Source: Synechococcus sp. KORDI-49 (GTDB lineage Bacteria; Cyanobacteriota; Cyanobacteriia; PCC-6307; Cyanobiaceae). Taken from it: a DNA stretch of 64,000 nucleotides. Shown here piece after piece: positions 1 to 64,000 of the stretch. The notes under the pieces were generated by a model. That model was given only the letters and a program-made list of their open reading frames with translations, searched no databases and was not told where the DNA came from. A program made the position numbers and the translations under genes. The stretch lies in contig NZ_CP006270.1 in assembly GCF_000737575.1 (NCBI RefSeq), positions 2,483,163-2,547,162 on the forward strand. Direction: 5' to 3'. The stretch's first letter is position 1; each line of letters starts with the position of its first letter.

Positions 1-577
1 CCCTATCGATCAGCCCGTAGTCCTTGGCTTCCTCGGCGCTGAGGAAGTAGTCGCGGTCGGTGTCCTTTTCCACCTTGTCGAAGTCCTGGCCGCTCATGTC
101 TGCCAGGGAGCGGTTGAGCATCTCCTTCATGCGCAGGATCTCGCGGGCTTCGATCTCGATGTCGCTGGCCTGACGGCGGCTGGTGCCGCCGAGAGGCTGG
201 TGGATCATGATCCGGCTGTGGGGCAGGGCCACCCGCTTGCCCTTGGTGCCGGCTGCCAGCAGAAAGGCGCCCATGGAGGCGGCGAGGCCGACGCAGATGG
301 TCACCACATCGCTCTTCACGTACTTGATGGTGTCGTAGATGGCCAGACCGGCCGTCACGGATCCACCGGGGGAGTTGATGTAGAGATAGATCGGCTTGGT
401 GCTGTCCTCGGAATCGAGATACAGCATCTGGGCCACAAGGCTGTTGGCGATGCCGTCATTCACCTCGGAGCCCAGGAAGAGGATGCGCTCCACTCCTAGA
501 CGGGTGTAGATGTCGACCCAGCGCTCCATCTGGCTGCCGGGCAGGCGGTAGGGAACGCTGGGGGTACCGATCGGCAT
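1..577 (-). CDS. clpP: ATP-dependent Clp protease proteolytic subunit (3' end outside window)
   Basis: Serine peptidase subunit of the Clp barrel, which degrades unfolded substrates fed by a Clp ATPase in the cytosol. The start is ATG at 577-575, giving a product that begins [14 protein letters not shown]. The catalytic serine lies in [11 protein letters not shown] (Ser101) and the histidine in the segment reading MIHQPLGG (His126). The acidic segment [15 protein letters not shown] is also present, so this is an active-type subunit. The reading frame continues off the left edge after the YGLIDR segment, so the C-terminus is missing. It lies 41 bases downstream of the clpR-like gene on the same strand, as expected for the cyanobacterial ClpP3/ClpR core pair. 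Calling it ClpP3 specifically is inference from this neighbour. Confidence 0.95.
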
Positions 578-618
578 GGGTCAGGACGTGAGAGGGCGAA
601 AAAGGTGGAAATCTGTGA

Positions 619-1287
619 TCAGTTGGCGCTGTTGCCGGGCAGCTCCTTGCGGCTGCTGAGCACCCGGTCGATCAGCCCGTACTCCATGGCCTGCTCCGGA
701 GTGAGGTAGCTCATCCGGTCGGAGTCCTTGCTCAGTTCCTCGACGCTGCGGCCGGTGTTGCTGGAGAGGATTTCCAGCATGGCCCGCTTGTTGTGGAGCA
801 CTTCCTTGGCGCGGATCTGGATGTCGGTGGCTTGGCCCTGGGCACCGCTGCGGGGCTGGTGCAGCACGATCGATGAATGAGGAAGAGCGGCGCGCTGGCC
901 TTTCGTGCCCGCTGAAAGGATCACAGCAGCCGTTCCCATCGCCTGACCGATGCAGATGGTGTGCACCGGAGGCTTCACATAGCGGAGCGTGTCGCAGATG
1001 GCGAAGGCCTCGGTCTCGAAGCCGATCGCATCGCCCGAATACCAGCTGGTCCCGGTGGAGTTGATGTAGAAGTAAATCGGCTTGTCCGGATTGTCGAACT
1101 CCAAATAGAGCAGCTGGGCGATGATCAATTCCGTGACATCGATGCCCATCTGACGTTTGGCATCGTCATCGGAGAACAGCGGCAGGCCGAGATAGACGAT
1201 CCGCTCCTTGAGCAGGAGTGAAGGCAGATCGGGAGGAGGAGTCCTCATCACGGCGCTGTCGCCGTAATAGGGGGCTGAGGTGGTCAT
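619..1287 (-). CDS. clpR: ClpR, ClpP-like subunit without the catalytic serine
   Basis: A 222-residue ClpP-fold protein. The segment around the nucleophile reads CIGQAMGTAAV where active ClpP has [11 protein letters not shown]. Aligned by eye, glycine 118 replaces the catalytic serine, while the histidine segment (LPHSSIVLHQP, His143) and an Asp segment (DRMSYL) remain. Cyanobacterial ClpR is known to form a mixed heptameric ring with ClpP3 and to be proteolytically silent. The gene is first of a two-gene minus-strand unit with the active clpP downstream. The N-terminal extension of about 20 residues relative to ClpP fits ClpR. Function is confident at family level; ring partnership is inferred from adjacency and from what is known in Synechococcus elongatus. 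Confidence 0.92.
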   Translation of the reverse strand: MTTSAPYYGDSAVMRTPPPDLPSLLLKERIVYLGLPLFSDDDAKRQMGIDVTELIIAQLLYLEFDNPDKPIYFYINSTGTSWYSGDAIGFETEAFAICDTLRYVKPPVHTICIGQAMGTAAVILSAGTKGQRAALPHSSIVLHQPRSGAQGQATDIQIRAKEVLHNKRAMLEILSSNTGRSVEELSKDSDRMSYLTPEQAMEYGLIDRVLSSRKELPGNSAN

Positions 1288-1318
1288 CTACCGCGCACCA
1301 TCACTGTGTGGCAGGAGC

Positions 1319-2467
1319 CTAGCGGGGGCTTTCAGGCTTGCGCTCGCTGGTGCGGGGCGGTTTGCCCTGCCCCTTGGATTTGGCCTGCGCTTTGGCTTTC
1401 CCTTCGGTCTCCAGCCGAGCGAACACCATCCGGCCGGTGGGGGTCTGCAGAGCTCCTGTGACCACCACCGGCTTCCTCTGGCCGATCAGGGAGCGGGCGT
1501 CATTGACCACCACCATCGTGCCGTCGTCGAGGTAGCCGACCCCCTGGCTCTCCTCCTTGCCTTCACGAACGATCTTGAGATTGAGCTCGTCGCCGGGTTG
1601 CACTTCCGGCCTCAGTGCAATCACCAGCTCGCTCAGATTCATCACCTTGAGCGCTTTCACCGAGGCCACCTGGGCCAGGTTGAAATCGGCCGTGACCAGC
1701 GTTCCGCCCGTGTCATCTGCCAGCTGCAGCAGGCGGTCGTCCGTGCCCTTCCCGTCGTAACGGGTGCTGTTGATCACGAGGCGACGGCCGTAGGTCTCGC
1801 GCAGGTCCTTGAGCAGCTTCAGGCCCCGCCGCCCCTTGGCACGTTTCTCGACGTTGGTGGAATCGGAGAGCTGCTGCATCTCATCAATCACCGACTCCGC
1901 CACGATCACCTGCCCTTCCAGCAGCCCGCAGGCGAGCATCCCGCGGATGCGGCCATCGATGATCACACTGGTGTCCAGGATCTTGGCGGTGGCTGGGGTC
2001 AGCACACCGTCGGCCACCAGCAGGGCTTCACTGCTGGCTGGATTGAGCAGGCGCAGCAGCGTGCGGCCGTGCACTTCGGCCAGGTTGCTGCCCAGGATCC
2101 CGAAGAACACATTGCTCACCACCGCCAGCAGCGGTTTCAGCAGAACCACCCCACCGGAAAAGGGCAGGAGCAGCACCGGCAGCAGCAGCAGGTTGGCGAC
2201 GAGCAGGCCCAGAATCAAGCCGATGGCGCGGCTCACCAGCAGGTCGGTGGGCATGGTGCGCACCTGCTGCATCAGGCGCAGCCGCAACCGTTTGAACACC
2301 AGTCCAGCGAGAAGCCCCACGCCGCCGCCGGAACCCGTGAGGATCAACCGCAGCTGTTCCGCATCGGTGGCGGGATTCACCAGTTCCGCGGGCAGCAGAT
2401 GCACCCCCATCCAGCCGGCAGCACCACCGGAGCCGACGAACAGCATCAGGATGAGCAGATCAACCAT
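1319..2467 (-). CDS. Membrane-anchored PIN/TRAM-domain protein, YacL-like
   Basis: A 382-residue protein starting MVDLLILMLFVG at 2467. The N-terminal 130 or so residues form several hydrophobic segments, including a leucine-rich pair around LVANLLLLPVLLLPF. A PIN domain follows, beginning at LDTSVIIDGRI, with later acidic residues in the segments KGTDDRLLQLA and TADFNLA. A C-terminal TRAM-like domain is marked by QPGDELNLKIVREG and GVGYLDDGTMVVVNDA. PIN domains are often ribonucleases; the TRAM domain binds RNA. Homologues (YacL family) are widespread, but the cellular role is not established here. The frame stays open far upstream on the minus strand, but that part is antisense to hemW. The chosen ATG gives the membrane segment at the N-terminus. 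Confidence 0.88.
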   Translation of the reverse strand: MVDLLILMLFVGSGGAAGWMGVHLLPAELVNPATDAEQLRLILTGSGGGVGLLAGLVFKRLRLRLMQQVRTMPTDLLVSRAIGLILGLLVANLLLLPVLLLPFSGGVVLLKPLLAVVSNVFFGILGSNLAEVHGRTLLRLLNPASSEALLVADGVLTPATAKILDTSVIIDGRIRGMLACGLLEGQVIVAESVIDEMQQLSDSTNVEKRAKGRRGLKLLKDLRETYGRRLVINSTRYDGKGTDDRLLQLADDTGGTLVTADFNLAQVASVKALKVMNLSELVIALRPEVQPGDELNLKIVREGKEESQGVGYLDDGTMVVVNDARSLIGQRKPVVVTGALQTPTGRMVFARLETEGKAKAQAKSKGQGKPPRTSERKPESPR

Positions 2468-2506
2468 GGGCTCAGGTCGTGGCAGCTCAATCCGAATGTG
2501 CGCAGC

Positions 2507-3757
2507 ATGCCCTATCCCCCTCCTCCCCGCAGCGCCTACCTCCACATTCCCTTCTGCCATCGACGTTGTTACTACTGCGATTTCGCTGTGGTGCCGCTGG
2601 GGGATCGGGCCCACGCGGACGGGGGACCGGGAAGCGCTTCCATCCGCGATTACCTGTCCCTGCTGCATCGCGAGATCGCAGCTGCACCCTGGGGTCCGCC
2701 CCTGGCGACGGTGTACATCGGCGGCGGTACCCCATCGCTGCTGACGGCCGCTCAGATCCAGGCTCTGCTTGAGGCGCTGCAGGTCCGTTTCGGTCTTCAG
2801 CAGGGTGCGGAAATCACCCTCGAGATGGATCCCGCCAGCTTTGATCGGCAGCAGCTGGATGCGGTGCTCAGGACCGGGGTCAACCGCATCAGCCTCGGTG
2901 GCCAGAGCTTTGACGATGACGTTCTCGCCGGGCTCGGCCGTCGTCACCGGCGCGCTGATCTGCTGGAGGCCTGCCGCTGGATGCGGGAGGCGCTGAGGCA
3001 GGGCGCGCTGAGGTCCTGGAGTCTTGATCTGATCCAGAACCTGCCGGGACAGACCCGCCTCGCCTGGGAGCAGCAGTTGGCGCAGGCCATCGCCATGGAT
3101 TCCCCCCATGTCTCGGTGTATGACCTGTCGGTGGAGCCAGGCACGGTCTTTGAGCGCCGTCAGCAGCGGGGTGAGCTGGATCTGCCGGAGGAGGAGCTGG
3201 CGGCGGAGCTGATGGCGCTCACCAGTGATCACCTCGGAGCCGCCGGGCTCGGTCGCTACGAGATCTCCAACCATGCCCGCCCCGGCCACGCCTCCCGCCA
3301 CAACAGGGTGTACTGGAGTGGTGCCGGCTGGTGGGGATTCGGCATGGGCGCCACCTCAGCCCCGTGGGGAGAGCGCCAGGCCAGGCCCAGAACCCGGGAC
3401 GCCTATCGCGTCTGGCTGGACCAGGAAGCCGCTGCAGTGCCGTGGCGAGGCACCGGCATACCCCTGGATGATCTGCTGCTGGTGGGCCTGCGACGCAGGG
3501 AGGGGGTGGATCTGCAGGCTCTTGGATGCCCAGCGCCCGACCAACTGCTGAAGCGTTGGCAGCCGTTCATCGCCGAAGGGTTGCTGGTGGGCGAGGCCGG
3601 TCGCTGGCGGTTGTCCGATCCGGAGGGGATGGCTCTCAGCAACCGGGTTCTGGTGGAGGTTCTGCTGTGGTGGGAGTCGCTGTCTGACGTTGATCGAGCA
3701 CCCAGCGCTCCAGAGCCTCCGCGCACAGCTGCCGTCCTGGCAGCAGAGCGGGGCTGA
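2507..3757 (+). CDS. hemW: Radical SAM heme chaperone HemW
   Basis: A 416-residue radical SAM protein that starts [17 protein letters not shown]. The cluster-binding cysteines are Cys17, Cys21 and Cys24 ([10 protein letters not shown]). Phenylalanine instead of a fourth cysteine after the motif marks the HemW branch rather than coproporphyrinogen oxidase HemN. GGGTPSLL, a glycine-rich SAM-binding segment, and [12 protein letters not shown] also match the family. HemW binds heme and is thought to hand it to acceptor proteins. The gene starts 40 bases from the divergent PIN-TRAM start. It runs convergently into panB, so the last 122 bases of both genes overlap on opposite strands. Upstream in-frame codons exist but run through the PIN-TRAM gene and were rejected. 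Confidence 0.92.
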
Positions 3758-4451
3758 AGGGGGGCTGCTGAGCCGTGAGCCCCAGCAGATCAGCGGTCAC
3801 CCGCACCTGTCCGTCGCAATCGGCCCCGGCACCGATGCCGATCACCGGAATCGCGAGCTGACGGCGCACCTGCCCGGCCAGCTGGTCCGGCACATGCTCG
3901 AGCACCAGCGCGAAGCATCCGGTGCTCTCGAGCTCACTGGCCTGGCTCATCAGTCGTTGCTGCGCCGGAGCATCCACCGCCTGACGCCGCAGGCCGAGGC
4001 GATGCACCGCCTGCGGCGTCAGCCCCAGGTGCCCCATCACCGGGATGCCCATGCGCACCAGCCGATCAATGACCCTCACCACCTCCGGTTCGGCGCCTTC
4101 CAGCTTCACGGCCGCGGCGCTGGATTCCTTCAGCAGCCTCCCGGCAGCGGCCACCGCTGCGTCCTCACCGCACTGATAGCTGAGAAACGGCAAGTCGGAG
4201 ATGAGCAGGGGCTGCTGGGCCGGCATCGCCTGAAAGCCGCGCTCCACGGCCTGCGTGTGGTGCACCATCTGCTCGAGGGTGACCGGAAGGGTGGTGGCAT
4301 GCCCGAGAGCCACCATTCCCAGCGAGTCACCCACCAGCACGGCATCGGCCCCGGCGAGCTCCACCAGGGCCGCAGACAGGCTGTCCCATGCGGTGAGCAT
4401 CGTGATCGGTCGGCCGTCTTGCTTGAAGCGGATCAGATCGGCTGGACGCAT
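3636..4451 (-). CDS. panB: 3-methyl-2-oxobutanoate hydroxymethyltransferase
   Basis: Ketopantoate hydroxymethyltransferase, the first committed step of pantothenate and coenzyme A synthesis; it adds a hydroxymethyl group from methylene-tetrahydrofolate to alpha-ketoisovalerate. The 271-residue product has the family's metal-binding segments near [18 protein letters not shown] and [11 protein letters not shown], then AAVKLEGAE, the [13 protein letters not shown] segment and [16 protein letters not shown]. Length is normal. Start ATG at 4451 is the only good one. The C-terminal tail beyond the barrel, rich in Pro and Thr, is encoded opposite the end of hemW. The SRP RNA gene lies divergently just upstream, so the 50 or so bases between them must hold the panB promoter. 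Confidence 0.95.
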
Positions 4452-4504
4452 GGAGTGGGCTGAGCCCTTGGTGGCTCCTTGCTAGCATCAAGCCGACTCG
4501 GACC

Positions 4505-4594
4505 CATGCGGCTCGGACGCCTAAATCTGGTCAGGACCGGAAGGGAGCAGCCACACGGGATGCTCAGGGCAGGCGTGGAATCCGGGTCACCCCT
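4505..4594 (+). ncRNA. ffs: Signal recognition particle RNA (4.5S-type)
   Basis: The plus strand holds the strongly conserved SRP domain IV core, GGTCAGGACCGGAAGGGAGC at about 4529-4548. Outer strands can pair: ACGCCT near 4518 with AGGCGT near 4571, and GGCTCGGA near 4510 with TCCGGGTC near 4581. This gives the long hairpin of a short bacterial SRP RNA. The ends given are estimates from the pairing. Its protein partner, Ffh, is encoded at 32.9 kb in the same window. The gene sits in the gap between the starts of panB and the end of ftsZ. Confidence 0.9.
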
Positions 4595-4596
4595 CT

Positions 4597-5748
4597 TCAG
4601 CTGTCGCTTTGATGCTGGCGCTGACGCAGGAATTCGGGAATACGGGCGCCGTTGTCATCGATCTCGCGGCGGTCACCTCGCTGAGCCTGAGCCGTCAGGG
4701 GGCGGCTTGCAGATCGCTCGCTGCGGTAGTGCTGACCGTTCTCGAAGCCGGTGGCGATCACGGTGACGTGGATCTCGCCCTCCAGGGCTTCATCCACCAC
4801 AGCACCGACGATGATGTTCGCCTCGGGATCGACGACGTCGTAGATCACTTCCGACGCCGTGGTCATGTCCTCAAGGGTCATGTCCCGGCCTCCGCTGATG
4901 TTGATCACGCAGCCCTTGGCTCCGTCAATCCGCTCCGTCTCCAGCAGAGGGCTGCTGATGGCGGCCTGGGCGGCTTCCACAGCGCGGGAGCGACCGGAGC
5001 CGATGCCGATTCCCAGCAGGGCGGTGCCGGCCTCGGTCATCACCGAGCGCACATCGGCAAAGTCGACATTGACCAGGCCGGGGCAGGTGATGATGTCGCT
5101 GATGCCCTTCACACCCATACGCAGCACGTCATCGGCACTGCGGAAGGCTTCCTGAAGCGGTGCGCTGCCGATCGCATCGCGCAAGCGGTCGTTGGGGATC
5201 ACGATCAGGGTGTCCACATGCTCTGCAAGCCGTGTGATCCCTTCATCGGCCTGACGCATGCGCCTGCGGCCCTCGAAACCGAAAGGCTTGGTGACGATGC
5301 CCACTGTGAGGGCTCCGACCTCACGAGCGACCTCAGCCACCACCGGGGCCGCACCGGTTCCGGTTCCTCCACCCATGCCGGCGGCGATGAACACCAGATC
5401 CGCCCCCTGCAGTGCTTCGTGCAGGTCGGTGCGGGACTCTTCGGCGGCCTTCTGACCGATGGTGGGGTTGCCTCCGGCGCCCAGGCCGCGGGTAAGGGTC
5501 TGTCCCAGTTGCAGACGCGTCTGAGCCTGGGACTGAATCAGTGCCTGGGCGTCTGTGTTGAGAACGCGATAAGCCACACCTTCAAGATCGCTGAGGATCA
5601 TGCGGTTGACGGCGTTGCTGCCACCGCCACCAACACCAATCACCTCGATGCGGGCGGACTGACTGGGTTGAATGCCGGCGGCATGCTGGGATGACGCACC
5701 GCTGACGATCTCCATCTTTTCGACCGATCCGTTCAGGTTTGGCTGCAT
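4597..5748 (-). CDS. ftsZ: Cell division GTPase FtsZ
   Basis: Tubulin-like GTPase that assembles the Z ring. The 383-residue product has the N-terminal [13 protein letters not shown] segment, the tubulin signature [10 protein letters not shown], the loop NDRLRDA, and [11 protein letters not shown]. It ends with a variable linker and a C-terminal peptide, [11 protein letters not shown], used by FtsZ to bind its partners. A short non-conserved N-terminal extension of about 30 residues precedes the GTPase domain, as is common in cyanobacteria. It lies downstream of ftsQ on the same strand with 80 bases between, so the dcw-like order ddl, small protein, ftsQ, ftsZ is kept. The stop codon is almost adjacent to the end of the SRP RNA gene. 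Confidence 0.97.
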
Positions 5749-5828
5749 TATGTCCCTGCGGCTCTGAACCGGGAAAGTTTGGATACGTTCCGTCCGGCGG
5801 AAAGGAACGGCAACACTTCGTCAGCGTT

Positions 5829-6689
5829 TCAAGCTCCTGGTGTCGCTTTCTCAGCGGGCTCGGGCTTCTTGGCGGGTCGCTCCAGTTCCGGTCGATCCGG
5901 ATTGCTCAGATCAATGGAACCTTGTCCTTGATCGAGCAGATGGGGGGGCATCGTGCTGTTCAGTTGGACGATCGCGTCGATCTGCTGCACCAGTCGGTCG
6001 CTGTCGCGCCCCAGATCGATCAGTCCGAGGCTTCGGGTGCGGAGGCTGATGGCGCCATCGGGGTGGAGGACGATGGTCTGAAGACTGTCGCTGATCCGGC
6101 CGCGCTGTTCGAGAAGCTTGGCCAGCACAGCCCGTTTATCGGGGCTCCAGCCCTCAACGGTGATGGCCGTCGTCGGGGCCGGGCTGGGAGCTTTGGTGTT
6201 CGTCTGGATCCAGTGCCCTTCCCCGTCGACCATTCCCGTTTCCATGCCGCCGGCCAGGCGTCGGGTCGCCCGGGCAACGGGGATCTGACCCACCAGCTGC
6301 ACGTGGAGTCGCGCTGGCAGCAGTCGGCGGTCCGCCTGGGCGGATTGCACTGGCAGCTCCTGTCGCAGTTGTGATTCCAGGGTCTTGAGGTTGATCTCCA
6401 GAAGCGGTTGCGGAAACGAAAACCCTCCGACTTTGGCGACCAGATCCGGTGAGATCCCGGTGTCGCCGCGCACGATCACCTGATTGGTGCCTTCCAGGGT
6501 CCAGCCATGGCGCAGCAGAATCCAGCCCAGCCCTGTGCTGAGCAGCAGAAGCACCAGCACGCGCCAGATCTGGATCAACAGCTGCGCACGCTGCTGACGC
6601 CGCAGAGCACGCCTGCGTTCCAGCTGCGGTGTCAGGGTCACTGGCTTGCGCTGTCGCTTCGCAGGCGCCTGCTTCGTCACAGATCGCAC
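5829..6689 (-). CDS. ftsQ: Cell division protein FtsQ
   Basis: A 286-residue bitopic membrane protein. A basic, arginine-rich cytoplasmic tail of about 40 residues is followed by one membrane helix (LIQIWRVLVLLLLSTGLGWIL). A POTRA-type region comes next, starting around GTNQVIVRGDTGISPDLVAKVGGF, then a beta-rich periplasmic domain including RRLLPARLHVQLVGQIPVARA. These features and the position upstream of ftsZ support FtsQ, a divisome scaffold. The C-terminus ends with a Pro/Ala/Lys-rich tail. The start overlaps the end of the preceding small gene by 13 bases, suggesting translational coupling. Confidence 0.9.
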   Translation of the reverse strand: MRSVTKQAPAKRQRKPVTLTPQLERRRALRRQQRAQLLIQIWRVLVLLLLSTGLGWILLRHGWTLEGTNQVIVRGDTGISPDLVAKVGGFSFPQPLLEINLKTLESQLRQELPVQSAQADRRLLPARLHVQLVGQIPVARATRRLAGGMETGMVDGEGHWIQTNTKAPSPAPTTAITVEGWSPDKRAVLAKLLEQRGRISDSLQTIVLHPDGAISLRTRSLGLIDLGRDSDRLVQQIDAIVQLNSTMPPHLLDQGQGSIDLSNPDRPELERPAKKPEPAEKATPGA

Positions 6690-7087
6690 CGGGCCCGTGC
6701 CATCAGCTGATCGCCCCAGCGCCGGGCGCGGTCCGCATCAGCGAAGGGCACGTCCATCTGTTTGTCCTTGCCGACCAGGCGCAGGCGGCAGCGCCCCTGG
6801 GATTCGTCTGTCAGGGGGGCATCTCCTGAGGCCAGAGCCATCAGTTCCACCAGCTCCAGCCGGCAGACATCGAACTGCCCCTGATCCTGGAAACGTCCGG
6901 CTTCAAAGCTGCTCCAGATCAGATGGCCATCCTTCAGCCGCGCGCCGCCGCAGCCGTCCAGCTTCGCCAGCTCGGCACCCTCCGCCCAGTCGCGGAAGAG
7001 GTTCTGACGCCGGCGTTCCAGCCAGCCGAGGGCGGCGAGCAGCACGAAGGCCGCCAGCAGGGGTAACCAGAGCAGGCCGTGGCTCAT
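6677..7087 (-). CDS. Small membrane-anchored protein of unknown function
   Basis: A 136-residue protein with an N-terminal hydrophobic segment (LLWLPLLAAFVLLAALGWL) followed by a soluble domain with three spaced cysteines and the segment RLRLVGKDKQMDVPFADADRARRW. No family was recognised. It overlaps the ftsQ start by 13 bases and lies 32 bases downstream of ddl, all on the same strand. Expression with the peptidoglycan and division genes is therefore likely. A single-pass envelope protein is what the sequence shows; any role in division is inference from position only. Confidence 0.75.
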   Translation of the reverse strand: MSHGLLWLPLLAAFVLLAALGWLERRRQNLFRDWAEGAELAKLDGCGGARLKDGHLIWSSFEAGRFQDQGQFDVCRLELVELMALASGDAPLTDESQGRCRLRLVGKDKQMDVPFADADRARRWGDQLMARARCDL

Positions 7088-7119
7088 GGATCAGGCGGGG
7101 GTCGACCGTGGGCGTTGCT

Positions 7120-8178
7120 TCATTCTCCAGCTGTTTCCACCAGTTCGTGCACCAGTTGATCGAGTGTTAAGCCGCTTGCTGCCCAAAGCATCGGGTACAT
7201 GCTCTGGCTGGTGAATCCAGGAAGGGTGTTGATCTCATTGATCCAGATCGTTCCGGCTGCTTCGTCGTAGAAGAAATCCACACGGGCCATGCCCAGGACC
7301 CCGACCGCTTCGCAGGCCTGAAGAGCCTGCTGTCGGATCCGATCAGCGACGCCGTCTGGAAGCGGCGCCGGAATCAGTGTGGAGCTCAGTCCAGCGGTGT
7401 ACTTGGTCTCGTAGTCGTACCAGTCGGCTTCGAAACGAACCTCCCCGACGACGGAGGCCCTCAGGTCGTTCCGCCCCAGCACGGCGCACTCCAGTTCCCG
7501 TGCCGTGACCCCCTGCTCCACCACCAGCCGCGGATCCAGGAGGGAAGCCTTGTGGAGGCCCTCAACCAGTTCCGCCCGGTTGCGCACCTTGCTGATCCCG
7601 ACCGATGAACCGAGGTTGGCTGGCTTGACGAAGCAGGGATAACCGAGCTGTTCGATGCGCTTCAGAAGCGGGTTGAACGTGGTGTCGTCCTTCAGTTCGC
7701 TGGCCTGAACGCAGACGTAGGGCACCTGGGAGAGTCCGGCGGCCGCGAAGGCGGCCTTCATCGCCTGCTTGTCCATGCTCACGGCGGATCCGAGCACACC
7801 GGCTCCCACAAAGGGTTGGCGCATCAGGCGGAACAGCCCCTGCACGGTTCCGTCCTCGCCGTTGGGGCCGTGCAGCACGGGGTACCAGACGTCGATGGCC
7901 TCACAGTCCTGCGGCAGTCCCCGGAATCCTGCGGGCGGCAGGGGGTGGGGGAGCTGCTCGTCGGTGGCGGCTTCGCCCCTCTCCAGCACCGCGGCAGCGA
8001 TCCCGGGTCCCCACCAGCGGCCTTCGCGGTCGATGTAGAGCACCGTCACGGCGTAACGCTCCGGATTGCTGCCGCTCGTCAATCCAGCCAGCACCGTGCT
8101 GGCTGAACGGATGGAAACCTCATGCTCACCGGAGACGCCACCGAACACGAGGCCGACATGCTTGCGCTGGCTGGTCAT
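7120..8178 (-). CDS. ddl: D-alanine--D-alanine ligase
   Basis: ATP-grasp enzyme that joins two D-alanines for the peptidoglycan stem peptide. The 352-residue product begins with [18 protein letters not shown]. It has the [13 protein letters not shown] segment, [18 protein letters not shown], the [10 protein letters not shown] metal-binding strand and [17 protein letters not shown]. All are diagnostic of Ddl, and length is normal. It is part of the minus-strand run leading to ftsZ, 37 bases downstream of miaB. The stretch between the Rossmann-like N-terminus and the ATP-grasp core carries [16 protein letters not shown], a cyanobacterial-looking insertion. Confidence 0.96.
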
Positions 8179-8215
8179 TTCGACGCGCTGTGCGGTCTGA
8201 GGCGCGCCAAAGGTA

Positions 8216-9619
8216 TCAGCGTTGTTCCGCCACCGGCAGGGGGGTGGCGCTCAGGGAGAACGAACGCACCGCGTCGATCGTCACCCTCACGAGATCACCG
8301 GGATTCCAGTTGTGGCCATCCGGCCCTGTTGCGCTGAAGAACGTGAGCCGGTTGGTGCGGGTGCGCCCCATCAGCTGATGGGGATCCTTCGGGTTGATCC
8401 CTTCCGCCAGCACCTCCTCGACGCGGCCGGTGTAGCGGGCATTGCGGGTTCGCGCAGTGCGCTCCACCAGGGCATTCAGTTCCCGCAGTCGCTCCACCTT
8501 CACCGCTTCGGGCAGCTGGTTGTCCCAGGTCGCCGCCGGGGTGTTGGGACGTGGTGAATAGGCCGCGGTGTTCACCTGATCGAACCCGATCGATTCCACC
8601 AGCTCCAGAGTGCGGCGGTACTGGGCATCGGTCTCACCGGGGAAGGCGACGATCACATCGGCGCTCAGGGCGGCATCGGGCATCCGTTCGCGGATGCGGT
8701 CGATGATGCGCCGGTAGCGCTCCACGGTGTAGCCGCGGGCCATCGCCCTCAGCAGGTCGTTGTCGCCGCTCTGGAAGGGGATGTGGAAGTGCTCGCAGAG
8801 CTTGGGGAGATCAGCACAGGCGTCGATCAACCGTTCGGTGAAATACCGCGGATGGCTGGTGGCGAAGCGGATCCGTTCGATCCCTTCCACGTCATGAACC
8901 TGATGCAGCAGGTCGGTGAGCGTGTGCTGGCGGCGCCCCTCCGGCGTGATGCCCGGCAGGTCACGGCCGTAGGCGTCGATGTTCTGACCCAGCAGGGTGA
9001 TCTCCTTGTACCCCTGGGCTGCCAGACCCTCCATCTCCAGCTTGATCGCTTCCGGGAGGCGCGACTGTTCCTTGCCGCGCACAGAGGGCACCACGCAGTA
9101 GGTGCAGCGTTCATTGCAGCCGTAGATCACGTTGACCCACCCGCAGATGCGGCTGTCACGCCGTGCAGTGGTGATGTCTTCGAGAATGTGGTGCTCCTCC
9201 GTGGCCACCACCTGCTGACCGCTGTCCACCTGCTGGAGCAGGGTCTCCAGGCGGTTCGCATGCTGGGGACCCATCACCAGATCAAGCTCCGGAACCCGGC
9301 GCAGCAGCGATTCCCCTTCCTGCTGTGCCACGCAGCCGGCCACCACCAGCGTGAGGTTTGGATTGGTCCGTTTCCGCTGAGCCTGTCGACCGAGGTAGCT
9401 GTAAACCTTCTGCTCGGCGTTGTCCCGGATGGTGCAGGTGTTGTAGAGCACCAGATCCGCCTCCAGTTCAGCGCTGGCTTCCCGGTAGCCCATCGCTTCG
9501 AGGATGCCGGCCATGCGCTCGGAATCCGCCTTGTTCATCTGGCAGCCGAAGGTGGTGATCCAGTAGCTGCCGCGCGCATCCGTGCCGATGCTGGTGCGGT
9601 CTGGAGCGGAGACGACCAA
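8216..9619 (-). CDS. miaB: tRNA-2-methylthio-N6-dimethylallyladenosine synthase
   Basis: Radical SAM methylthiotransferase that modifies A37 of tRNAs reading codons starting with U. The 467-residue protein has the three cluster-binding cysteines of the N-terminal UPF0004 domain (Cys26 in [12 protein letters not shown], Cys62 in [11 protein letters not shown], Cys96 in VAGCVAQQE). The radical SAM triad CNERCTYC (Cys168, 172, 175) follows. The C-terminal TRAM domain includes [14 protein letters not shown]. The RDNAEQKV segment marks MiaB rather than RimO. The start chosen, ATG-like at 9619, leaves a short N-terminal leader before [11 protein letters not shown]. It is divergent from the epimerase gene, with 83 bases between the starts. 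Confidence 0.95.
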
Positions 9620-9702
9620 GGCGGGGGAGGAGAGAGGAGGGGCTGCTCTCAGTTTGAGTCACGACGGTGTTGTGTCAGTTTGGTGACTGGACACTGGCCG
9701 GC

Positions 9703-10779
9703 ATGGGTTGGGGCCTCAGGCGTTTCTCCCTCACCAAGGCGGTACCTCTGGCCATCAGCCGCGGGACCACCTCGGCTGTGCAGCGTCTGGAGCTGAGCAT
9801 CAGCCGGGATGGCATCACAGGCCGCGGCGAGACCGGTGGATTCGAGACCGGCCACCGGGGCTACTCCACAGACGCCGTGGAGATCGAGCTGCAGACGCTG
9901 CTGCCACGGCTTGAGGGTTTGGATCCCTCTGTGCCGCAGGGTTTCGATCCGCTGCTGGCGGACCTCACGCCACCGGCACGATGTGCCCTCGATCTCGCTC
10001 TCTGGGATTGGCGAGGCCGCCGTTTGCAGGCTCCGGTCTGGCAGCTCTGGGGGCTGGATGGGGCCCGTTCCGTGGCCACCAGCGTCACGCTTGGCCTCGC
10101 TGCGGTGGAGCAGGTGCTGCAGCGGTTGCAGCGTTGGCGTGAGCTGATGCCGGTCACCCGGGTCAAGCTCAAGCTGGGGAGCCCTGACGGGCTGGAGCAC
10201 GACCGTGCGCTGCTCTCGGCGGTGGCGGATGCCATGGCCGGCGATGACCGTCGTCCTGCGGCGGAGCTCCAGGTGGATGCCAACGGTGGCTGGACCCTGG
10301 ACCAGGCCCGCCGCATGCTGCCGCTTCTGCAGGAGCGGAGCGTTGTGCTGCTGGAGCAGCCGCTTGCTCCTCATCTGGATCCGGAGCGCGATTCCGCCGG
10401 TTTCGCGGCTCTGCATCCCGAATGCCCGATGTCGCTCGTGGCGGATGAAAGCTGCTGGGGGCTCGAGGATCTGCTGCGTCTTGCCCCCCACGTGGATGGG
10501 GTCAACCTGAAGTTGCTCAAGAGCGGTGGCCTCAGTCAGGCCTGGTTGATGGCGCGGGTGGCGCAACAGCTCGGCCTTGATCTGATGGTGGGCTGCTACT
10601 CCGACAGCCGGCTGCTGAATGGTGCGGCTGCTCAGTTGCTGCCGTTGATCCGCTGGCCGGATCTCGATAGCCATCTCAATCTCATCGATGACCCGTTCGA
10701 CGGGCTGCCGCTGGAGGGAGACCGTCTGATGCCGTCCCGGTATCCAGGGCTGGGCATCGAGCGACGGGAGGCCTCCTGA
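9703..10779 (+). CDS. Enolase-superfamily epimerase/racemase, DgcA- or dipeptide-epimerase-like
   Basis: A 358-residue enolase-superfamily protein of the muconate lactonising/dipeptide epimerase subgroup. Visible active-site parts are the KxK pair Lys155 and Lys157 (TRVKLKLGS), metal ligands Asp192 (VDANGGW), Glu218 (LLEQPL) and Asp248 (VADESC), and a second acid/base lysine at 270 (VNLKLLKSGG). The lysine pair on both faces fits 1,1-proton transfer, that is, racemase or epimerase chemistry. Annotation pipelines would probably call it L-Ala-D/L-Glu epimerase. The TGATG overlap with the DUF1611 gene downstream matches the DgcN-DgcA pair known for D-glutamate catabolism, in which DgcA racemises N-acetyl-D-glutamate. 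Start ATG 9703 is preferred; weaker upstream codons exist. Confidence 0.85.
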   Translation: MGWGLRRFSLTKAVPLAISRGTTSAVQRLELSISRDGITGRGETGGFETGHRGYSTDAVEIELQTLLPRLEGLDPSVPQGFDPLLADLTPPARCALDLALWDWRGRRLQAPVWQLWGLDGARSVATSVTLGLAAVEQVLQRLQRWRELMPVTRVKLKLGSPDGLEHDRALLSAVADAMAGDDRRPAAELQVDANGGWTLDQARRMLPLLQERSVVLLEQPLAPHLDPERDSAGFAALHPECPMSLVADESCWGLEDLLRLAPHVDGVNLKLLKSGGLSQAWLMARVAQQLGLDLMVGCYSDSRLLNGAAAQLLPLIRWPDLDSHLNLIDDPFDGLPLEGDRLMPSRYPGLGIERREAS

Positions 10780-11849
10780 TGCTTGCGGCGGAGGACAGGG
10801 TCGTGCTGCTGCAGCACGGTGGGCTGGACAGTCTCACCGGCAAGACGGGGCTGGCGATGCTGCGCCATCGCTTCGGCCCGATCGTGGCTGTGATCGATCC
10901 CGTTCATGCTGGGGGGTCCCTGGAGGGGATCACCGGGATCCGGCGGGATGTGCCGATCGTCGCCTCGCTCGAGGAGGCGCTGCCGTTCGTGCCCGAGGTG
11001 GCCGTGGTCGGCCTGGCTCCTTCCGGAGGGCGTCTTCCGGATCCGGTTCGCCGGGATGCCCTGGCGGCATTGCGATCCGGCCTGAGTCTGGCCAGTGGCC
11101 TGCACACGCGTCTCGGGCAGGACCCGGAGCTGTGCTCGGCGCGGCAGCCCGGGCGCTGGATCTGGGATCTGCGTTGTGAACCGGAGGATGTGCGGGTCGG
11201 GCAGGCGCGGGCGGCTGCTCTGTCCTGCCGGCGATTGCTGGCGCTGGGCACGGACATGGCCGTCGGCAAGATGAGTGCCTGTCTGGCCCTGGTTGAGGCG
11301 GCAAGGCGTCGGCATCTCCCCTGTCGTTTCGTGGGCACCGGCCAGGCCGGAATCCTGATCGCCGGCGGCGGGGTCCCCCTTGATGCGGTCCGCGTCGATT
11401 ACGCCGCCGGCGCCGTCGAAGCGGCGGTTCTGGAGGCAGCCGAGGCGCTTCCCGCCGACGGTCTTGTGCTGGTCGAGGGTCAGGGATCCCTGTGTCATCC
11501 GGGATCCACGGCAACGCTTCCGTTGCTGCGCGGCAGTCAGCCGACGGATCTGCTGCTGGTCCACCGGGCCGATCAGACCAGCATCGAGCGGCTGCCGCAG
11601 ATTGCTCTGCCGGCGCTGCAGGAGCTGGTCAACCTCTGTGAGGCCCTCGCCGCCCTGGGCCGACCCCGTGCGGCTGGTGCGCCTCCGAGGGTGCGGGCCG
11701 TTGCGCTCAACACGGCACGTCTAGGGGAGCAGGATGCGCGATCAGCCGTTGCGTCGGTCTCCGATCAGATCGGACTTCCCTGCACAGATCCAATCCGCTG
11801 GGGCGGAGAAAGGCTTCTGGACGCTGTGCTGAACAGCTGCGGTGAATGA
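10779..11849 (+). CDS. DUF1611 protein, DgcN-like (D-glutamate N-acetyltransferase candidate)
   Basis: A 356-residue protein of the DUF1611 family. The N-terminal Rossmann-like half contains GPIVAVIDPVHAG and ITGIRRDVPIVASLEEAL. The C-terminal P-loop-like half contains LALGTDMAVGKMSACLAL, GTGQAGILIAGGGVP and LVEGQGSLCHPG. DUF1611 proteins include DgcN, shown in marine proteobacteria and haloarchaea to acetylate D-glutamate before racemisation by DgcA. The start ATG shares one base with the stop of the epimerase gene, so the two are surely co-translated. Family assignment is fairly certain; substrate in this organism is inference. The stop lies only four bases from the oppositely oriented tRNA-His gene. 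Confidence 0.82.
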   Translation: MLAAEDRVVLLQHGGLDSLTGKTGLAMLRHRFGPIVAVIDPVHAGGSLEGITGIRRDVPIVASLEEALPFVPEVAVVGLAPSGGRLPDPVRRDALAALRSGLSLASGLHTRLGQDPELCSARQPGRWIWDLRCEPEDVRVGQARAAALSCRRLLALGTDMAVGKMSACLALVEAARRRHLPCRFVGTGQAGILIAGGGVPLDAVRVDYAAGAVEAAVLEAAEALPADGLVLVEGQGSLCHPGSTATLPLLRGSQPTDLLLVHRADQTSIERLPQIALPALQELVNLCEALAALGRPRAAGAPPRVRAVALNTARLGEQDARSAVASVSDQIGLPCTDPIRWGGERLLDAVLNSCGE

Positions 11850-11853
11850 AAAG

Positions 11854-11926
11854 GGCGAGCGAGGGGATTCGAACCCCCGAATAGCGGCGCCACAAGCCGC
11901 TGCCTTAACCACTTGGCGACGCCCGC
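11854..11926 (-). tRNA. tRNA-His (GUG)
   Basis: Read on the minus strand, the acceptor arms GCGGGCG and CGCTCGC pair, the anticodon stem GCGGC/GCCGC encloses the loop TTGTGGC with anticodon GTG, and the T arm is GGGGG-TTCGAAT-CCCCT. The discriminator base is C73 and an encoded G precedes position 1 (base 11927), both hallmarks of tRNA-His. The CCA end is not encoded. Confidence 0.97.
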
Positions 11927-11968
11927 CGCGTCGGTGAGAATCTACCAATCCGTGTCGCAGCCAACCCG

Positions 11969-12400
11969 GTGCAGCCCTCACAGTCCTCCCGGCGGCTGCC
12001 CCTCGCGGCGATCATCGCCGTCGTCATCGGGGCTGGAGGAGCCCTCGCTCTGGCTGGAACCAATCCCTCAATGAAGGAGTACGAGGCCCACGCTGGCCGG
12101 CAGCTCGTGACCCTGGCCACGCAAGAGCTGTGTGAGAACAGCGGTCTGCCGATGGTGCTGCGGTTGTGGATCCGGGACTGTCCGGGGCTGGTGGCCTCAC
12201 AGCAGCCCACCCTTGCGTCGCTGGCGGGCCGTTTCACCACCCGACGCAATCTGCTCGTGGCCAGCATCTACACCACGCGGGTGGGCGGCCAGGAGCTGTT
12301 GCCCGGTCTGACGCTGCCGGGCGTCGAGGTGGTCACCCTTGCCGGTGCCGGTCGCTTTCTCACCCTTCACACGCAAACCAGCGACGGCGGGGCTGAGTGA
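11969..12400 (+). CDS. DUF4359 exported protein
   Basis: A 143-residue protein with a GTG start. An N-terminal signal-anchor-like helix (LAAIIAVVIGAGGALALA) is followed at once by GTNPSMKEYEAHAGRQLV, which is the conserved opening of DUF4359. Two cysteines (in ELCENSG and IRDCPG) and the C-terminal segment LPGVEVVTLAGAGRFLTL complete the family look. The function of DUF4359 is not known. The stop overlaps the next gene by four bases (GTGA), so it is likely translated with the amidohydrolase, but no functional link is known. Confidence 0.8.
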   Translation: MQPSQSSRRLPLAAIIAVVIGAGGALALAGTNPSMKEYEAHAGRQLVTLATQELCENSGLPMVLRLWIRDCPGLVASQQPTLASLAGRFTTRRNLLVASIYTTRVGGQELLPGLTLPGVEVVTLAGAGRFLTLHTQTSDGGAE

Positions 12401-13650
12401 CGGCCGACCCGACGCCATGGCTCGATGCCTGGGTTCCGCGCAGCCTCCTGCAGCTCCCGGCCGCTGAACCCGTTCCAAGCGCCACTGCCGAGGGCCTCAC
12501 AGCGGTGCGGCTGCGCTGGCGGGACGGACGGCTGCTGATGCCTGAGCCCCTCCCGCAGCAGCAGGCTCCGCCATGCCAGCTGGTGCTGCCTCGGCTGGTG
12601 GATCCTCACGTTCATCTGGACAAGGCCTTCACCTGGTCCGCACATCCCAATCTCTCGGGCACCTACAGCGGTGCCCTGGCGGCCAATCTGGAGGAGCATC
12701 AGCAGCGGACGCAGACGGCTGTTCTCGAGCGGGCGGAACGGGCCCTGCAGCTGGGCTGTTCCAGGGGCCTGCGGGCGGTCCGCAGCCACATCGACAGCCT
12801 CGGCCCTGGAGCGGAGGCGAGCTGGCAGGCCCTCCTGGAGCTGCGGGATCGCTGGCGGGATCGGCTGACCCTGCAGCTGGTGGCCCTGGTGCCCATCGAT
12901 CACTGGAGCACTCCGGACGGCGCGACGCTGGCTCGTCGCGTGGCGGCGGCCGGAGGTCTGCTCGGCGGGGTCCTGGTGCCCCCCTGCCGGGGAGCGACGG
13001 TGCGCCAGTCCCTGCGAGGGATGCTTCGCCTGGCGCAGCAGCTCGGTTGCGGGATCGACCTGCACATCGATGAGGCCGACAGAACCCCCGCCGCTGGACT
13101 GCGGCAGCTGCTGCACGTGCTGGAGCGTGAGCGGCCGCCGCTGCCGATCACCTGCAGTCATGCCAGCAGCCTCGGCCTGCTTGCCGACAGGCCTCTGCAG
13201 CGGATCTGCCGGCGCATGGCCGCCTCCGATCTGCGGGTGGCGGCCCTGCCGCTGACCAACGGCTGGCTGCTGGCCCGTCGCCCCGGCCGCACCCCGGTGC
13301 TTCGCCCTCTGGCCCCGATCCATCAGCTGCAGCGGGCCGGCGTCTGCGTCGCCGTGGGTGGCGACAACGTCGCTGACCCCTGGTTCCCTGCCGGTGGCTT
13401 CGACCCGATCGCCTTGATGGCCTCCAGTCTGCCGTTGGCGCAACTGGCCCCCTGGCAGCGTCTCGGGCTGGCGCCCTTCACCACGGCGGCCGCAGCGTTG
13501 ATGGATCTTGCCTGGGATGGCGTGATTCGTGAGGGTGCCCCGGCTGATCTGATGCTGCTGGAGGCCTCCAGCTGGTCCGAGGCGTTGATGAGCCCCCCGG
13601 CAAGACAGATCCTGATCGCGGGCCATTGGTGGCGGCCGCCCACCCGTTAG
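12397..13650 (+). CDS. Amidohydrolase, cytosine-deaminase-like
   Basis: A 417-residue metal-dependent hydrolase of the amidohydrolase superfamily. The first metal motif is DPHVHLDKAFT, typical of the cytosine deaminase/isocytosine group. DLHIDEAD and ITCSHASSLG supply further histidines, and GGDNVADPWFPAGGFDP supplies the catalytic aspartate and the DxWxP segment seen in CodA-like enzymes. Likely activity is hydrolytic deamination of a nucleobase or similar ring amine; the substrate cannot be read from sequence. The GTG start overlaps the DUF4359 stop. A FAD oxidase follows 23 bases downstream on the same strand. Confidence 0.82.
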   Translation: MTADPTPWLDAWVPRSLLQLPAAEPVPSATAEGLTAVRLRWRDGRLLMPEPLPQQQAPPCQLVLPRLVDPHVHLDKAFTWSAHPNLSGTYSGALAANLEEHQQRTQTAVLERAERALQLGCSRGLRAVRSHIDSLGPGAEASWQALLELRDRWRDRLTLQLVALVPIDHWSTPDGATLARRVAAAGGLLGGVLVPPCRGATVRQSLRGMLRLAQQLGCGIDLHIDEADRTPAAGLRQLLHVLERERPPLPITCSHASSLGLLADRPLQRICRRMAASDLRVAALPLTNGWLLARRPGRTPVLRPLAPIHQLQRAGVCVAVGGDNVADPWFPAGGFDPIALMASSLPLAQLAPWQRLGLAPFTTAAAALMDLAWDGVIREGAPADLMLLEASSWSEALMSPPARQILIAGHWWRPPTR

Positions 13651-13672
13651 ACCACAACAGCCCGGCCCTGCT

Positions 13673-15025
13673 GTGATGAGAGATGCCGCCGCCCTCGCCG
13701 CCGTCCGGCAGGTTCTGGAGCTGGATCCGGCCATGGATCTCCAGACGGACCCGATGGAGCTGGCACGCCTGTCCCGCGATGCCTACGACTATTCACCGGT
13801 GCTGACGGAGCGTCTGGCTGCCTGCCGGGCGCAGCTGGTGGTCTGTCCTGCCGATGTCGCTGCAGTGGAGAGGCTGGCGGCTGTCTGTGCGCAGCATGGC
13901 GTTCCGCTCACCGTGCGCGGAGCAGGCACCGGCAATTACGGCCAGTGCGTGCCGCTGGAGGGGGGCGTGGTGATGTTGAGCGGTGGCCTGCGGGCGATCC
14001 GGGAACTGGATCCCCTCACCGGGGTGGTGACGGTGGAACCCGGCTGCCCGATGCGGGAGCTGGATCAGCAGCTGCGCCGCGCCGGTCGCCAGCTGCGGCT
14101 GCTGCCCAGCACCTGGCGCAGCGCTTCCATCGGCGGATTCATCGCCGGTGGCTCCGGTGGCATCGGCTCGATCCGCTGGGGATTTCTGCGTGATCCCGGG
14201 CATCTGCTGGGCCTGGAGGCGGTCTCCATGGAGGTCCGTCCCCGGCGGTTCACGCTGTCGGGTGAGCAGGCGGAAGCCCTGAATCATGCCTATGGCACCA
14301 ATGGCATCATCACGGCCCTGAAGCTGGCCACAGCCCCGGCAGTGGACTGGCACCAGCTCAGCCTCGACTGTGCTGATTGGAACGATGCCGTCGCCCTGCT
14401 GCAGGCCTGCTGCCGATCCGCGGTCAGCCTGCATCTCGCCACCCTGCTGGAACGGCCGGTGCTGCAGCAACTCCCCGACTGGAGCGGCCCCGGTGGCGAG
14501 CATCACCGGGTGCTGCTGCTGGTCTCACCGGATGGGATCAGCAGCGTGACGCGTCTGGCCCGCAGCTTCGGTGCTGCCGTGCATGACCTTGGCCCCGAGG
14601 AGCTCGGTGGCGGCCGTGGCCTGCGGGAGCTGAGCTGGAATCACACCACCCTGCACATGCGTGCCAGCGATCCGGGTTGGACCTATCTGCAGATGCTGCT
14701 GCCGCAGCCGGAGGCTGCGGCGATGGATGCCTTGCGGGCCAGCTGGGGAGAGAACCTTCTCTGGCATCTCGAGGCGGTGCGGCAGCAGGGCGCAACCCGA
14801 CTGGCGGCGTTGCCGCTGGTGCGCTGGCAGGGGGCTGAGCGTCTGAATCAGCTGATGGAGGATTGCCGCGGCGTCGGCGCGGTGCTGTTCAACCCCCACG
14901 TGGTGACCGTGGAGGATGGGGGCCTGGGGGTCGTGGATGCCGATCAGGTGGCTGCCAAGCAGCGCTTCGATCCGGCGGGGCTGCTCAATCCAGGCAAGCT
15001 GCGTGGTTGGCAGGAGCGGAGTTGA
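13673..15025 (+). CDS. FAD-linked oxidase (GlcD/vanillyl-alcohol-oxidase fold)
   Basis: A 450-residue flavoprotein. The FAD-binding PCMH domain shows VPLTVRGAGTGNYGQCVPLEGGVVM, split here only by description, then VVTVEPGCPMRELDQQL, STWRSASIGGFIAGGSGGIGS and AYGTNGIITALKLA. The C-terminal FAD-oxidase C domain ends with QRFDPAGLLNPGKL, the classic last segment of GlcD-type enzymes. It is therefore a hydroxyacid or alcohol oxidoreductase; glycolate oxidase itself is not assured, since no partner subunits are nearby. It follows the deaminase-like gene by 22 bases. The start, at 13673 or one codon or so later, is not certain. Confidence 0.85.
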   Translation: MMRDAAALAAVRQVLELDPAMDLQTDPMELARLSRDAYDYSPVLTERLAACRAQLVVCPADVAAVERLAAVCAQHGVPLTVRGAGTGNYGQCVPLEGGVVMLSGGLRAIRELDPLTGVVTVEPGCPMRELDQQLRRAGRQLRLLPSTWRSASIGGFIAGGSGGIGSIRWGFLRDPGHLLGLEAVSMEVRPRRFTLSGEQAEALNHAYGTNGIITALKLATAPAVDWHQLSLDCADWNDAVALLQACCRSAVSLHLATLLERPVLQQLPDWSGPGGEHHRVLLLVSPDGISSVTRLARSFGAAVHDLGPEELGGGRGLRELSWNHTTLHMRASDPGWTYLQMLLPQPEAAAMDALRASWGENLLWHLEAVRQQGATRLAALPLVRWQGAERLNQLMEDCRGVGAVLFNPHVVTVEDGGLGVVDADQVAAKQRFDPAGLLNPGKLRGWQERS

Positions 15026-15043
15026 TTCAGCAGCCAGGCTGTT

Positions 15044-15583
15044 TCAGCAGCCAAGGCTGTCCAGGGTTGCGACGCCGGTGGCTGGATTGATGCCGTCGGC
15101 CTCGCGACAGAGCCGTCGTTGGTCGTCGCGATCCAGCAGGGCATCGCTGAAGTCAGCGCCGTCGATCTGAGCACCGCTGAAGCTGCTTCCTGAGGCGATG
15201 ATTCCGCTCAGAACAGCGTCCCGCAGATCGGCGCCCGAGAAATCGGCGCGGTCCATCAGGGCATCGGAGAGATCGGCGCCCCGGAAGTCGGCCTCGGCGA
15301 AAGCCCCCTGGGTGAGGATCGCTCCGTGCAGGTTCGCTCCACTGAAATCCGCGCGTCGGCCCACGGCCCCAGCGAATGAGGTGTTGGCCAGGTTCTGACC
15401 ATGGAAATCGCCGCTGTCCTGGTTGGTGAGGGTGAAGTCCACGGTTTCCTGGAACAGCGCCCGGTCCTGCAGTCCCACCCCCGCTGACGTATCCAGGCCA
15501 TGGGCCGCTGGTGTGAGCACCATCAGCAGCGTCAGCATCAGGGGAAGCAGCAGCTGTCGCATCGGGGGGCTGGTCGCAGGCAT
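15044..15583 (-). CDS. Pentapeptide-repeat protein with signal peptide, probably lumenal
   Basis: About 179 residues. The N-terminal hydrophobic stretch (MRQLLLPLMLTLLMVLTPAAHG) is a likely signal peptide. Pentapeptide repeats of the A(D/N)LXX type then cover roughly residues 55-150, for example ADFSGANLHGAIL, ADFRGADLSDALM and ADFSGADLRDAVL. Such repeats fold as a right-handed quadrilateral beta helix. Cyanobacteria and chloroplasts carry several in the thylakoid lumen, with unknown roles. A cysteine near each end of the C-terminal tail (RRLCREADG and the last residue) may form a disulfide. The start shares bases with the folC stop, so translation is coupled; starts at 15586 or 15562 are also possible. 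Confidence 0.85.
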   Translation of the reverse strand: MPATSPPMRQLLLPLMLTLLMVLTPAAHGLDTSAGVGLQDRALFQETVDFTLTNQDSGDFHGQNLANTSFAGAVGRRADFSGANLHGAILTQGAFAEADFRGADLSDALMDRADFSGADLRDAVLSGIIASGSSFSGAQIDGADFSDALLDRDDQRRLCREADGINPATGVATLDSLGC

Positions 15584-16806
15584 CACTCTGCCGTCACCAC
15601 CGCCCTGGCGAACAGATCCCCAAGCAGATAAAGCGATCCAGCCACGACCGGCATCGGGCGGGGCCAGGCACCGCGCGCTTGGATCTCGAGCAGGGCGGCC
15701 TCACCACTGTCGGCCTCCAGCAGTTGGTTGTGCCATTGGGGACACTGCTCCGCCAGCCTGCTGCGCGTCCAGCTGTGATGGTCCGGCACCGGCACGATCC
15801 AGGCCCGGTCAGTGGGCTTTAGCAGGTGCTCCAGCATCGCTGGGGCCTGCTTGTGGGCTTGCATCGCCAGGATCCAGCAGACCCCGGCGTCTTCACCGGG
15901 CCAGCGGCCACGCTCCAGGGCCAGCTGGGCGGCAGCGGGTGGGTTGTGGGCTCCATCCAGCAGCAACGGATGGTTCTGCCAGCGGACGCTCTGCAGTCGT
16001 CCTGGCCAGCGTGCCTCCGCGAAGCCGCAGCGGATGGCGTTCTCGTCCACCGTCCACCCCAGCGGTGCCAGAGCTTGCAGGGCTGCGCGGGCAACCGCGG
16101 CATTGTGGCGCTGCATCACCCCGGCGAGGCCGAGCTGCCAGTCGTCCGGCAGGGGCGCAACCCAGTGGAGATTGGCTCCCTGCTGCCGGCAGGTCTCCTC
16201 GATCACGGCGGTCACCGCCGGCGGCTGCACGGCGCTGATCACGGTGGCGCCCGGCGTGATCACGGCCGCCTTTTCCCGGGCAATCAACGTGAGCGTCTCC
16301 CCGAGATGTTCACAGTGGTCGAGACCGATGGCGGCGAGGGCGATCACCGGACGACAGCGATGAGCTGTGGTGGCATCCAGGCGCCCGCCGAGTCCCACCT
16401 CGAGCACCAGCAGCTCCACCTGCTCACGATGGAAATGGCTGAGGGCGACCGCCAGAAGTTGTTCGAAGGGCGTCAGCCGATGGTGATCACTGATGGGCCG
16501 CAGGGCGATCAGCGCGTCTCTCAGACAGTCGTGGGCGATCGGTCTGCCGTCGACGCGGATTCGTTCGCACCAGCTGATCAGATGGGGAGAGGTGGTGAGT
16601 CCGCAGCGGATCTCAGCCCGGTGAAGGGCTGAGGCGAGAAAGCTGGCGATCGACCCCTTGCCGTTTGTTCCGGCGACCTGAATCGCCGGGACCTCCTGGC
16701 AGGGGGAGCGCAGCGCTTCCAGGGCCGCCTGCATGCGATCCAGCTGCAGATCCATGCCGCGCAGATCGAAGCGGGGAATCAGATCCGACAGGTCGGTCGC
16801 GGTCAT
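15583..16806 (-). CDS. folC: Folylpolyglutamate synthase / dihydrofolate synthase
   Basis: Mur-ligase-fold enzyme that adds glutamate to dihydropteroate and folates. The 407-residue product has the ATP-binding loop VAGTNGKGSIASFLA, the folate-binding segment LTTSPHLISWCERIRVDG, LVLEVGLGGRLDATT, GLDHCEHLGETLTLIAREKA and LLLDGAHNPPAA. Start ATG 16806 is chosen because an in-frame codon at 16860 would overlap argD and adds a poorly conserved leader. It lies 16 bases downstream of argD. The pentapeptide gene follows with overlapping start and stop. Confidence 0.95.
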   Translation of the reverse strand: MTATDLSDLIPRFDLRGMDLQLDRMQAALEALRSPCQEVPAIQVAGTNGKGSIASFLASALHRAEIRCGLTTSPHLISWCERIRVDGRPIAHDCLRDALIALRPISDHHRLTPFEQLLAVALSHFHREQVELLVLEVGLGGRLDATTAHRCRPVIALAAIGLDHCEHLGETLTLIAREKAAVITPGATVISAVQPPAVTAVIEETCRQQGANLHWVAPLPDDWQLGLAGVMQRHNAAVARAALQALAPLGWTVDENAIRCGFAEARWPGRLQSVRWQNHPLLLDGAHNPPAAAQLALERGRWPGEDAGVCWILAMQAHKQAPAMLEHLLKPTDRAWIVPVPDHHSWTRSRLAEQCPQWHNQLLEADSGEAALLEIQARGAWPRPMPVVAGSLYLLGDLFARAVVTAE

Positions 16807-16822
16807 CGCCCCGGGGCTTCCC

Positions 16823-18004
16823 TCAGCCGGCCACGCGCAGCGTGGTTTCCAGTCGCTCAAGCAGCTGACGGACTTCGCGGGCGCTGATCACAAGGGGCGG
16901 CACCATGCGCAGCACCGATGGACCTGCTGCCACCAGCAGCAATCGCTGATCGATCGCCGCCTTGGCGAGCTGAGGGGCGGTAATGCCGCTGTCCTGACGG
17001 ATCACCAGTCCCTGGATCAGGCCCCATCCCCGCACACCCGAGAGCAGGTGGGGGTGTTGGAGCACCAGAGCTTCCAGCCCCTCCCGCAGCTGTCGGCCGC
17101 GCTGCTCCACCTGCAGCAGCAGGCCGCGGCGTTCGATTTCGCGGGCCACCGTCAGGCCTGCCCGGCAGGCGAAAGGATTGCCTCCGAAAGTGCTGGCGTG
17201 ATCCCCGGGCTCGAAAACATCGGCCTGGGCGCGCACCAGCAGGGCCCCGATGGCATGCCCGCCACCAAGTCCCTTGGCGAGGGTGAACGCATCGGGTTCG
17301 ATGCCCAGGTGTTCGTAGCCCCACCAACGGCCGCTCCGACCCATGCCCACCTGCACCTCATCGAGGATCAGAAGGATGTCGCGGGCTCTGCACAGCTCCT
17401 GCAGCTTCTGGAAATAGACCCGATCTCCAGGGTTCACGCCCCCTTCGCCCTGCAGCGGTTCAATCAGAACGGCAGCGACCGATGGTCCGGCCGCTTCATG
17501 GCGGTTCAGGCAGCTCTCGAAGGCTTCAAGGTCGTTGTAGGGGACGTAATCGAACCCATCGACGACCGGTTCAAACCCCTGGTGGTATTTCGGCTGCCCC
17601 GTGGCCGTCACCGCCGCCAGGGTGCGGCCGTGGAAGCTGGCCGTCGCCGTCAGGATCACCGGACGCTCGATGCCGCGTCGGGTGTGGCCATGTTTACGAG
17701 CCAGCTTGATGGCGGCCTCATTGGCTTCCGCGCCGGAATTGCAGAAGAAAACGCTGTCGGCACAGCTGTGGTCGACGAGCCAGGTGGCCAGCTCTTCCTG
17801 TTCCGGGATCCGATACAGGTTGGAGACATGCTGCAGCTGACGCAGCTGACGCCCCAGGTTGCGGCGCATGACCGGATCGCTGTGGCCGAGGCTGCAGGTG
17901 GCGATGCCGGCGACGGCATCCAGATAGCGCGTCCCACGGTCATCCCACACCCAGCATCCGGCCCCACGCACCAGCGTGAGCGGAAACCGGCTGTAGGTGT
18001 TCAT
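16823..18004 (-). CDS. argD: Acetylornithine aminotransferase
   Basis: PLP-dependent class III aminotransferase of arginine synthesis. The 393-residue product shows FFCNSGAEANEAAIKLAR, SFHGRTLAAVTATGQ, the LILDEVQVGMGRSG segment with the PLP-binding aspartate, and the lysine in FTLAKGLGGG. The first-half segment LDAVAGIATCSLGHSDP and STFGGNPFACRAGL also match ArgD. Start ATG 18004 (MNTYSRFPLTLVRG) is firm. A longer in-frame version beginning at 18085 would be translated through the tRNA-Leu gene, which is not credible. Confidence 0.94.
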   Translation of the reverse strand: MNTYSRFPLTLVRGAGCWVWDDRGTRYLDAVAGIATCSLGHSDPVMRRNLGRQLRQLQHVSNLYRIPEQEELATWLVDHSCADSVFFCNSGAEANEAAIKLARKHGHTRRGIERPVILTATASFHGRTLAAVTATGQPKYHQGFEPVVDGFDYVPYNDLEAFESCLNRHEAAGPSVAAVLIEPLQGEGGVNPGDRVYFQKLQELCRARDILLILDEVQVGMGRSGRWWGYEHLGIEPDAFTLAKGLGGGHAIGALLVRAQADVFEPGDHASTFGGNPFACRAGLTVAREIERRGLLLQVEQRGRQLREGLEALVLQHPHLLSGVRGWGLIQGLVIRQDSGITAPQLAKAAIDQRLLLVAAGPSVLRMVPPLVISAREVRQLLERLETTLRVAG

Positions 18005-18017
18005 CACAGCCGATGAA

Positions 18018-18100
18018 TGGGAGCCGGGGGACTTGAACCCCCAAGACCAGTGGCCGGCTGATTTTGAGTCAGCTGCGTCTACCAATTCCGCCAGGCTCCC
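18018..18100 (-). tRNA. tRNA-Leu (CAA)
   Basis: On the minus strand, acceptor arms GGGAGCC/GGCTCCC pair. A D arm with the class II GGCGGAATTGGTAGACGC pattern is present, as are an anticodon stem GCTGA/TCAGC with loop CTCAAAA (anticodon CAA), a long variable arm, and T arm GGGGG-TTCAAGT-CCCCC. The discriminator is A. CCA is not encoded. Confidence 0.97.
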
Positions 18101-18143
18101 CTGAGAGGAATTGTATGGACTGACTCAGCCTTGATCGATCAAC

Positions 18144-19445
18144 TCAGGAGGCCTGGCGTGAAATGACAGCTCCGACCCCGTTGAGCTTGGCTTCGATGTC
18201 GTCGTATCCGCGGTCCAGATGCTGAAGTCCGCTGACCTTGCTGGTGCCGTCGGCCGCGAGGCCGGCCAGCACCATGGCTGCTGAAGCTCTCAGATCGCTT
18301 CCCTTCACGGGAGCCGCACTCAACCTGAACACCCCCTCAACGATTGCGGTGTTGCCGTCCACCCGGATCGAGGCTCCCATCCGCTGCAGTTCCCCCACGT
18401 GTTGCATGCGGTTCTCGTAGATCCGCTCGGTGATCACGCTCGTTCCGCGAGCCGTCGTCATCAGGGCCATGAAGGGTGCCTGAAGATCGGTCGGGAAGCC
18501 GGGGAAGGGCTGTGTGGTGATGTCGACGGCCGTGATCTCCTTCGGCGTGATCGTGATCCCTGTGGCGTCGATGTCCAGATGACAGCCGCAGTCGCGAAGT
18601 TTCTGGAGAACAGCGTTCAGGTGGTCGGGAACCACAGGCTCGACCCGCAGCCTGGAACGGGTGATGGCGGCAGCCATCAGAAAGGTGCCGGCCTCGATGC
18701 GGTCAGGGATCACCGGATAATCCAGGCAGCCGTGCAGCGACTCCACACCCTCCACCGTGATCACGGGGCTACCGGCGCCGCTGACCCTGGCGCCCATGCG
18801 ATTGAGCAGGTTGGCCAGGTCCTGGACTTCAGGCTCTTGAGCCACGTTCTCGATCGTGCTGGTGCCCTCGGCCAGCACGGCAGCCATGAGAATGGTTTCT
18901 GTGGCGCCGACGCTTGGGCAGTCCAGGATGATCGAAGCGCCCTTGAGGCGTTTGTTCGGGCCGGGCACGTTGGCGTGAATGATCCCGTGCTCAACCTGGA
19001 TCACGGCACCAAGAGCCTTCAGCCCCCGGATGTGCTCCACCACAGGACGGGCCCCGATGCGACAGCCTCCAGGCAGGGGCACCTTGGCGTGTCCGAGGCG
19101 GCCCAGCAGGGGTCCGATGCTGAAGAAGCTGGCCCGGAGGCTGTTGACCAGTTCATAGGGGGGTTCGGAACTGGACAGAACGGCTGCGTTGAGTCGGACG
19201 CGATCGGCCTGACGCTCCACCTTCACCCCGAGGGACACGAGGATCTCGCTCATCCCGCCGATATCCGTCAGATCCGGGACGTTGCACAGCTCAAGCGTGT
19301 CGGCGGTCAGAAGGCTGGCCGTCATCAGCACAAGGGCGGAATTCTTGGCTCCGCTGACCCGGATGGTTCCCCCTAAGGAATGTCCACCTGCAACAGTGAG
19401 ATGCGGCTTGAGAATCTCTTGAGACGCGATTGCCGCAGCCGTCAT
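18144..19445 (-). CDS. murA: UDP-N-acetylglucosamine 1-carboxyvinyltransferase
   Basis: First committed enzyme of peptidoglycan synthesis; it transfers enolpyruvate from PEP to UDP-GlcNAc. The 433-residue protein has SGAKNSALVLMTASLLT near the N-terminus, the catalytic cysteine at 128 in PGGCRIGARPV, PDRIEAGTFLMAAAIT, and PFPGFPTDLQAPFMALM. Fosfomycin alkylates this cysteine in other species. The start ATG is at 19445. Upstream lies a 158-base gap before the divergent tRNA-Leu. No other envelope gene is adjacent. Confidence 0.97.
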   Translation of the reverse strand: MTAAAIASQEILKPHLTVAGGHSLGGTIRVSGAKNSALVLMTASLLTADTLELCNVPDLTDIGGMSEILVSLGVKVERQADRVRLNAAVLSSSEPPYELVNSLRASFFSIGPLLGRLGHAKVPLPGGCRIGARPVVEHIRGLKALGAVIQVEHGIIHANVPGPNKRLKGASIILDCPSVGATETILMAAVLAEGTSTIENVAQEPEVQDLANLLNRMGARVSGAGSPVITVEGVESLHGCLDYPVIPDRIEAGTFLMAAAITRSRLRVEPVVPDHLNAVLQKLRDCGCHLDIDATGITITPKEITAVDITTQPFPGFPTDLQAPFMALMTTARGTSVITERIYENRMQHVGELQRMGASIRVDGNTAIVEGVFRLSAAPVKGSDLRASAAMVLAGLAADGTSKVSGLQHLDRGYDDIEAKLNGVGAVISRQAS

Positions 19446-19603
19446 CTCTACTGATTTCTTGATTACGGGCGCATTTTTGCAAGCACTCTTGAGACCGTCT
19501 AGACGGCCGGAGTTGAAACTGGTTGTTGCCTTCGCGCCTGTTGCTCAGGAGCCCTGATCGCCGATGCCGTATGTTCGTCTTGTCGCCTGAGCGACACACG
19601 CCA

Positions 19604-19687
19604 GCGGATGTGGCGGAATTGGTAGACGCGCTAGTTTCAGGTACTAGTGGTGGCAACATCGTGGGAGTTCAAGTCTCCCCATCCGCA
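19604..19687 (+). tRNA. tRNA-Leu (CAG)
   Basis: Acceptor arms GCGGATG/CATCCGC pair, with the D arm TGGCGGAATTGGTAGACGC. The anticodon stem CTAGT/ACTAG encloses TTCAGGT (anticodon CAG). A long variable arm, TGGTGGCAACATCGT, and T arm GGGAG-TTCAAGT-CTCCC follow, with discriminator A. The 158-base gap on its left (19446-19603) contains the murA upstream region and nothing else recognised. Confidence 0.97.
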
Positions 19688-19721
19688 CTAGCTTGTCGGT
19701 TATGAGACACCTACCGACTTC

Positions 19722-19970
19722 ATGATTGTCCTGAAGATCTCCAACGCTTCCGAGGTCGTCGCTTCCAAGGTGGGTCGTTTCCTGGAACGCCTCACTCCCG
19801 ATTCCATCGACAACGCCGCAGTCGAGGATCAGGTGATTCAGAAGCTGGTTGAGAATCTCGCTGCTGAAGGTCTCAAAGGCGAGATCGCTGCGATCAATGG
19901 GCTCGACCTCAGCGGCGACGATCTCTCCGTTCATAAAGGCCTGAAAGTGCGGAAGCACAGCAGCTTCTGA
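19722..19970 (+). CDS. Small conserved-looking protein of unknown function
   Basis: An 82-residue acidic protein starting MIVLKISNASEVVASKVGRF. The middle is predicted helical (SIDNAAVEDQVIQKLVENLAAEGLKGEI) and the end is basic (HKGLKVRKHSSF). No signal peptide, membrane helix or known motif was seen. The ORF has normal codon use, begins 34 bases after the tRNA and ends 26 bases before the methyltransferase start, so it is probably a real gene. No function is proposed. Confidence 0.7.
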   Translation: MIVLKISNASEVVASKVGRFLERLTPDSIDNAAVEDQVIQKLVENLAAEGLKGEIAAINGLDLSGDDLSVHKGLKVRKHSSF

Positions 19971-19996
19971 CCAGGACCACGGTCATTCCATCCACC

Positions 19997-20857
19997 GTGT
20001 CCGGGGCATCCGATTCCCTGATCAGCAGCCGCCGGAATCCGCTCGTGAAACGGCTCCGGAGCCTGACCACGCGTCAGGGGCGAGAGCAGCAGGGCCTGCT
20101 GTTGCTGGAAGGGACTCATCTGCTGCAGGAACTGCTTCGTCTTGGCCGCAGTCCGCTGGAGATCGTGGCCACGGAACGCTGGTGGGGGATCCACGCCGAC
20201 CTGGAACAGCGCCTCGATCCCACCGTCCAGCGCCAGTGCGTCACGGAATCCGTCCTGCAGGCAGCCCTCACCACCGTGACTCCTGACGGGGTGGCCTGTC
20301 TGGCACCGCTCTCCATGCTCCCCCGGCCTCCCTCCGCCCCGGATCTGATGCTGGTGCTGGATCGGGTCCAGGATCCAGGCAATCTCGGAACGCTCCTGCG
20401 CACGGCGCTCGCCGCTGATGTACAGCTGGCATGGCTCGGCTCAGGTGTTGACCCCCTCAGCCCGAAGGTGCTGAGGGCTTCCGCAGGGGCTCTGCTGCAA
20501 CTCCCTCACCATCGTTTCGGGCCCGATGAACAGGCTGCGCTGGATCAGCTCGAAGCACGGCTGATGCAGCTGGCCGAGGCCGGCATTCAGGTGGTGGCCA
20601 CGCTGGTGCCGGATGCGGCAGGCACCAGTCGCCCCATCCCCTACTGGCAACTGGATTGGACCCGACCAACGGCGTTGGTGCTGGGAACGGAAGGAGCGGG
20701 CCTGCATCCAAGGCTTCAGGCCTGCTGCACCCATGCCGTCACCCTTCCCCACAGCGATCGGGTGGAGTCTCTGAATGTCGCCGCCGCCGCGGTCCCCCTG
20801 CTCCTGGAGCGCCGAAGGGCGACAATGACCGCCACAACATCGCAGCAGTCCGGGTGA
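19997..20857 (+). CDS. TrmH/SpoU-family RNA 2'-O-methyltransferase
   Basis: A 286-residue SPOUT methyltransferase with a GTG start. The N-terminal substrate-binding domain (LISSRRNPLVKRLRSLTTRQGREQ) has the form seen in the RlmB/TrmH group. The SpoU catalytic domain has motif 1 LDRVQDPGNLGTLLRTALA, motif 2 ALVLGTEGAGLHP and motif 3 RVESLNVAAAAVPLLLE, which form the SAM-binding knot. The target, rRNA or tRNA, cannot be told from sequence. The stop overlaps the lpdA start by four bases. Confidence 0.9.
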   Translation: MSGASDSLISSRRNPLVKRLRSLTTRQGREQQGLLLLEGTHLLQELLRLGRSPLEIVATERWWGIHADLEQRLDPTVQRQCVTESVLQAALTTVTPDGVACLAPLSMLPRPPSAPDLMLVLDRVQDPGNLGTLLRTALAADVQLAWLGSGVDPLSPKVLRASAGALLQLPHHRFGPDEQAALDQLEARLMQLAEAGIQVVATLVPDAAGTSRPIPYWQLDWTRPTALVLGTEGAGLHPRLQACCTHAVTLPHSDRVESLNVAAAAVPLLLERRRATMTATTSQQSG

Positions 20858-22296
20858 GCGACGCCAGTTTCGATTTCGACGTCATCGTCATCGGCGCCGG
20901 CTACGGCGGTTTCGATGCTGCGAAGCATGCTGCGGAGCATGGCCTCAAGACCGCGATCATCGAATCGCGTGACATGGGCGGCACCTGCGTGAACCGGGGG
21001 TGTGTGCCCTCCAAGGCATTGCTGGCGGCCAGCGGCAAGGTGCGTGAACTGGCCGATGATCAGCATCTGGCGAGTTTCGGCATCCACGCCGCGCCGGTGC
21101 GCTTTGAGCGGCAGAAGATCGCTGACCATGCCAATCAGCTGGTGCAGACGATCCGCACCAACCTCACCAAGTCGCTGGAACGGGCGGGCGTCACGATCCT
21201 GCGCGGTCATGGTCGCCTGGAAGGATCCCAGCGGGTCGGTCTGCGCGAGCCGAGCGGCGTGGATCGGATGCTGCGAGCTCGCGACGTGATCCTGGCCACC
21301 GGCTCGGACCCCTTTGTCCCGCCCGGTATCGAGACCGATGGCCGCACGGTGTTCACCAGTGATGAGGCGATCAATCTGGAGTGGCTGCCGCGCTGGATCG
21401 CCATCATCGGCAGCGGCTACATCGGCCTGGAGTTCGCCGATGTGTACACCGCCCTCGGTTGCGAAGTGACGATGATCGAGGCTCTGGATCGGGTGATGCC
21501 CACCTTTGATCCGGACATCGCCAAGATCGCCGGTCGCCATCTGATCGATGGCCGCGACATCGATGCCCGATCCGGGGTCCTGGCGAGCAAGGTGACGCCG
21601 GGTTGTCCGGTGCGGATCGAACTGGCGGATTTCGCAAGTCGGGAGCTTGTGGAGACTCTTGAGGTGGATGCGGTTCTGGTGGCGACCGGACGGGTGCCGA
21701 GCAGCAAAGGGCTCAACCTCGAGTCTCTCGGCGTCGAGACCACCCGTGGTTTCGTGCCGATCGACGACGGAATGCGGGTGCTGGTGAACGATCAACCCGT
21801 TCCCCACCTCTGGGCTGTCGGCGACGTGACCGGCAAGTTGATGCTGGCGCACACGGCGGCTGCTCAGGGCACGGTCGCTGTGGACAACATCCTCGGCCAC
21901 AGCCGCCAGATCGATTACCGCAGCATTCCGGCGGCCACCTTCACCCATCCCGAGATCAGCTCGGTCGGCCTCACCGAAGCAGACGCCAAGGAGCTTGCGG
22001 CCAAGGAAGGCTTTCAGCTCGGAGCGGTGCGCAGCTACTTCAAGGCCAATTCCAAGGCTCTTGCTGAGCTGGAGAGTGATGGCCTGATGAAGCTTCTGTT
22101 CAACAAGGCCAGCGGCGAGGTGCTGGGGGCTCACATCTACGGTCTGCACGCCGCCGATCTGATTCAGGAAGTGGCCAATGCCGTGGCTCGTCGCCAGAGC
22201 GTGCGTCAGCTGTCCACCGAAGTGCACACCCACCCAACGCTCAGCGAGGTGGTGGAAGTGGCCTACAAGCAGGCCGCAGGTCAGCTCGTCTCCTGA
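20854..22296 (+). CDS. lpdA: Dihydrolipoamide dehydrogenase
   Basis: FAD-disulfide oxidoreductase that reoxidises lipoyl groups of 2-oxoacid dehydrogenase or glycine cleavage complexes. The 480-residue protein, from GTG 20854, has an FAD-binding [17 protein letters not shown], the redox pair Cys45/Cys50 in [13 protein letters not shown], an NAD-binding [19 protein letters not shown], and the C-terminal dimer domain with [14 protein letters not shown], which carries the catalytic His-Glu pair. The GTGA overlap with the methyltransferase stop suggests coupling. An earlier in-frame start at 20656 would run through that gene and was rejected. The E1 alpha of the pyruvate complex (pdhA) is at 29.7 kb in this window. 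Confidence 0.96.
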
Positions 22297-22320
22297 ATCG
22301 ATCAACCCTTTACTTGAACC

Positions 22321-23206
22321 ATGGAGATCCGTCGTCGTCCCCCCAATCCGAAGGTGCGCGTGGCGCATCTGGAATACGCCGTTCCGCACGATGAGCAGGA
22401 ACCCAGGCACATCCTGGAGAAAATCGTCTGGGCCAAGGACCGTGAGGTCGATGCGGCGCGTGAGCGGGTCCCCCCTGGAGAACCTCAAGCGCCAGATCGA
22501 CGAGCTGCCTCCCACCCGCGACTTCATCGCTGCCCTGCGTTCCGCTCCGGTGCTGCCGGCCGTCATCGCTGAGGTGAAGAAGGCCAGTCCAAGCAAGGGA
22601 GTGATCAGGGAAAACTTCGACCCCGTAGCCATTGCCCGGGCCTACGCAGCCGGAGGTGCCAGCTGTCTTTCCGTGCTCACCGACAAGACGTTCTTCCAGG
22701 GCGGCTTTGATGTGCTGGTGGAGGTGCGACAGGCGGTGGATCTTCCCCTGCTCTGCAAGGAATTCGTGCTCAGTCCCTACCAGCTGTTCCAGGCCCGTGC
22801 GGCTGGCGCCGATGCCGTGCTGCTGATCGCCGCGATTCTCACGGACCAGGATCTGCGCTATCTGCGGAAAGCCGCCGCCAGTCTTGGCCTGGACGTTCTG
22901 GTGGAGGTTCACGACGCCGGCGAGCTGGAGAGGGTGCTGACCCTCGGTGAATTCCCGCTGATCGGAATCAACAACAGGGATCTCACCAGCTTCGAGACGG
23001 ATCTGACGACCACCGAGCGACTGACCGAGGACTTTCGACCTCGTCTTCAGCAGCAGCAGGCTCTGCTGGTCAGTGAATCCGGCCTCTTCAGCCGCTCTGA
23101 TCTCGATCGGGTCCAGGCAGCCGGTGCAGGAGCCGTGCTGGTGGGGGAGGCGTTGATGCGTCAGCAGGACGTGCAGATGGCCCTGACCACGCTGATCGGT
23201 GGATAG
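22321..23206 (+). pseudogene. trpC: Indole-3-glycerol phosphate synthase, split by a frameshift in a C run
   Basis: Tryptophan synthesis enzyme. The start and first 50 codons ([21 protein letters not shown], then [13 protein letters not shown]) are in one frame; the rest, from [22 protein letters not shown] to the end at 23206, is in another. The switch falls at a run of six C at 22470-22475; five would restore a continuous TrpC. Downstream the barrel is intact, with [37 protein letters not shown] and [12 protein letters not shown]. Either a homopolymer sequencing error or a true disruption is possible. An otherwise intact gene with normal codon use favours an error. The product has the cyanobacterial N-terminal extension. 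Type is given as pseudogene only because the frame is broken as read. Confidence 0.85.
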
Positions 23207-23248
23207 ATCCGACCGGTCCTGCAGAATCAACGTCTTCGGAGCAGTGCA

Positions 23249-23917
23249 GTGCTGATCAGCGTCCTCACCGGTTTCGCCGCCGGTGCTGTTCACGTGGTCG
23301 GTGGAGCCGACCATCTCGTGGCCATGGCTCCGTTCTCCCTGCGGAAGCCCCTGCCGGCCTTGCGGGCCGGCCTGGCCTGGGGGGCCGGCCACTCCGTCGG
23401 AGTGGTGGTGCTGGCGCTGATCGCGATCGGAATCAAGGATCTGGCCCACGTGAAGGCGATGTCTGCCTGGGCGGAGTTCCTGGTGGGCGTGGCTCTGCTG
23501 GTGGTCGGTGGCCTGGCGGTGCGAACCGCCTTCGGTCTGGAACTGCACAGCCATGAACACCATCACGAAGGTGACGCAATCCACCAGCACCTGCACCTGC
23601 ATGTCCGGGGTCAGAGCAACCACCGCCGGCATGCCCATGCCGCGTCGGGACTGGGGCTTCTGCACGGTCTGGCGGGGGCCAGTCATCTGCTGGCTGTGAT
23701 TCCGGCTCTGGCCCTTCCACCTCTCGGTGCCGCGACCTATCTGCTGTCGTATCTCTGCGGCTCGATGGCAGCGATGCTCGCCGTTGTGGCTGTGGTCTCC
23801 TTCCTCACCCTGCGCAGCGGCGCCAGGCTGCTGCCCCTCCTGGTCGGAGGCACCGGTGCACTCTCCATCCTCACGGGTGTCTTCTGGTTGCACCGCACGT
23901 CAGCGGCGATGTTCTGA
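23249..23917 (+). CDS. Histidine-rich membrane protein, probable nickel transporter of the Ni-SOD cassette
   Basis: A 222-residue membrane protein with about six hydrophobic segments, beginning LISVLTGFAAGAVHVVGGADHLVAM. A cytosolic or periplasmic loop between residues 100 and 130 contains 12 histidines. The HVVGGADHL and LLHGLAGASHLLA motifs resemble the metal-binding segments of NiCoT/UreH/HupE-type nickel transporters. It is convergent with sodX and sodN, ending 25 bases from sodX. This fits the putative transporter, sometimes called sodT, described next to sodN in marine Synechococcus. Nickel as the substrate is inference from the neighbours and family. The start may be a GTG or ATG within a few codons. 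Confidence 0.8.
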   Translation: MLISVLTGFAAGAVHVVGGADHLVAMAPFSLRKPLPALRAGLAWGAGHSVGVVVLALIAIGIKDLAHVKAMSAWAEFLVGVALLVVGGLAVRTAFGLELHSHEHHHEGDAIHQHLHLHVRGQSNHRRHAHAASGLGLLHGLAGASHLLAVIPALALPPLGAATYLLSYLCGSMAAMLAVVAVVSFLTLRSGARLLPLLVGGTGALSILTGVFWLHRTSAAMF

Positions 23918-23941
23918 AGGGGGCGTTCCGAGCGGCGTCGC

Positions 23942-24331
23942 TCAGCGCACCACAGACGTCACCTCGCCGATCAGCAGCCGAGAGGGGACAACCCCGAACT
24001 GACGGCTGTCCGTGCTTGCCCCAGGGTTGTCACCGAGCAGAACAAGACCCCCGTCCTGGACGTCCGCCATCCGCTTGATGATCCGGGTCGCGGGTCGATC
24101 AGGATGGCGTGCCACAACGATCGAGCCGAGGGCTGGAAGCGTCGCCCCGGCCTGCCTCGGCGTGATCAGAACCAGGTCACCGGGTACCAGGGTCGGTGCC
24201 ATGGAAAAGCCGTCGACACGCATGTGACGACGGCGAAACAGAAACAGGGCAAGCAGATCGCTGAGAGCTGCTTGCGGAGGAGGCTGGCCTATCTGAGGCT
24301 GAATGGGCTCAGGAGGCTGTGACCCAGGCAT
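23942..24331 (-). CDS. sodX: Nickel-type superoxide dismutase maturation protease
   Basis: A signal-peptidase-like S26 serine protease of 129 residues. The nucleophile is Ser43 in VDGFSMAPTLVPGDLVLI and the general-base lysine is Lys86 in ATRIIKRM. LGDNPGASTDSRQFG is the signal-peptidase box that ends the active-site groove. SodX removes the leader of SodN so that the mature enzyme starts with the nickel-binding histidine. The start overlaps the end of sodN by 23 bases, so the two genes form a coupled operon. Length is short because there is no obvious membrane segment at the N-terminus beyond LSDLLALFLF. Confidence 0.94.
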   Translation of the reverse strand: MPGSQPPEPIQPQIGQPPPQAALSDLLALFLFRRRHMRVDGFSMAPTLVPGDLVLITPRQAGATLPALGSIVVARHPDRPATRIIKRMADVQDGGLVLLGDNPGASTDSRQFGVVPSRLLIGEVTSVVR

Positions 24332-24782
24332 CGCTGCGGCCCTTGGACTGCCAGAACATGCCGTGGATTTTCTCCACAGCTGCCATCAGTTCCTCGGCTT
24401 TGGCCTGATCGATGTTCACCTTGCAGGCGCTGCAGAGCTTGGCTGCCTTCCAGAAGGTGTCGTGCAGGTCAGGGAAGGTGGCCAGGTGGTCGGGCTTGAA
24501 ATAGTCCGTCCAGAGAATCAGCAGCTCCTTCTTGGTCTTCTGGGCCTCCTCTTCCTTGATGGCCACGTAACGACCGAAGGTGTTGTTGAACGCGGCCAGG
24601 GCGGCGGCGTCGCCGGCAGCGGGTGCCTCCAGGCCCTTCAGCTTCTTGGTCATGGACAGCACCGCTTCGGCTGCCACACGGGCAGAGGCGGGGTCGTAAA
24701 CACCACAGGGGCCGTCGCAGTGAGCCTCGACAACAGGGGCGGGAAGGGCACTGACGAGGGCGGTGAGGGCCGAGCGCAGCAT
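24309..24782 (-). CDS. sodN: Nickel superoxide dismutase
   Basis: Dismutes superoxide with a nickel centre. Start ATG 24782 gives a 20-residue leader, MLRSALTALVSALPAPVVEA, followed by the mature N-terminus HCDGPCGVYDP. This holds His1, Cys2 and Cys6 of the nickel hook (residues 21, 22 and 26 of the precursor). The helical bundle that follows includes AFNNTFGRYVAIKEEEAQ, the pattern of the hexameric enzyme. Total length is 157 residues. SodX must cut after Ala20. An in-frame upstream start exists at 24824 but adds residues of no use. The upstream FKBP gene is on the same strand, 42 bases away. Confidence 0.97.
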   Translation of the reverse strand: MLRSALTALVSALPAPVVEAHCDGPCGVYDPASARVAAEAVLSMTKKLKGLEAPAAGDAAALAAFNNTFGRYVAIKEEEAQKTKKELLILWTDYFKPDHLATFPDLHDTFWKAAKLCSACKVNIDQAKAEELMAAVEKIHGMFWQSKGRSDAWVTAS

Positions 24783-24824
24783 CGGATAAGAGTGGGTTTG
24801 GCTTGATCTGAGCCTAACTGCCAC

Positions 24825-25433
24825 TCACTTCCTCACGTCGAGCAGCTCGACCTCGAAGATCAGCGTCGCGTTGGGGGGAATCACGCCTCCGGCGCCGCGG
24901 TTCCCGTAGGCCAGATCAGGCGGAATCACGAGTTTGCGCTTGCCGCCAACCTTCATCCCGGCCACGCCTTCATCCCAGCCCTTGATCACCCTGCCGGCTC
25001 CCAGAGGAAAGCTGAAGGGGCCGCGCCCGTAGCTGCTGTCGAACTCCTTGCCGCTCTCCAGCGTGCCGCGGTAGTTGACGACCACTGTCTGTCCGGGAGC
25101 CGCCTCTGCGCCGCTCCCGATCTCCAGTTCGGTGATGCTCAGTCCGCTGGTGGTCAGGCGGGTGTCGGGGCTCTCCAGGGGACCACCCAGAGCGGAAGCG
25201 TCGGCGAGGGTGTCGTCGGGTGCCATGGCGAAAAGCGTCGGGTTGGGGTCGTCCGGATCGAGTTCGAAGCCTGGGCTGGTTCTGGCTTTGGCCGTGCTGG
25301 GCCCGGAACTGATCTCAGACGAAACAGCAGTGTTGACGGTTGCGTTGACGGTCGAGGGCGCCACCAGCTGGCTGACAAGGGCCAGCAGCAGACAGAGAAC
25401 GCAGACGGTGGAACTGATCAGGATGTCGCGCAC
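24825..25433 (-). CDS. FKBP-type peptidyl-prolyl isomerase, exported
   Basis: A 202-residue protein. The N-terminus is a signal anchor ([22 protein letters not shown]), followed by a low-complexity Ser/Thr/Ala/Asp-rich linker to about residue 90. The FKBP domain has [21 protein letters not shown], then [38 protein letters not shown] and [11 protein letters not shown], all catalytic-pocket segments. It speeds proline isomerisation in the periplasm or lumen. The gene lies 42 bases upstream of sodN on the same strand, so a shared transcript is possible. Confidence 0.93.
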
Positions 25434-25470
25434 GGGAACCGGTTCGGACCGGCTGATTCTGCCCTCCGGT

Positions 25471-25800
25471 TCATTCCACCCGGTTCAGCTGACGCAGCTG
25501 CTGTTCGAGTCGATCGATGCGACCTCGCAGTTCATCGAGTTCCTTCTGGCTTGCCACACCGATGTCCTGGAGAAGGTTGTCGCGGTTGCGCTCCAGTTTG
25601 CGTTCCGCCTGCTCCTCCAATTCCGGCGTCTCGCCCCGCAGCGCCTTCATGACGTCGTCCACGAGGGCTGAGGCCTGGTTCGGATCCAGTCGTCCGCTGC
25701 TGACCCAGGCCTGGCTGACCCCGCGCAGCCGATCAGCCACCAGGCTGGTGGTGCCGAGGCCACGGAGCAGCAGTTGCTGGAGCGGATTGGCAGCGTCCAT
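25471..25800 (-). CDS. Coiled-coil phasin-like protein
   Basis: A 109-residue protein with an N-terminal helical half ([20 protein letters not shown]), a central [18 protein letters not shown] and a strongly charged C-terminal coiled coil ([13 protein letters not shown], then [17 protein letters not shown]). This pattern matches short cyanobacterial proteins annotated as phasin-family or PHA-regulator-like; the function is not known and no polyhydroxyalkanoate gene is nearby. It sits 37 bases upstream of the FKBP gene on the same strand and 48 bases from the divergent lnt start. Confidence 0.72.
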
Positions 25801-25847
25801 CCGAGGGCGGTGAGACTCCAGGACAGGATGCCTCTGACCGGACGACC

Positions 25848-27290
25848 GTGACCATGGGAGATCACCGATCCCAGCCCTGGCTGCAGGCGCTCTCCGGTGG
25901 AGTTCTGGCCGGACTGGCTCCGGCTGGTCTGGGTCCCCTGCTGATGATCCCAGGCCTGGCGCTGCTCTGGTCCATCGCGGAGCGTCCTCGCCTGGCGGCC
26001 CTCTGGGGTGCTGTGGCGGTTCTGATCAGCCACCGCTGGCTGCTGTCCCTGCACCCGCTCACCTGGATGGGGGTGCCGTCTCTGCTCAGTCTTCCCGTTG
26101 CCGTGGCGATCTGGATGGTCTGTGCTGCCTCTGCGGCGGTGCTGGTGGGCCTCTGGTCGCTGCTGGCGCGCTGGTCCGGAACGCCGGTGCTGCTGCTCGC
26201 AGCGGTTTGGGGGGTCGCTGAGGTGATGCTGGCCGCTGGTCCACTGTTCTGGATCGGGGTCGGTGGCAGCACCCTGCCTTTGGATCGTCCTCTGGCGGGC
26301 CTCTCCCGTTGGATCGGAGCTGGCGGACTGGCGACCCTTCAGTTGCTCTGGGGATGGGCAGCCTGCAGCCTGTGGCGCTGGCGTCCAGGACGGCGGCGTC
26401 TGGCTGTGATCACCGTCGCCAGCGTGCTGCTGGCCCATGGCCTCGGGGGCCTGCTGCTGAGGGGTGCCGCCACGGGACAACCGGCATCGGAGCCGGAGCT
26501 CCTGCGGCTGGCGGCCTGGCAGCCGGCCATCCCCACCCGAGAGAAGTTCACCCCGGAGCGCCGGCAGCAGTTTCCATCAGCACTGCAGCGGGCTCTGGCG
26601 GAGGCCGATGAGCTCGGTGCCGGACTGCTGGTGGCACCGGAAGGCACCCTTCCGGTGGGTTGGACGCTCCCCGATGCCGCTCCACTGCCGTTGCTGAGTG
26701 GTGGCTTCCGCTGGGAGTTGGGCCAGCAGCGCAGCAGCCTGCTGCTGCTGGAGCCAGGTGGCGTCGAACCCCTCCCCCTGCTCGACAAGCATCGGCTTGT
26801 TCCGCTGGGGGAATGGCTTCCACCATTGCCACTGGGGCTCACCGCCGGACTCTCCGCGGTGGGCGGCCTGCATCCGGGAACACCATCCCGTGCCCTGGCG
26901 GGTTTGCAACCGGCTGGAGCGGCAGCGATCTGCTACGAGATCAGCGACGGTCGGGCGCTGGCGGCAGCCTCCGCGGAAGGGGCGCGCTGGCTGCTGGCAG
27001 TCGCCAATCTCGATCCCTATCCACAATTGCTGCAGCGCCAGTTCACGGCTCTCGGGCAGCTGCGGGCCCTTGAGAATGACCGGGATCTCCTGAGTGTTGC
27101 GAACACCGGTCCCACCGTTCTGATCAAGGCGGATGGCCGGGTCCATCCGCTGCTGCCTCCGCTTCAGGAAGGGGTGGCCCTGGCGGAGCTGCGGCCGCGT
27201 GCGTCAACGACCCTCTACGCCCGCTGGAGGGATGTGGTGCTGCTGCCGCTGTTGGTGGTCGGCATGCTGCGGCTGCTGGCATCACGCTGA
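25848..27290 (+). CDS. lnt: Apolipoprotein N-acyltransferase
   Basis: Inner-membrane enzyme that adds the third fatty acid to lipoproteins. The 480-residue product has about seven membrane segments up to residue 205, then a nitrilase domain with the catalytic triad Glu265 (VAPEGTLP), Lys314 ([14 protein letters not shown]) and Cys362 (ICYE), numbered from the first start. [14 protein letters not shown] lies in the usual place. A GTG at 25848 and an ATG at 25854 are both possible starts. The last 76 bases overlap convergently with mnmA. It gives the machinery to mature lipoproteins such as the sulfatase at 48.1 kb. Confidence 0.92.
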
Positions 27291-28429
27291 ATCAGTCCTC
27301 CGCCCAGCACCACGTCGCCGTCGTAGAAGACAGCGGCCTGGCCTGGGGTGATCGAGAACTGCGCCTCGTTGAACTCCACGGCGCAGCGATACGGACGGTC
27401 CCTGGCGTGGTCCGCATCGGTGGCCTCAAGCGGAGAGATCCGGGCCTGCACCGGCTCGCTGCGATAGCGCACCTGAACCTCCACGTTGAGGGGGGCTGTC
27501 GGGGGATCGATCGACACCCAGTTCACCGCCCCGACCGGGCAGGAGCCACAACCGGCTTCCGCCCTGGGCGCCACCACGACGCGATTCATGGCCGGATCGA
27601 GTCGGATCACATGCAGGGGTTCCGACCAGGCAACTCCGAGGCCCTTGCGCTGGCCGATCGTGAAATGTTCGATCCCGTCGTGCTGGCCCACCACCGTGCC
27701 GTCGGCGAGAACGATCTCTCCGTCCCTTGGAGGCAGGTAGGCGTCGAGGAAAGCCCGCATGGAGCCGTGATGCTCCGCCAGGCAGAGGTCCTGACTTTCC
27801 GGCTTGTCAGCGGTGCGCAGTCCGAAGCGTGCCGCTTCCAGCCGTGTATCCGGCTTGGTCAGTTCCCCGAGCGGAAAGACGATGCGCCCGAGCATGTCCT
27901 GACTGAGGTCGTAGAGGAAGTAGCTCTGGTCCTTGTGGGAGTCGAGGCCGCGCAGCAGCTGGTGGCGTCCGCTCTCGCCACCGTGGCGGATTCGGGCGTA
28001 GTGCCCGGTTGCGATGCGCGGCAGCCCCCGTTCCTCGCGGGCCCACGCGAGCATCGGTCCGAATTTCACCGAGCGGTTGCACTGGGAGCAGGGCAGTGGC
28101 GTGATGCCGTCCCGGTAGCCGTCGACGAGGCGTCCGACGATCTCCCGCTGAAATGTGTCGCGGCTGTCCACGACATGGTGTGGAATCCCGAGCTGGCTGC
28201 AGATTCCGGCGGCATCGACCAGCCCTTCCGCGCAGCACGATCCCTTGCCACTCATCAACCAGAGCGTCAGACCCTCAACGGTCCAACCGGCCTCCACCAG
28301 AAGGGCTGCAGTCAGTGAGCTGTCCACTCCTCCGGAGAGTCCAACGGCGACACGGTGATCACCCGGCCACTGCCGCAGACGCTCCAGGGCTGCCTGACCG
28401 GCAGGAGTGGAGCTGAGACCGGAGGACAT
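27215..28429 (-). CDS. mnmA: tRNA-specific 2-thiouridylase
   Basis: Adds sulfur to U34 of tRNAs for Lys, Glu and Gln. The 404-residue protein, from ATG 28429, has the PP-loop SGGVDSS (residues 32-38), the catalytic cysteine in [14 protein letters not shown] (Cys114), a second cysteine in [11 protein letters not shown], and the beta-barrel segments [12 protein letters not shown] and [21 protein letters not shown] Ser/Thr-rich tail after GGGLIQ is unusual for MnmA and lies opposite the 3' end of lnt, where the two genes overlap by 76 bases. An in-frame codon 48 bases upstream is not needed. Confidence 0.95.
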
Positions 28430-28566
28430 CGGCGCGAGTGGGCGTGATTCCAGTCTGAACTGCCACCGGCAAGCCATCCATCCGGAGTGGTCATGAATTG
28501 CCTGCAGGTGAAAACGGCGAATGTCAGCAAAAGCAGATGTCAGGCGGGCGCGGTTCTGGACTGAGC

Positions 28567-28582
28567 TGTTTCACGTGAGACA
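28567..28582. promoter_or_regulatory. Near-perfect palindrome, candidate operator
   Basis: TGTTTCAC-GTGAGACA: the two eight-base halves are inverted repeats with one mismatch, centred on CACGTG. It lies about 175 bases before the sigma factor start. A binding site for a dimeric regulator is inference. Confidence 0.35.
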
Positions 28583-28590
28583 CCAGCATT

Positions 28591-28610
28591 ACCAACGTTT
28601 TTTGGTTGGT
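28591..28610. promoter_or_regulatory. Perfect 6-bp inverted repeat with T-rich loop
   Basis: ACCAAC, eight bases (GTTTTTTG), then GTTGGT. It could be a second operator or a small hairpin. It starts eight bases after the CACGTG palindrome. Confidence 0.3.
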
Positions 28611-28756
28611 ACGAATCGAATGTTTTTTTCAATGTTCGTTTTCAAAGATTTTGAATGTTTCGATTTGCTGGTCCGAATCTGAAAGGTTGCTGAAATCACC
28701 GCGCCATTTGCTCTGCCCATAAGAAAGTCATTCCCAACACATCTCTGACGAGGGAC

Positions 28757-29698
28757 ATGGTTTCTACCGCCCCAAGGCCTGCAGAGACGCAGCGCCGTCG
28801 CAGCAGCGATCCGGTCAGTTGGTACCTGGCGACCATCGGTCGGATTCCTCTGCTCACCCCGGCTGAGGAAATCGAACTGGGCAACCAGGTTCAGAAAATG
28901 ATGGAGCTCACGGAAGACGGTTCGAAGTCTTTCGACGAAAGCGCTCTCACCACTCAGCAGCGCCGAATGATCCGCATCGGTCGGCGGGCGAAGGAAAGAA
29001 TGATGAAAGCCAATCTTCGGCTTGTTGTCAGCGTCGCGAAAAAATACCAAGGCAAAGGTCTTGAACTTCTTGACCTGATTCAGGAAGGATCTCTCGGCCT
29101 TGAGCGGGCGGTTGAGAAATTTGACCCCACCCGTGGGTACAAATTTTCCACCTATGCCTTCTGGTGGATCCGTCAGAGCATGACGCGTGCCATCGCCTGT
29201 CAGTCCAGAACGATCCGTCTGCCTGTCCACCTCAGCGAGCGCCTCACCACCATCCGCAAGGTCAGCCTTGACCTGGCTCACAAACTCGGCGCGATGCCCA
29301 GCCGGGTCGAGATCGCGGAAGCGATGGACATCCCTCTCGATGAGCTCGACTCCCTGCTTCGCCAGGCGCTCACCACCAGCAGCCTTGATGCCCCGGTGAA
29401 CGGAGAGGAAGGTCGCAGCTTCCTCGGTGATCTGATCGCCGACTCCTCACTCGATGAGCCCCTGGACATCGTTGAGCAGCGGATTCACCACGAGCAGCTG
29501 GGTCGCTGGCTCAGCCATCTCAGCGATCAGGAACAGCATGTTCTGCGACTTCGTTTCGGGCTCGAGGGCAATGAGCGCCACACGCTCGCCGAGATTGGCC
29601 GCTTGATGGAAGTGTCACGGGAGCGGGTGCGTCAGGTGGAGCTGAAAGCACTCCGCAAGCTCCGCAATCTCACCCGACGCCTGCCCAGCGGCATCTGA
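28757..29698 (+). CDS. Group 2 sigma-70 family RNA polymerase sigma factor
   Basis: A 313-residue sigma factor. Region 1.2 begins at DPVSWYLATIGRIPLLTPAEE. Region 2 has NLRLVVSVAKKYQGKGLELL, then EKFDPTRGYKFSTYAFWWIR. Region 3 follows PVHLSERLTTIRKV, and region 4 contains RFGLEGNERHTLAEIGRLM and SRERVRQVELKALRKLR. It lacks the long region 1.1 of the principal SigA, so it is a non-essential group 2 factor such as those responding to light, stress or nutrients in cyanobacteria. It probably reads promoters similar to SigA's. The long AT-rich upstream region with palindromes suggests that it is itself regulated. The stop is 30 bases from the convergent end of pdhA. Confidence 0.93.
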   Translation: MVSTAPRPAETQRRRSSDPVSWYLATIGRIPLLTPAEEIELGNQVQKMMELTEDGSKSFDESALTTQQRRMIRIGRRAKERMMKANLRLVVSVAKKYQGKGLELLDLIQEGSLGLERAVEKFDPTRGYKFSTYAFWWIRQSMTRAIACQSRTIRLPVHLSERLTTIRKVSLDLAHKLGAMPSRVEIAEAMDIPLDELDSLLRQALTTSSLDAPVNGEEGRSFLGDLIADSSLDEPLDIVEQRIHHEQLGRWLSHLSDQEQHVLRLRFGLEGNERHTLAEIGRLMEVSRERVRQVELKALRKLRNLTRRLPSGI

Positions 29699-29728
29699 TC
29701 AAGTTTGAGAACGTCTGGGCGGGACTTT

Positions 29729-30823
29729 TCAGTCCTCAGCCCAGATGTAACGGGTCAGTTCCGAGGGATCGGGCTCCGGAGCCGACAGGGCGAAGTCCAC
29801 ACAGTCTTCGACCACAGCATCGATTTCTTTCTCGATCGCTCGCAGTTCATCGCTCTGGACCAGCCCAGCGCCGCTGAGGTCACGTTCCAGCGCTTTGAGC
29901 GGATCACGCTCGGCCCAGAACTGTTTCTCCTGCTCCGAACGCAGCTCGTCGGGGTCAGCCAGGGAGTGGCCACGGAATCGATAGGTGAGGCACTCGAGCA
30001 GCGTCGGTCCCTCGCCTGCGCGGGCTCGTTCGATGGCTCGCTGAGCTGCCGCTCGAACGGCCAGCACATCCATGCCATCCACCTCTTCTCCAGCCATGCC
30101 AAAGGCTCCGGCCTTGCGCCAGATCTCAGGGTCACTGGTGGCCCGGTCATGCGCCATGCCGATCGCCCACTTGTTGTTCTCAACAACGAAAATGATCGGC
30201 AGCTTCCAGAGCTGGGCCATGTTCAGGCATTCGAAGAACTGGCCGTTGTTGCAGGTTCCGTCACCGAAAAATGCTGCGGTGACTGCGTTGCTTGAGGAGT
30301 CACCGAGGGCGTCGCGCCGGTAGCGACTGGTGAAGGCCGATCCGAGGGCAACCGGAATTCCTTCGGCGATGAAGGCGAAGCCTCCGAGCAGATGATGTTC
30401 CTTGGAGAACAGGTGCATCGAGCCTCCCCGGCCTTTGCTGCAACCCGTTTCCTTCCCGAACAGTTCACTCATCACCTGCCGTGCCGGCACTCCGGCGCTC
30501 AGGGCATGGACGTGATCCCGGTAGGTGCTGCAGAACCAGTCGTGCTGACGCTTCATCGCACCGATGACGCCGGTGCTGACAGCTTCCTGACCGTTGTAGA
30601 GATGCACGAACCCGAACATCTTGCCCCGGTAGTACATCTCGGCGCACTTGTCCTCGAAACGCCGACCGAGGGTCATGTCTCGATAAAGCGCCAGGCCGGT
30701 CTCACGGTCGACGCTGGCTCGCTGAGCCGTGACCAGTGAGGAGAGACGCTCGGCATGAGGACCGGCGGCCGCTGAGGTGATCGGAGCGGACTCGACCGCG
30801 AGGTCCTGACCCATGCCCTTCAA
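29729..30823 (-). CDS. pdhA: Pyruvate dehydrogenase E1 component, alpha subunit
   Basis: Thiamine-diphosphate-dependent subunit that decarboxylates pyruvate. The 364-residue product has [39 protein letters not shown], the ThDP/Mg motif beginning [17 protein letters not shown], and [16 protein letters not shown] with the phosphorylation-loop histidine. The N-terminal 35 residues are variable and the exact start, 30823 or a few codons later, is open. The beta subunit is not next to it. The lipoyl-complex E3, lpdA, is at 20.9 kb. The start is divergent from ftn2, with about 90 bases between. Confidence 0.95.
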
Positions 30824-30915
30824 GACAACAGAGACCGACTGTAAGGGCCAACGGATGAGAAATAGGCAAAATCCCAGACACTGACTAAAGTTCGCAGCTA
30901 TTGCGTGCGCTGGTG

Positions 30916-32859
30916 GTGGACCTGCCCATCGATCATTTCCGACTGCTGGGCGTCAGTCCTTCCTCGGATGCTCAGGCCATTCTTCGCAAGCTTCAGAGTC
31001 GTTGCGATCACCCGCCGGATCAGGGATTCACCCACGAGGTGCTGCAGCAGCGTCAGGTCCTGCTGCAGCGATCCGCGGACCTGCTGACGGATCAGGAGCG
31101 ACGGGAGGAGTACGAAGCAGCGTTGCTGCAGCTCAGTGAGACGCACCCGGATGGAACCGTCGGTCTCGATCTGGCCTCCAGCAGTGAGGTGGCGGGACTG
31201 ATCCTGCTGTGGGAAGCCCGGGCCTCCCATGAAGCCTTCCAGTTGGCGCGTCAGGGGCTGCAACCACCGCAGGCACCAGCGCTTGGCAGTGGGCGTGAAG
31301 CCGATCTCACCCTGCTGGCAGCTCTCGCCTGTTGTGATGCGGCGGCGGAAGACCGGGAGTTGCGCCGTTATGAGGTGGCCGCCGGGTTGCTGCAGGAGGG
31401 GATTGAGCTCCAGCAGCGGATGGGCAAGCTTCCTGATCAACAGGCCAAGCTCGAGCAGGCACTTCAGGCCCTGCATCCTTATCGGGTCCTTGACCTGCTC
31501 AGTCGTGATCTCAGCGATCAGCAGGCCCATCTGCGAGGTCTCGCTCTGCTCAATCAGTTGGTCAGCGAGCGGGGCGGTCTCGAGGGGGAAGCCGCGGATG
31601 CCGGCACGGCCCAGCTGGCCCAGTCGGATTTCGAGACCTTCTTCCAGCAGATCCGCCGCTTTCTGACGGTTCAGGAGCAGATTGATCTGTTCGGCAGCTG
31701 GTACGAACAGGGCTCCGAGGAGGCGGGATGTCTGGTGGTGTTCGCGTTGACGGCCGCAGGCTTCACCCGCCGCAAGCCCGAGCTGTTGGAGCAGGCCCGG
31801 GAACAGCTGGTGCTGCTGAAAACACCGGATCTCGATCCCATGCCGCTGCATGGCTGCATCGATCTGCTTCTGGGTGATGTGGCGGAGGCCGCTCTGCGCT
31901 TCGGCAGTTTGCGCGACCCCGACCTGAAGGACTGGTTCGCAGACCATCCCGGCGATGAGCTCGCTGCTCAGTGCGACTACTGCCGCGTCTGGCTGGAGCG
32001 GGACGTTCTTCCCGGTTACCGCGATGTGGAACCGGCCGGGGTTGACCTGGATGCCTGGTTCGCCGATCGCGATGTGCAGGCATATGTGGACCGATTGGAT
32101 CGCCAGGCCGCCCGTCAGGAGGAGAGTCCCACCGGCTCCGGAATGCCTGACTGGCTGCCGCTGCTCGATCGTCCTGTCTCCGAGGAGCCGGAGGAGGACA
32201 GCGTCCCGGCCGGGGAGCCGGAGTCGGCGACACTTGCCTGGACCCGGCAGTTGCCCCTTGGGGCGATGTCACGCATCGCCGGTGCGGTGGTGGCCGCCCT
32301 GGTGACCGCTCTTGTGGTTCAGGCCCTGATGCGACAGCGAACCAGCAGTCCCAGCTCGGAACCCACGCCCATTCCTGTGATGCCGGCGGAACCTCAGGCT
32401 GAGCCCTCAGCACCGCAGGCGACCCTGAAGCCTGAGAAGGGGACCGTCTCCGCGCCTCAGCCGCTGACGGCTGATCAACCGACGAACGATCAACTTCAGG
32501 CCCTGGTGCAGGCCTGGCTGGATGGCAAGGCCAGCGCCCTGGCCGGCACCGGAGATCCTGCTCGCGATCTGGCGCCCATCGCCCGCGAGCGTCTGGTGGA
32601 GCGGGTGCAGGCGGAACAGGCGGCTGATGCCGCGGCCGGCCGCAGCAAGCTGATCGAGGCCTCCGTGACCGCTGTGGGTCCGGTGAACCGTGCACCTCAG
32701 CGGATCGCCGTTGGGGCGCAGGTTGCCTACGCCGACAAGACCCTGGGTGGAAACGGTCAGGTGCTGGAGCAGACGGAGCCCGGAACTCTCTCCCTCACCT
32801 ATGTCTTCGGAAGGGACGGCAAGGAGTGGAAACTGCACGAGTACATCCCCGGTCGCTGA
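30916..32859 (+). CDS. ftn2: Ftn2/ZipN (ARC6-like) cell division protein
   Basis: A 647-residue protein. The N-terminus ([19 protein letters not shown], with [17 protein letters not shown]) is the J-domain-like start of Ftn2. A helical, tetratricopeptide-like middle follows to about residue 420. One membrane helix ([18 protein letters not shown]) follows at about 465. A Pro/Glu/Ala-rich linker and a C-terminal IMS domain come last ([20 protein letters not shown] to the end, [12 protein letters not shown]). Ftn2 anchors FtsZ to the membrane in cyanobacteria, as ARC6 does in plastids. The start is unclear: GTG 30916 or 30913, or TTG 30901; the first residues give the conserved opening. ftsZ and ftsQ are at 4.6-6.7 kb. 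Confidence 0.88.
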
Positions 32860-32913
32860 ACCGGGGAGCATCGCTTTTTACGATCACTGCACTGAGCCTG
32901 ATGGCTGCCGAAG

Positions 32914-34398
32914 ATGTTTGACGAGCTATCAGCCCGTTTTGAGGATGCGGTCAAGGGGCTGAAAGGCCAGGACAAGATCAGCGAAACCAACGTCGAAGGG
33001 GCGTTGAAAGACGTGCGTCGCGCCCTGCTGGAGGCGGATGTGAGCCTGCCGGTGGTGAAGGATTTCGTCGCTGAGGTGCGTGAGAGGGCTGTCGGCGCCG
33101 AGGTGGTGCGCGGCGTCAGCCCGGATCAGAAGTTCATCCAGGTGGTGCACGAACAGCTGGTGGAGGTGATGGGCGGCGATAACGCTCCGCTGGCGAAGGC
33201 GACTGAGGCACCGACGGTCGTGCTGATGGCAGGCCTGCAGGGGGCCGGCAAGACGACCGCCACCGCGAAGCTGGGCCTTCATCTCAAGGATCAGGGCCGT
33301 CGGGCCTTGATGGTGGGGGCTGATGTCTATCGACCTGCTGCCATCGACCAGCTGAAGACGCTGGGCGCACAGATCGATGTCGAGGTGTTCAGCCTCGGTT
33401 CGGATGCCAAGCCAGAAGACATTGCTGCCGCTGGTCTGGAGAAAGCGAGGCAGGAGGGCTTCGACACGTTGCTGGTCGACACCGCAGGTCGCCTGCAGAT
33501 CGACACCGACATGATGGAAGAGATGGTGCGGATCCGCACCGCGGTGCAGCCGGATGAGGTGCTGCTGGTGGTCGACTCGATGATCGGCCAGGAGGCGGCC
33601 GAACTCACCCGATCGTTCCACGAGCAGGTGGGTATCACGGGAGCCGTGCTCACCAAGCTCGATGGTGATTCCCGCGGTGGAGCGGCGCTGTCGATCCGCA
33701 AGGTGAGCGGTCAGCCGATCAAGTTCATCGGCACCGGCGAAAAGGTGGAGGCCCTGCAGCCGTTCCATCCGGAACGGATGGCCAGCCGCATCCTCGGCAT
33801 GGGCGATGTGCTCACGCTGGTGGAGAAGGCCCAGAAGGAGGTGGAGCTCGCTGATGTCGAGCAGATGCAGAAGAAGCTGCAGGAGGCGACGTTTGACTTC
33901 TCGGATTTCGTGAAGCAGATGCGCTTGATCAAGCGCATGGGATCGCTGGGTGGCCTGATGAAAATGATCCCGGGCATGAACAAGATCGATGACGGCATGC
34001 TCAAGCAGGGGGAGCAGCAGCTGAAGCGGATCGAGTCGATGATCGGTTCGATGACGCCGATGGAACGGCAGAACCCCGATCTTCTGGCCAGCCAGCCCTC
34101 CCGCCGCCGCCGCATCGCTGCCGGCAGTGGCCATCAATCGGCGGATGTGGACAAGGTGCTGGCGGATTTTCAGAAGATGCGCGGCTTCATGCAGCAGATG
34201 AGTCAGGGCAACATGCCCGGCATGGGTGGGATGCCTGGAATGGGCGGCATGCCCGGCATGGGCGGGATGCCTGGCATGGGCGGGATGCCAGGGATGGGTG
34301 GCATGCCCGGACAGGCCGGTGGCAAGCGCGGCAGGGGCGCTGCGGCTCCGAAGCGTCAGAAGCCCGGCAAGAAGAGAAAAGGCTTCGGAGCTCTCTGA
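32914..34398 (+). CDS. ffh: Signal recognition particle protein Ffh
   Basis: GTPase that binds the SRP RNA and signal peptides at the ribosome. The 494-residue protein has the N domain (MFDELSARFEDAVKGLKGQ), the G domain with GLQGAGKTTATAKLG, DVYRPAAIDQLKTLG, DTAGRLQ and TKLDGDSRGGAALS, and the M domain from GMGDVLTLVEKAQKEVE on. The M domain holds SRRRRIAAGSGH, the RNA-binding segment. The C-terminus adds a Met-Pro-Gly repeat (34213-34302) and a basic tail (KRGRGAAAPKRQKPGKKRKG). The ffs RNA is in the same window at 4.5 kb. It starts 54 bases after ftn2. Confidence 0.97.
   Translation: MFDELSARFEDAVKGLKGQDKISETNVEGALKDVRRALLEADVSLPVVKDFVAEVRERAVGAEVVRGVSPDQKFIQVVHEQLVEVMGGDNAPLAKATEAPTVVLMAGLQGAGKTTATAKLGLHLKDQGRRALMVGADVYRPAAIDQLKTLGAQIDVEVFSLGSDAKPEDIAAAGLEKARQEGFDTLLVDTAGRLQIDTDMMEEMVRIRTAVQPDEVLLVVDSMIGQEAAELTRSFHEQVGITGAVLTKLDGDSRGGAALSIRKVSGQPIKFIGTGEKVEALQPFHPERMASRILGMGDVLTLVEKAQKEVELADVEQMQKKLQEATFDFSDFVKQMRLIKRMGSLGGLMKMIPGMNKIDDGMLKQGEQQLKRIESMIGSMTPMERQNPDLLASQPSRRRRIAAGSGHQSADVDKVLADFQKMRGFMQQMSQGNMPGMGGMPGMGGMPGMGGMPGMGGMPGMGGMPGQAGGKRGRGAAAPKRQKPGKKRKGFGAL
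34213..34302 (+). repeat. Five 18-base coding repeats (MPGMGG) in ffh
   Basis: Five tandem copies of an 18-base unit, each reading Met-Pro-Gly-Met-Gly-Gly, near the end of ffh. Copies differ at third codon positions (GGT/GGC/GGG, CCC/CCT/CCA), so protein-level selection is likely. Methionine-rich tails are normal in the SRP M domain, where Met side chains line the signal-peptide groove. The regular repeat is more striking than usual, and copy number may vary between strains. Confidence 0.85.
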
Positions 34399-34479
34399 TC
34401 GGCCACCCGGTATGTTGGTTGTTTGGCAGGCGTTGCAGCGCTGCCTGAATCCACACCACTCCTCAACACCAGGGCCACG

Positions 34480-34890
34480 ATGATCAAGCTCCGCCTGAAG
34501 CGGTTCGGCAAGAAGCGGGAAGCGAGCTTCCGCCTCGTGGCCTGCAACAGCACATCCCGCCGTGATGGCCGTCCGCTCGAGGAGCTCGGTTTCTACAACC
34601 CCCGCACCAAGGAAACACGCCTCGATACGGAAGCCATCCGTGAGCGTCTTGGCCAGGGAGCTCAGCCCACCGATGTGGTCCGCACCCTGCTGGAGCGCGG
34701 TGGTCTGATTGAGAAGTCCATTCGTCCGGCCGAGACCGTCGGCAAGGCCAAGCAGGCCGCTGCCCGGGATGCAGCGGTGAAGCAGGCCGCCAAGGAGGCT
34801 GCCGAGGCCAAGGCTGCTGCTGAAGCAGAGGCTGCCGCCGCTGCGTCCTCCGAGGGTGAATCCAGCGAAGGCGAGCCCACCGAAAGCTGA
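34480..34890 (+). CDS. rpsP: Ribosomal protein S16
   Basis: Small-subunit ribosomal protein. The first 85 residues match S16 ([20 protein letters not shown], then [20 protein letters not shown] and [18 protein letters not shown]). A 50-residue extension of Ala, Lys and Glu follows ([18 protein letters not shown]) and ends with [12 protein letters not shown], making the protein 136 residues against the usual 80-90. Such tails occur in cyanobacterial S16. It starts 82 bases after ffh, and phoH follows 7 bases after its stop. Confidence 0.96.
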
Positions 34891-34897
34891 TCCTCCG

Positions 34898-35893
34898 GTG
34901 ACCGCCAGCGGCGAGCGCAGCCGTTTCATTCTGGATCTTCCCGATCCTGAAGCAGCCCTTGCCCTGGCGGGGGAGGCGGAATCAACCCTGCATCGCCTGG
35001 AGTCCCTCACTGGCGCATCCCTCGTTCTGCGCGGGTTGCAGCTGGTGATCACAGGACGCTCTGCGCAACTGGAGCGTGCCGCCGCCGTTGTCGAGCTGGT
35101 GCGGCCGATCTGGCAGCAGGGCCAGGCGGTTTCCTCGGTGGACCTGCAGGCGGCGCTCGGGGCTCTGGAGGCCGGCCGCGGCGATGACCATGCCGCCATG
35201 GGTGAGCAGGTGCTGGCCCGCAGTCAGACCGGCGGGCTGCTCAGGCCTCGCACGCTTCGCCAGAAGCAGTACGTGGATGCGATGGAGCGCCACGATCTCA
35301 CCTTTGCCCTTGGGCCCGCTGGCACCGGCAAGACCTTTCTGGCCGCGGTGCTCGCGGTGCGGATGCTCACGGAGCGCAGGGTGGAGCGCTTGGTGCTGAC
35401 ACGCCCAGCGGTGGAGGCGGGGGAACGCCTGGGATTTCTGCCTGGTGACCTGCAGCAGAAGGTGGATCCCTACCTGCGCCCGCTGTACGACGCTCTGCAT
35501 TCCCTGCTTGGCCCCGAAAAGACAGCAACGCTTCTGGAGAAGGGAGTGATCGAGGTGGCCCCTCTGGCCTACATGCGGGGACGCACCCTCAGCGATGCCT
35601 TCGTCATTCTCGATGAGGCCCAGAACACGACACCGGCCCAGATGCGCATGGTGCTCACCAGGCTCGGTGAACGGTCCCGCATGGTGGTGACCGGGGACAT
35701 CACCCAGGTCGATCTGCCGTCAGGTCAGCTCAGCGGACTGCTGGAGGCCTCCGAGGTTCTTGATGGCGTCGATGGGGTTGCCGTCTGCCGGCTCACGTCA
35801 TCGGATGTGGTGCGCCACCCCCTGGTGCAGCGGGTTGTGGAGGCTTATGCCCGTCGTGATGTCGCCCCTGCGTCACGGCACGTGCATCGATAG
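34898..35893 (+). CDS. phoH: PhoH-family P-loop ATPase
   Basis: A 331-residue protein from GTG 34898. An N-terminal KH-like region (LTGASLVLRGLQLVITGRSAQ) is followed by the ATPase with Walker A GPAGTGKTFLAAVLA and Walker B FVILDEAQNTTPAQ. VTGDITQVDLPSGQLSGL is the sensor segment. In E. coli the PhoH-type genes belong to the phosphate regulon or, for YbeZ, partner with RNA maturation protein YbeY. Cyanobacterial function is not settled. The longer in-frame start at 34856 lies inside rpsP and was rejected. Confidence 0.92.
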   Translation: MTASGERSRFILDLPDPEAALALAGEAESTLHRLESLTGASLVLRGLQLVITGRSAQLERAAAVVELVRPIWQQGQAVSSVDLQAALGALEAGRGDDHAAMGEQVLARSQTGGLLRPRTLRQKQYVDAMERHDLTFALGPAGTGKTFLAAVLAVRMLTERRVERLVLTRPAVEAGERLGFLPGDLQQKVDPYLRPLYDALHSLLGPEKTATLLEKGVIEVAPLAYMRGRTLSDAFVILDEAQNTTPAQMRMVLTRLGERSRMVVTGDITQVDLPSGQLSGLLEASEVLDGVDGVAVCRLTSSDVVRHPLVQRVVEAYARRDVAPASRHVHR

Positions 35894-35960
35894 GGGGATC
35901 CGCACCTCAGACCATTGCCAGCACTGTCAAAGTGATGGGAGTGATTGGTGTCCGGTCGAC

Positions 35961-36692
35961 ATGCCAGCCAGCAGCAATTTCCAGCAGGCCATCCGCGAGG
36001 CGCAGTCCAGCGCCCTGGTCGGCCCCAATGTCGTGAACAAGGCCCTCCCCTACGTCGGCGGAGGCATGGTGCTGACCTCCGTCGGAGTGATCGGCGGGTT
36101 ATCGATGATGTCGTCGCCGATGTTCATGCCCCTCTTCTGGGTGGCGATCATCGGCAATCTGATCCTGTTCTTCGTCGCCCAGAACGTGGCGATGAAGGGC
36201 AACAACGCCACCGCGTTACCGCTGCTCTCGGTTTACAGCCTGATCACCGGTTTCACTCTCAGTGGACTGGTGGCGCTTGCGGGAGCCGTTGCCGGTGTCG
36301 GTGCCGTCGGAACCGCGGCGCTGGCCACCGGTATCACGTTCGTGATCGCGTCGATCGTCGGACGTCGCATGAGTGACAGCGTCGGTCAGGCGCTCTCCGG
36401 AGTGGTCGGTCTTGGCTTGATCGGTCTGATCCTGGCGATGGTGGTGCAGTTCATCGGAGGGATCTTTGCCCCTGAGATGTTCCATGGCACCAGCTTCGAA
36501 CTGATGATCGCCGGCTTCGGCACGGTGCTGTTCGTCGGAGCCGCCTTCGTTGACTTCTACACGATGCCCCGCACCTACCGGGATGACCAATACCTGGCCG
36601 GTGCCCTGAGCATGTATCTGACTTACATCAACCTGTTCATCTTCATTCTGCGCCTGATCATCGTTCTCAACGGTGGCAGCCGTCGGGACTGA
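35961..36692 (+). CDS. Bax inhibitor-1/YccA family membrane protein
   Basis: A 243-residue protein with about seven membrane helices. After an N-terminal NFQQAIREAQSS segment come NVVNKALPYVGGGMVLTSVGV, a helix pair to FFVAQNVAMKG, and four more hydrophobic segments, ending with LAGALSMYLTYINLFIFIL and a short basic end (NGGSRRD). The pattern and the DFYTMPRTYRDDQYLAGALSM region fit the BI-1 family, linked elsewhere to calcium leak and stress tolerance. The ATG at 35961 gives the usual length; a longer frame from 35760 overlaps phoH. A terminator follows the stop by about 33 bases. Confidence 0.85.
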   Translation: MPASSNFQQAIREAQSSALVGPNVVNKALPYVGGGMVLTSVGVIGGLSMMSSPMFMPLFWVAIIGNLILFFVAQNVAMKGNNATALPLLSVYSLITGFTLSGLVALAGAVAGVGAVGTAALATGITFVIASIVGRRMSDSVGQALSGVVGLGLIGLILAMVVQFIGGIFAPEMFHGTSFELMIAGFGTVLFVGAAFVDFYTMPRTYRDDQYLAGALSMYLTYINLFIFILRLIIVLNGGSRRD

Positions 36693-36724
36693 CCATCCAC
36701 CGAAGCACAGGTTGTGAATCTCAG

Positions 36725-36750
36725 AAACCCCGGTTGATCCGGGGTTTTTT
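36725..36750 (+). terminator. Intrinsic terminator after the BI-1 family gene
   Basis: AAACCCCGG, a five-base loop TTGAT, CCGGGGTTT, and a T run to 36750. It is a strong rho-independent structure on the plus strand. The same stem can act for the opposite-strand gene, whose stop codon begins at 36752. Confidence 0.9.
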
Positions 36751-37271
36751 CATGGGTCGGCGACGTCGTACACGCTGGTGCTGATCGCTTGCCTCTGTTC
36801 GGCGTCGTAGCCCCACTTCTCCAGGAAGCTGACGTCATCCCCCCGGTTGTCGAGCGCGGCCTCAAGCAGCTGTTCGAGCCGTTCCTTCACGTCTGCCGGC
36901 TCCAGCTGCCGCAGCAGTTCGGTGCAGCGAGCCGTCACCCGCTCAGAACCCGCCTGCTGCGCTGCATCTCCCTGGCGTCGGTGATGCAGGGCCATGGCGC
37001 TGCTCATCGCCAGGTTGCGAACGGTCAGATCCACCACGCCGGCACCGCCGGCCCGCAGCTGCCCCACCACCGGATCGGGCAGCCGATCCATCAGGGCGCT
37101 GTCGCCTGCCAGGCTCACCACGAAAAACCCCCTGGCACCATCGCGGCTCGCGATGATCTCGCCGACGCGGTCCGCCAGCACTTCATCGCTGATTTCCTCG
37201 TTCTCCCACTGCTGCAGCCAGGTGGCGGTGATCTCCATCGCCTGCTGGAAGGTGGGTGCGGCGCTTGCCAT
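36750..37271 (-). CDS. Conserved-looking protein of unknown function
   Basis: A 173-residue soluble protein that starts MASAAPTFQQAMEITATWLQ. Three segments stand out: NEEISDEVLADRVGEIIASRDGARGFF, VGQLRAGGAGVVDLTVRNLAMSSAM, and a helical C-terminal part with VKERLEQLLEAALDNRGDDVSFLEKW. It has no cofactor or membrane motif. A longer start 48 bases up exists but would overlap the era promoter. It is divergent from era (58 bases) and convergent with the BI-1 gene. Function unknown; the family was not recognised. Confidence 0.75.
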   Translation of the reverse strand: MASAAPTFQQAMEITATWLQQWENEEISDEVLADRVGEIIASRDGARGFFVVSLAGDSALMDRLPDPVVGQLRAGGAGVVDLTVRNLAMSSAMALHHRRQGDAAQQAGSERVTARCTELLRQLEPADVKERLEQLLEAALDNRGDDVSFLEKWGYDAEQRQAISTSVYDVADP

Positions 37272-37328
37272 GACCAGGTGACACTCCAGGGAGCAGGCTA
37301 TGGGGTTCATCCCCGGCACCCCGACCGC

Positions 37329-38264
37329 ATGACCCTCGCCACCCCGGAGGATTTCCGCTCAGGGTTCGTTGCACTCATCGGACGCCCCAACGTGGGCAAA
37401 TCCACCTTGGTGAACAGGATGGTGGGGGAGAAGGTGGCGATCACCTCCCCCGTGGCGCAGACCACTCGCAACCGCCTGCGGGCGATCGTCACCACGGATG
37501 CTGCGCAGTTGGTGCTGGTGGACACCCCGGGCATTCACAAGCCGCATCATTTGCTCGGGGAGCGGCTGGTGCAGAGCGCCCGCAGTGCCATCGGTGAGGT
37601 GGACCTTGTGCTGCTGTTGCTGGAGGGGTGCGAACGGCCCGGCCGCGGCGACGCGTTCATCGTCAATCTGCTGCGTGAGCAGCGCTTGCCGGTGCTGGTG
37701 GCCCTCAACAAATGGGATCGGGTTCCCGATGGTCAGGAGGACTCAGCCGAGCAGACATACCGGGATCTGCTCACGGGCACCGACTGGCCGCTGCATCGCT
37801 GCAGCGCACTGGAGGGTGATGGCTGCGGGGATCTCGCGACGGCGATGGCGGGTTGTTTGCCGCAGGGGCCGCTGCTGTACCCGCCGGAGATGGTCTGTGA
37901 TCAGCCGGAGCGGGTGCTGCTGGCGGAACTGATCCGCGAGCAGGTGTTGCTGCAGACCCGCGAGGAGGTGCCCCACAGTGTCGCCGTCATGATCGATCGG
38001 GTCGAGGAGATGCCTGCTCAGGGCAAGGGGCAGGGCCGAACGGCCGTGCTGGCCACGGTCTTGGTGGAGCGCAAGAGTCAGAAAGGCATCCTCATCGGTA
38101 AGGGGGGCTCCATGCTGAAGACCATCGGTCAGGGAGCCCGTCTGCAGATGCAGACGCTCATCGATGGTCCGGTGTATCTGGAGCTGTTCGTGAAGGTGGT
38201 GCCGGATTGGCGCAGCAAACCGCAACGGCTCAATGAGCTCGGCTACGGCGATCAGGGCAGCTGA
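37329..38264 (+). CDS. era: GTPase Era
   Basis: Ribosome-assembly GTPase that binds the 3' end of 16S rRNA. The 311-residue product has G1 GRPNVGKSTLVN, G2 VAQTTRNRLRAI, G3 LVLVDTPGIHKPHHLLGE and G4 VALNKWDR. The KH RNA-binding domain has TVLVERKSQKGILIGKGG and ETVYLELFVKV-type residues at VYLELFVKVVPDWRSKP, with the ending LNELGYGDQG. Start ATG 37329 is right for a short N-terminus before SGFVALIGR. An open frame runs on upstream but is antisense to the previous gene. Confidence 0.96.
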   Translation: MTLATPEDFRSGFVALIGRPNVGKSTLVNRMVGEKVAITSPVAQTTRNRLRAIVTTDAAQLVLVDTPGIHKPHHLLGERLVQSARSAIGEVDLVLLLLEGCERPGRGDAFIVNLLREQRLPVLVALNKWDRVPDGQEDSAEQTYRDLLTGTDWPLHRCSALEGDGCGDLATAMAGCLPQGPLLYPPEMVCDQPERVLLAELIREQVLLQTREEVPHSVAVMIDRVEEMPAQGKGQGRTAVLATVLVERKSQKGILIGKGGSMLKTIGQGARLQMQTLIDGPVYLELFVKVVPDWRSKPQRLNELGYGDQGS

Positions 38265-38295
38265 TCCGTTCTGGCGTCGACCTAGTCTCCGGCCC

Positions 38296-39198
38296 ATGCT
38301 CACCTTGCTGACACGCACCAAGAGCTTTCGGGATCCCTGGGTGGGCAGTCCGGCTCTGAACAGGCACTGGCAGCTGCACCGCCGCCGGGTTCAGCTGGCC
38401 GAGTCCCTGTGCCGCTGGAGACGACTGTTGCGACCGGTTGAGGTCAGCGACCTGCAGCGCGATGGTGTGATCGCGATCCGGAACTGGCTGCCCGTCGACC
38501 GTTTCGAGGCACTTCGTGAGGAGGTGGAGCAGGCGGTCGCCGATGCGGAACGGCGGCACCCCATCACCCCTGGAGAGCAGGTCGGCTTCCAGCCCAAGCA
38601 GCCCTTCCCCGGAGGGTTTGATCGGTTTGACGGCGGCACCCTCAACCGCTTTCTGCATATCGATGCCGCAGCGCTGCCGCACGCAGCGGACTTCTCGGGC
38701 GATCCCCGCCTCTCGCGTTGCTCACGTCAGGTGATCGGTCTGCCGCAGCAGGCCCGCAAGCTCGATATCTATCTCACGGTTCATGGTGAGGAGTCACGCA
38801 CTCCGGATCTGCAGAAGGAGCTGCATCGCGACACCTTTTTTCGTGCCTTGAAGTTCTGGTATTTCCTCTGGCCGGTTGAGCCCCAGGACGGCCCCTTTGA
38901 ATACGTCCCCGGCAGTCACCGTCTCGGCGCTCGGCGGCTGCAGTGGGAGCAGCGCACAGCGGATGCTGCCATCCATCATCAGCGTCAGCCGGATGTGTCC
39001 GGCTCCTTCCGGATTCACGAGGACGCTCTGGCCGAACTGGATCTGCCGGCGCCGAAGGCCTTCACCTGTCCGGCCAACACTCTGGTGCTGGCTGATGTCT
39101 TCGGTTTTCATCGCCGTGGATCGGCGCTGCCGGGGCGGCGACGCCTGTCTCTCTACGGCTGGAACCGGCCTTACCCCTTCCTGCCGATCACCTGGTGA
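38296..39198 (+). CDS. PhyH-like non-heme iron oxygenase candidate
   Basis: A 300-residue protein with a basic start (TRTKSFRDPWVGSPALNRHWQLHRRR). In the middle the pattern KELHRDTFFRALKFWYFLW gives an HxD iron-binding pair. A later EYVPGSHRLGA and, near the end, NTLVLADVFGFHRRGSALPG supply the second histidine and the 2-oxoglutarate-binding arginine. This HxD...H order, with the P-GSH segment, fits phytanoyl-CoA dioxygenase-type enzymes. The substrate is unknown. It begins 31 bases after era and ends 22 bases before the bilin-lyase-like gene, so the genes may be read together. Confidence 0.75.
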   Translation: MLTLLTRTKSFRDPWVGSPALNRHWQLHRRRVQLAESLCRWRRLLRPVEVSDLQRDGVIAIRNWLPVDRFEALREEVEQAVADAERRHPITPGEQVGFQPKQPFPGGFDRFDGGTLNRFLHIDAAALPHAADFSGDPRLSRCSRQVIGLPQQARKLDIYLTVHGEESRTPDLQKELHRDTFFRALKFWYFLWPVEPQDGPFEYVPGSHRLGARRLQWEQRTADAAIHHQRQPDVSGSFRIHEDALAELDLPAPKAFTCPANTLVLADVFGFHRRGSALPGRRRLSLYGWNRPYPFLPITW

Positions 39199-39220
39199 GA
39201 CCGACTGAGAAGATGGCGTG

Positions 39221-39682
39221 ATGAGCGATCAAGCCTTCCCTCCCGCAGATCCTGCGTCGTTTCTGGCCCTCTGCGCTGGCGAGTGGATGAGTCTGCGCAG
39301 CAGCTTCGCCCTCTCCAACGGTGATGACGACTGGCACACCAGCGAACGCGGAGAGCTGACGGTTCGCTTCGAATCCGGCAGTGGAGAGCTGCTGGGTCGA
39401 TTGCTGGTGGAGCCTCCCGGTGGACGTGGGCGCTCGCTCGGCTTCGTGGATGGTGGTGAGCTCACGGTCGATGAGGAGAGCCGCGGTGAATGGCGCTTCT
39501 GGCCGGATGGAAGTGTCGAACTCGATCTCCCGCAGCCCGATGGTTCGCTGGTGCAGGAACGCATCTGGTTCACCCGAGCCAACCTGCGACTGCGCAGCAC
39601 CACCGCGGTGGATGCCGGGGGAAGTCCGCTTGAGGGAAGTTTCTGCACCGACATCCGTCGGGTCTCCAAACCAGCCGCCTGA
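39221..39682 (+). CDS. CpcS/CpeS-family phycobilin lyase-like protein
   Basis: A 153-residue protein (MSDQAFPPADPASFLALCAGEW). The opening GEWMSLRSSFAL and the ending RANLRLRSTTAVDAGGSPLEGSFCTDIRRV match the lipocalin-like S-type bilin lyases, which attach bilins to Cys-82-type sites of phycobiliproteins. Which protein it serves (CpcS, CpcU, CpeS or CpeU) cannot be fixed here, because no phycobiliprotein gene is near. Its presence supports a phycobilisome-bearing cyanobacterium rather than most Prochlorococcus. The preceding GTG at 39218 is also in frame. The next gene starts 6 bases after its stop. Confidence 0.78.
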   Translation: MSDQAFPPADPASFLALCAGEWMSLRSSFALSNGDDDWHTSERGELTVRFESGSGELLGRLLVEPPGGRGRSLGFVDGGELTVDEESRGEWRFWPDGSVELDLPQPDGSLVQERIWFTRANLRLRSTTAVDAGGSPLEGSFCTDIRRVSKPAA

Positions 39683-39688
39683 GTGGCG

Positions 39689-40894
39689 ATGTCGCCCTAT
39701 CGCCTCGATGTGGTGAGCCTGGCGCCCCAGGCCTTCGCAACGCTGCTGGAGCTTGGGGTGATCGGTCGCGCCTTTGCCGCCGGCATCGCGGCAATGCATC
39801 TGCACAATCCGCGCGACTTCGCCACCGATCGCTACCGCAAGGTGGACGATGAGCCCTACGGCGGTGGTGCCGGCATGGTGCTCAAGCCGGAACCGGTGCA
39901 CGCGGCGATGGAGTCCATTCCACGTGCCAGCCGCTCTCGCGTGCTGCTGATGACGCCCCAGGGCCGGCCGCTGCAGCAGGCCGATCTGCAGCGCTGGTCC
40001 AGCGCGTACGACCAGCTGGTGCTGCTCTGCGGCCACTACGAGGGATTTGATGAGCGCATCCGGTCCCTGGCGGATGAGGAGGTGTCCGTCGGGGATTTCG
40101 TGCTCACTGGAGGGGAGTTGCCTGCGATGACCGTGATCAACGGTGTTGTGCGCCTGCTTCCCGGCACCGTCGGAACGGCGGCTTCCCTGGTGGAGGAGAG
40201 CCACAGTGCCGTGCTGCTGGAGCATCCCCACTACACCCGTCCGGCGGAGTTTCGTGGTCAGCGGGTTCCGGATGTGCTGCGCAGCGGTGATCACGCTGCC
40301 ATCGAGGCCTGGCGACAGCAGCAGCGTGAGCAGCGCACACGGGAGCGCCGCCCCGACCTCCACGCCCGTTGGCTGGCCGGGAGAATGGATCCCGCCTGTG
40401 AGGACGCCATGCAGCTGCGGATCGGCAACGGTTACGACATCCACCGTCTGGTGCCGGGACGGGCGCTGATTCTCGGGGGGATCAGCCTGGAGCATCCGGA
40501 GGGGCTGGGGCTGGATGGTCACAGTGACGCCGATGTCCTGGTGCACGCTGTGATGGATGCTCTGCTGGGAGCCCTTTCACTCGGTGATATCGGCAAGTAT
40601 TTCCCTCCCACGGATCCCCGCTGGAAGGGGGCTGACAGCCTGCAGCTGCTCGAACAGGTGGTGGCCCTGGTGAGCGAGCGGGGCTGGCAGGTGGTGAACG
40701 TGGATGCGGTGGTGATCGCCGAGCGCCCCAAGCTCAAACCCCATATCGAGGCGATGCGCTGCAACATCGCCGATCGCATCGGACTCGCCCCGGAGGCTGT
40801 GGGCGTCAAGGCCACCACCAATGAAAAGCTGGGTCCCGAGGGACGCGAGGAAGGCATCAGCTGTCAGGCGGTGACCCTGCTGCAAAAGCTGTGA
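39689..40894 (+). CDS. trmD-ispF: TrmD-IspF reading-frame fusion: tRNA m1G37 methyltransferase and MECDP synthase
   Basis: One uninterrupted 401-residue frame holds two enzymes. Residues 1 to about 220 are TrmD, the SPOUT-type tRNA (guanine-37 N1) methyltransferase, with [30 protein letters not shown] and [19 protein letters not shown]. Residues 241-401 are IspF, the 2-C-methyl-D-erythritol 2,4-cyclodiphosphate synthase of isoprenoid synthesis, with [29 protein letters not shown] and [13 protein letters not shown]. No stop separates them; the linker is [20 protein letters not shown]. Two in-frame ATGs, at 40385 and 40409, could restart translation. The second follows a GAGGA about four bases upstream, so IspF may also be made alone. 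The next gene's start overlaps the stop by four bases. Confidence 0.85.
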
Positions 40895-41304
40895 GGCGCA
40901 TCACGGCGCTGATGCTGGCGATGCTGGTGACACTGTTCACCCCTGCCGCTGACGCCATGACCGCAGACCCTGCCGTCGAGCTGCTCCGACTTGCGGTGCC
41001 GGCGCCGCAGCGGCAGCTGTGGCTGGAGGCGGAAGCCCGCACCTGGCAGCCCTGGCTGGAGCAGCAGACGGGGTTCCTCGGCCGTGATCTCTACTGGGAC
41101 CCGGTCGGTGAACAGGGGGTGCTGTTGATCCGCTGGGCGAGCCGTGATCAGTGGAAAGCGATCCCCGCTGAGTCGGTCGAACGGGTGCAGGCTGACTTCG
41201 AGGCTTTCACCAACACGGCTCTGGGACGACCGCCCATGGCGACGGCAGTCTTTCCTCTCGTGGAGGAGCGCGAACTGCGACAACAGACCCTGCCGACCCC
41301 ATGA
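40891..41304 (+). CDS. TIGR03792-type exported protein
   Basis: A 137-residue protein with a signal peptide ([22 protein letters not shown]). The mature part matches a cyanobacterial family of unknown function: [29 protein letters not shown], then [17 protein letters not shown] and [12 protein letters not shown]. The fold may be antibiotic-biosynthesis-monooxygenase-like, but that is a guess. Start GTG overlaps the IspF stop by four bases; its own stop overlaps larB by four bases, so the three genes are coupled. Confidence 0.75.
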
Positions 41305-41975
41305 CCGATGCCCGTCTCGACCTGCAGCGGCGCGACCGTCTCGGCATGGTCGAGGCCGTCTGGGGGGAGCACAAGACCGTTGATCAGATCGCAGCGATCC
41401 TGCCCCGCTTCGCGGCGGCGGGGGAGCTGGCCCTGGTCACGCGTGTGAGCCCCGATAAGGCCGCGGCGGTGCTGGAGAGGATTCCTGAGGTCACGGTGCA
41501 CGAGCAGGCCGCCGCGCTCACCCTCGGGACTCTTCCGTCATCGCCAAAGGGCGCGGCCGAGGTGGCGGTGCTCAGTGGCGGCAGCAGCGACCGTCGGGTC
41601 GTGGCGGAAGCCTGCCTGGCTCTGCGTTGCCATGGCGTCGGGGTGGATCCGGTCATGGACGTGGGGGTGGCCGGCCTGCATCGATTGCTGAATGCGCTGC
41701 CACGCCTGAACAGCGCCCGTGTGTTGATCGCGTGTGCCGGCATGGAAGGGGCCCTGCCGACCGTCCTGGCAGGGCTGGTTCCCCAGCCGGTCATCGCTGT
41801 TCCGGTGTCCGTCGGCTACGGCGTCAGTGCCGGAGGTCGCGCCGCTCTCGACGGCATGCTCGCCAGCTGTGCCCCCGGGCTTGTTGTCGTCAACATCGAC
41901 AACGGCTACGGAGCCGCCATGGCGGCTCTGAGAATGCTTCGATCCGCTCAGGCCGTCAGGCCGCGGTCCAACTGA
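41301..41975 (+). CDS. larB: Nickel pincer cofactor synthesis protein LarB
   Basis: A 224-residue PurE-fold enzyme that carboxylates and activates nicotinic acid adenine dinucleotide, the first step to the nickel-pincer nucleotide of lactate racemase. Family segments are KTVDQIAAIL, VAVLSGGSSDRRVVAEACLAL, VMDVGVAGLHRLL, CAGMEGALPTVLAGLV and DNGYGAAMAALRML. Start overlaps the previous stop (ATGA). LarC and LarE are not in this window; if absent from the genome, the LarB-like protein would have another job. It also fits older annotations as an AIR carboxylase-like protein. Confidence 0.92.
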   Translation: MTDARLDLQRRDRLGMVEAVWGEHKTVDQIAAILPRFAAAGELALVTRVSPDKAAAVLERIPEVTVHEQAAALTLGTLPSSPKGAAEVAVLSGGSSDRRVVAEACLALRCHGVGVDPVMDVGVAGLHRLLNALPRLNSARVLIACAGMEGALPTVLAGLVPQPVIAVPVSVGYGVSAGGRAALDGMLASCAPGLVVVNIDNGYGAAMAALRMLRSAQAVRPRSN

Positions 41976-42085
41976 CCGAGCCGCCCCAGTTCCTCGCTGG
42001 CATGGTCACCTTCCACCTGCTGGAGGGCGTTCACCAGGGCATGCAGATCGGTTCTGGCCAGTTCCCCGTCCTCTTGCCATTCCAT
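41948..42085 (-). CDS. Small acidic protein, possible
   Basis: A 45-residue ORF on the minus strand (MEWQEDGELARTDLHALVN, then QQVEGDHASEELGRL) in the 229-base gap between larB and DUF1517. It overlaps the end of larB by 28 bases. The amphipathic helical look and GC-rich codon use suggest a real small gene; no start further up has a convincing codon except TTG. The rest of the gap (42086-42204) is AT-rich and has no other gene. Low confidence. Confidence 0.4.
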   Translation of the reverse strand: MEWQEDGELARTDLHALVNALQQVEGDHASEELGRLGQLDRGLTA

Positions 42086-42204
42086 TGCGCGGGGATCAGG
42101 AGCCAAGGACCGAACCGAAGATGTAAGTGATTCAAAACTAGGTGTTGATCCTGGTAAAAAATGCCTAGATGAAGGGCGTCAGGCGGAAGACTTTCTGAAG
42201 AAGG

Positions 42205-43137
42205 TCAGAGATGCTGAAGGTTCGGATAAGCGGTGATCAGTTCCTCTGCGCTGAGAACATCACCGCGACCTTCCGGTTGCCAGATCACCTCCAGCGCCAG
42301 CAGTTCGCTGGAGGCCGTTGAACCCAGAATCCGCAGGGTCTGGCGGAGGTCCTCACCGGTGTTGGCACCCTGCAACCTTGCGTTGGCCGTGGACGCCACC
42401 AGCAGGGTGACCACGATGAATTCGTTGGTCGCATCGGCTTCGCCGACGGCTGAGTCATCAAGACGACGACCACCGACGTTGCTGGTCAGCTCGGCGTCCA
42501 GCTTGCTGCGCTCGCTCATCGAGAGGCGATTGAAGGTGGATTCGGCTGAGCTGAAGGGGACCGTTCCGGTCTCGGCATTGGCGTAGACCCAGAGATCGGG
42601 CTGACGCAGCAGCGCAAGGGTCGTTTCCTGCAGCAGTCTCTGCAGGCCGCTGGAGCTTGAGGTGTCTGATGAGGCCGCCAGCGAGCGGAGATCGTCTTGA
42701 AGGCTCTTGGCACTCGCCAGCAGCCCCACCTGCACCTGAATCATGTTCACCTTGCTCGGCACGGCCGGTGCCATGGCGCCGCCGCCACCGATCGCCGGGG
42801 CGCCTCCCCCGAGACCGCGCAGGGCATTGACCAGAACGCCAGCCACGGCCATCAGGATCAGCAGGCCGAACAGACCACCACCTCCGAAGCCGAAGATCGG
42901 GATCAGGAAGGGAAAGCCGATTCCACCGCCGCGATATCCACCGCCGTAGCCACCACCGCCGTAGGAACGACCGCTGGAGCGGGGCATGGATGGGGCGCGG
43001 AAACTGCCACCACCCATGCGTCCGCCGCGGGCCGCGTCAGCCGGTTGAACCTGGATCAGAACCATCCCCATCAGCACCACGGGGAGCAGCAATCCAGCCA
43101 GCAGGCGACGTGTCCAGTTGGACGGAGGGAAGGCCAC
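42205..43137 (-). CDS. DUF1517 membrane protein
   Basis: About 310 residues from GTG 43137. A basic start and hydrophobic helix (RRLLAGLLLPVVLMGMVLIQ) are followed by an Ala-Asp-Ala-Ala cleavage-like site and a Gly/Arg/Tyr-rich tract (RSYGGGGYGGGYRGGGIG). A second membrane region (FLIPIFGFGGGGLFGLLILMAVAGV) leads to the conserved soluble part with VNMIQVQVGLLASAKSLQ and LLVASTANARLQG and ATNEFIVVTLL. This is the DUF1517 pattern, found in cyanobacteria and plastids, function unknown. An upstream in-frame start would overlap thiS and was rejected. Confidence 0.85.
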   Translation of the reverse strand: MAFPPSNWTRRLLAGLLLPVVLMGMVLIQVQPADAARGGRMGGGSFRAPSMPRSSGRSYGGGGYGGGYRGGGIGFPFLIPIFGFGGGGLFGLLILMAVAGVLVNALRGLGGGAPAIGGGGAMAPAVPSKVNMIQVQVGLLASAKSLQDDLRSLAASSDTSSSSGLQRLLQETTLALLRQPDLWVYANAETGTVPFSSAESTFNRLSMSERSKLDAELTSNVGGRRLDDSAVGEADATNEFIVVTLLVASTANARLQGANTGEDLRQTLRILGSTASSELLALEVIWQPEGRGDVLSAEELITAYPNLQHL

Positions 43138-43169
43138 GGAGAAGCGTTCAGTGAAGCGGTTGGACGACT

Positions 43170-43388
43170 CTAGGAACCCCCTCCCACGATGGTGACAATC
43201 TCCAGATTGTCGCCGTTGAGAATGGTGCTGTCGGGCCATCGACGACGCGGAACGATCGTTCCGTTGTGCTCGACCACCACGAGTGCCGGGTTGTGCCCCA
43301 GGGCCTCGACCACCTGCAGGAGTCCGGGAGGGTCCGGTTGCGGATCAAGAGTGCGGGCTTCGCCGTTCACGGTGAGTTGCAGCGCCAT
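43170..43388 (-). CDS. thiS: Sulfur carrier protein ThiS
   Basis: A 72-residue ubiquitin-like sulfur carrier for the thiazole part of thiamine. MALQLTVNGEARTL and NLEIVTIVGGGS match the family. In most species the protein ends with Gly-Gly, the thiocarboxylate site. Here the tail as read is Gly-Gly-Gly-Ser then stop, so one residue follows the last glycine. It would have to be removed, or the carrier chemistry uses another end. It follows thiE by four bases on the same strand. Confidence 0.85.
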   Translation of the reverse strand: MALQLTVNGEARTLDPQPDPPGLLQVVEALGHNPALVVVEHNGTIVPRRRWPDSTILNGDNLEIVTIVGGGS

Positions 43389-43392
43389 CGCT

Positions 43393-44445
43393 TCAGGCCA
43401 CGGGTTGGGAGAGGCTGTCGAGCAGGTCCCGGACGGCCTGCCCCGGATCGGCTGCTTCCATGATCGCTCCGATCACGGCCACATGCCGGCAGCCGCTCGC
43501 CGTCAGCGGGCCCAGATTGGAGACATGGATGCCTCCGATGGCGAACACCGGTTTTGAACTGAGCGTCAACGCCTCACCGACCAGCTCGATGCCGATCGGT
43601 GAACGCTCCGGTTTCACGGCGGTGTCGTGCACCGGTCCAAGACCCAGATAGTCGCAGTCTTCGCTGTTGGCTGTTCGCACCTGCTCGAGGCTGTGGGTGC
43701 TTCGGCCCAGCAGCCGCTCAGGCCCGAGCAGACGCCTGGCGATCGCGGTTGGGAGATCGTCCTGTCCCAGGTGCACGCCGTCGGCGTCCACCGCGAGGGC
43801 CAGATCGATCCGGTCATTGACGATGAACAGAGCACCGTGCTGGCTGCAGAGCTGCCGCAGGGCCGTGGCCTGGGTCAGTCGGTCGTGATCGCTTCCGTCC
43901 TTGTGGCGGAACTGCACCATGGCAACGCCGTGGTGCAGAGCGATGGCAACGCGATCGAGCAGGTCCTCGCAGGGCGCGGTGATCAGGCACAGACGGCAGT
44001 CCTTCAGGCGACTGCGTCGCTGGCCTCCTTGCGTGGCCTCCAGGCAGCTCACTTCCAGGTCGTAGAGCCCGTAGCGGATCGTCGCTGCTTCGCCTGCCAA
44101 TTTCGGGTCGACACTGCGCCCGAATTCCTCCAGCACCCGCAACGCCTCCTGCACCCGGGCGCAGTTCGCGGCCACCACCTGCCGGGGGCTGTGCCGATCC
44201 AGCTGTGCCGGATGCTCCAGGCCGGCGCCGCTGTCGGTGGCGGTGGAGCGGCTTCGTTTGTAGAGGTCGTGATGACGCCTCCCCAGGCGCTGGCGCCAGT
44301 CCTTGAGGGTCACCACCAGGTCCTCCCGCTCTAGCCCGAAGCGACACCAGTCCTCCACGACCCGCAGTCCCTCTCGGGCGCGGTCGAGGTTGGCATCGAT
44401 CAGCCGCGCCACACGCGGATCCGAACACGACGGGCAGTCCATCAT
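43393..44445 (-). CDS. thiE: Thiamine-phosphate synthase with N-terminal extra domain
   Basis: A 350-residue protein. The C-terminal 210 residues are ThiE, which joins HMP-pyrophosphate and thiazole phosphate. FRHKDGSDHDRLTQA, FIVNDRIDLALAVDADGVHLGQDD, STHSLEQVRTA, DYLGLGPVHDT and VFAIGGIHVSNL are clear. The first 140 residues (RVARLIDANLDRAREGLRVVEDWCRFGL, split by description) look like the ThiD2-type domain known fused to ThiE, thought to be an HMP-phosphate kinase. Start ATG 44445 is chosen because upstream codons overlap the small membrane gene. It is upstream of thiS and DUF1517. Confidence 0.9.
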   Translation of the reverse strand: MMDCPSCSDPRVARLIDANLDRAREGLRVVEDWCRFGLEREDLVVTLKDWRQRLGRRHHDLYKRSRSTATDSGAGLEHPAQLDRHSPRQVVAANCARVQEALRVLEEFGRSVDPKLAGEAATIRYGLYDLEVSCLEATQGGQRRSRLKDCRLCLITAPCEDLLDRVAIALHHGVAMVQFRHKDGSDHDRLTQATALRQLCSQHGALFIVNDRIDLALAVDADGVHLGQDDLPTAIARRLLGPERLLGRSTHSLEQVRTANSEDCDYLGLGPVHDTAVKPERSPIGIELVGEALTLSSKPVFAIGGIHVSNLGPLTASGCRHVAVIGAIMEAADPGQAVRDLLDSLSQPVA

Positions 44446-44484
44446 TTTCGTGGCACCCTGTGAAGGCTCGCATTCCCAGCGACC

Positions 44485-44604
44485 ATGGAGAACGGCGGAT
44501 CCGAGAGCACCATGCACGTGCTGGTCTGGGGCATCGTGCTTCTGGGAGGGATCGGAGTGTTCATCGTCTGGGGTCTGGCCAACGCCTATCCCACCGTCGC
44601 CTGA
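44485..44604 (+). CDS. Single-helix small membrane protein
   Basis: A 39-residue protein (MENGGSESTMHVLVWGIVLL then GGIGVFIVWGLANAYPTVA). It has one membrane helix of 20 or so residues and a short hydrophilic start. Its size and shape resemble small photosynthetic or respiratory complex subunits, but no known one was matched. The N-terminus is divergent from thiE, 39 bases away; the end overlaps the ribF 3' end by 19 bases. A second in-frame ATG at 44512 gives 30 residues. Real small gene likely, role unknown. Confidence 0.65.
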   Translation: MENGGSESTMHVLVWGIVLLGGIGVFIVWGLANAYPTVA

Positions 44605-45521
44605 GACGAGGCGTACAGCAGGGTCCGGGCGCGATCGGCATCCCGGCCGATCTGGGCACTGAGGGCATCGAGCCCATCGAATTTCACCTGACCCCGCAGC
44701 CGCTCCACGGGCTCCACGAGCAGTTGCCTGCCCTCCAGTTCGATGCTGCGATCGAGCAGATGCACTTCCACCGCTGAGGGTGACGTGGGGTCGACGGTGG
44801 GCTGAGGCCCGAGGTTCATCACAGCGGCCAGCCGCTCCCCCTCGCCGTTCAGCTGGGCCCAGGCTGCGTAGACCCCCAGGGCAGGTAGGAACTTGCGGCC
44901 ATCCACCTGCAGATTGGCGGTGGGCCAGCCCAGCTCACGGCCGAGACCGCGACCCCGCACCACCCGCCCCTGGAAGCGGTAGGGGCGCCCCAGCAGGCCC
45001 CGGGCGCTGTTGAGATCTCCGCTGTCAAGAGCCGCCCGGATTCTGCTGCTGCTCATGCGGCCGTTGCCGTCCTCCACGATCTCCACCACCTGCACGTGCA
45101 CGCCGTGGGCGCCGGCCACCTGCTGCAGCAGCGCGGCATCACCGGCCCGGTTGTGACCGAAGCGGAAATTGGCTCCAACGGCGATCCGTTCGGCCTGCAG
45201 GGTGTCCAGAAGGACAGATTCCACAAAGGCTTCCGGACTGAGGGCTGCCAGCTCCGTCGTGAAGGGCACCAGCACCAGCTGCCGGATACCGAGCGGTTCC
45301 AGCAGGCTGAGTTTTTCGTTGGGCAGATCCAGTCGCAGCCTTGGTTCTCCATAGAGAACCTCGCGTGGGTGCGGCCAGAAGCTCACCACGCTGGGCACCG
45401 CCCGGGTGTCGGCGATGGCCTGACGGATCACCTGGCGATGGCCGACATGAAGGCCGTCGAAGCTGCCCAGTGCCAGGGCGGTTGGCCGTTGTGCCTCCTG
45501 GGGTGAGCAGAGGGGAATCAA
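44586..45521 (-). CDS. ribF: Bifunctional riboflavin kinase / FAD synthetase
   Basis: Makes FMN and then FAD. The 311-residue protein begins with the FAD synthetase (ALALGSFDGLHVGHRQVI, VVSFWPHPREVL, ANFRFGHNRAGD, MSSSRIRAALDSGDL), followed by the kinase domain (GRVVRGRGLGRELGWPTANL, AAVMNLGPQPTV, EVHLLD). Two nucleotide sites are thus complete. Start ATG 45521 leaves a short Pro-rich lead. The gene may supply FAD for the oxidases in this window. The 3' end overlaps the small membrane gene on the other strand. Confidence 0.95.
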   Translation of the reverse strand: MIPLCSPQEAQRPTALALGSFDGLHVGHRQVIRQAIADTRAVPSVVSFWPHPREVLYGEPRLRLDLPNEKLSLLEPLGIRQLVLVPFTTELAALSPEAFVESVLLDTLQAERIAVGANFRFGHNRAGDAALLQQVAGAHGVHVQVVEIVEDGNGRMSSSRIRAALDSGDLNSARGLLGRPYRFQGRVVRGRGLGRELGWPTANLQVDGRKFLPALGVYAAWAQLNGEGERLAAVMNLGPQPTVDPTSPSAVEVHLLDRSIELEGRQLLVEPVERLRGQVKFDGLDALSAQIGRDADRARTLLYASSQATVG

Positions 45522-45577
45522 CGCGGGATGCGGGAGGAAGGCTTTGGTGGCAAGTTTGGACGACTGACGGGCTTGGC

Positions 45578-46138
45578 ATGGCGGATCGCCTCGACTTCCA
45601 GCAGTTGTCCTTCGGACTGCGCCGCATGGGCTGGATCCGGTTCTGGATCCAGACGGTGCTCGGCATTGTGGTGGTCGGGGTGCTGCTGTTCAACAACGTG
45701 GGCAGCAGCCTGGCGCGCAATTCTGAACGTGCTCTCGGGCTCGGGCCTGGTCTTTCGCTCACCAGCCTGGCGTTTCTGGTGCTGTTGTTCAGTCTCTGGC
45801 AGGGCTGGCTGATCGTGCGCACCGGTCGCGCCATCGACAGCGCGGCCCGACCCAGTCGCGGTGAAACGGCTCGACTGCTCAAGCGAGGGCTGCTGGCGGA
45901 CCTGCTCGGTCTCACCTTCGCGGCCATCGGTTATCAGGCTCTGGCCGGAAGTCTGTTCGTGCAGGCCTCGATGCAGACCCCCGGCATCGCCATCGGTGGT
46001 CGGGGGATGTCCGACAACCTGGCGATCACGTCGCTGGAGATGCTTTCCGTGCTCAGCAACACCCAGGTGCTCTTCGCACACCTGATCGGGCTGCTGTTCT
46101 CACTGTGGCTGCTGCAACGGATCTATCGCACCAGCTGA
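45578..46138 (+). CDS. DUF3611 membrane protein
   Basis: A 186-residue protein with four membrane helices. The opening [21 protein letters not shown], then [14 protein letters not shown], and near the end [21 protein letters not shown] match DUF3611, a cyanobacterial and plastid family of unknown function. ATG 45578 is preferred because codons upstream in frame lie opposite ribF. The end overlaps the surE 3' end by 16 bases. Confidence 0.85.
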
Positions 46139-46932
46139 CCGGCCAGACGCAGCTCCGGCAGACCGGACAGAGGACCACGCCAGAACAGATCCGGTTGAAT
46201 CGGGGTGAGTGAGGGACTGTTGGCGTGGATCTGGGCCACATCGCTGGGCCAGTCCCGTGGACCTTCCCCCGCCGATTCGAGATCGTTCACCACCTCTCCG
46301 GCCAGCCAGTAGTAGGCACGGCCGCGGGGGTCGACGCGCGGGCTGAACTGTTCGTCGTAACGGCGGATCGACAGGCGGGTCCAGCGCAGTGGGCCCATGG
46401 CCTCCCGCTCACAGGGCGGAATGTTGAGGTTCAGCAACAGGTTCTCCGGCCACTGGTCCGCCAGGGCGTTTTCGGCCACGTCCACCGCCAGCTCTGCGGC
46501 GGCCTGAAACTGGCGCCACTGGAAGCAGGCGCTGCTGACAGCCAGGGAGGGAATCCCTTCGAGCGTGCCTTCCATGGCCGCGGCGACGGTTCCCGAGCAG
46601 AAGACGTCCGTGCCCAGATTGGGACCATGGTTGATGCCGGACAGCACGAGATCCGGCTTCTCCTTCACCAGCTCGAACAGGGCCAGTTTCATGCAGTCCG
46701 CTGGCGTGCCGCTGCAGGCCCAGGCGGTGACCCCCGGCACGAACAGCTCATCAGCTCGCTCCGCACGGATGGGGGACTGCAGGGTGAGACCGTGACCCGT
46801 GGCTGAGCGTTCCTGGTCAGGGCAGACCACGGTCACCGTGTGGCCGCGGGCCACGGCTGCCGAGGCGAGGGTACGGATGCCGTCTGCGAACACCCCGTCG
46901 TCGTTGCTGATCAGGATCCGCAGCGGGGTCAT
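46123..46932 (-). CDS. surE: 5'/3'-nucleotidase SurE
   Basis: A 269-residue metal-dependent phosphatase of nucleoside monophosphates. [18 protein letters not shown] provides the Asp-Asp pair; [44 protein letters not shown] and NLNIPP complete the fold. It is involved in stress survival in other bacteria. Start ATG 46932 is divergent from pheS with about 70 bases between. Confidence 0.95.
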
Positions 46933-47004
46933 GGGAGCAGGATTCGGTGGGGGGAACCTAAGCGGCTTGGCTGCTTACAGTCAGCTGCCTTTGAATGCAG
47001 GCCG

Positions 47005-48012
47005 GTGAGTGCCCCCGTCACACTGCAGGACCTCACGGATCAGCTGGACGCTCTGGAGCAGCAGGCGGCCGCTGAGATTGCTGAGGCGCCGGATGCCGCT
47101 GCGCTCGAACAGCTGCGCGTGGGCCTGCTGGGCAAGAAGGGCCGTCTGTCCGGTGTGCTGGGGGCGATGGGCAAGCTTCCCGGCACGGAACGCCCTGTGG
47201 TGGGTCAGCGGGCGAATGTGCTCAAGACTCAGTTGCAGGCACTGCTGAGCGAGCGTCTTCAGGCGGTGAAGCAGGCGGCGATGGCGGAGCGGATCTCCCG
47301 GGAAAGCCTTGATGTCACCGCACCGCCCTCGGGAACGCCGATGGGTCATCGCCATCCCCTGATCAGCACCACCGAGGAGATCGTCGATCTGTTTCTCGGT
47401 CTCGGATACAACGTCACCGAAGGCCCTGAGGTGGAGCAGGACCACTACAACTTCACGGCCCTGAACATCCCCGAGGATCATCCGGCCCGGGACATGCAGG
47501 ACACGTACTACCTGCAGAACGATCTGCTGCTGCGCACCCACACCTCACCGGTTCAGATCCGTTTTCTGGAGCAGACGCCGCCTCCGGTGCGCATCATTGC
47601 TCCGGGGCGTGTCTACCGCCGTGATGCTGCCGATGCCACCCATTCGGCGGTGTTCCATCAGGTGGAGGTGCTGGCCATCGATGAAGGCCTCGATTTCAGT
47701 CACCTGCGTGGCACGGTGATGGCTTTTCTCAAGGCGTTCTTCGGGGATGTTCCGGTGCGCTTCAGAGCCAGCTATTTCCCGTTCACCGAGCCCTCGGCCG
47801 AAGTGGATGTGCAGTGGCGTGGTCGCTGGCTTGAGGTGATGGGCTGCGGGATGGTGGATCCAGCCGTTCTGGAGGGTCTGGGGCTCGACCCGGAACGCTG
47901 GAGTGGCTTTGCGGCCGGTTTGGGAGTGGAGCGGTTCTGCATGGTGCGGCACGGCATCGATGACATTCGCCGCCTATACACCAGTGACCTTCGTTTTTTG
48001 GAACAGTTCTGA
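47005..48012 (+). CDS. pheS: Phenylalanyl-tRNA synthetase, alpha subunit
   Basis: A 335-residue class II synthetase subunit from GTG 47005. The coiled-coil N-terminus is followed by motif 1 [20 protein letters not shown], then motif 2 around [11 protein letters not shown] and [34 protein letters not shown], and motif 3 [20 protein letters not shown]. Normal length. It is the last of the GC-rich core genes before the low-GC block; the gap 48013-48129 is AT-rich, holds no gene and probably contains the sulfatase promoter. Confidence 0.96.
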
Positions 48013-48129
48013 CGCCAATCAGCTCGTCAAGCTTGCGTGTTGTTTCTTAATCTTGCGAACTGTTGTAACTGAGCTTTTCGAAGTTTGACTCGCTAAATCA
48101 GGGGGCGAGCAGGTCTCTCTCCGTTTTTC

Positions 48130-50532
48130 ATGAAGCTGCGTCAAATCGCAATCAGCAGTGGTGTCGTCATCCTTGCTGCGATGACCACGTCGTGTTCGAG
48201 TTCGCTTAAGAGCCAGTCGTCGAAGGCTGAATTCGATCGGACGGCACTCCCGATCGCGGAGCCGAAGCCTGAAAAGGTCACCAAGCTGCTGCCTTCGGAG
48301 GTGCCGCTGCCACCCCAGTGGGAAGTGAAAGCACCCGCTGATGCACCCAATGTGGTGATCATCCTGCTGGACGACGTGGGCTATGCAGCACCGTCCGCAT
48401 TCGGTGGCGTTGTGAACATGCCGACGGCTGAGAAGCTCGCCAAAAACGGACTGCGTTACAACAAGTTCCACACCACAGCGCTCTGTGCGCCGACGCGCGC
48501 GGCGCTGAAATCCGGCCGCAATCACCACAAGGTGAACACGGGTTCGATTCCGGAGATCGCCACGGGCTATGCGGGCAACTCGACGGTCGTCCCGGATTAC
48601 GCCGTTCCGGTGGCAGAGATCCTGCGCCTCAATGGCTACAACACGGCCGCCTTCGGCAAATGGCATGAAACACCAGGTCGTGAGACCACGGCAGCCGGCC
48701 CTCAGACCCGTTGGCCAACGCGTCAGGGCTTTGAGAAGTTCTACGGCTTCGTCGGCGCCGAAGACAACATGTGGGAACCCACCATTCACGATGGTGTGAC
48801 CGTTGTGGATGCTCCGAAGAAGGATCGCTATCACTTCACCGAAGACATGACCGATCAGGCGATCGGTTGGATGCGGCAGCAAAAAGCGATCAAGCCAGAT
48901 AAGCCATTTTTCATCTATTACTCCTCAGCCGGTGCCCACTCTCCGCATCATGTGGGCAAGGAATGGATTGACAAATACAAAGGAAAGTTTGATGAGGGCT
49001 GGGATGTTCTCAGGGAGCGCAATCTTCAGAACCAGATCAAGGCAGGGATTGTTCCTGAAGGCACGAAGATGGCCCAGGCACCGGACAGTATCCCCAAATG
49101 GGATAGCCTCACGCCACAGCAGCAGAAAATCTATGCGCGCCAGGCCGAGGTTTTTGCTGCCTTCACGGAGCATTCTGATTACGAAGCTGGACGTTTGATC
49201 CAGGCGATTGAAGATCTCGGCGAGCTTGATAACACCTTGGTGATCTACATCACTGGTGACAATGGCGCCAGTGTTGAGGGGGATAGGACCGGTCAGTGGA
49301 ATTGGAACCACTATCTCAATGGCATTGAAGAGACGCCTGACGAACAGGAGGCCAAGCTTGATGAGTGGGGCGGACCGACGACTTATCCCATGTATCACAT
49401 GGGTTGGGCGATCGCCTTCAACTCACCCTTTGCGCTCTCCAAGCAGGTGGCTGGTGATTTCGGTGGAACACGCAATGGCACGGTGATTCATTGGCCGAAA
49501 CGCATCAAAAAAGGTGGTGGTATTCGGACTCAGTTCTCGCACGTGAATGATGTGGCCCCCACGATCCTTGAGGCGTCTAATCTGCCGATGCCCAAAACAA
49601 TCAACGGCATCCCGCAGATCCCTATGCAGGGAACCAGCCTGATGTATACCTTTGACAATCCGGATGCCAAGGAAAAGCACAACACGCAGTACTTCGAAAT
49701 CATTGGCAACCGGGGCATCTATCACAACGGCTGGATGGCGCGGACCACAGTGATGTATCCCTGGATGGCGCCGGAACGAATGAATCCGGTTGCGGACGAT
49801 TCTGGTTGGGAGCTGTACGACACCACTAAGGATTTCAGTCTCTCGACAGATCTTGCCGAGCAGGAGCCGGAACGCCTGAAGAAGATGAAGGAGAAGTTCC
49901 TGGAACAGGCGATTGAAAATCAGGTGTTGCCACTGGATGATCGACTTCTCGAGCGTCTGGTGCCGTCCGTTGCCGGACGGCCGACCCTGTTGGGTGATCG
50001 CACGTCCATGGATCTCTATCCCTATGCCTGGAACCTGGTCGAAGACTCGATCCTCAATGTGAAAAACGTGTCGAACAGTGTGACCGCTTTTGTTGATAAG
50101 AAAGGCGACGATGAGGACGGCGTGATCTTCTCCCAGGGTGGTCGCTTTGGTGGTTGGTCGCTTTACGTTGAAAACAACAAGCCCTCCTACACCTACAACT
50201 ACTTAGGACAGCTGTTCACGTTCACGAGCGACAAGCCATTACCGACTGGTAAGTCCGAGATTCGTTTCGAGCTCGACTACGACGGCGGTGGTACTGGTAA
50301 GGGTGCTGATGTTCGGATGAAACTCAACGGCGATGTGGTCGCTGAGGGTCGCCTGGAGAAGACGATTGCATCGCGTTTCTCCATTGATGAGGGTGCTGAT
50401 GTTGGACTTGACCGTGGCTCTGCGGTCACCGTCAAGACCATTGGTCCCCGGCGTTACAGCGCCTATGGCGGCCAGATTGACAAGGTGACGATTCAGATCT
50501 ATCCCAAGGACACAGATCAGAAGAAAGGTTGA
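48130..50532 (+). CDS. Lipoprotein sulfatase (arylsulfatase family)
   Basis: An 800-residue sulfatase. A signal peptide with lipobox ends in TTSC (Cys22). The catalytic domain has the Asp pair 81-82 (IILLDDVGYAAP), the C-x-P-x-R motif CAPTR at 119-123 whose cysteine becomes formylglycine, Lys177/His179 (FGKWHE), His270 (AGAHSPHH) and Asp377-Asn378 (ITGDNGAS). The last 170 residues form a beta-rich domain (DGVIFSQGGRFGGWSLYV, then GKSEIRFELDYDGGG). The length resembles large AtsD-type enzymes. Its substrate is unknown. The gene is followed at once by a formylglycine-generating enzyme, its activator. Low GC in parts compared with neighbours on the left. Confidence 0.92.
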   Translation: MKLRQIAISSGVVILAAMTTSCSSSLKSQSSKAEFDRTALPIAEPKPEKVTKLLPSEVPLPPQWEVKAPADAPNVVIILLDDVGYAAPSAFGGVVNMPTAEKLAKNGLRYNKFHTTALCAPTRAALKSGRNHHKVNTGSIPEIATGYAGNSTVVPDYAVPVAEILRLNGYNTAAFGKWHETPGRETTAAGPQTRWPTRQGFEKFYGFVGAEDNMWEPTIHDGVTVVDAPKKDRYHFTEDMTDQAIGWMRQQKAIKPDKPFFIYYSSAGAHSPHHVGKEWIDKYKGKFDEGWDVLRERNLQNQIKAGIVPEGTKMAQAPDSIPKWDSLTPQQQKIYARQAEVFAAFTEHSDYEAGRLIQAIEDLGELDNTLVIYITGDNGASVEGDRTGQWNWNHYLNGIEETPDEQEAKLDEWGGPTTYPMYHMGWAIAFNSPFALSKQVAGDFGGTRNGTVIHWPKRIKKGGGIRTQFSHVNDVAPTILEASNLPMPKTINGIPQIPMQGTSLMYTFDNPDAKEKHNTQYFEIIGNRGIYHNGWMARTTVMYPWMAPERMNPVADDSGWELYDTTKDFSLSTDLAEQEPERLKKMKEKFLEQAIENQVLPLDDRLLERLVPSVAGRPTLLGDRTSMDLYPYAWNLVEDSILNVKNVSNSVTAFVDKKGDDEDGVIFSQGGRFGGWSLYVENNKPSYTYNYLGQLFTFTSDKPLPTGKSEIRFELDYDGGGTGKGADVRMKLNGDVVAEGRLEKTIASRFSIDEGADVGLDRGSAVTVKTIGPRRYSAYGGQIDKVTIQIYPKDTDQKKG

Positions 50533-50534
50533 GC

Positions 50535-51389
50535 GTGTCGCCATCGATCAGCCGGGATGACATGGCCGTCATCCCGGCCGGCCAATATCAACTTGGTTCC
50601 ACCGATTTCTATCCGGAGGAATCTCCGATCCGAAGGGTTACGTTGCCGTCCTTCCGGATCGACGTTGCTCCTGTGACCAACGCTCAATTTGAGCGTTTCG
50701 TTCATGCCACGGGATACGTCACGGTGTCGGAGCAACCCCCCGACCCCGTGCTGTATCCGAATCTGGCTCCGGAAGAGCAGATTCCCGAGTCAGCTGTGTT
50801 TCTTCCGCCTCCGGCCAGTGTGGATCGCAGCCAGCCTCTGGCTTGGTGGGCGTTGATCGCTGGTGCTGACTGGAGGCATCCCCGAGGTCCTGAGACGAAC
50901 CTCGATGGATTGATGGAGCATCCGGTCGTTCACGTCGCTTATGACGATGCGATCGCCTACGCCCAATGGGCTGGTAAGCGGCTTCCGACCGCAGACGAAT
51001 GGGAGGTGGCGGCGCGAGGTGGACTGGTGGCTCAGGATTATGCCTGGGGTGCTGAGATGACACCGGAGGGCCGCTGGCTGGCGAACGTCTGGCAGGGGCC
51101 GTTCCCCTGGGTCAACGAGCAGACGGATGGATGGTTCTGGACATCCCCGGTGGGTCATTTTCCAGCCAACGGCTATGGGCTGGTCGACGTCTGCGGCAAT
51201 GTCTGGGAGTGGACGTCAACGGTGTACCCCGTTCCGGAGGAAGAGCAGAAACGGCGCGTGATCAAAGGAGGGTCCTTCCTCTGCGCTGAGAACTACTGCC
51301 ATCGCTTCCGGCCTGCGGCCCTGATGGGCCAGACCCTCGACACGGCAACCTGTCACATGGGTTTCCGCTGTGCCGCTGACCTGGATTGA
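50535..51389 (+). CDS. Formylglycine-generating enzyme (sulfatase activator)
   Basis: A 284-residue FGE-sulfatase domain protein. Conserved segments are MAVIPAGQYQLGSTDFYPEE, RIDVAPVTNAQFERFV, EHPVVHVAYDDAIAYAQWAG, KRLPTADEWEVAARGG and GNVWEWTSTVY. The ending RVIKGGSFLCAENYCHRFRP carries both active cysteines (Cys250 and Cys255), the copper site of true FGE. It should convert Cys119 of the sulfatase two bases upstream to formylglycine. GTG 50535 has an AGAAAGG seven bases before it and is preferred over the TTG at 50529. No signal peptide, so it acts in the cytosol on the unfolded sulfatase. Confidence 0.93.
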   Translation: MSPSISRDDMAVIPAGQYQLGSTDFYPEESPIRRVTLPSFRIDVAPVTNAQFERFVHATGYVTVSEQPPDPVLYPNLAPEEQIPESAVFLPPPASVDRSQPLAWWALIAGADWRHPRGPETNLDGLMEHPVVHVAYDDAIAYAQWAGKRLPTADEWEVAARGGLVAQDYAWGAEMTPEGRWLANVWQGPFPWVNEQTDGWFWTSPVGHFPANGYGLVDVCGNVWEWTSTVYPVPEEEQKRRVIKGGSFLCAENYCHRFRPAALMGQTLDTATCHMGFRCAADLD

Positions 51390-51748
51390 TCCAGCAGCAT
51401 CAACAGCCCCAGCACGAGATGCAGCAAGCCAGCGGGGCCAACCATGGGGCCCTGCGCTGCGCCGGTGAAGGCAAAGCCGATCAGAAACAGGGCGGCTGCG
51501 AGGTTGTAAAGCATCAACCCAAGCCTGGCTGTGGATGGTTTGGCTTCTGGGTCGCCAGCAGACCAGCAGGAGATGCCCAGGCTGATCAGCGCCGCGCCGA
51601 ACAGCTGGGCCAGCTGATCACCACCATCAGCTAGCGGTGATCCGAACAGAAGAGCCATCACGACGCTTGGAACCAGCACCAGGGGGACACCGGTGCTGAG
51701 TTCCACCAGGCAGGAGATCCGGGTGGCATGGCGAGTGAGTTTCACCAT
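51353..51748 (-). CDS. Four-helix membrane protein of unknown function
   Basis: A 131-residue protein, from ATG 51748. Four hydrophobic segments are clear: PLVLVPSVVMALLFGS, LAQLFGAALISLGISC, LMLYNLAAALFLIGFAF and LLHLVLGLLMLLD. Family not recognised. The 3' end overlaps the end of the FGE gene by 37 bases in a convergent fashion, and its start is next to the stop of the outer-membrane gene on the same strand. Either a real gene or an accidental open frame; the clean four-helix pattern favours a gene. Confidence 0.6.
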   Translation of the reverse strand: MVKLTRHATRISCLVELSTGVPLVLVPSVVMALLFGSPLADGGDQLAQLFGAALISLGISCWSAGDPEAKPSTARLGLMLYNLAAALFLIGFAFTGAAQGPMVGPAGLLHLVLGLLMLLDQSRSAAQRKPM

Positions 51749-51756
51749 GTTTTGAA

Positions 51757-52782
51757 TCAATCGAAGAACAGTCTCAGACCCAGGTTTACACCGTGCTGAG
51801 TCACGTCGTAGTGGTCATCGGATCCGTGACCGGCGAAATCAAGTCCCCAATATTTGTATCCAAGTGACAACTGGGTTGAATTACCGAGCGTGTAGGCGAT
51901 TCCTGCCTGTGCCGTCCCGGAGAGATCACGACGGCCGCTGACTCCGAAACCAGCAGCATCGAGGTACAGGAATGCCTGCCACTGATCACTGAAGGCATAG
52001 GTGGTCTGCATCCCGATCAGCGGACTCACCCAGGTGTTGGACCATGACTCATCCCAGTCCCTCTCAAACTTTGCCTTGGCCTCTTTGGGAATCAGCACGC
52101 CAGGGCGGTTGCTGGTGGATTTGTACTCGACGTCGTTCTCAAACTCCACATCAACATCCATGGTGGCGTCCACGATGCGGGCCCCGATCAGTCCGACGAA
52201 TGAGACGTCGCCGGCTTCCATCCGAGGTTTGGCGATGGCGCCAGCGCGGAAACGCGCCGCCAGATCGACGACCGTCTGATTGAAGGTGGTATCGAGATCA
52301 ATTTTTCCTTTGGCGGTGACCCGTCGGTCCTTCACGATTCCGGGAAGGTCATTGTCGACCTGATCACGCAAAGCGTTATCCCCGCTCCAGCTGCCGACCG
52401 TCTCGGAGATCCAGGAGGAACCATGATTCACATGAGCCTGGAATCCGTAGCGCCCGTACTCCACCCCAACACGCCCGGTGAAAGCACCTGTGATCGGGGT
52501 GAGAACATCTTCCAGGTTCTGGGTCTGGCTGTTGGTATTACCCATCACCCTGATTTCGGTTGTCGTCTCCAGGGGAAGAAAACCGTAAAGATCGATGTAC
52601 GTCCGCCAGTTCTTTTCGTCGTCTTCAGTCTTTTCCGTGGGTTCATCCTCCGCTGCCTGCGTGATCAGCACCGTCTGGCTTTGCTCAGCCACAGATTCGC
52701 TCTGCTCTGCCAAAGCTGCTGATGAAAGCCCGAAGGATGCAAGCATCGAAATCGGAATGATCAGGGATCGGAACATCCGCAT
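51757..52782 (-). CDS. Outer-membrane beta-barrel protein, copy 1
   Basis: A 341-residue exported protein with a signal peptide (MRMFRSLIIPISMLASFGLS, then SAALA). The mature part begins with an acidic stretch. The barrel signature is WRTYIDLYGFLPLETTT, later FRAGAIAKPRMEAGDVSFVG, and DQWQAFLYLDAAGFGVSG, then GNSTQLSLGYKYWGLDF and the ending LGLRLFFD. Alternating strands and the aromatic end fit an outer-membrane porin. A paralogue with the same segments lies at 61315-62283. Function, porin or receptor, is not known; it is divergent from the next barrel gene with a 197-base gap. Confidence 0.8.
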   Translation of the reverse strand: MRMFRSLIIPISMLASFGLSSAALAEQSESVAEQSQTVLITQAAEDEPTEKTEDDEKNWRTYIDLYGFLPLETTTEIRVMGNTNSQTQNLEDVLTPITGAFTGRVGVEYGRYGFQAHVNHGSSWISETVGSWSGDNALRDQVDNDLPGIVKDRRVTAKGKIDLDTTFNQTVVDLAARFRAGAIAKPRMEAGDVSFVGLIGARIVDATMDVDVEFENDVEYKSTSNRPGVLIPKEAKAKFERDWDESWSNTWVSPLIGMQTTYAFSDQWQAFLYLDAAGFGVSGRRDLSGTAQAGIAYTLGNSTQLSLGYKYWGLDFAGHGSDDHYDVTQHGVNLGLRLFFD

Positions 52783-52979
52783 GAGACTCAGCGAGTTTGT
52801 AAAGCAATCGCCCTGACCATACGGGGTTTTCCGATTGCGGCACAGGTCAGAGGTCAATTGCTTGAAGCTGGCCAAGCGCCCTGAAGGCATTGTCAATGCT
52901 GGTCCAATAAGACACGCGCAATTCGTACCTTTTGCACACGGTTTTTCGGCATGCTGGGCACAACAAAAGTCCTTTCCTT

Positions 52980-54029
52980 GTGAAGCTTTCTACAGCTGCC
53001 GCTCTCCTGGCGCTTACCCTGGCTCCCTTCACTTCCGGACAGGCATCGGCAGAGAATGTTGATCGTTCGGCAGGATCGGACTTCGATCACACGCCTCTGA
53101 CCTTTGATCAGGATCTGGCGCAGGCTGTGGATGCTTCGTCGGAGTCGACCATTGCCCAGGCTTCGGGGAGCTCGAAGACGTCCGGGGCTGCCGCTGCTGA
53201 GGCATCAGGCCCGAGCCAGGAAGCTCTGGCCAAAGCCGCCCAGAACCCGATCGCCAGCATGATCAGCATTCCGATCCAGTGGAATGCGACTCCGAATACC
53301 CAATGGGCTCCCAATGCCATTGATCCCGACGCCGATCACGACAAGGTTCTGAACGTTGTCAATGTCCAGCCGGTCTTCCCCTTCAAGCTGAGCGATGACT
53401 GGACGGTCGTCACCCGCACCATCGTTCCATTTCTGGGTGTTCCCTGGGCTGATCCGAAAATTGGTGTGACGGAGGCTGGTGATCCTTATCTCAAGCGCTG
53501 GGATCAGGAGCAGCGTGTTGGCATCGGTGATATCAACCCATCGGCCTTCTTTGTGCCGACCATGGAAGGTGATTTCACCTTCGGTTTCGGTCCCACCGTC
53601 GGGATCCCTGTTTCGGATGGTCCTCTCGGGTCGGGCAAGTGGACAGCCGGTCCTGCCGTTGTCGGTGTATACACCAAGGGGCCTTGGGTTGTCGGTGGAT
53701 TGGTGAACAACATGTGGTCGTTCGCCGGTGATGAAGATCGGGCTGATGTGAACAAGATGCTGTTTCAGCCTTTCATCAACTACAACCTGCCGAAGGGCTG
53801 GTATTTCTCCTTTTCACCAATCATCACGGCTGACTGGGAAAACGAAGACAATGGCTGGACGGTGCCTGTCGGCGCCGGTGTGGGCCGCGTGTTCAAGGTT
53901 GGGAAGCAACCGATCAACATGTCACTCCATGGTTATTACAACGTCGTCAAGCCTGAGATTGGCGGCGAAGAACTTCTTGGCGATTGGACCATCCGAACCC
54001 AGATTCAGTTCCTGATTCCGGCTGGCTGA
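52980..54029 (+). CDS. Outer-membrane beta-barrel protein, transporter-like (neuromedin-U/MetA-type)
   Basis: A 349-residue protein from GTG 52980. It has a signal peptide (KLSTAAALLALTLAPFTSGQ, then ASA) and an Ala/Ser-rich linker (GSSKTSGAAAAEASGPSQE). The barrel includes NPIASMISIPIQWNATPN, FPFKLSDDWTVVTRTIVPFLG, FTFGFGPTVGIPVSD and a final LGDWTIRTQIQFLIPAG. Such barrels are often labelled neuromedin U or phenol-pathway MetA-like by databases. It is not homologous by eye to the other two barrels. Upstream starts at 52932 exist but add residues before the signal peptide. No gene lies in 52783-52979. Confidence 0.75.
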   Translation: MKLSTAAALLALTLAPFTSGQASAENVDRSAGSDFDHTPLTFDQDLAQAVDASSESTIAQASGSSKTSGAAAAEASGPSQEALAKAAQNPIASMISIPIQWNATPNTQWAPNAIDPDADHDKVLNVVNVQPVFPFKLSDDWTVVTRTIVPFLGVPWADPKIGVTEAGDPYLKRWDQEQRVGIGDINPSAFFVPTMEGDFTFGFGPTVGIPVSDGPLGSGKWTAGPAVVGVYTKGPWVVGGLVNNMWSFAGDEDRADVNKMLFQPFINYNLPKGWYFSFSPIITADWENEDNGWTVPVGAGVGRVFKVGKQPINMSLHGYYNVVKPEIGGEELLGDWTIRTQIQFLIPAG

Positions 54030-54045
54030 TCGATCTCTGTTTGTT

Positions 54046-54085
54046 TCTGAGGGATCTTTGGTTGGCCATGATTCAGTCCCTCAGA
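54046..54085. terminator. Perfect 9-bp hairpin after the barrel gene
   Basis: TCTGAGGGA, 22 bases, TCCCTCAGA. It lies 17 bases after the stop. There is no long T run, so a terminator is only probable; it could also stabilise the mRNA end. Confidence 0.45.
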
Positions 54086-54189
54086 GATGGCTTCGTGTTT
54101 CAAATTTGACTTGAAGCTGTACTGACCATTCTTTGTGTTTGTACAAATCGAGCATTCATTTCGGTCAAGGTCTCAATCGTGGCATTCAT

Positions 54190-55374
54190 ATGTATGGTTC
54201 GCGGGCGTATCAATGGGTGTTTTTTGTGAAATTGCAGGGTGTTCGCCGATCTCTGTTCGCAACGCTTCCCTTTGCCGCAACCCTGGGTCTTTTGACCGCA
54301 ACCTTCGGATCACCATTCAATCCAGCGGCTGCAAAAACCCTCCCGCAGCCAGCTGGTCTCACTGAGTCCGGTCCCAAGGATTGTCCGTCTCCAGCTGTGG
54401 CTATGAACCACAACGAAGTAACTCCGGTCACCAAGGCCAACTATGCCGTGGCGGAAACGGAAGTGATCCTCGCGGACTATGTGCGCAAAATCGCCAAAGG
54501 CACCTGCGCGGATGGCATGGGTCTGTTCCTGCATCAGAAGGGTGCAATGGATCCGAAGGAACGCACTATTTTGCGACCGAATTTCGATACCCTCTATTCC
54601 TTTGCTGTTCTGGATCTCAATAGCCCCGCCACGGTCGTGCTCCCTGAGACCGACCGTTATCAGATCCTCGAAGTGGTGAACGAGGAACATTGGATTCCGC
54701 TGGAGACTGCGAATCCCGGTGGATATCAACTCACCAAAGAGTCGATGGGAAGTCGTTATGTGTTGGTCCTTGTGCGCACTCGGGTGAACATGCAGGATCC
54801 TGAAGATCTTAAAAAAGCTGGGATAGTCCAGGATCAGATTGGCTTGGAGCAAGCGGAGAAGGGCGAATTTGTTGCAAAAAACAAATACGACATGGATGAA
54901 ATTCTGGCGATGCGTGCTGATTACAACAAACGCTTGCAGCCTGAGGGTGTGACCTCCGAGATGGCCTTTGGTAAGAAGGGAGAGATCAGCGAGGAGATGC
55001 GTAATTTTGGTGTTGCTGTTGGTTGGGGTGGGCTCACCAAGCAGGGAGCGGTGTATCCCATTCCCAAAGTTGTGGATTCCACTGATCCTCAAACCCTTAC
55101 CTTGAAAGATGTTCCCAGCGACCCACGAGCTTTTTGGTCGGTCACTGTCTATGACAAGCAAGGGTTTTCAGTGGGTGAAAAGTACAATGTGAACAGCGCT
55201 TTCGCGAAGAAAAATGAAAAAGGTGAGTATGTAATTCATTTTGGAGGTGATAAGAGTAAGGACAACTATCTTGATATCTACCCTGGCTGGAATGTTGTGC
55301 TGCGAATTTACTCTCCAACCGAGGCTTATTTCAATGGCAGCTGGATCCCTCCGCAGTTTCAACCCGCGCAGTGA
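54190..55374 (+). CDS. DUF1254/DUF1214 exported protein, short form 1
   Basis: A 394-residue protein with a hydrophobic signal-like start (RRSLFATLPFAATLGLLTAT). DUF1254 part: ANYAVAETEVILADYVRKIA, then ILRPNFDTLYSFAVLDLNSP and SMGSRYVLVLVRTRVNMQD. DUF1214 part: AFWSVTVYDKQGFSVGEKYN and YLDIYPGWNVVLRIYSP. Cys65 and Cys106 are 41 residues apart, as in its neighbour, and may form a disulfide. This family is widespread but has no accepted function. GC is markedly low (55201-55260 is 33%). Start uncertain: ATG 54190 or GTG 54226. Two further pairs of related genes follow. Confidence 0.85.
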   Translation: MYGSRAYQWVFFVKLQGVRRSLFATLPFAATLGLLTATFGSPFNPAAAKTLPQPAGLTESGPKDCPSPAVAMNHNEVTPVTKANYAVAETEVILADYVRKIAKGTCADGMGLFLHQKGAMDPKERTILRPNFDTLYSFAVLDLNSPATVVLPETDRYQILEVVNEEHWIPLETANPGGYQLTKESMGSRYVLVLVRTRVNMQDPEDLKKAGIVQDQIGLEQAEKGEFVAKNKYDMDEILAMRADYNKRLQPEGVTSEMAFGKKGEISEEMRNFGVAVGWGGLTKQGAVYPIPKVVDSTDPQTLTLKDVPSDPRAFWSVTVYDKQGFSVGEKYNVNSAFAKKNEKGEYVIHFGGDKSKDNYLDIYPGWNVVLRIYSPTEAYFNGSWIPPQFQPAQ

Positions 55375-55441
55375 TTCCTTGATCAGGTCAGCCCAAGGTC
55401 GACCTTTTTGAATTGTTCGGCATCTTCATTCTCCTTCAAAC

Positions 55442-56548
55442 ATGAATCGTTTCTCTCCTCGTTTTGTTTCTCTGATGGCGGCGGGTTTTGGTCTGGCAGT
55501 CATGTCTGCCGCAGACCTCTCCCTGCCGTTCATGCCATCGGTTCGTGCCCAGCAATGTCCAAAGCCTGCTTTGGTGATGGCCAGTGACGCACCTGCTCCG
55601 GTGACGAAGCTGAATTTTGCAGATGCTGAAACGCAGACGGTGTTCACCAAATACCTCGCCAAAGTTGCTGCAGCGACTTGCAGCAGTGGGCTGGGCGTGA
55701 TCGCCCATGAAACCCAGCCTGCCGATCCAAAAGATCGTACGGTGATCCGAATCAACTTTGATACGCTCTATTCTTGGTTGATTCTCGATCTGACAAGTCC
55801 GGCAACATTCACTCTGCCGGAGACGGGGGGTCGTTACCAGAGCGCCATGGTTGTGAATGCACAGGGTTACACCTATGTGAACAAAAATCCTGGTGCCTAC
55901 ACCCTCACGCAGGACGATGTGGGCAGTCGCTACGCCACGGTGGCTTTTCGCACGGGCGTGAATATTCAGGATCCTGCTGATGTGGCCAAGGCGCAGGCCC
56001 TGCAGGCGAAGTTATCGGTGCAGCAGGCGGATTCTGGTGAAATGGCCTTCCCTCACCCATGGAACCAGGAGCAGATGCTTGCCCTGCGAGCGGACTACAA
56101 CAACGAACGTAATGAGAAAGGTGTGAAGTCGGAAGACCTGTTCGGCCGTAAGGGAGAAATCACCCCGGAGCAGAACAACATGGGTGTAGCTGTGGGGATC
56201 GGCGGATTGCCAAAGGAAGGGGCTGTTTATCTGTTCTACACACCATCATCATCTGAACCTCAATCGTTGACACTCAAAGATGTTCCGAATGGCGACAATG
56301 CTTTTTGGTCGCTCACGGTGTACGACAAAGATGGATTCCCGGTTGGAGAGAATTTCAATGTGAACAGTGCATTTGCCAAGGCCAACGCCCAGGGTGAAGT
56401 GACGCTTAATTTTGGTGGTGATAAGACGCAACCCAACTATTTGGAGATTTACCCGGGCTGGAATGCAACCTTCAGGATTTACAACCCGAAGCCTGCCTAT
56501 TTTGATGGCAGCTGGGTGCGCCCCGAGTTGCAACCTGCGAAGGATTGA
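55442..56548 (+). CDS. DUF1254/DUF1214 exported protein, short form 2
   Basis: A 368-residue protein with a signal peptide (MNRFSPRFVSLMAAGFGLAV, cleaved near VRAQ). It is clearly a paralogue of the gene before it: KDRTVIRINFDTLYSWLILD, DVGSRYATVAFRTGVNIQD, AFWSLTVYDKDGFPVGENFN and YLEIYPGWNATFRIYNP. Cys39 and Cys80 are also 41 residues apart. A tandem duplication is the simple explanation. Spacing to the previous stop is 67 bases, so they may share an mRNA. Function unknown; periplasmic. Confidence 0.87.
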   Translation: MNRFSPRFVSLMAAGFGLAVMSAADLSLPFMPSVRAQQCPKPALVMASDAPAPVTKLNFADAETQTVFTKYLAKVAAATCSSGLGVIAHETQPADPKDRTVIRINFDTLYSWLILDLTSPATFTLPETGGRYQSAMVVNAQGYTYVNKNPGAYTLTQDDVGSRYATVAFRTGVNIQDPADVAKAQALQAKLSVQQADSGEMAFPHPWNQEQMLALRADYNNERNEKGVKSEDLFGRKGEITPEQNNMGVAVGIGGLPKEGAVYLFYTPSSSEPQSLTLKDVPNGDNAFWSLTVYDKDGFPVGENFNVNSAFAKANAQGEVTLNFGGDKTQPNYLEIYPGWNATFRIYNPKPAYFDGSWVRPELQPAKD

Positions 56549-56559
56549 ATCATCTCTGA

Positions 56560-56606
56560 TGTGCTGGGAGCACTTTGAACGCACATAGGCCTCTGCGCCC
56601 AGCACA
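56560..56606. terminator. Perfect 9-bp hairpin after short DUF1254 pair
   Basis: TGTGCTGGG, 29 bases, CCCAGCACA. It starts 12 bases after the stop of the short form 2 gene and separates the short pair from the long pair. An AT-rich stretch with T runs follows at 56624-56640. A terminator or processing structure is inferred. Confidence 0.5.
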
Positions 56607-56730
56607 ACGCAGATCAACGGATTGTTTTAATTTTTTGAAATGCGTACAAATTGGACCATCCGCGTTGCCTTCTTGACTGTCAGCTCGCGGCCGTATCTCT
56701 AATTTGCAATGGAATGAATCCTTTCTTCGG

Positions 56731-58320
56731 ATGACCAAGACGCGTCGGTTCGGTCCGGTCTTCAAAGGACTCTCCACTGTCACGCTTGCAGCGATGCTTG
56801 CCGTTGGCTGTTCGAGCAAGCCTGATGCCGGAACGCAGGCCATGAACAAGGGCAGTGGTGATGTGCCTGAGGGGTACACCACGGCCATTCCGGACGAGCT
56901 GATGACGCCGGATTCGGTGGAGACCAGTGCCGGCACGTTCAACTTCTTTGACGGCATGCCCGATGCGGCCACCGCCGAGGCCAGTTTTGACAACCTCAAG
57001 TTCATCCGGGCTTATGAGACGTTCCTCACGATGATGCCTGCGGCCAGCATCGAGATGTTGCGGGCTGGACATGCCTCTCAGGGAGTGACGGATCACACCA
57101 AGGTCATGTTGATGGCCCCGCTGAATTCCAACCCCCTCTTTCTCACGGGGAACACCGATACGGTGTACGGCTCCACCTTCTTCAATCTGGAAGAGACCGG
57201 ACCGATGGTGATCGAGATTCCGGCAGGTCTTGGCCCTGGCACCATCAATGATGCATTTTTCCGCTTTGTGGCCGATACCGGAGCTCCCGGGCCGGACAAG
57301 GGCAAAGGTGGCAAGTATCTGATCCTCGGTCCTGATGATAAGGAGCCTGAGAACACCGATGGCTATTTCGTTTTCCGCTCTCCCAGTTACTCCAACTGGT
57401 TGATTTTAAGAGCCTTCCTCGATGATGAGGGTAAGCCGGATCAGGCTGTTGCGAACTATAAGAAAGGCCTCAGGCTCTACCCACTTTCCATGAAAGACAA
57501 CCCTCCTGAAATGACTTTTATTCAGGGAGGTGAGGGTGTATTTAACACGGTTCATGCGAATAATTTCCACTTCTTTGAAGAGCTGGATACGGTTATTCAG
57601 CGGGAGCCGATCAATCTGCTTGATCCTGAATTAAGAGGTCTGGCATCATCGATTGGTCTGGCAAAAGGCAAGCCTTTTGCACCCAGCCCGCAGGAAAAAG
57701 AACTCCTGGAGGAGGCGGTGCAGGTGGGTGTGGCTTATGTGCGTGCTGATATGGGCAAACCTCGCAACCCCGACGTTTATTTCTACGAAGGTAAGCAATG
57801 GTTTACACCGTTTGGTGGTGGAAGCCACGAATGGCTGATTGATGGTGGTAAAGGAGGTCGGAATCTCGATGCTCGCAATAACTTCTTCTGGGGTTACACC
57901 GTCAATACGCCGGCGATGGTGCTGAAGATGGTGGGCGTTGGCTCCCAGTACGGGGTGGTGGCTACAGATTCCACTGGCGCCTATCTCGATGGCAGCAAGA
58001 CCTACAAATTCACGGTTGAGGCCGATGTTCCGGCGAAGGATTTCTGGTCGATGGTTGCTTATGACCCTCAGACCCGTTCTGAGCTGCAGACCGATCAGCT
58101 TCTTCCCAGCAAGAACAGCAAGCGCAATCAAGACATGGTTGTGAATGCTGACGGAACCACTGATCTCTATTTCGGCCCCACAGCACCGAAAGGCATGGAA
58201 GCGAATTGGATTCAAACGGTTCCTGGAAAGGGCTGGTTCGCTGTCTTCCGTCTCTATGGCCCGCTTCAACCCTGGTTCGACAAAACCTGGCAGCTCAACG
58301 ACATCGAGCAGGTCAAGTGA
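56731..58320 (+). CDS. DUF1254/DUF1214 lipoprotein, long form 1
   Basis: A 529-residue protein. Signal peptide with lipobox LAVGC (Cys27). The family opening is YTTAIPDELMTPDSVETSAG, followed by FNFFDGMPDAATAE. LTGNTDTVYGSTFFNLEETG and GPDKGKGGKYLILGPDDKEP, then later FTVEADVPAKDFWSMVAYDP and GWFAVFRLYGPLQPWFDKTW, are the DUF1254 and DUF1214 hallmarks. It is larger than the short forms and shares its special segments with the gene after it. Likely tethered to a membrane and facing the periplasm. No activity is known. A TTG at 56704 is an unlikely alternative start. Confidence 0.87.
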   Translation: MTKTRRFGPVFKGLSTVTLAAMLAVGCSSKPDAGTQAMNKGSGDVPEGYTTAIPDELMTPDSVETSAGTFNFFDGMPDAATAEASFDNLKFIRAYETFLTMMPAASIEMLRAGHASQGVTDHTKVMLMAPLNSNPLFLTGNTDTVYGSTFFNLEETGPMVIEIPAGLGPGTINDAFFRFVADTGAPGPDKGKGGKYLILGPDDKEPENTDGYFVFRSPSYSNWLILRAFLDDEGKPDQAVANYKKGLRLYPLSMKDNPPEMTFIQGGEGVFNTVHANNFHFFEELDTVIQREPINLLDPELRGLASSIGLAKGKPFAPSPQEKELLEEAVQVGVAYVRADMGKPRNPDVYFYEGKQWFTPFGGGSHEWLIDGGKGGRNLDARNNFFWGYTVNTPAMVLKMVGVGSQYGVVATDSTGAYLDGSKTYKFTVEADVPAKDFWSMVAYDPQTRSELQTDQLLPSKNSKRNQDMVVNADGTTDLYFGPTAPKGMEANWIQTVPGKGWFAVFRLYGPLQPWFDKTWQLNDIEQVK

Positions 58321-58361
58321 GCCCTGTCATGCCTGAAACCTCTCCCACCTTTCGCTCTCCC

Positions 58362-59915
58362 ATGAAACGCTTCACCCGCCTTCAGCTTGTTCTCGCTTCC
58401 GCTCTGCTCGTAGTCGGAAGTGGAGTTGTTCTCAAAGCCGACAACCACATCCCCAAGGGGTACAACACGCCAATCCCTGTTGATGTGTTGACGCCCGATT
58501 CGGTTCAAACCCGAATCGGCACGTTCAATTATTTCGATGGTTTCCCCGATGACGAAACCATGCTCAAGGCCCGCCGTCAGGTGGATCTCGGCCGTGGCGT
58601 TCAGACATTCCTGAACTTCATGCCGGCTGCCTCGCTGGAGATGCTGTACGTGGGCCATCGCGATGGTTACGGCATGAAGCCGAACCAGGACATCGGCATC
58701 TTTGACGATCTGATGAGCTCCAAGTCGCTCTGGCTTACCGGCAACACGGACACCGTGTATGCCTCGGCATTCATGGATCTCAGCGATGGGCCCATGGTGG
58801 TGGAAGTTCCTGCCGGTACAGGGCCTGGAACAGTGAATGATGCCTTCTTCCGCTTTGTGGTGGACATGGGTGGTCCTGGACCGGACAAAGGCAAAGGTGG
58901 CAAATATCTGATTCTTGGCCCCGGTCAGGAGGCTCCTGCGAGCACGGAAGGCTATTTCGTGGCCAAGACCCCGAGCAAGATCAACTGGCTGATCCTTCGC
59001 GGTTTCCTGGATCAGGAAGGCAAAACAGATACGGCCAAGAACGCGTTCAAAAACAGCCTCAAGGTTTATCCCTACGCCAAGAAGGACAACCCTCCGGCCA
59101 ATACCTTCAAAAACCTCACTGACTGGTCGGTGAACACGATTCACGCCAACAACTTCAAGTTCTATGAGGAACTGGATGAAGTGATTCAACGGGAGCCCAC
59201 TGAGATGTTCTCCCCGGAATTGCTCGGCATGGCATCCGCGATTGGGATTCAAAAGGGCAAGCCTTTCCAACCCTCTGAGGAGCAGAAGAAACTTCTCACC
59301 GAAGCGGTGCAGATCGGCAATGCTGCTGCCCGATCGATTCTGTTTGCACCAGTGGATCCCCGTTACTACCTCTATCCCGAAAAAGCGGGTTATTGGCAAA
59401 CCGGATTCCCTGGCGGTAGCCACGAATGGCTCGTGAATGGTGGCAATGGTGGCCGTGACATGGACGGCCGCACCCTGTTCTTCTATCTGGCCACGGTGAA
59501 CACGCCGGCGATGGCTTTGGAGCTCCCTGGAGTGGGCTCCCAGTACGCCTTCTCCTCCCGGGATGGCGACGGTGAGTATCTGGATGGCTCCAAAACCTAC
59601 AAACTCACCATTCCTGCCAATGCACCAGCGAAGGATTTCTTCTCCTTTGTTGTGTACGACCCACAGACGCGTTCCATGCTTCAGAGCGAGGAGATGCCTT
59701 ACCCGAGCAAGAACAACAAGCGCAACAAGGACATGGTGAAGAATGCTGATGGCAGCATTGATCTTTACTTTGGCCCCGAAGCACCAGCTGGTCAGGAGCA
59801 GAACTGGATCAAGACCGTGTCCGGCAAAGGCTGGTTCGGCATCTTCCGCCTGTATGGGCCTTTGGATCCCTGGTTCAAGCGCACCTGGAAGCTCGGATCG
59901 ATCGAAAAGGTCTGA
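58362..59915 (+). CDS. DUF1254/DUF1214 exported protein, long form 2
   Basis: A 517-residue paralogue of the gene 41 bases before it. It starts with a signal peptide (MKRFTRLQLVLASALLVVGS), not a lipobox. Then come YNTPIPVDVLTPDSVQTRIG, LTGNTDTVYASAFMDLSDGP, GPDKGKGGKYLILGPGQEAP, LTIPANAPAKDFFSFVVYDP and GWFGIFRLYGPLDPWFKRTW. Conserved segments track long form 1 along the whole length, so a tandem duplication is evident. The ATG at 58329 gives 11 extra residues. The second copy is more GC-rich than the first, which suggests a different age or selection. Confidence 0.87.
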   Translation: MKRFTRLQLVLASALLVVGSGVVLKADNHIPKGYNTPIPVDVLTPDSVQTRIGTFNYFDGFPDDETMLKARRQVDLGRGVQTFLNFMPAASLEMLYVGHRDGYGMKPNQDIGIFDDLMSSKSLWLTGNTDTVYASAFMDLSDGPMVVEVPAGTGPGTVNDAFFRFVVDMGGPGPDKGKGGKYLILGPGQEAPASTEGYFVAKTPSKINWLILRGFLDQEGKTDTAKNAFKNSLKVYPYAKKDNPPANTFKNLTDWSVNTIHANNFKFYEELDEVIQREPTEMFSPELLGMASAIGIQKGKPFQPSEEQKKLLTEAVQIGNAAARSILFAPVDPRYYLYPEKAGYWQTGFPGGSHEWLVNGGNGGRDMDGRTLFFYLATVNTPAMALELPGVGSQYAFSSRDGDGEYLDGSKTYKLTIPANAPAKDFFSFVVYDPQTRSMLQSEEMPYPSKNNKRNKDMVKNADGSIDLYFGPEAPAGQEQNWIKTVSGKGWFGIFRLYGPLDPWFKRTWKLGSIEKV

Positions 59916-59930
59916 TCAATCCGTGTAACC

Positions 59931-59958
59931 CATCCGGGTGGCTGATGTTGCCCGGATG
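59931..59958. terminator. Perfect 8-bp hairpin after the long DUF1254 pair
   Basis: CATCCGGG, 12 bases, CCCGGATG, 16 bases after the stop of long form 2. No T run follows closely. It may end or protect the transcript before the amine oxidase gene. Confidence 0.5.
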
Positions 59959-60001
59959 ACGTCTTCTGTTCACTCCAGACGTACCATTTTTCTCTCTAAT
60001 C

Positions 60002-61309
60002 GTGGCATTCAATCGCTCTGTTGATGTTGTTGTGATCGGCGGTGGTTTCGCCGGGATCACGGCTGCTCGGGATCTTCAAAAGCGCGGACTCACCACCCTT
60101 GTTCTGGAAGCTCGCGATCGCCTCGGCGGTCGGACCTGGCACAAGGAGGTGAATGGTTTTGCGGTGGAACTCGGTGGAACCTGGATTCATTGGACCCAGC
60201 CATTCGTCTGGGCGGAAAAAGAACGCTATGGCCTTGAAATTCAGGAAACCCCCGGCTGTGCTGCAGAGCGGATTGCGATCAAGACCGGCGATCAGGTGCA
60301 TGACCTGCGTGAAGACCAGCTGGCTGAATTTGTTGATGGATTTCATCAGTTTTTTGCAGCATCCAAGGCGGTGTGGGAGCTCCCTTACGACTCCCGTCAC
60401 ACGCGTGAGGCGATTGTCGAATGTGATGCTCAGACGGTGGCTGATCGGATGAATGCTCTGGAGCTCACTCCCCTGCAGCGGACTGCTGTCGGGGGCATGC
60501 TCGAGATTCTTTCGATGAATCAACCTGAGAATGCTTCCTATGTGGAGATGATGCGTTGCTGGTCGCTGACTGGCTGGAATTACGAACTGTTCAACGACAC
60601 TGCTGCCCGTTACAAGTTCACGAACGGGACTGGCGCTCTCGTTTCTGCGATTGCAGAAGATGGTGCTTTTGAAGTGGCGCTGAACACGTCTGTGTCCTCT
60701 GTTCAGCACTCAGCGACCGGTGTGTCCGTGACAACCGTGAACGGTGAGGTTGTGACTGCCAAGCGTGCTGTCGTGACTGTGCCGCTCAATGTGTTGAACA
60801 GTGTTTCGTTTGATCCGCCGCTCTCGACGGTGAAGCAAGAGGCTTCGCAGCTGAAGCATGTCGGGGGCGGATACAAGGTGTTTTTCGAGGTGGAGGGTGA
60901 CCCCGGAGCGGTGATGACCCTGTCCCGATCCACCGATTCACCCCTGATCGGCAGCTTCACCTACAAGCGCGGCGAGCAGCATTCGGTGTTGGCCGGATTC
61001 AGTCTCGAGCCCGGTGCCCTGGAGAAGCCGCTCTCTGAGTGGCAGACCGTTCTCGAGGAATTCATGCCTGGGGTCCGTCTGTTGTCCACGTTTGGTCACG
61101 ACTGGGGTGATGACGCCCTTTCCAATGGCAGCTGGTGCACCTACCGACCCGGTTGCTTCGGACGCTTCGCCGATGAGCTTCCGCGTCACGAAGGTCATCT
61201 GTACTTCGCCTCCGGTGACACCACCGAGGGGTGGCGGGGCTTCATTGAAGGTGCGATCAGCAGTGGATCGAAGGCCGCTGTGGCTGTTGCTCACAGTTTG
61301 GCCTCCTGA
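60002..61309 (+). CDS. Flavin-containing amine oxidase family protein
   Basis: A 435-residue flavoprotein from GTG 60002. The dinucleotide fold is VDVVVIGGGFAGITAARDLQ, followed by ARDRLGGRTWHKEVNG and ELGGTWIHWTQPF. The C-terminal FAD segment is HLYFASGDTTEGWRGFIEGA. These mark the monoamine oxidase/polyamine oxidase family. It has no signal peptide, so it should act in the cytosol, unlike most products of this block. The amine substrate is not known. It ends 5 bases from the convergent barrel gene. Confidence 0.9.
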   Translation: MAFNRSVDVVVIGGGFAGITAARDLQKRGLTTLVLEARDRLGGRTWHKEVNGFAVELGGTWIHWTQPFVWAEKERYGLEIQETPGCAAERIAIKTGDQVHDLREDQLAEFVDGFHQFFAASKAVWELPYDSRHTREAIVECDAQTVADRMNALELTPLQRTAVGGMLEILSMNQPENASYVEMMRCWSLTGWNYELFNDTAARYKFTNGTGALVSAIAEDGAFEVALNTSVSSVQHSATGVSVTTVNGEVVTAKRAVVTVPLNVLNSVSFDPPLSTVKQEASQLKHVGGGYKVFFEVEGDPGAVMTLSRSTDSPLIGSFTYKRGEQHSVLAGFSLEPGALEKPLSEWQTVLEEFMPGVRLLSTFGHDWGDDALSNGSWCTYRPGCFGRFADELPRHEGHLYFASGDTTEGWRGFIEGAISSGSKAAVAVAHSLAS

Positions 61310-61314
61310 TCGGA

Positions 61315-62283
61315 TCACTCGAACAGGATGCGAAGTCCGACGTTCAGGCCGTGCTGTTTGGCGTCGTATCCGTTGTCGCTGCCATCAGCGAGGTAATTGA
61401 GCCCGAAATATTTGTAGGAGAGAGATAACTGAGTTGAATTCCCGATTGTGTAGGCGATACCGGCCTGGGCGATTCCGCTGAGGTCCTCTCGTCCGGAGAG
61501 ACCGAATCCAGCCGCGTCCAGGTAGAGGAAGGCCTGCCAGTCGTCACTCAACGTGTAGTTGGCATGCATGCCGATCAACGGCTGCACCCAGGTGTGCGAC
61601 CAGGCTGAATCGAAGCTCTGCGTCTTGGACCGCTCGGACTCCAGAATCGGCCCCTCATAGCTGGATGCGAGTTTCACATCCACATCACCACTGATGGTGC
61701 CTCCCACAATCCGCGCACCGGCGAAACCGACAAATGTCGCCTCACCAGGTTCCATGCGGGGCCGTTGCACAGCTCCGGCTCTGTAGCGGAGAGCCACGTC
61801 GACCATCGCCTGCTCCAGTTGAAAGTCGCCATCGAGATCCCCGCGAAGGGTGAGCCGTCGGTTCACCTCATCTCCGGTGAGACGACGGTTGCGGGAGCGA
61901 TCCAGGGACGTCCACGATGAGCCACCGAAATCACCCGCAAACCGGCTGTAATTCAGAGCCGTCTGCAGTCCCCAGCGTCCTTTCTCGAGTCCCGCTCGAA
62001 CGGTCATCAGGCCCGTCAGATGATCGAGAACATCGCGAAGGTCCCAGGAGAGGGTGTCGCTGTTTCCATTCAGGGTCACATCGGTGTCTGCCGACAGCGG
62101 TGCGAAGCCGTAAAGATCCAGGTTGAGTCGCCAATTGTTGTCTTCTTCCGCATCCGTCGTGTCTGTCGGAACTGCATCTTGCTGAGCAACACGCAGAGGT
62201 GGAGCAGGGGCTGCGAAACTTGCCGGACTGGCAAAACTCGCCAGTCCGATGATGATTGGAGCGATGAAATGATGTCGAATCAT
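61315..62283 (-). CDS. Outer-membrane beta-barrel protein, copy 2
   Basis: A 322-residue exported protein, from ATG 62283 (MIRHHFIAPIIIGLASFASP). It parallels copy 1 at 51757-52782: WRLNLDLYGFAPLSADTDV, YRAGAVQRPRMEPGEATFVG, DDWQAFLYLDAAGFGLSG, GNSTQLSLSYKYFGLNY, and the ending LNVGLRILFE. The paralogues sit on the same strand about 9 kb apart and flank the DUF1254 genes. Upstream of it on the minus strand is the propeller gene, 41 bases away, so these two may be one unit. Confidence 0.82.
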   Translation of the reverse strand: MIRHHFIAPIIIGLASFASPASFAAPAPPLRVAQQDAVPTDTTDAEEDNNWRLNLDLYGFAPLSADTDVTLNGNSDTLSWDLRDVLDHLTGLMTVRAGLEKGRWGLQTALNYSRFAGDFGGSSWTSLDRSRNRRLTGDEVNRRLTLRGDLDGDFQLEQAMVDVALRYRAGAVQRPRMEPGEATFVGFAGARIVGGTISGDVDVKLASSYEGPILESERSKTQSFDSAWSHTWVQPLIGMHANYTLSDDWQAFLYLDAAGFGLSGREDLSGIAQAGIAYTIGNSTQLSLSYKYFGLNYLADGSDNGYDAKQHGLNVGLRILFE

Positions 62284-62324
62284 TTGATCAACAGCGGTGG
62301 CTTCTGGTTGATGTTGAGACAGCC

Positions 62325-64000
62325 TCAACTTTGCTTGCGCACAGGACCCATCAGCGGGTTTTGAACTGGTCCGGCAACGCCATAGGTCACAACAAATCCC
62401 TGTCCCCCTCCAAATGTGGAGGTGCGGCCCCTGTAGGTTGGGTTGATGACGACTTCACCATCAAACCAGTTGTTGGCGCTCCAGAGGTTTCCAGCATCAT
62501 CAACGATCACATCGGTTGTCATTTGAATGACGCCGCTTTGGTAGTTGTGAATCACATCCCCAGTGGTTTTTCCGGCGGGGCAATTGGCGGGATTGACGCC
62601 GCAGATGTGAGTCAAGCTTTGGCCATAGAGATTGCCGACCCAGACGTTGTCATTGCCGTCGATTGACACACCCCAGGGGATATAAGCGGTGCCTTTGGCG
62701 ATGTCTGGCTTGACGACTTCCATGTCGGGTGAGATCAAGCCAACCATGCCAGTCTGTGTGATGGTGGGGTTGGTCAAAAGGTATTCAGCACCGGCTTCAA
62801 ACTCCTCCATGATGGTTTTGGGTTGTGGCGCATTGGCGGGGATGTTGGGCGGCATTTTCGCGCCTGGAGGTAGTGCTCCCTGAGGGGAATTGGATTGCTG
62901 GGCAATCCATATGTGCCCTGTTGAGTCAACAGCGATTCCACGTCCCCCAAGGTTCACTTCAATCGTTTTGGCTTGATCAGGAGCATCTCCTGGAAATACG
63001 GTGAGTTTGTTGTTGTAACTGCTGCTCACCCACACTCTGTTCTGCGCGTCAACAGCGACACCGAAGGGAGCTTGAAGTCCATCAATGGTGTGGCGCTTCC
63101 CCTTGGTGTAATCACCACCGGGGAAATGAATCATGTGGTTGGCCGTGTTATCAGCAATCCACACATCTCCATTGGCGGCTGTGGCGACGCCCTGAAGCTG
63201 ACCAACTTCCCCATCAATCGTGGCTGGCCCCAGGGCTTTGCCGTCTTTGAGGTCGAACACCCCGACCATGTTGTTGAACGCACCAACCCAGGCATATTTT
63301 TCTGAGACGCCGGTCCCCCAGCCCACACCATTAATCCCTTGGCCGTTGTAACCGCTAATCGCTGGTGAGAGCGGTGTGCCACCTGGGCCAAAGTGGGTGA
63401 CGCCTCCGCCGATGTTGTTGACCACGCCGGATTGAGAGCCCGGCATCCAGTTGGTTCCACTCCACATGCTTCCTTTTCCGTCAAACATCAATTTCCCGAG
63501 TCCCAAAGCACCGCCACCGTTGAAAACCAGGGACAGTGAAAAGCTTTTGGGTTCGAACAGCAGGTAGGGCAGGGTTGCCGTGGAGCGCAGCTCGGTGGTC
63601 TTGTCGATCGGATAGCTCTGGTCGAAGAGCTTGTAGAGCTGACTGACGTTCTTCCAGGGCTGACGCGCAATGGAGGTGAGCGCTGAGAGGGTGTTCTCGC
63701 TGCCCGTCAGGCTGAGCAGTTCATCGCAGGCTTGCGTGTTCTCGGCCCCTGCACAGAGGCCCAGCAGGTTGGAGAGCACGTTCATGCGAACCGTGGTCTC
63801 GGAATTGAGCAGGTTCGAACTGCGCAGCAGCGTCTCTCCGTAGCTGCCGTTGCTGGGATTCACCAGATTGCGAACCTGGCCGGAACCGATCGCCAGAGCA
63901 CTGGCACTGCCTGTGAGCGCGTCGCCTTCAAGCAGCTGGGCATTGGGCCAGATCGATCCCACCGTGGTCAGCTCGTTCACCACGACCGATTCCGCCACCT
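62325..64000 (-). CDS. NHL-type beta-propeller protein (N-terminus outside window)
   Basis: At least 557 residues; the reading frame is open to the window edge, so the start and any signal peptide are not seen. From about residue 165 there are repeated blade segments, for example MFDGKGSMWSGTNWM, VATAANGDVWIADNTANHMI, GVAVDAQNRVWVSSSYNNKL, GIAVDSTGHIWIAQQ and GVSIDGNDNVWVGNL and VIVDDAGNLWSANNW. The D-x-x-G/N-N-x-W-V pattern is that of NHL or SMP-30-like propellers. Two cysteines, in THICGVNPANCPAG, may form a disulfide. The first 150 residues are helical, with no named domain. Function unknown; probably exported. It lies upstream of barrel copy 2 on the same strand. Confidence 0.82.
   Translation of the reverse strand, partial: VAESVVVNELTTVGSIWPNAQLLEGDALTGSASALAIGSGQVRNLVNPSNGSYGETLLRSSNLLNSETTVRMNVLSNLLGLCAGAENTQACDELLSLTGSENTLSALTSIARQPWKNVSQLYKLFDQSYPIDKTTELRSTATLPYLLFEPKSFSLSLVFNGGGALGLGKLMFDGKGSMWSGTNWMPGSQSGVVNNIGGGVTHFGPGGTPLSPAISGYNGQGINGVGWGTGVSEKYAWVGAFNNMVGVFDLKDGKALGPATIDGEVGQLQGVATAANGDVWIADNTANHMIHFPGGDYTKGKRHTIDGLQAPFGVAVDAQNRVWVSSSYNNKLTVFPGDAPDQAKTIEVNLGGRGIAVDSTGHIWIAQQSNSPQGALPPGAKMPPNIPANAPQPKTIMEEFEAGAEYLLTNPTITQTGMVGLISPDMEVVKPDIAKGTAYIPWGVSIDGNDNVWVGNLYGQSLTHICGVNPANCPAGKTTGDVIHNYQSGVIQMTTDVIVDDAGNLWSANNWFDGEVVINPTYRGRTSTFGGGQGFVVTYGVAGPVQNPLMGPVRKQS

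Follow-up and report, generated by a model that had tools for sequence, protein, structure and literature searches.

The gap between pheS and the NAD kinase gene of Synechococcus sp. KORDI-49 holds an insert of ~16 kb with a GC content of 51-58%, against ~60-70% around it, and most of this insert occupies the right end of the 64,000-nucleotide stretch of DNA that we analyzed (the window; Table 1). The GC profile ran at 0.51-0.58 from 48 kb rightward, at 0.60-0.70 to the left, and at 0.64-0.69 beyond the island's right end, which bears out the original prediction of a block lower in GC than the core genes to its left; recomputing positions 55201-55260 returned exactly the 33% given there. Open reading frames, Pfam matches, and GC confirmed its gene list (sulfatase, FGE, barrels, DUF1254/DUF1214 proteins, oxidase, and NHL protein), to which a small membrane protein had to be added.

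Table 1. Genes of the island and its two flanks, in window positions unless a locus is named.
Feature	Position	Strand	Evidence and remarks
pheS, left flank, core gene	46840..48012	+	PF01409 E 3e-96; first listed start too far upstream
FGly sulfatase, 800 aa, S1 type, exported, lipoprotein-like	48130..50532	+	PF00884 E 1e-54; signal sequence
FGE, no signal	50529..51389	+	PF03781 E 2e-74; both FGE cysteines align with 1y1e
Small membrane protein, 135 aa	51353..51760	-	Accompanies sulfatase block
Outer-membrane barrel A (putative)	51757..52896	-	Weak profile and sequence; OMP_b-brl E 0.47, below cut-off
Outer-membrane barrel C (predicted), COG4313-like fold	52932..54029	+	AlphaFold2 and alignments A1, A3; conserved QNPIA helix before barrel
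Short DUF1254/DUF1214 protein 1, exported	54133..55374	+	PF06863 E 2.5e-12, PF06742 E 1.4e-10; start codon uncertain
Short DUF1254/DUF1214 protein 2, exported	55442..56548	+	PF06863 E 5e-13, PF06742 E 8.5e-9
Long DUF1254/DUF1214 protein 1, VPA0735-like	56704..58320	+	PF06742 E 5.9e-28, PF06863 E 2.6e-25
Long DUF1254/DUF1214 protein 2, exported	58206..59915	+	PF06742 E 3.2e-27, PF06863 E 6.1e-26
Flavin amine oxidase, no signal sequence	60002..61309	+	PF01593 E 3e-51, 176 bits
Outer-membrane barrel B (putative)	61315..62328	-	Best Pfam OMP_b-brl E 0.22, below cut-off
NHL-repeat protein (propeller), 676 aa, lipoprotein-like	62325..64000, on to window-equivalent 64355	-	PF01436 E 3.4e-12
NAD kinase, right flank, outside window	L008:2637-3545		PF20143 E 5e-37

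The sulfatase matched its Pfam domain at 186 bits, against a curated cut-off of 25, and carries the motifs LLDDVGY (residue 79), CAPTR (119), GKWHE (176), AHSPHH (269), and TGDNGAS (375), of which CAPTR presents the C-x-P-x-R activation motif and aligns with 7all. Its solved relatives are 7all and 1hdh, the latter an S1_4 member that ranks among the best solved matches by sequence comparison, and domain and motif together predict that it hydrolyzes sulfate esters. The FGE gene (251 bits) lies directly 3' of it, with a 4 bp overlap between its first listed start and the sulfatase stop, and we take its two aligned cysteines to be the catalytic residues. The signal sequence and a lipobox-like TTSC (a plainer LAAC in two relatives) make the sulfatase lipoprotein-like, and the expected order of sulfatase and activator was confirmed. 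Sulfatase identity was 87-92% in the genus of the window and in genus g34, and 67-68% in g29. The small membrane protein, which matched no Pfam family above the cut-off, has homologs near an FGE or sulfatase in L042, L043, L044, L052, and L053. At the edge of locus L044 of a relative, we observed a recombinase-like gene.

For the third barrel (C), the AlphaFold2 model reached a pLDDT of 80, mostly >90 in the barrel part, with a long N-terminus of low confidence and a predicted helix (96-103) preceding the barrel; VIA gave Z 19.4 to 4rl8 (231 residues, 3.3 A) and Z 20.0 to 5o65, a COG4313 channel and FapF being the top fold matches. This barrel is therefore borne out as a confidently predicted fold. 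No Pfam channel family was matched at E up to 1, including PF13557, presumably the Pfam name of the COG4313 channel family, and hence we regard barrel C as a fold-alike of COG4313 and not as a member. COG4313 channels have been implicated in the uptake of hydrophobic molecules (PMC4493636). Barrels A and B had been described as paralogs at the two sides of the block; the paralogy stands (48% identity over 303 aa) and the position does not, as barrel A lies inside the block. In the tree, barrel A grouped with the barrels of sulfatase blocks L052/L053, and barrel B with that of genome G089 and, in G186 and G004, with the barrels on the NAD kinase side; we accordingly rejected a recent tandem duplication on these different lineages, although both barrels are long branches and their placement is for that reason unsure. 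Strong matches to barrel A were only 42-56% identical.

All four DUF1254/DUF1214 proteins carried both domains above cut-off, and their predicted arrangement as exported proteins in two tandem pairs was confirmed, with 50% identity between the short and 56% between the long proteins. Long protein 1 is likely a lipoprotein that probably starts downstream of its first listed codon, and long protein 2 probably starts at 58362; the apparent overlap of the two arises because the first listed codon was taken as the start. Long protein 1 matched VPA0735 at E 9e-64, and its model superposed on 3vb9 with Z 47.2 (456 residues, 2.1 A). VPA0735 and the DUF1254/DUF1214 family have solved structures and, to our knowledge, no known biochemical function. 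An enzyme fold was rejected: besides VPA0735, VPA0106, and 6ans (Z 47.2, 25.6, and 14.6), no match reached Z 8, and the weak beta-sandwich matches of the C-terminal domain (Z 4-6.5) carry no functional evidence.

The amine oxidase, whose nearest solved relatives are 7u6l (to which it was aligned) and 7e7h, agrees in domain and lack of a signal with the cytosolic enzyme that had been proposed. At E 1e-60 it occurred in 7 of 201 family genomes, each with one copy within ~0.6 kb 3' of a long DUF1254 gene, and 7 of the 8 copies follow the second long one. That it replaces nitrate use was rejected: a molybdopterin oxidoreductase (PF00384) in a frame of nitrate-reductase size was found in 17 of 20 genomes searched, including every one of the 11 genus genomes and of the 7 oxidase carriers, so no compensation was seen, and the three genomes without the frame (G123, G071, G029) also lack the oxidase. 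The NHL propeller was likewise recovered, with the correction that its gene extends past the edge of the window: the full gene is L008:488-2518:-, with 355 bp beyond the window. A search at E 1e-20 detected it in 14 of the 201 genomes.

The insertion site varied strongly between relatives. An empty site, by which genomic islands are recognized, was found in 7 of 18 related genomes (a pheS-NAD kinase gap of 24-81 bp), while the gap held variable cargo in the other 11, including other genes in 3 genomes. Because the site is empty in relatives and presence is interleaved on the core-gene tree, the proposed acquired origin is supported. Pfam scanning of 12 island proteins revealed no integrase, no regulator or mobility gene was found among the island's genes, and no direct repeats of 9-20 bases were common to both flanks when searched in direct orientation; within the window, the tRNA closest to the island ends at 38604.

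Comparison across genomes showed that the island is a mosaic of separable blocks and not one fixed unit, and that related genomes gain and lose it in recurring blocks: sulfatase-FGE-small protein-barrel, barrel C-DUF1254-oxidase, and propeller-barrel, each also found apart. G089 holds at the same site barrel C, four DUF1254 genes, barrel B, and the propeller without sulfatase, FGE, or oxidase; WH7803 (L067) has barrel C, two short DUF1254 genes, a barrel, and an AraC gene, with no sulfatase within 21 kb. The pheS-NAD kinase site carries propeller and barrel in G061 and G174 and the propeller without the barrel in G141 and G169, and sulfatase, FGE, small protein, and barrel sit together at another locus in G156 and G169.

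The gene-order and neighbor comparison that had been proposed showed that sulfatase, DUF1254, and barrel C genes are linked far more often than under a random-placement null. For pairs within 15 kb, we required sulfatase matches of at least ~390 bits, which retained 41 of 66 genomes, and excluded barrel C fragments, which retained 31 of 34; the null models ignore shared ancestry. Barrel C lay near the sulfatase in 13 of 22 genomes with both (null mean 0.50, max 4; ancestry ignored); among the DUF1214 matches listed, DUF1214 lay near barrel C in 14 of 29 (null mean 1.34, max 6) and near the sulfatase in 15 of 35 (null mean 1.97, max 7). The grouping of these three exceeds chance. Leaving out L062, which is mostly N, 44 of 79 usable barrel C loci in named genomes had a sulfatase or DUF1254 homolog, 14 of them both, and 35 had neither (some contigs being short). 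Counting only barrel A/B matches of at least 250 bits, which left 15 of 70 genomes, we found DUF1214, propeller, and barrel A/B genes, among the matches listed, in exactly the same 6 of 11 genus genomes, interleaved on the core tree. A functional association of the parts is thus supported by co-localization and co-occurrence. These results favor the idea of one system in part, whereas separable blocks, such as G089 without sulfatase, FGE, and oxidase, speak against it. A shared regulatory motif was also considered and rejected: alignment of the regions upstream of five genes showed neither a promoter-like block shared by every row nor an NtcA-type site.

A second island of the same genome, ~1.1 Mb away, carries sulfatase 2, which lacks the signal of the exported island enzyme, together with a symporter of the SBF type, a family named after bile-acid transport. 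Sixty genomes have both such a symporter and a sulfatase, and in 52 of them a sulfatase lies no more than 10 kb from the symporter (null mean 1.27, max 6; ancestry ignored). Of the 36 genomes that carry both the symporter and a full-length relative of the query sulfatase, only 8 have the two close together, and these relatives are mostly of the sulfatase-2 type; the remaining linked sulfatases of the 52 genomes are shorter and weakly similar. No SBF-type symporter was found at E 1e-30 in G004, G186, and G101, whose exported sulfatase is 90-92% identical to that of the island.

We tentatively suggest, at somewhat below an even chance, that this is a horizontally mobile, modular envelope island that handles amphipathic sulfate esters for scavenging or detoxification. 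Judging from its fold, barrel C would let a hydrophobic ester enter or cross the outer membrane, perhaps with the aid of barrels A and B. As the families imply, FGE would activate the adjacent sulfatase prior to export, and the sulfatase, placed by its signal sequence in the periplasm or outer membrane, would strip the sulfate. In the periplasm, the product could then be bound or processed by the four DUF1254/DUF1214 proteins, and either it or anions that still carry the sulfate may be taken across the inner membrane by an SBF-type symporter, the weakest step, because in most genomes of the family the symporter is found with other sulfatases. Genomes that also encode the oxidase may use it to oxidize amine-bearing products in the cytosol. 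The benefit would lie in carbon or nitrogen scavenging or in removal of toxic amphiphiles rather than in sulfur supply. Of the sulfated or amine-bearing compound originally envisaged, the sulfate part is well supported, since the sulfatase comes with an intact FGE, while the amine part rests on one accessory oxidase. Quite unlikely in our estimate is a narrower form, a transferable organosulfate-assimilation module for steroid, bile-alcohol, or lipid sulfates made up of COG4313-like channel, exported sulfatase, periplasmic DUF1254/DUF1214 proteins, and SBF symporter; if true, it would provide the first function for DUF1254/DUF1214 proteins and picture photosynthetic picocyanobacteria feeding on sulfate esters.

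The mosaic structure itself could instead mean that sulfatase, DUF1254, and propeller-barrel blocks are unrelated cargoes with separate roles in one tolerant hotspot, as suggested by blocks occurring separately (G061, G174, G141, G169, G156, G089) and by the other genes in the gap of 3 genomes. We consider this somewhat unlikely, as sulfatase, DUF1254, and barrel C genes are also linked elsewhere (L044-L047, L049-L051) and outside the cyanobacteria, for example in L088 and L133, and as within the genus DUF1214 and the propeller, among the DUF1214 matches listed, are both present even where unlinked (G061, G174). Sulfate is not scarce in the sea, and sulfur scavenging, in which the sulfatase would release sulfate for growth under scarcity, appears highly improbable: the gene set is present in Prochlorococcus MIT 0701 (L073), of a marine genus, and no sulfate-transport family was found among the 12 island proteins scanned. 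On these two grounds we rejected sulfur limitation as the main motive, in line with the original prediction, even though freshwater picocyanobacteria are reported to have extra sulfatases, which the authors linked to low sulfate (PMC9361551).

Remodeling of the coat or of vesicles, in which the sulfatase would trim sulfates of the cell's own surface polymer or vesicle cargo, barrels, propeller, and DUF1254 proteins would be structural, and variation would track phage or grazer pressure, strikes us as unlikely. It draws on PMT_1515 of Prochlorococcus MIT9313, probably an ortholog of the island sulfatase, which was reported in vesicles; MIT9313 vesicles had sulfatase activity and intact cells had none, an activity that the available text assigns to the vesicles without a link to PMT_1515 (PMC9298688). 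The same vesicle observations also count in favor of the organosulfate reading. The gap being an insertion hotspot and the lower identity of barrel A than of sulfatase matches (42-56% versus 87-92%) fit it as well. Against it, the 12 proteins scanned include no glycosyltransferase, sulfotransferase, or polysaccharide export family, and the COG4313-like barrel and the sulfatase-linked symporter indicate small molecules.

The claim that no cyanobacterial system with this gene set had been described held in so far as we found no description in the literature searched (that on DUF1254/DUF1214 judged by titles), with the qualification that the probable sulfatase ortholog is known from MIT9313 vesicles (PMC9298688), the sole literature match for six PMT15xx tags. 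No literature was found joining MIT9313 and Prochlorococcus with arylsulfatase, or DUF2092 with sulfatase, and the available main texts of PMC4949707, PMC5839243, and PMC7029141 mention sulfatase 0, 1, and 2 times, not for Synechococcus. Picocyanobacteria are usually viewed as users of inorganic nutrients, to which a mobile sulfate-ester cassette would add an organic-nutrient or detoxification route. The Prochlorococcus vesicle sulfatase activity would become genetically testable, DUF1254/DUF1214 proteins would gain a place in a pathway, and the proximity of symporter and sulfatase gives rise to a transport hypothesis that covers the family as a whole.

Among known systems, sulfated-polysaccharide utilization loci likewise combine sulfatase and outer-membrane proteins, whereas no SusC/SusD and no glycoside hydrolase were found among the 12 island proteins scanned. 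With COG4313 channels (Pput2725, 4rl8; SphA of P. aeruginosa), barrel C shares, in its model, the barrel fold and the helix before the first strand, and some relatives have an AraC regulator close by, in the way that sphA is accompanied by SphR; it differs in lacking the family's Pfam match, in its long low-confidence N-terminus and conserved QNPIA, and in its ties to sulfatase and DUF1254. VPA0735 (2p3y, 3vb9) has the two domains and fold of long protein 1, and the island differs in having four copies in two tandem pairs plus an oxidase. With the FGly S1 sulfatases served by FGE, 7all and Pseudomonas aeruginosa AtsA (1hdh; S1_4, PMC5066984), the island shares the sulfatase domain, C-x-P-x-R, and an adjacent FGE, whereas its own enzyme is, at 800 aa, extended by an extra C-terminal part, exported and lipoprotein-like, and sits among DUF1254 and outer-membrane barrel genes.

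We found the island to be an insert in the gap between pheS and the NAD kinase gene, which is an insertion hotspot (genomes of the family carry G numbers, G000 being the host, and fetched DNA stretches carry L numbers, L008 lying right of the window edge). Within the window, GC is 0.60-0.70 on the left and 0.51-0.58 rightward of 48 kb, and right of the island it is back at 0.64-0.69 starting at the NAD kinase; as the island reaches nearly to that gene, the propeller gene extends 355 bp beyond the window edge. Together with this GC profile, family scans bore out the gene set originally described for this low-GC envelope block, with a sulfatase, an FGE, four DUF1254/1214 proteins, a flavin amine oxidase and NHL repeats, and matched none of the three barrels (A, B and C) to a Pfam family over the cut-off. 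The sulfatase retains its CAPTR motif and further conserved segments and bears a signal sequence, the FGE retains both cysteines aligned with 1y1e, and the signal check found no signal sequence on the FGE or the oxidase. Handling of sulfate esters by the island is well supported.

Coordinates of the island, its flanking genes and a second low-GC island in the same genome, a single contig of 2.59 Mb on which the window spans G000:C1:2483163-2547162
Feature	Position	Size, family or content
Island	post-pheS (end 48012) to just short of NAD kinase (L008:2637)	~16.2 kb
Left flank, pheS	ends 48012	PF01409
Right flank, NAD kinase	starts L008:2637	PF20143
Second low-GC island	L010:6200-12226 = G000:C1 about 1422199-1428225	signal-less sulfatase, SBF symporter, DUF202 protein, AraC regulator

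The NAD kinase was found in all 19 genomes searched, and the interval between it and pheS could be read in 18, window included. It is empty (24-81 bp) in seven (G112, G131, G147, G162, G197, G181 and G071), holds a propeller with a barrel in two (G061, G174), a propeller without a barrel in two (G141, G169) and other genes in three (G101, G123, G075). Four genomes have the island there: G000, G186, G004, with one short DUF1254 gene in place of two, and G089, without sulfatase, FGE and oxidase. Carriers are interleaved with non-carriers on a pheS-surE-NAD kinase tree, where the carrier G186 has the non-carriers G197, G131 and G162 as close neighbours, indicating several gains or losses. Beside the propeller-barrel pair of G061 at this site lies a ferric-reductase-like membrane protein (PF01794; L142:14984-15595), to which ORFs at the same site in G174 and G141 are similar in sequence. 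Right of the window, L009:1866-18851 is likely another island, including DNA of 0.41-0.47 GC with a 4764-aa ORF whose first 1481 residues include bacterial Ig- and cadherin-like domains; this stretch also holds two exported 392-aa proteins in tandem (383/393 positions identical, stop counted).

Sulfatase, DUF1254/1214 and barrel C genes are grouped beyond chance in the family, and their association is real. Among 201 genomes, DUF1214 occurs in at least 54 (among the matches listed), sulfatase relatives, many of them weak, in 66, barrel C in 34, the propeller in 14 (E 1e-20) and the oxidase in 7 (E 1e-60). Leaving out sulfatase matches under about 390 bits (41 of 66 genomes kept) and barrel C fragments (31 of 34 kept), and using nulls with random gene positions over 2.8 Mb and no correction for shared ancestry, we counted barrel C within 15 kb of a sulfatase in 13 of the 22 genomes with both (null mean 0.50, max 4) and, among the DUF1214 matches listed, DUF1214 within 15 kb of barrel C in 14/29 (1.34, max 6) and of a sulfatase in 15/35 (1.97, max 7). 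DUF1214 is also present in every genome with the propeller (14/14), a strong barrel A/B match (15/15) or the oxidase (7/7), and of the 11 genomes searched in the genus, 6 have all three of DUF1214, propeller and barrel A/B and the other 5 have none of them; the 6 include G061 and G174, even though their DUF1214 genes are away from the pheS-NAD kinase site. Seven of the eight oxidase copies, one per genome, follow a long DUF1254 gene by at most about 0.6 kb; the eighth, a second copy in G004 (G004:C11:226330-227619; 61% identical to the window oxidase), has an internal TAG stop.

The original prediction of one acquired system stands for acquisition and linkage of the parts, given the empty sites and linkage counts, but only partly for a single unit, as the island is a mosaic made up of mobile blocks whose occurrence is linked. 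Comparison of 20 fetched stretches yielded three blocks: sulfatase-FGE-small membrane protein-barrel, barrel C-short DUF1254 genes-long DUF1254 pair-oxidase, and propeller-barrel. G186 and G004 have nearly the same genes at the same site in a different order, and in G156 and G169 the sulfatase and DUF blocks sit at separate loci. On a barrel tree, window barrel A clusters with the sulfatase-block barrels of G156 and G169, and barrel B (48% identical to A) with G089 and with those barrels of G186 and G004 that lie on the NAD kinase side and adjoin FGE and sulfatase; barrels on the propeller side in G186, G004, G061 and G174 make up a separate clade. This grouping indicates that barrels were exchanged between blocks and that A and B did not arise by recent tandem duplication, the exact place of both being unsure because they are long branches. 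In Prochlorococcus-type islands FGE is separated from the long DUF1254 pair by a cyclophane RiPP operon, GrrP/GrrA/GrrM (L046:9886-12770, families checked there, and L047:7381-10439). In some relatives the island also includes a metallophosphatase, a PhoC/PAP2-like phosphatase and a protein fusing methylglyoxal-synthase-like and lipid-kinase parts (L044:12419-16203, families checked there, and L049:10277-14021); at the edge of the L044 island lies a split recombinase-like gene.

Scanning named genomes with a barrel C alignment, we took the best 80 of 257 relatives, of which 79 loci were usable: homologs of the sulfatase or of DUF1254 (>=100 bits) are present in 44, both are in 14, and 35, some on short contigs, have neither. 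The association extends outside the family, since both partners occur in records named Desulfofustis (L088), Halomicronema (L082, L084) and uncultured gammaproteobacterium (L133). Larger sets are found among named picocyanobacteria, for instance in Prochlorococcus MIT 0701 (L073) and Synechococcus UW105 (L096) and UW140 (L068). In the 21 kb read for Synechococcus WH7803 (L067), barrel C is accompanied by an AraC gene, another barrel and two short DUF1254 proteins, and no sulfatase occurs. AraC genes (>=100 bits) occur in 9 of these best 80 loci, and none lies inside the island of the window. Also near barrel C in the best 80 are a DUF2092 periplasmic family (8 loci, e.g. L090:6891-7691) and a family of exported HAD-type hydrolases (7 loci, e.g. 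L125:12772-13818), with a single member checked per family. Barrel C also turns up in records named Mycobacterium, Hadesarchaea and Thermoplasmata (L104, L108, L134), where mislabelling or binning contamination is likely.

Scavenging or detoxification of sulfate esters is a tentative reading of the island, to which we give somewhat less than an even chance, and its weakest step is the fourth, passage of the product or a sulfated anion across the inner membrane via an SBF-type symporter. The second full-length sulfatase of this genome (38% identical to the island's, no signal peptide) has such a symporter in its set, and in G123, G075 and G169 this set and a DUF1254 block share one 20-kb stretch. 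The symporter occurs in 63 of 201 family genomes (E 1e-30), 60 of them also with a sulfatase match, and in 52 of those 60 at most 10 kb separates it from a sulfatase (null mean 1.27, max 6). Of the 36 genomes with both the symporter and a full-length relative of the query sulfatase, only 8 have these two as neighbours; the neighbour is of the exported type (87% identity) in G141 alone, the remainder being mostly short sulfatases of weak similarity. Moreover, G004, G186 and G101, with exported sulfatases of 90-92% identity, have no such symporter at E 1e-30. It is this rarity near full-length or exported sulfatases, with the absence from these three genomes, that makes the step weakest. The closest solved relatives of the oxidase are the amine oxidases 7u6l and 7e7h, followed by others including MAO-N and a 6-hydroxynicotine oxidase; the predicted use of an amine by the island is weakly supported.

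Vesicles of Prochlorococcus MIT9313 reportedly contain PMT_1515, the probable ortholog of the window sulfatase, and have sulfatase activity that intact cells lack, for which the available text of PMC9298688 does not name the responsible protein. G071 is probably MIT9313: its single sulfatase match (1.604-1.607 Mb, 68% identical to the window sulfatase) lies close to the expected place of the 1515th of 2269 genes, a CDS count given in part of PMC4949707. G071 shares a genus with G029, whose island (L047) matches that of Prochlorococcus MIT 0701 in gene content.

The barrel C model (pLDDT 80, the barrel itself mostly >90) had FapF as its top match in a structure search (Z 20.0, 229 residues, 3.0 A), followed by the COG4313 channel 4rl8 (Z 19.4, 231 residues, 3.3 A). 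FapF secretes amyloid subunits, so that the fold alone leaves the cargo of barrel C undecided. The long DUF1254 protein model has the VPA0735 fold (Z 47.2), which is listed as a separate fold in excerpts of PMC2744874. Fold and neighbours together lend moderate support to a hydrophobic substrate. In passages of PMC4493636, COG4313 channels are implicated in hydrophobic-molecule uptake and SphA is a proposed sphingosine channel, and the AraC-type SphR controls sphA according to an excerpt of PMC3900636.
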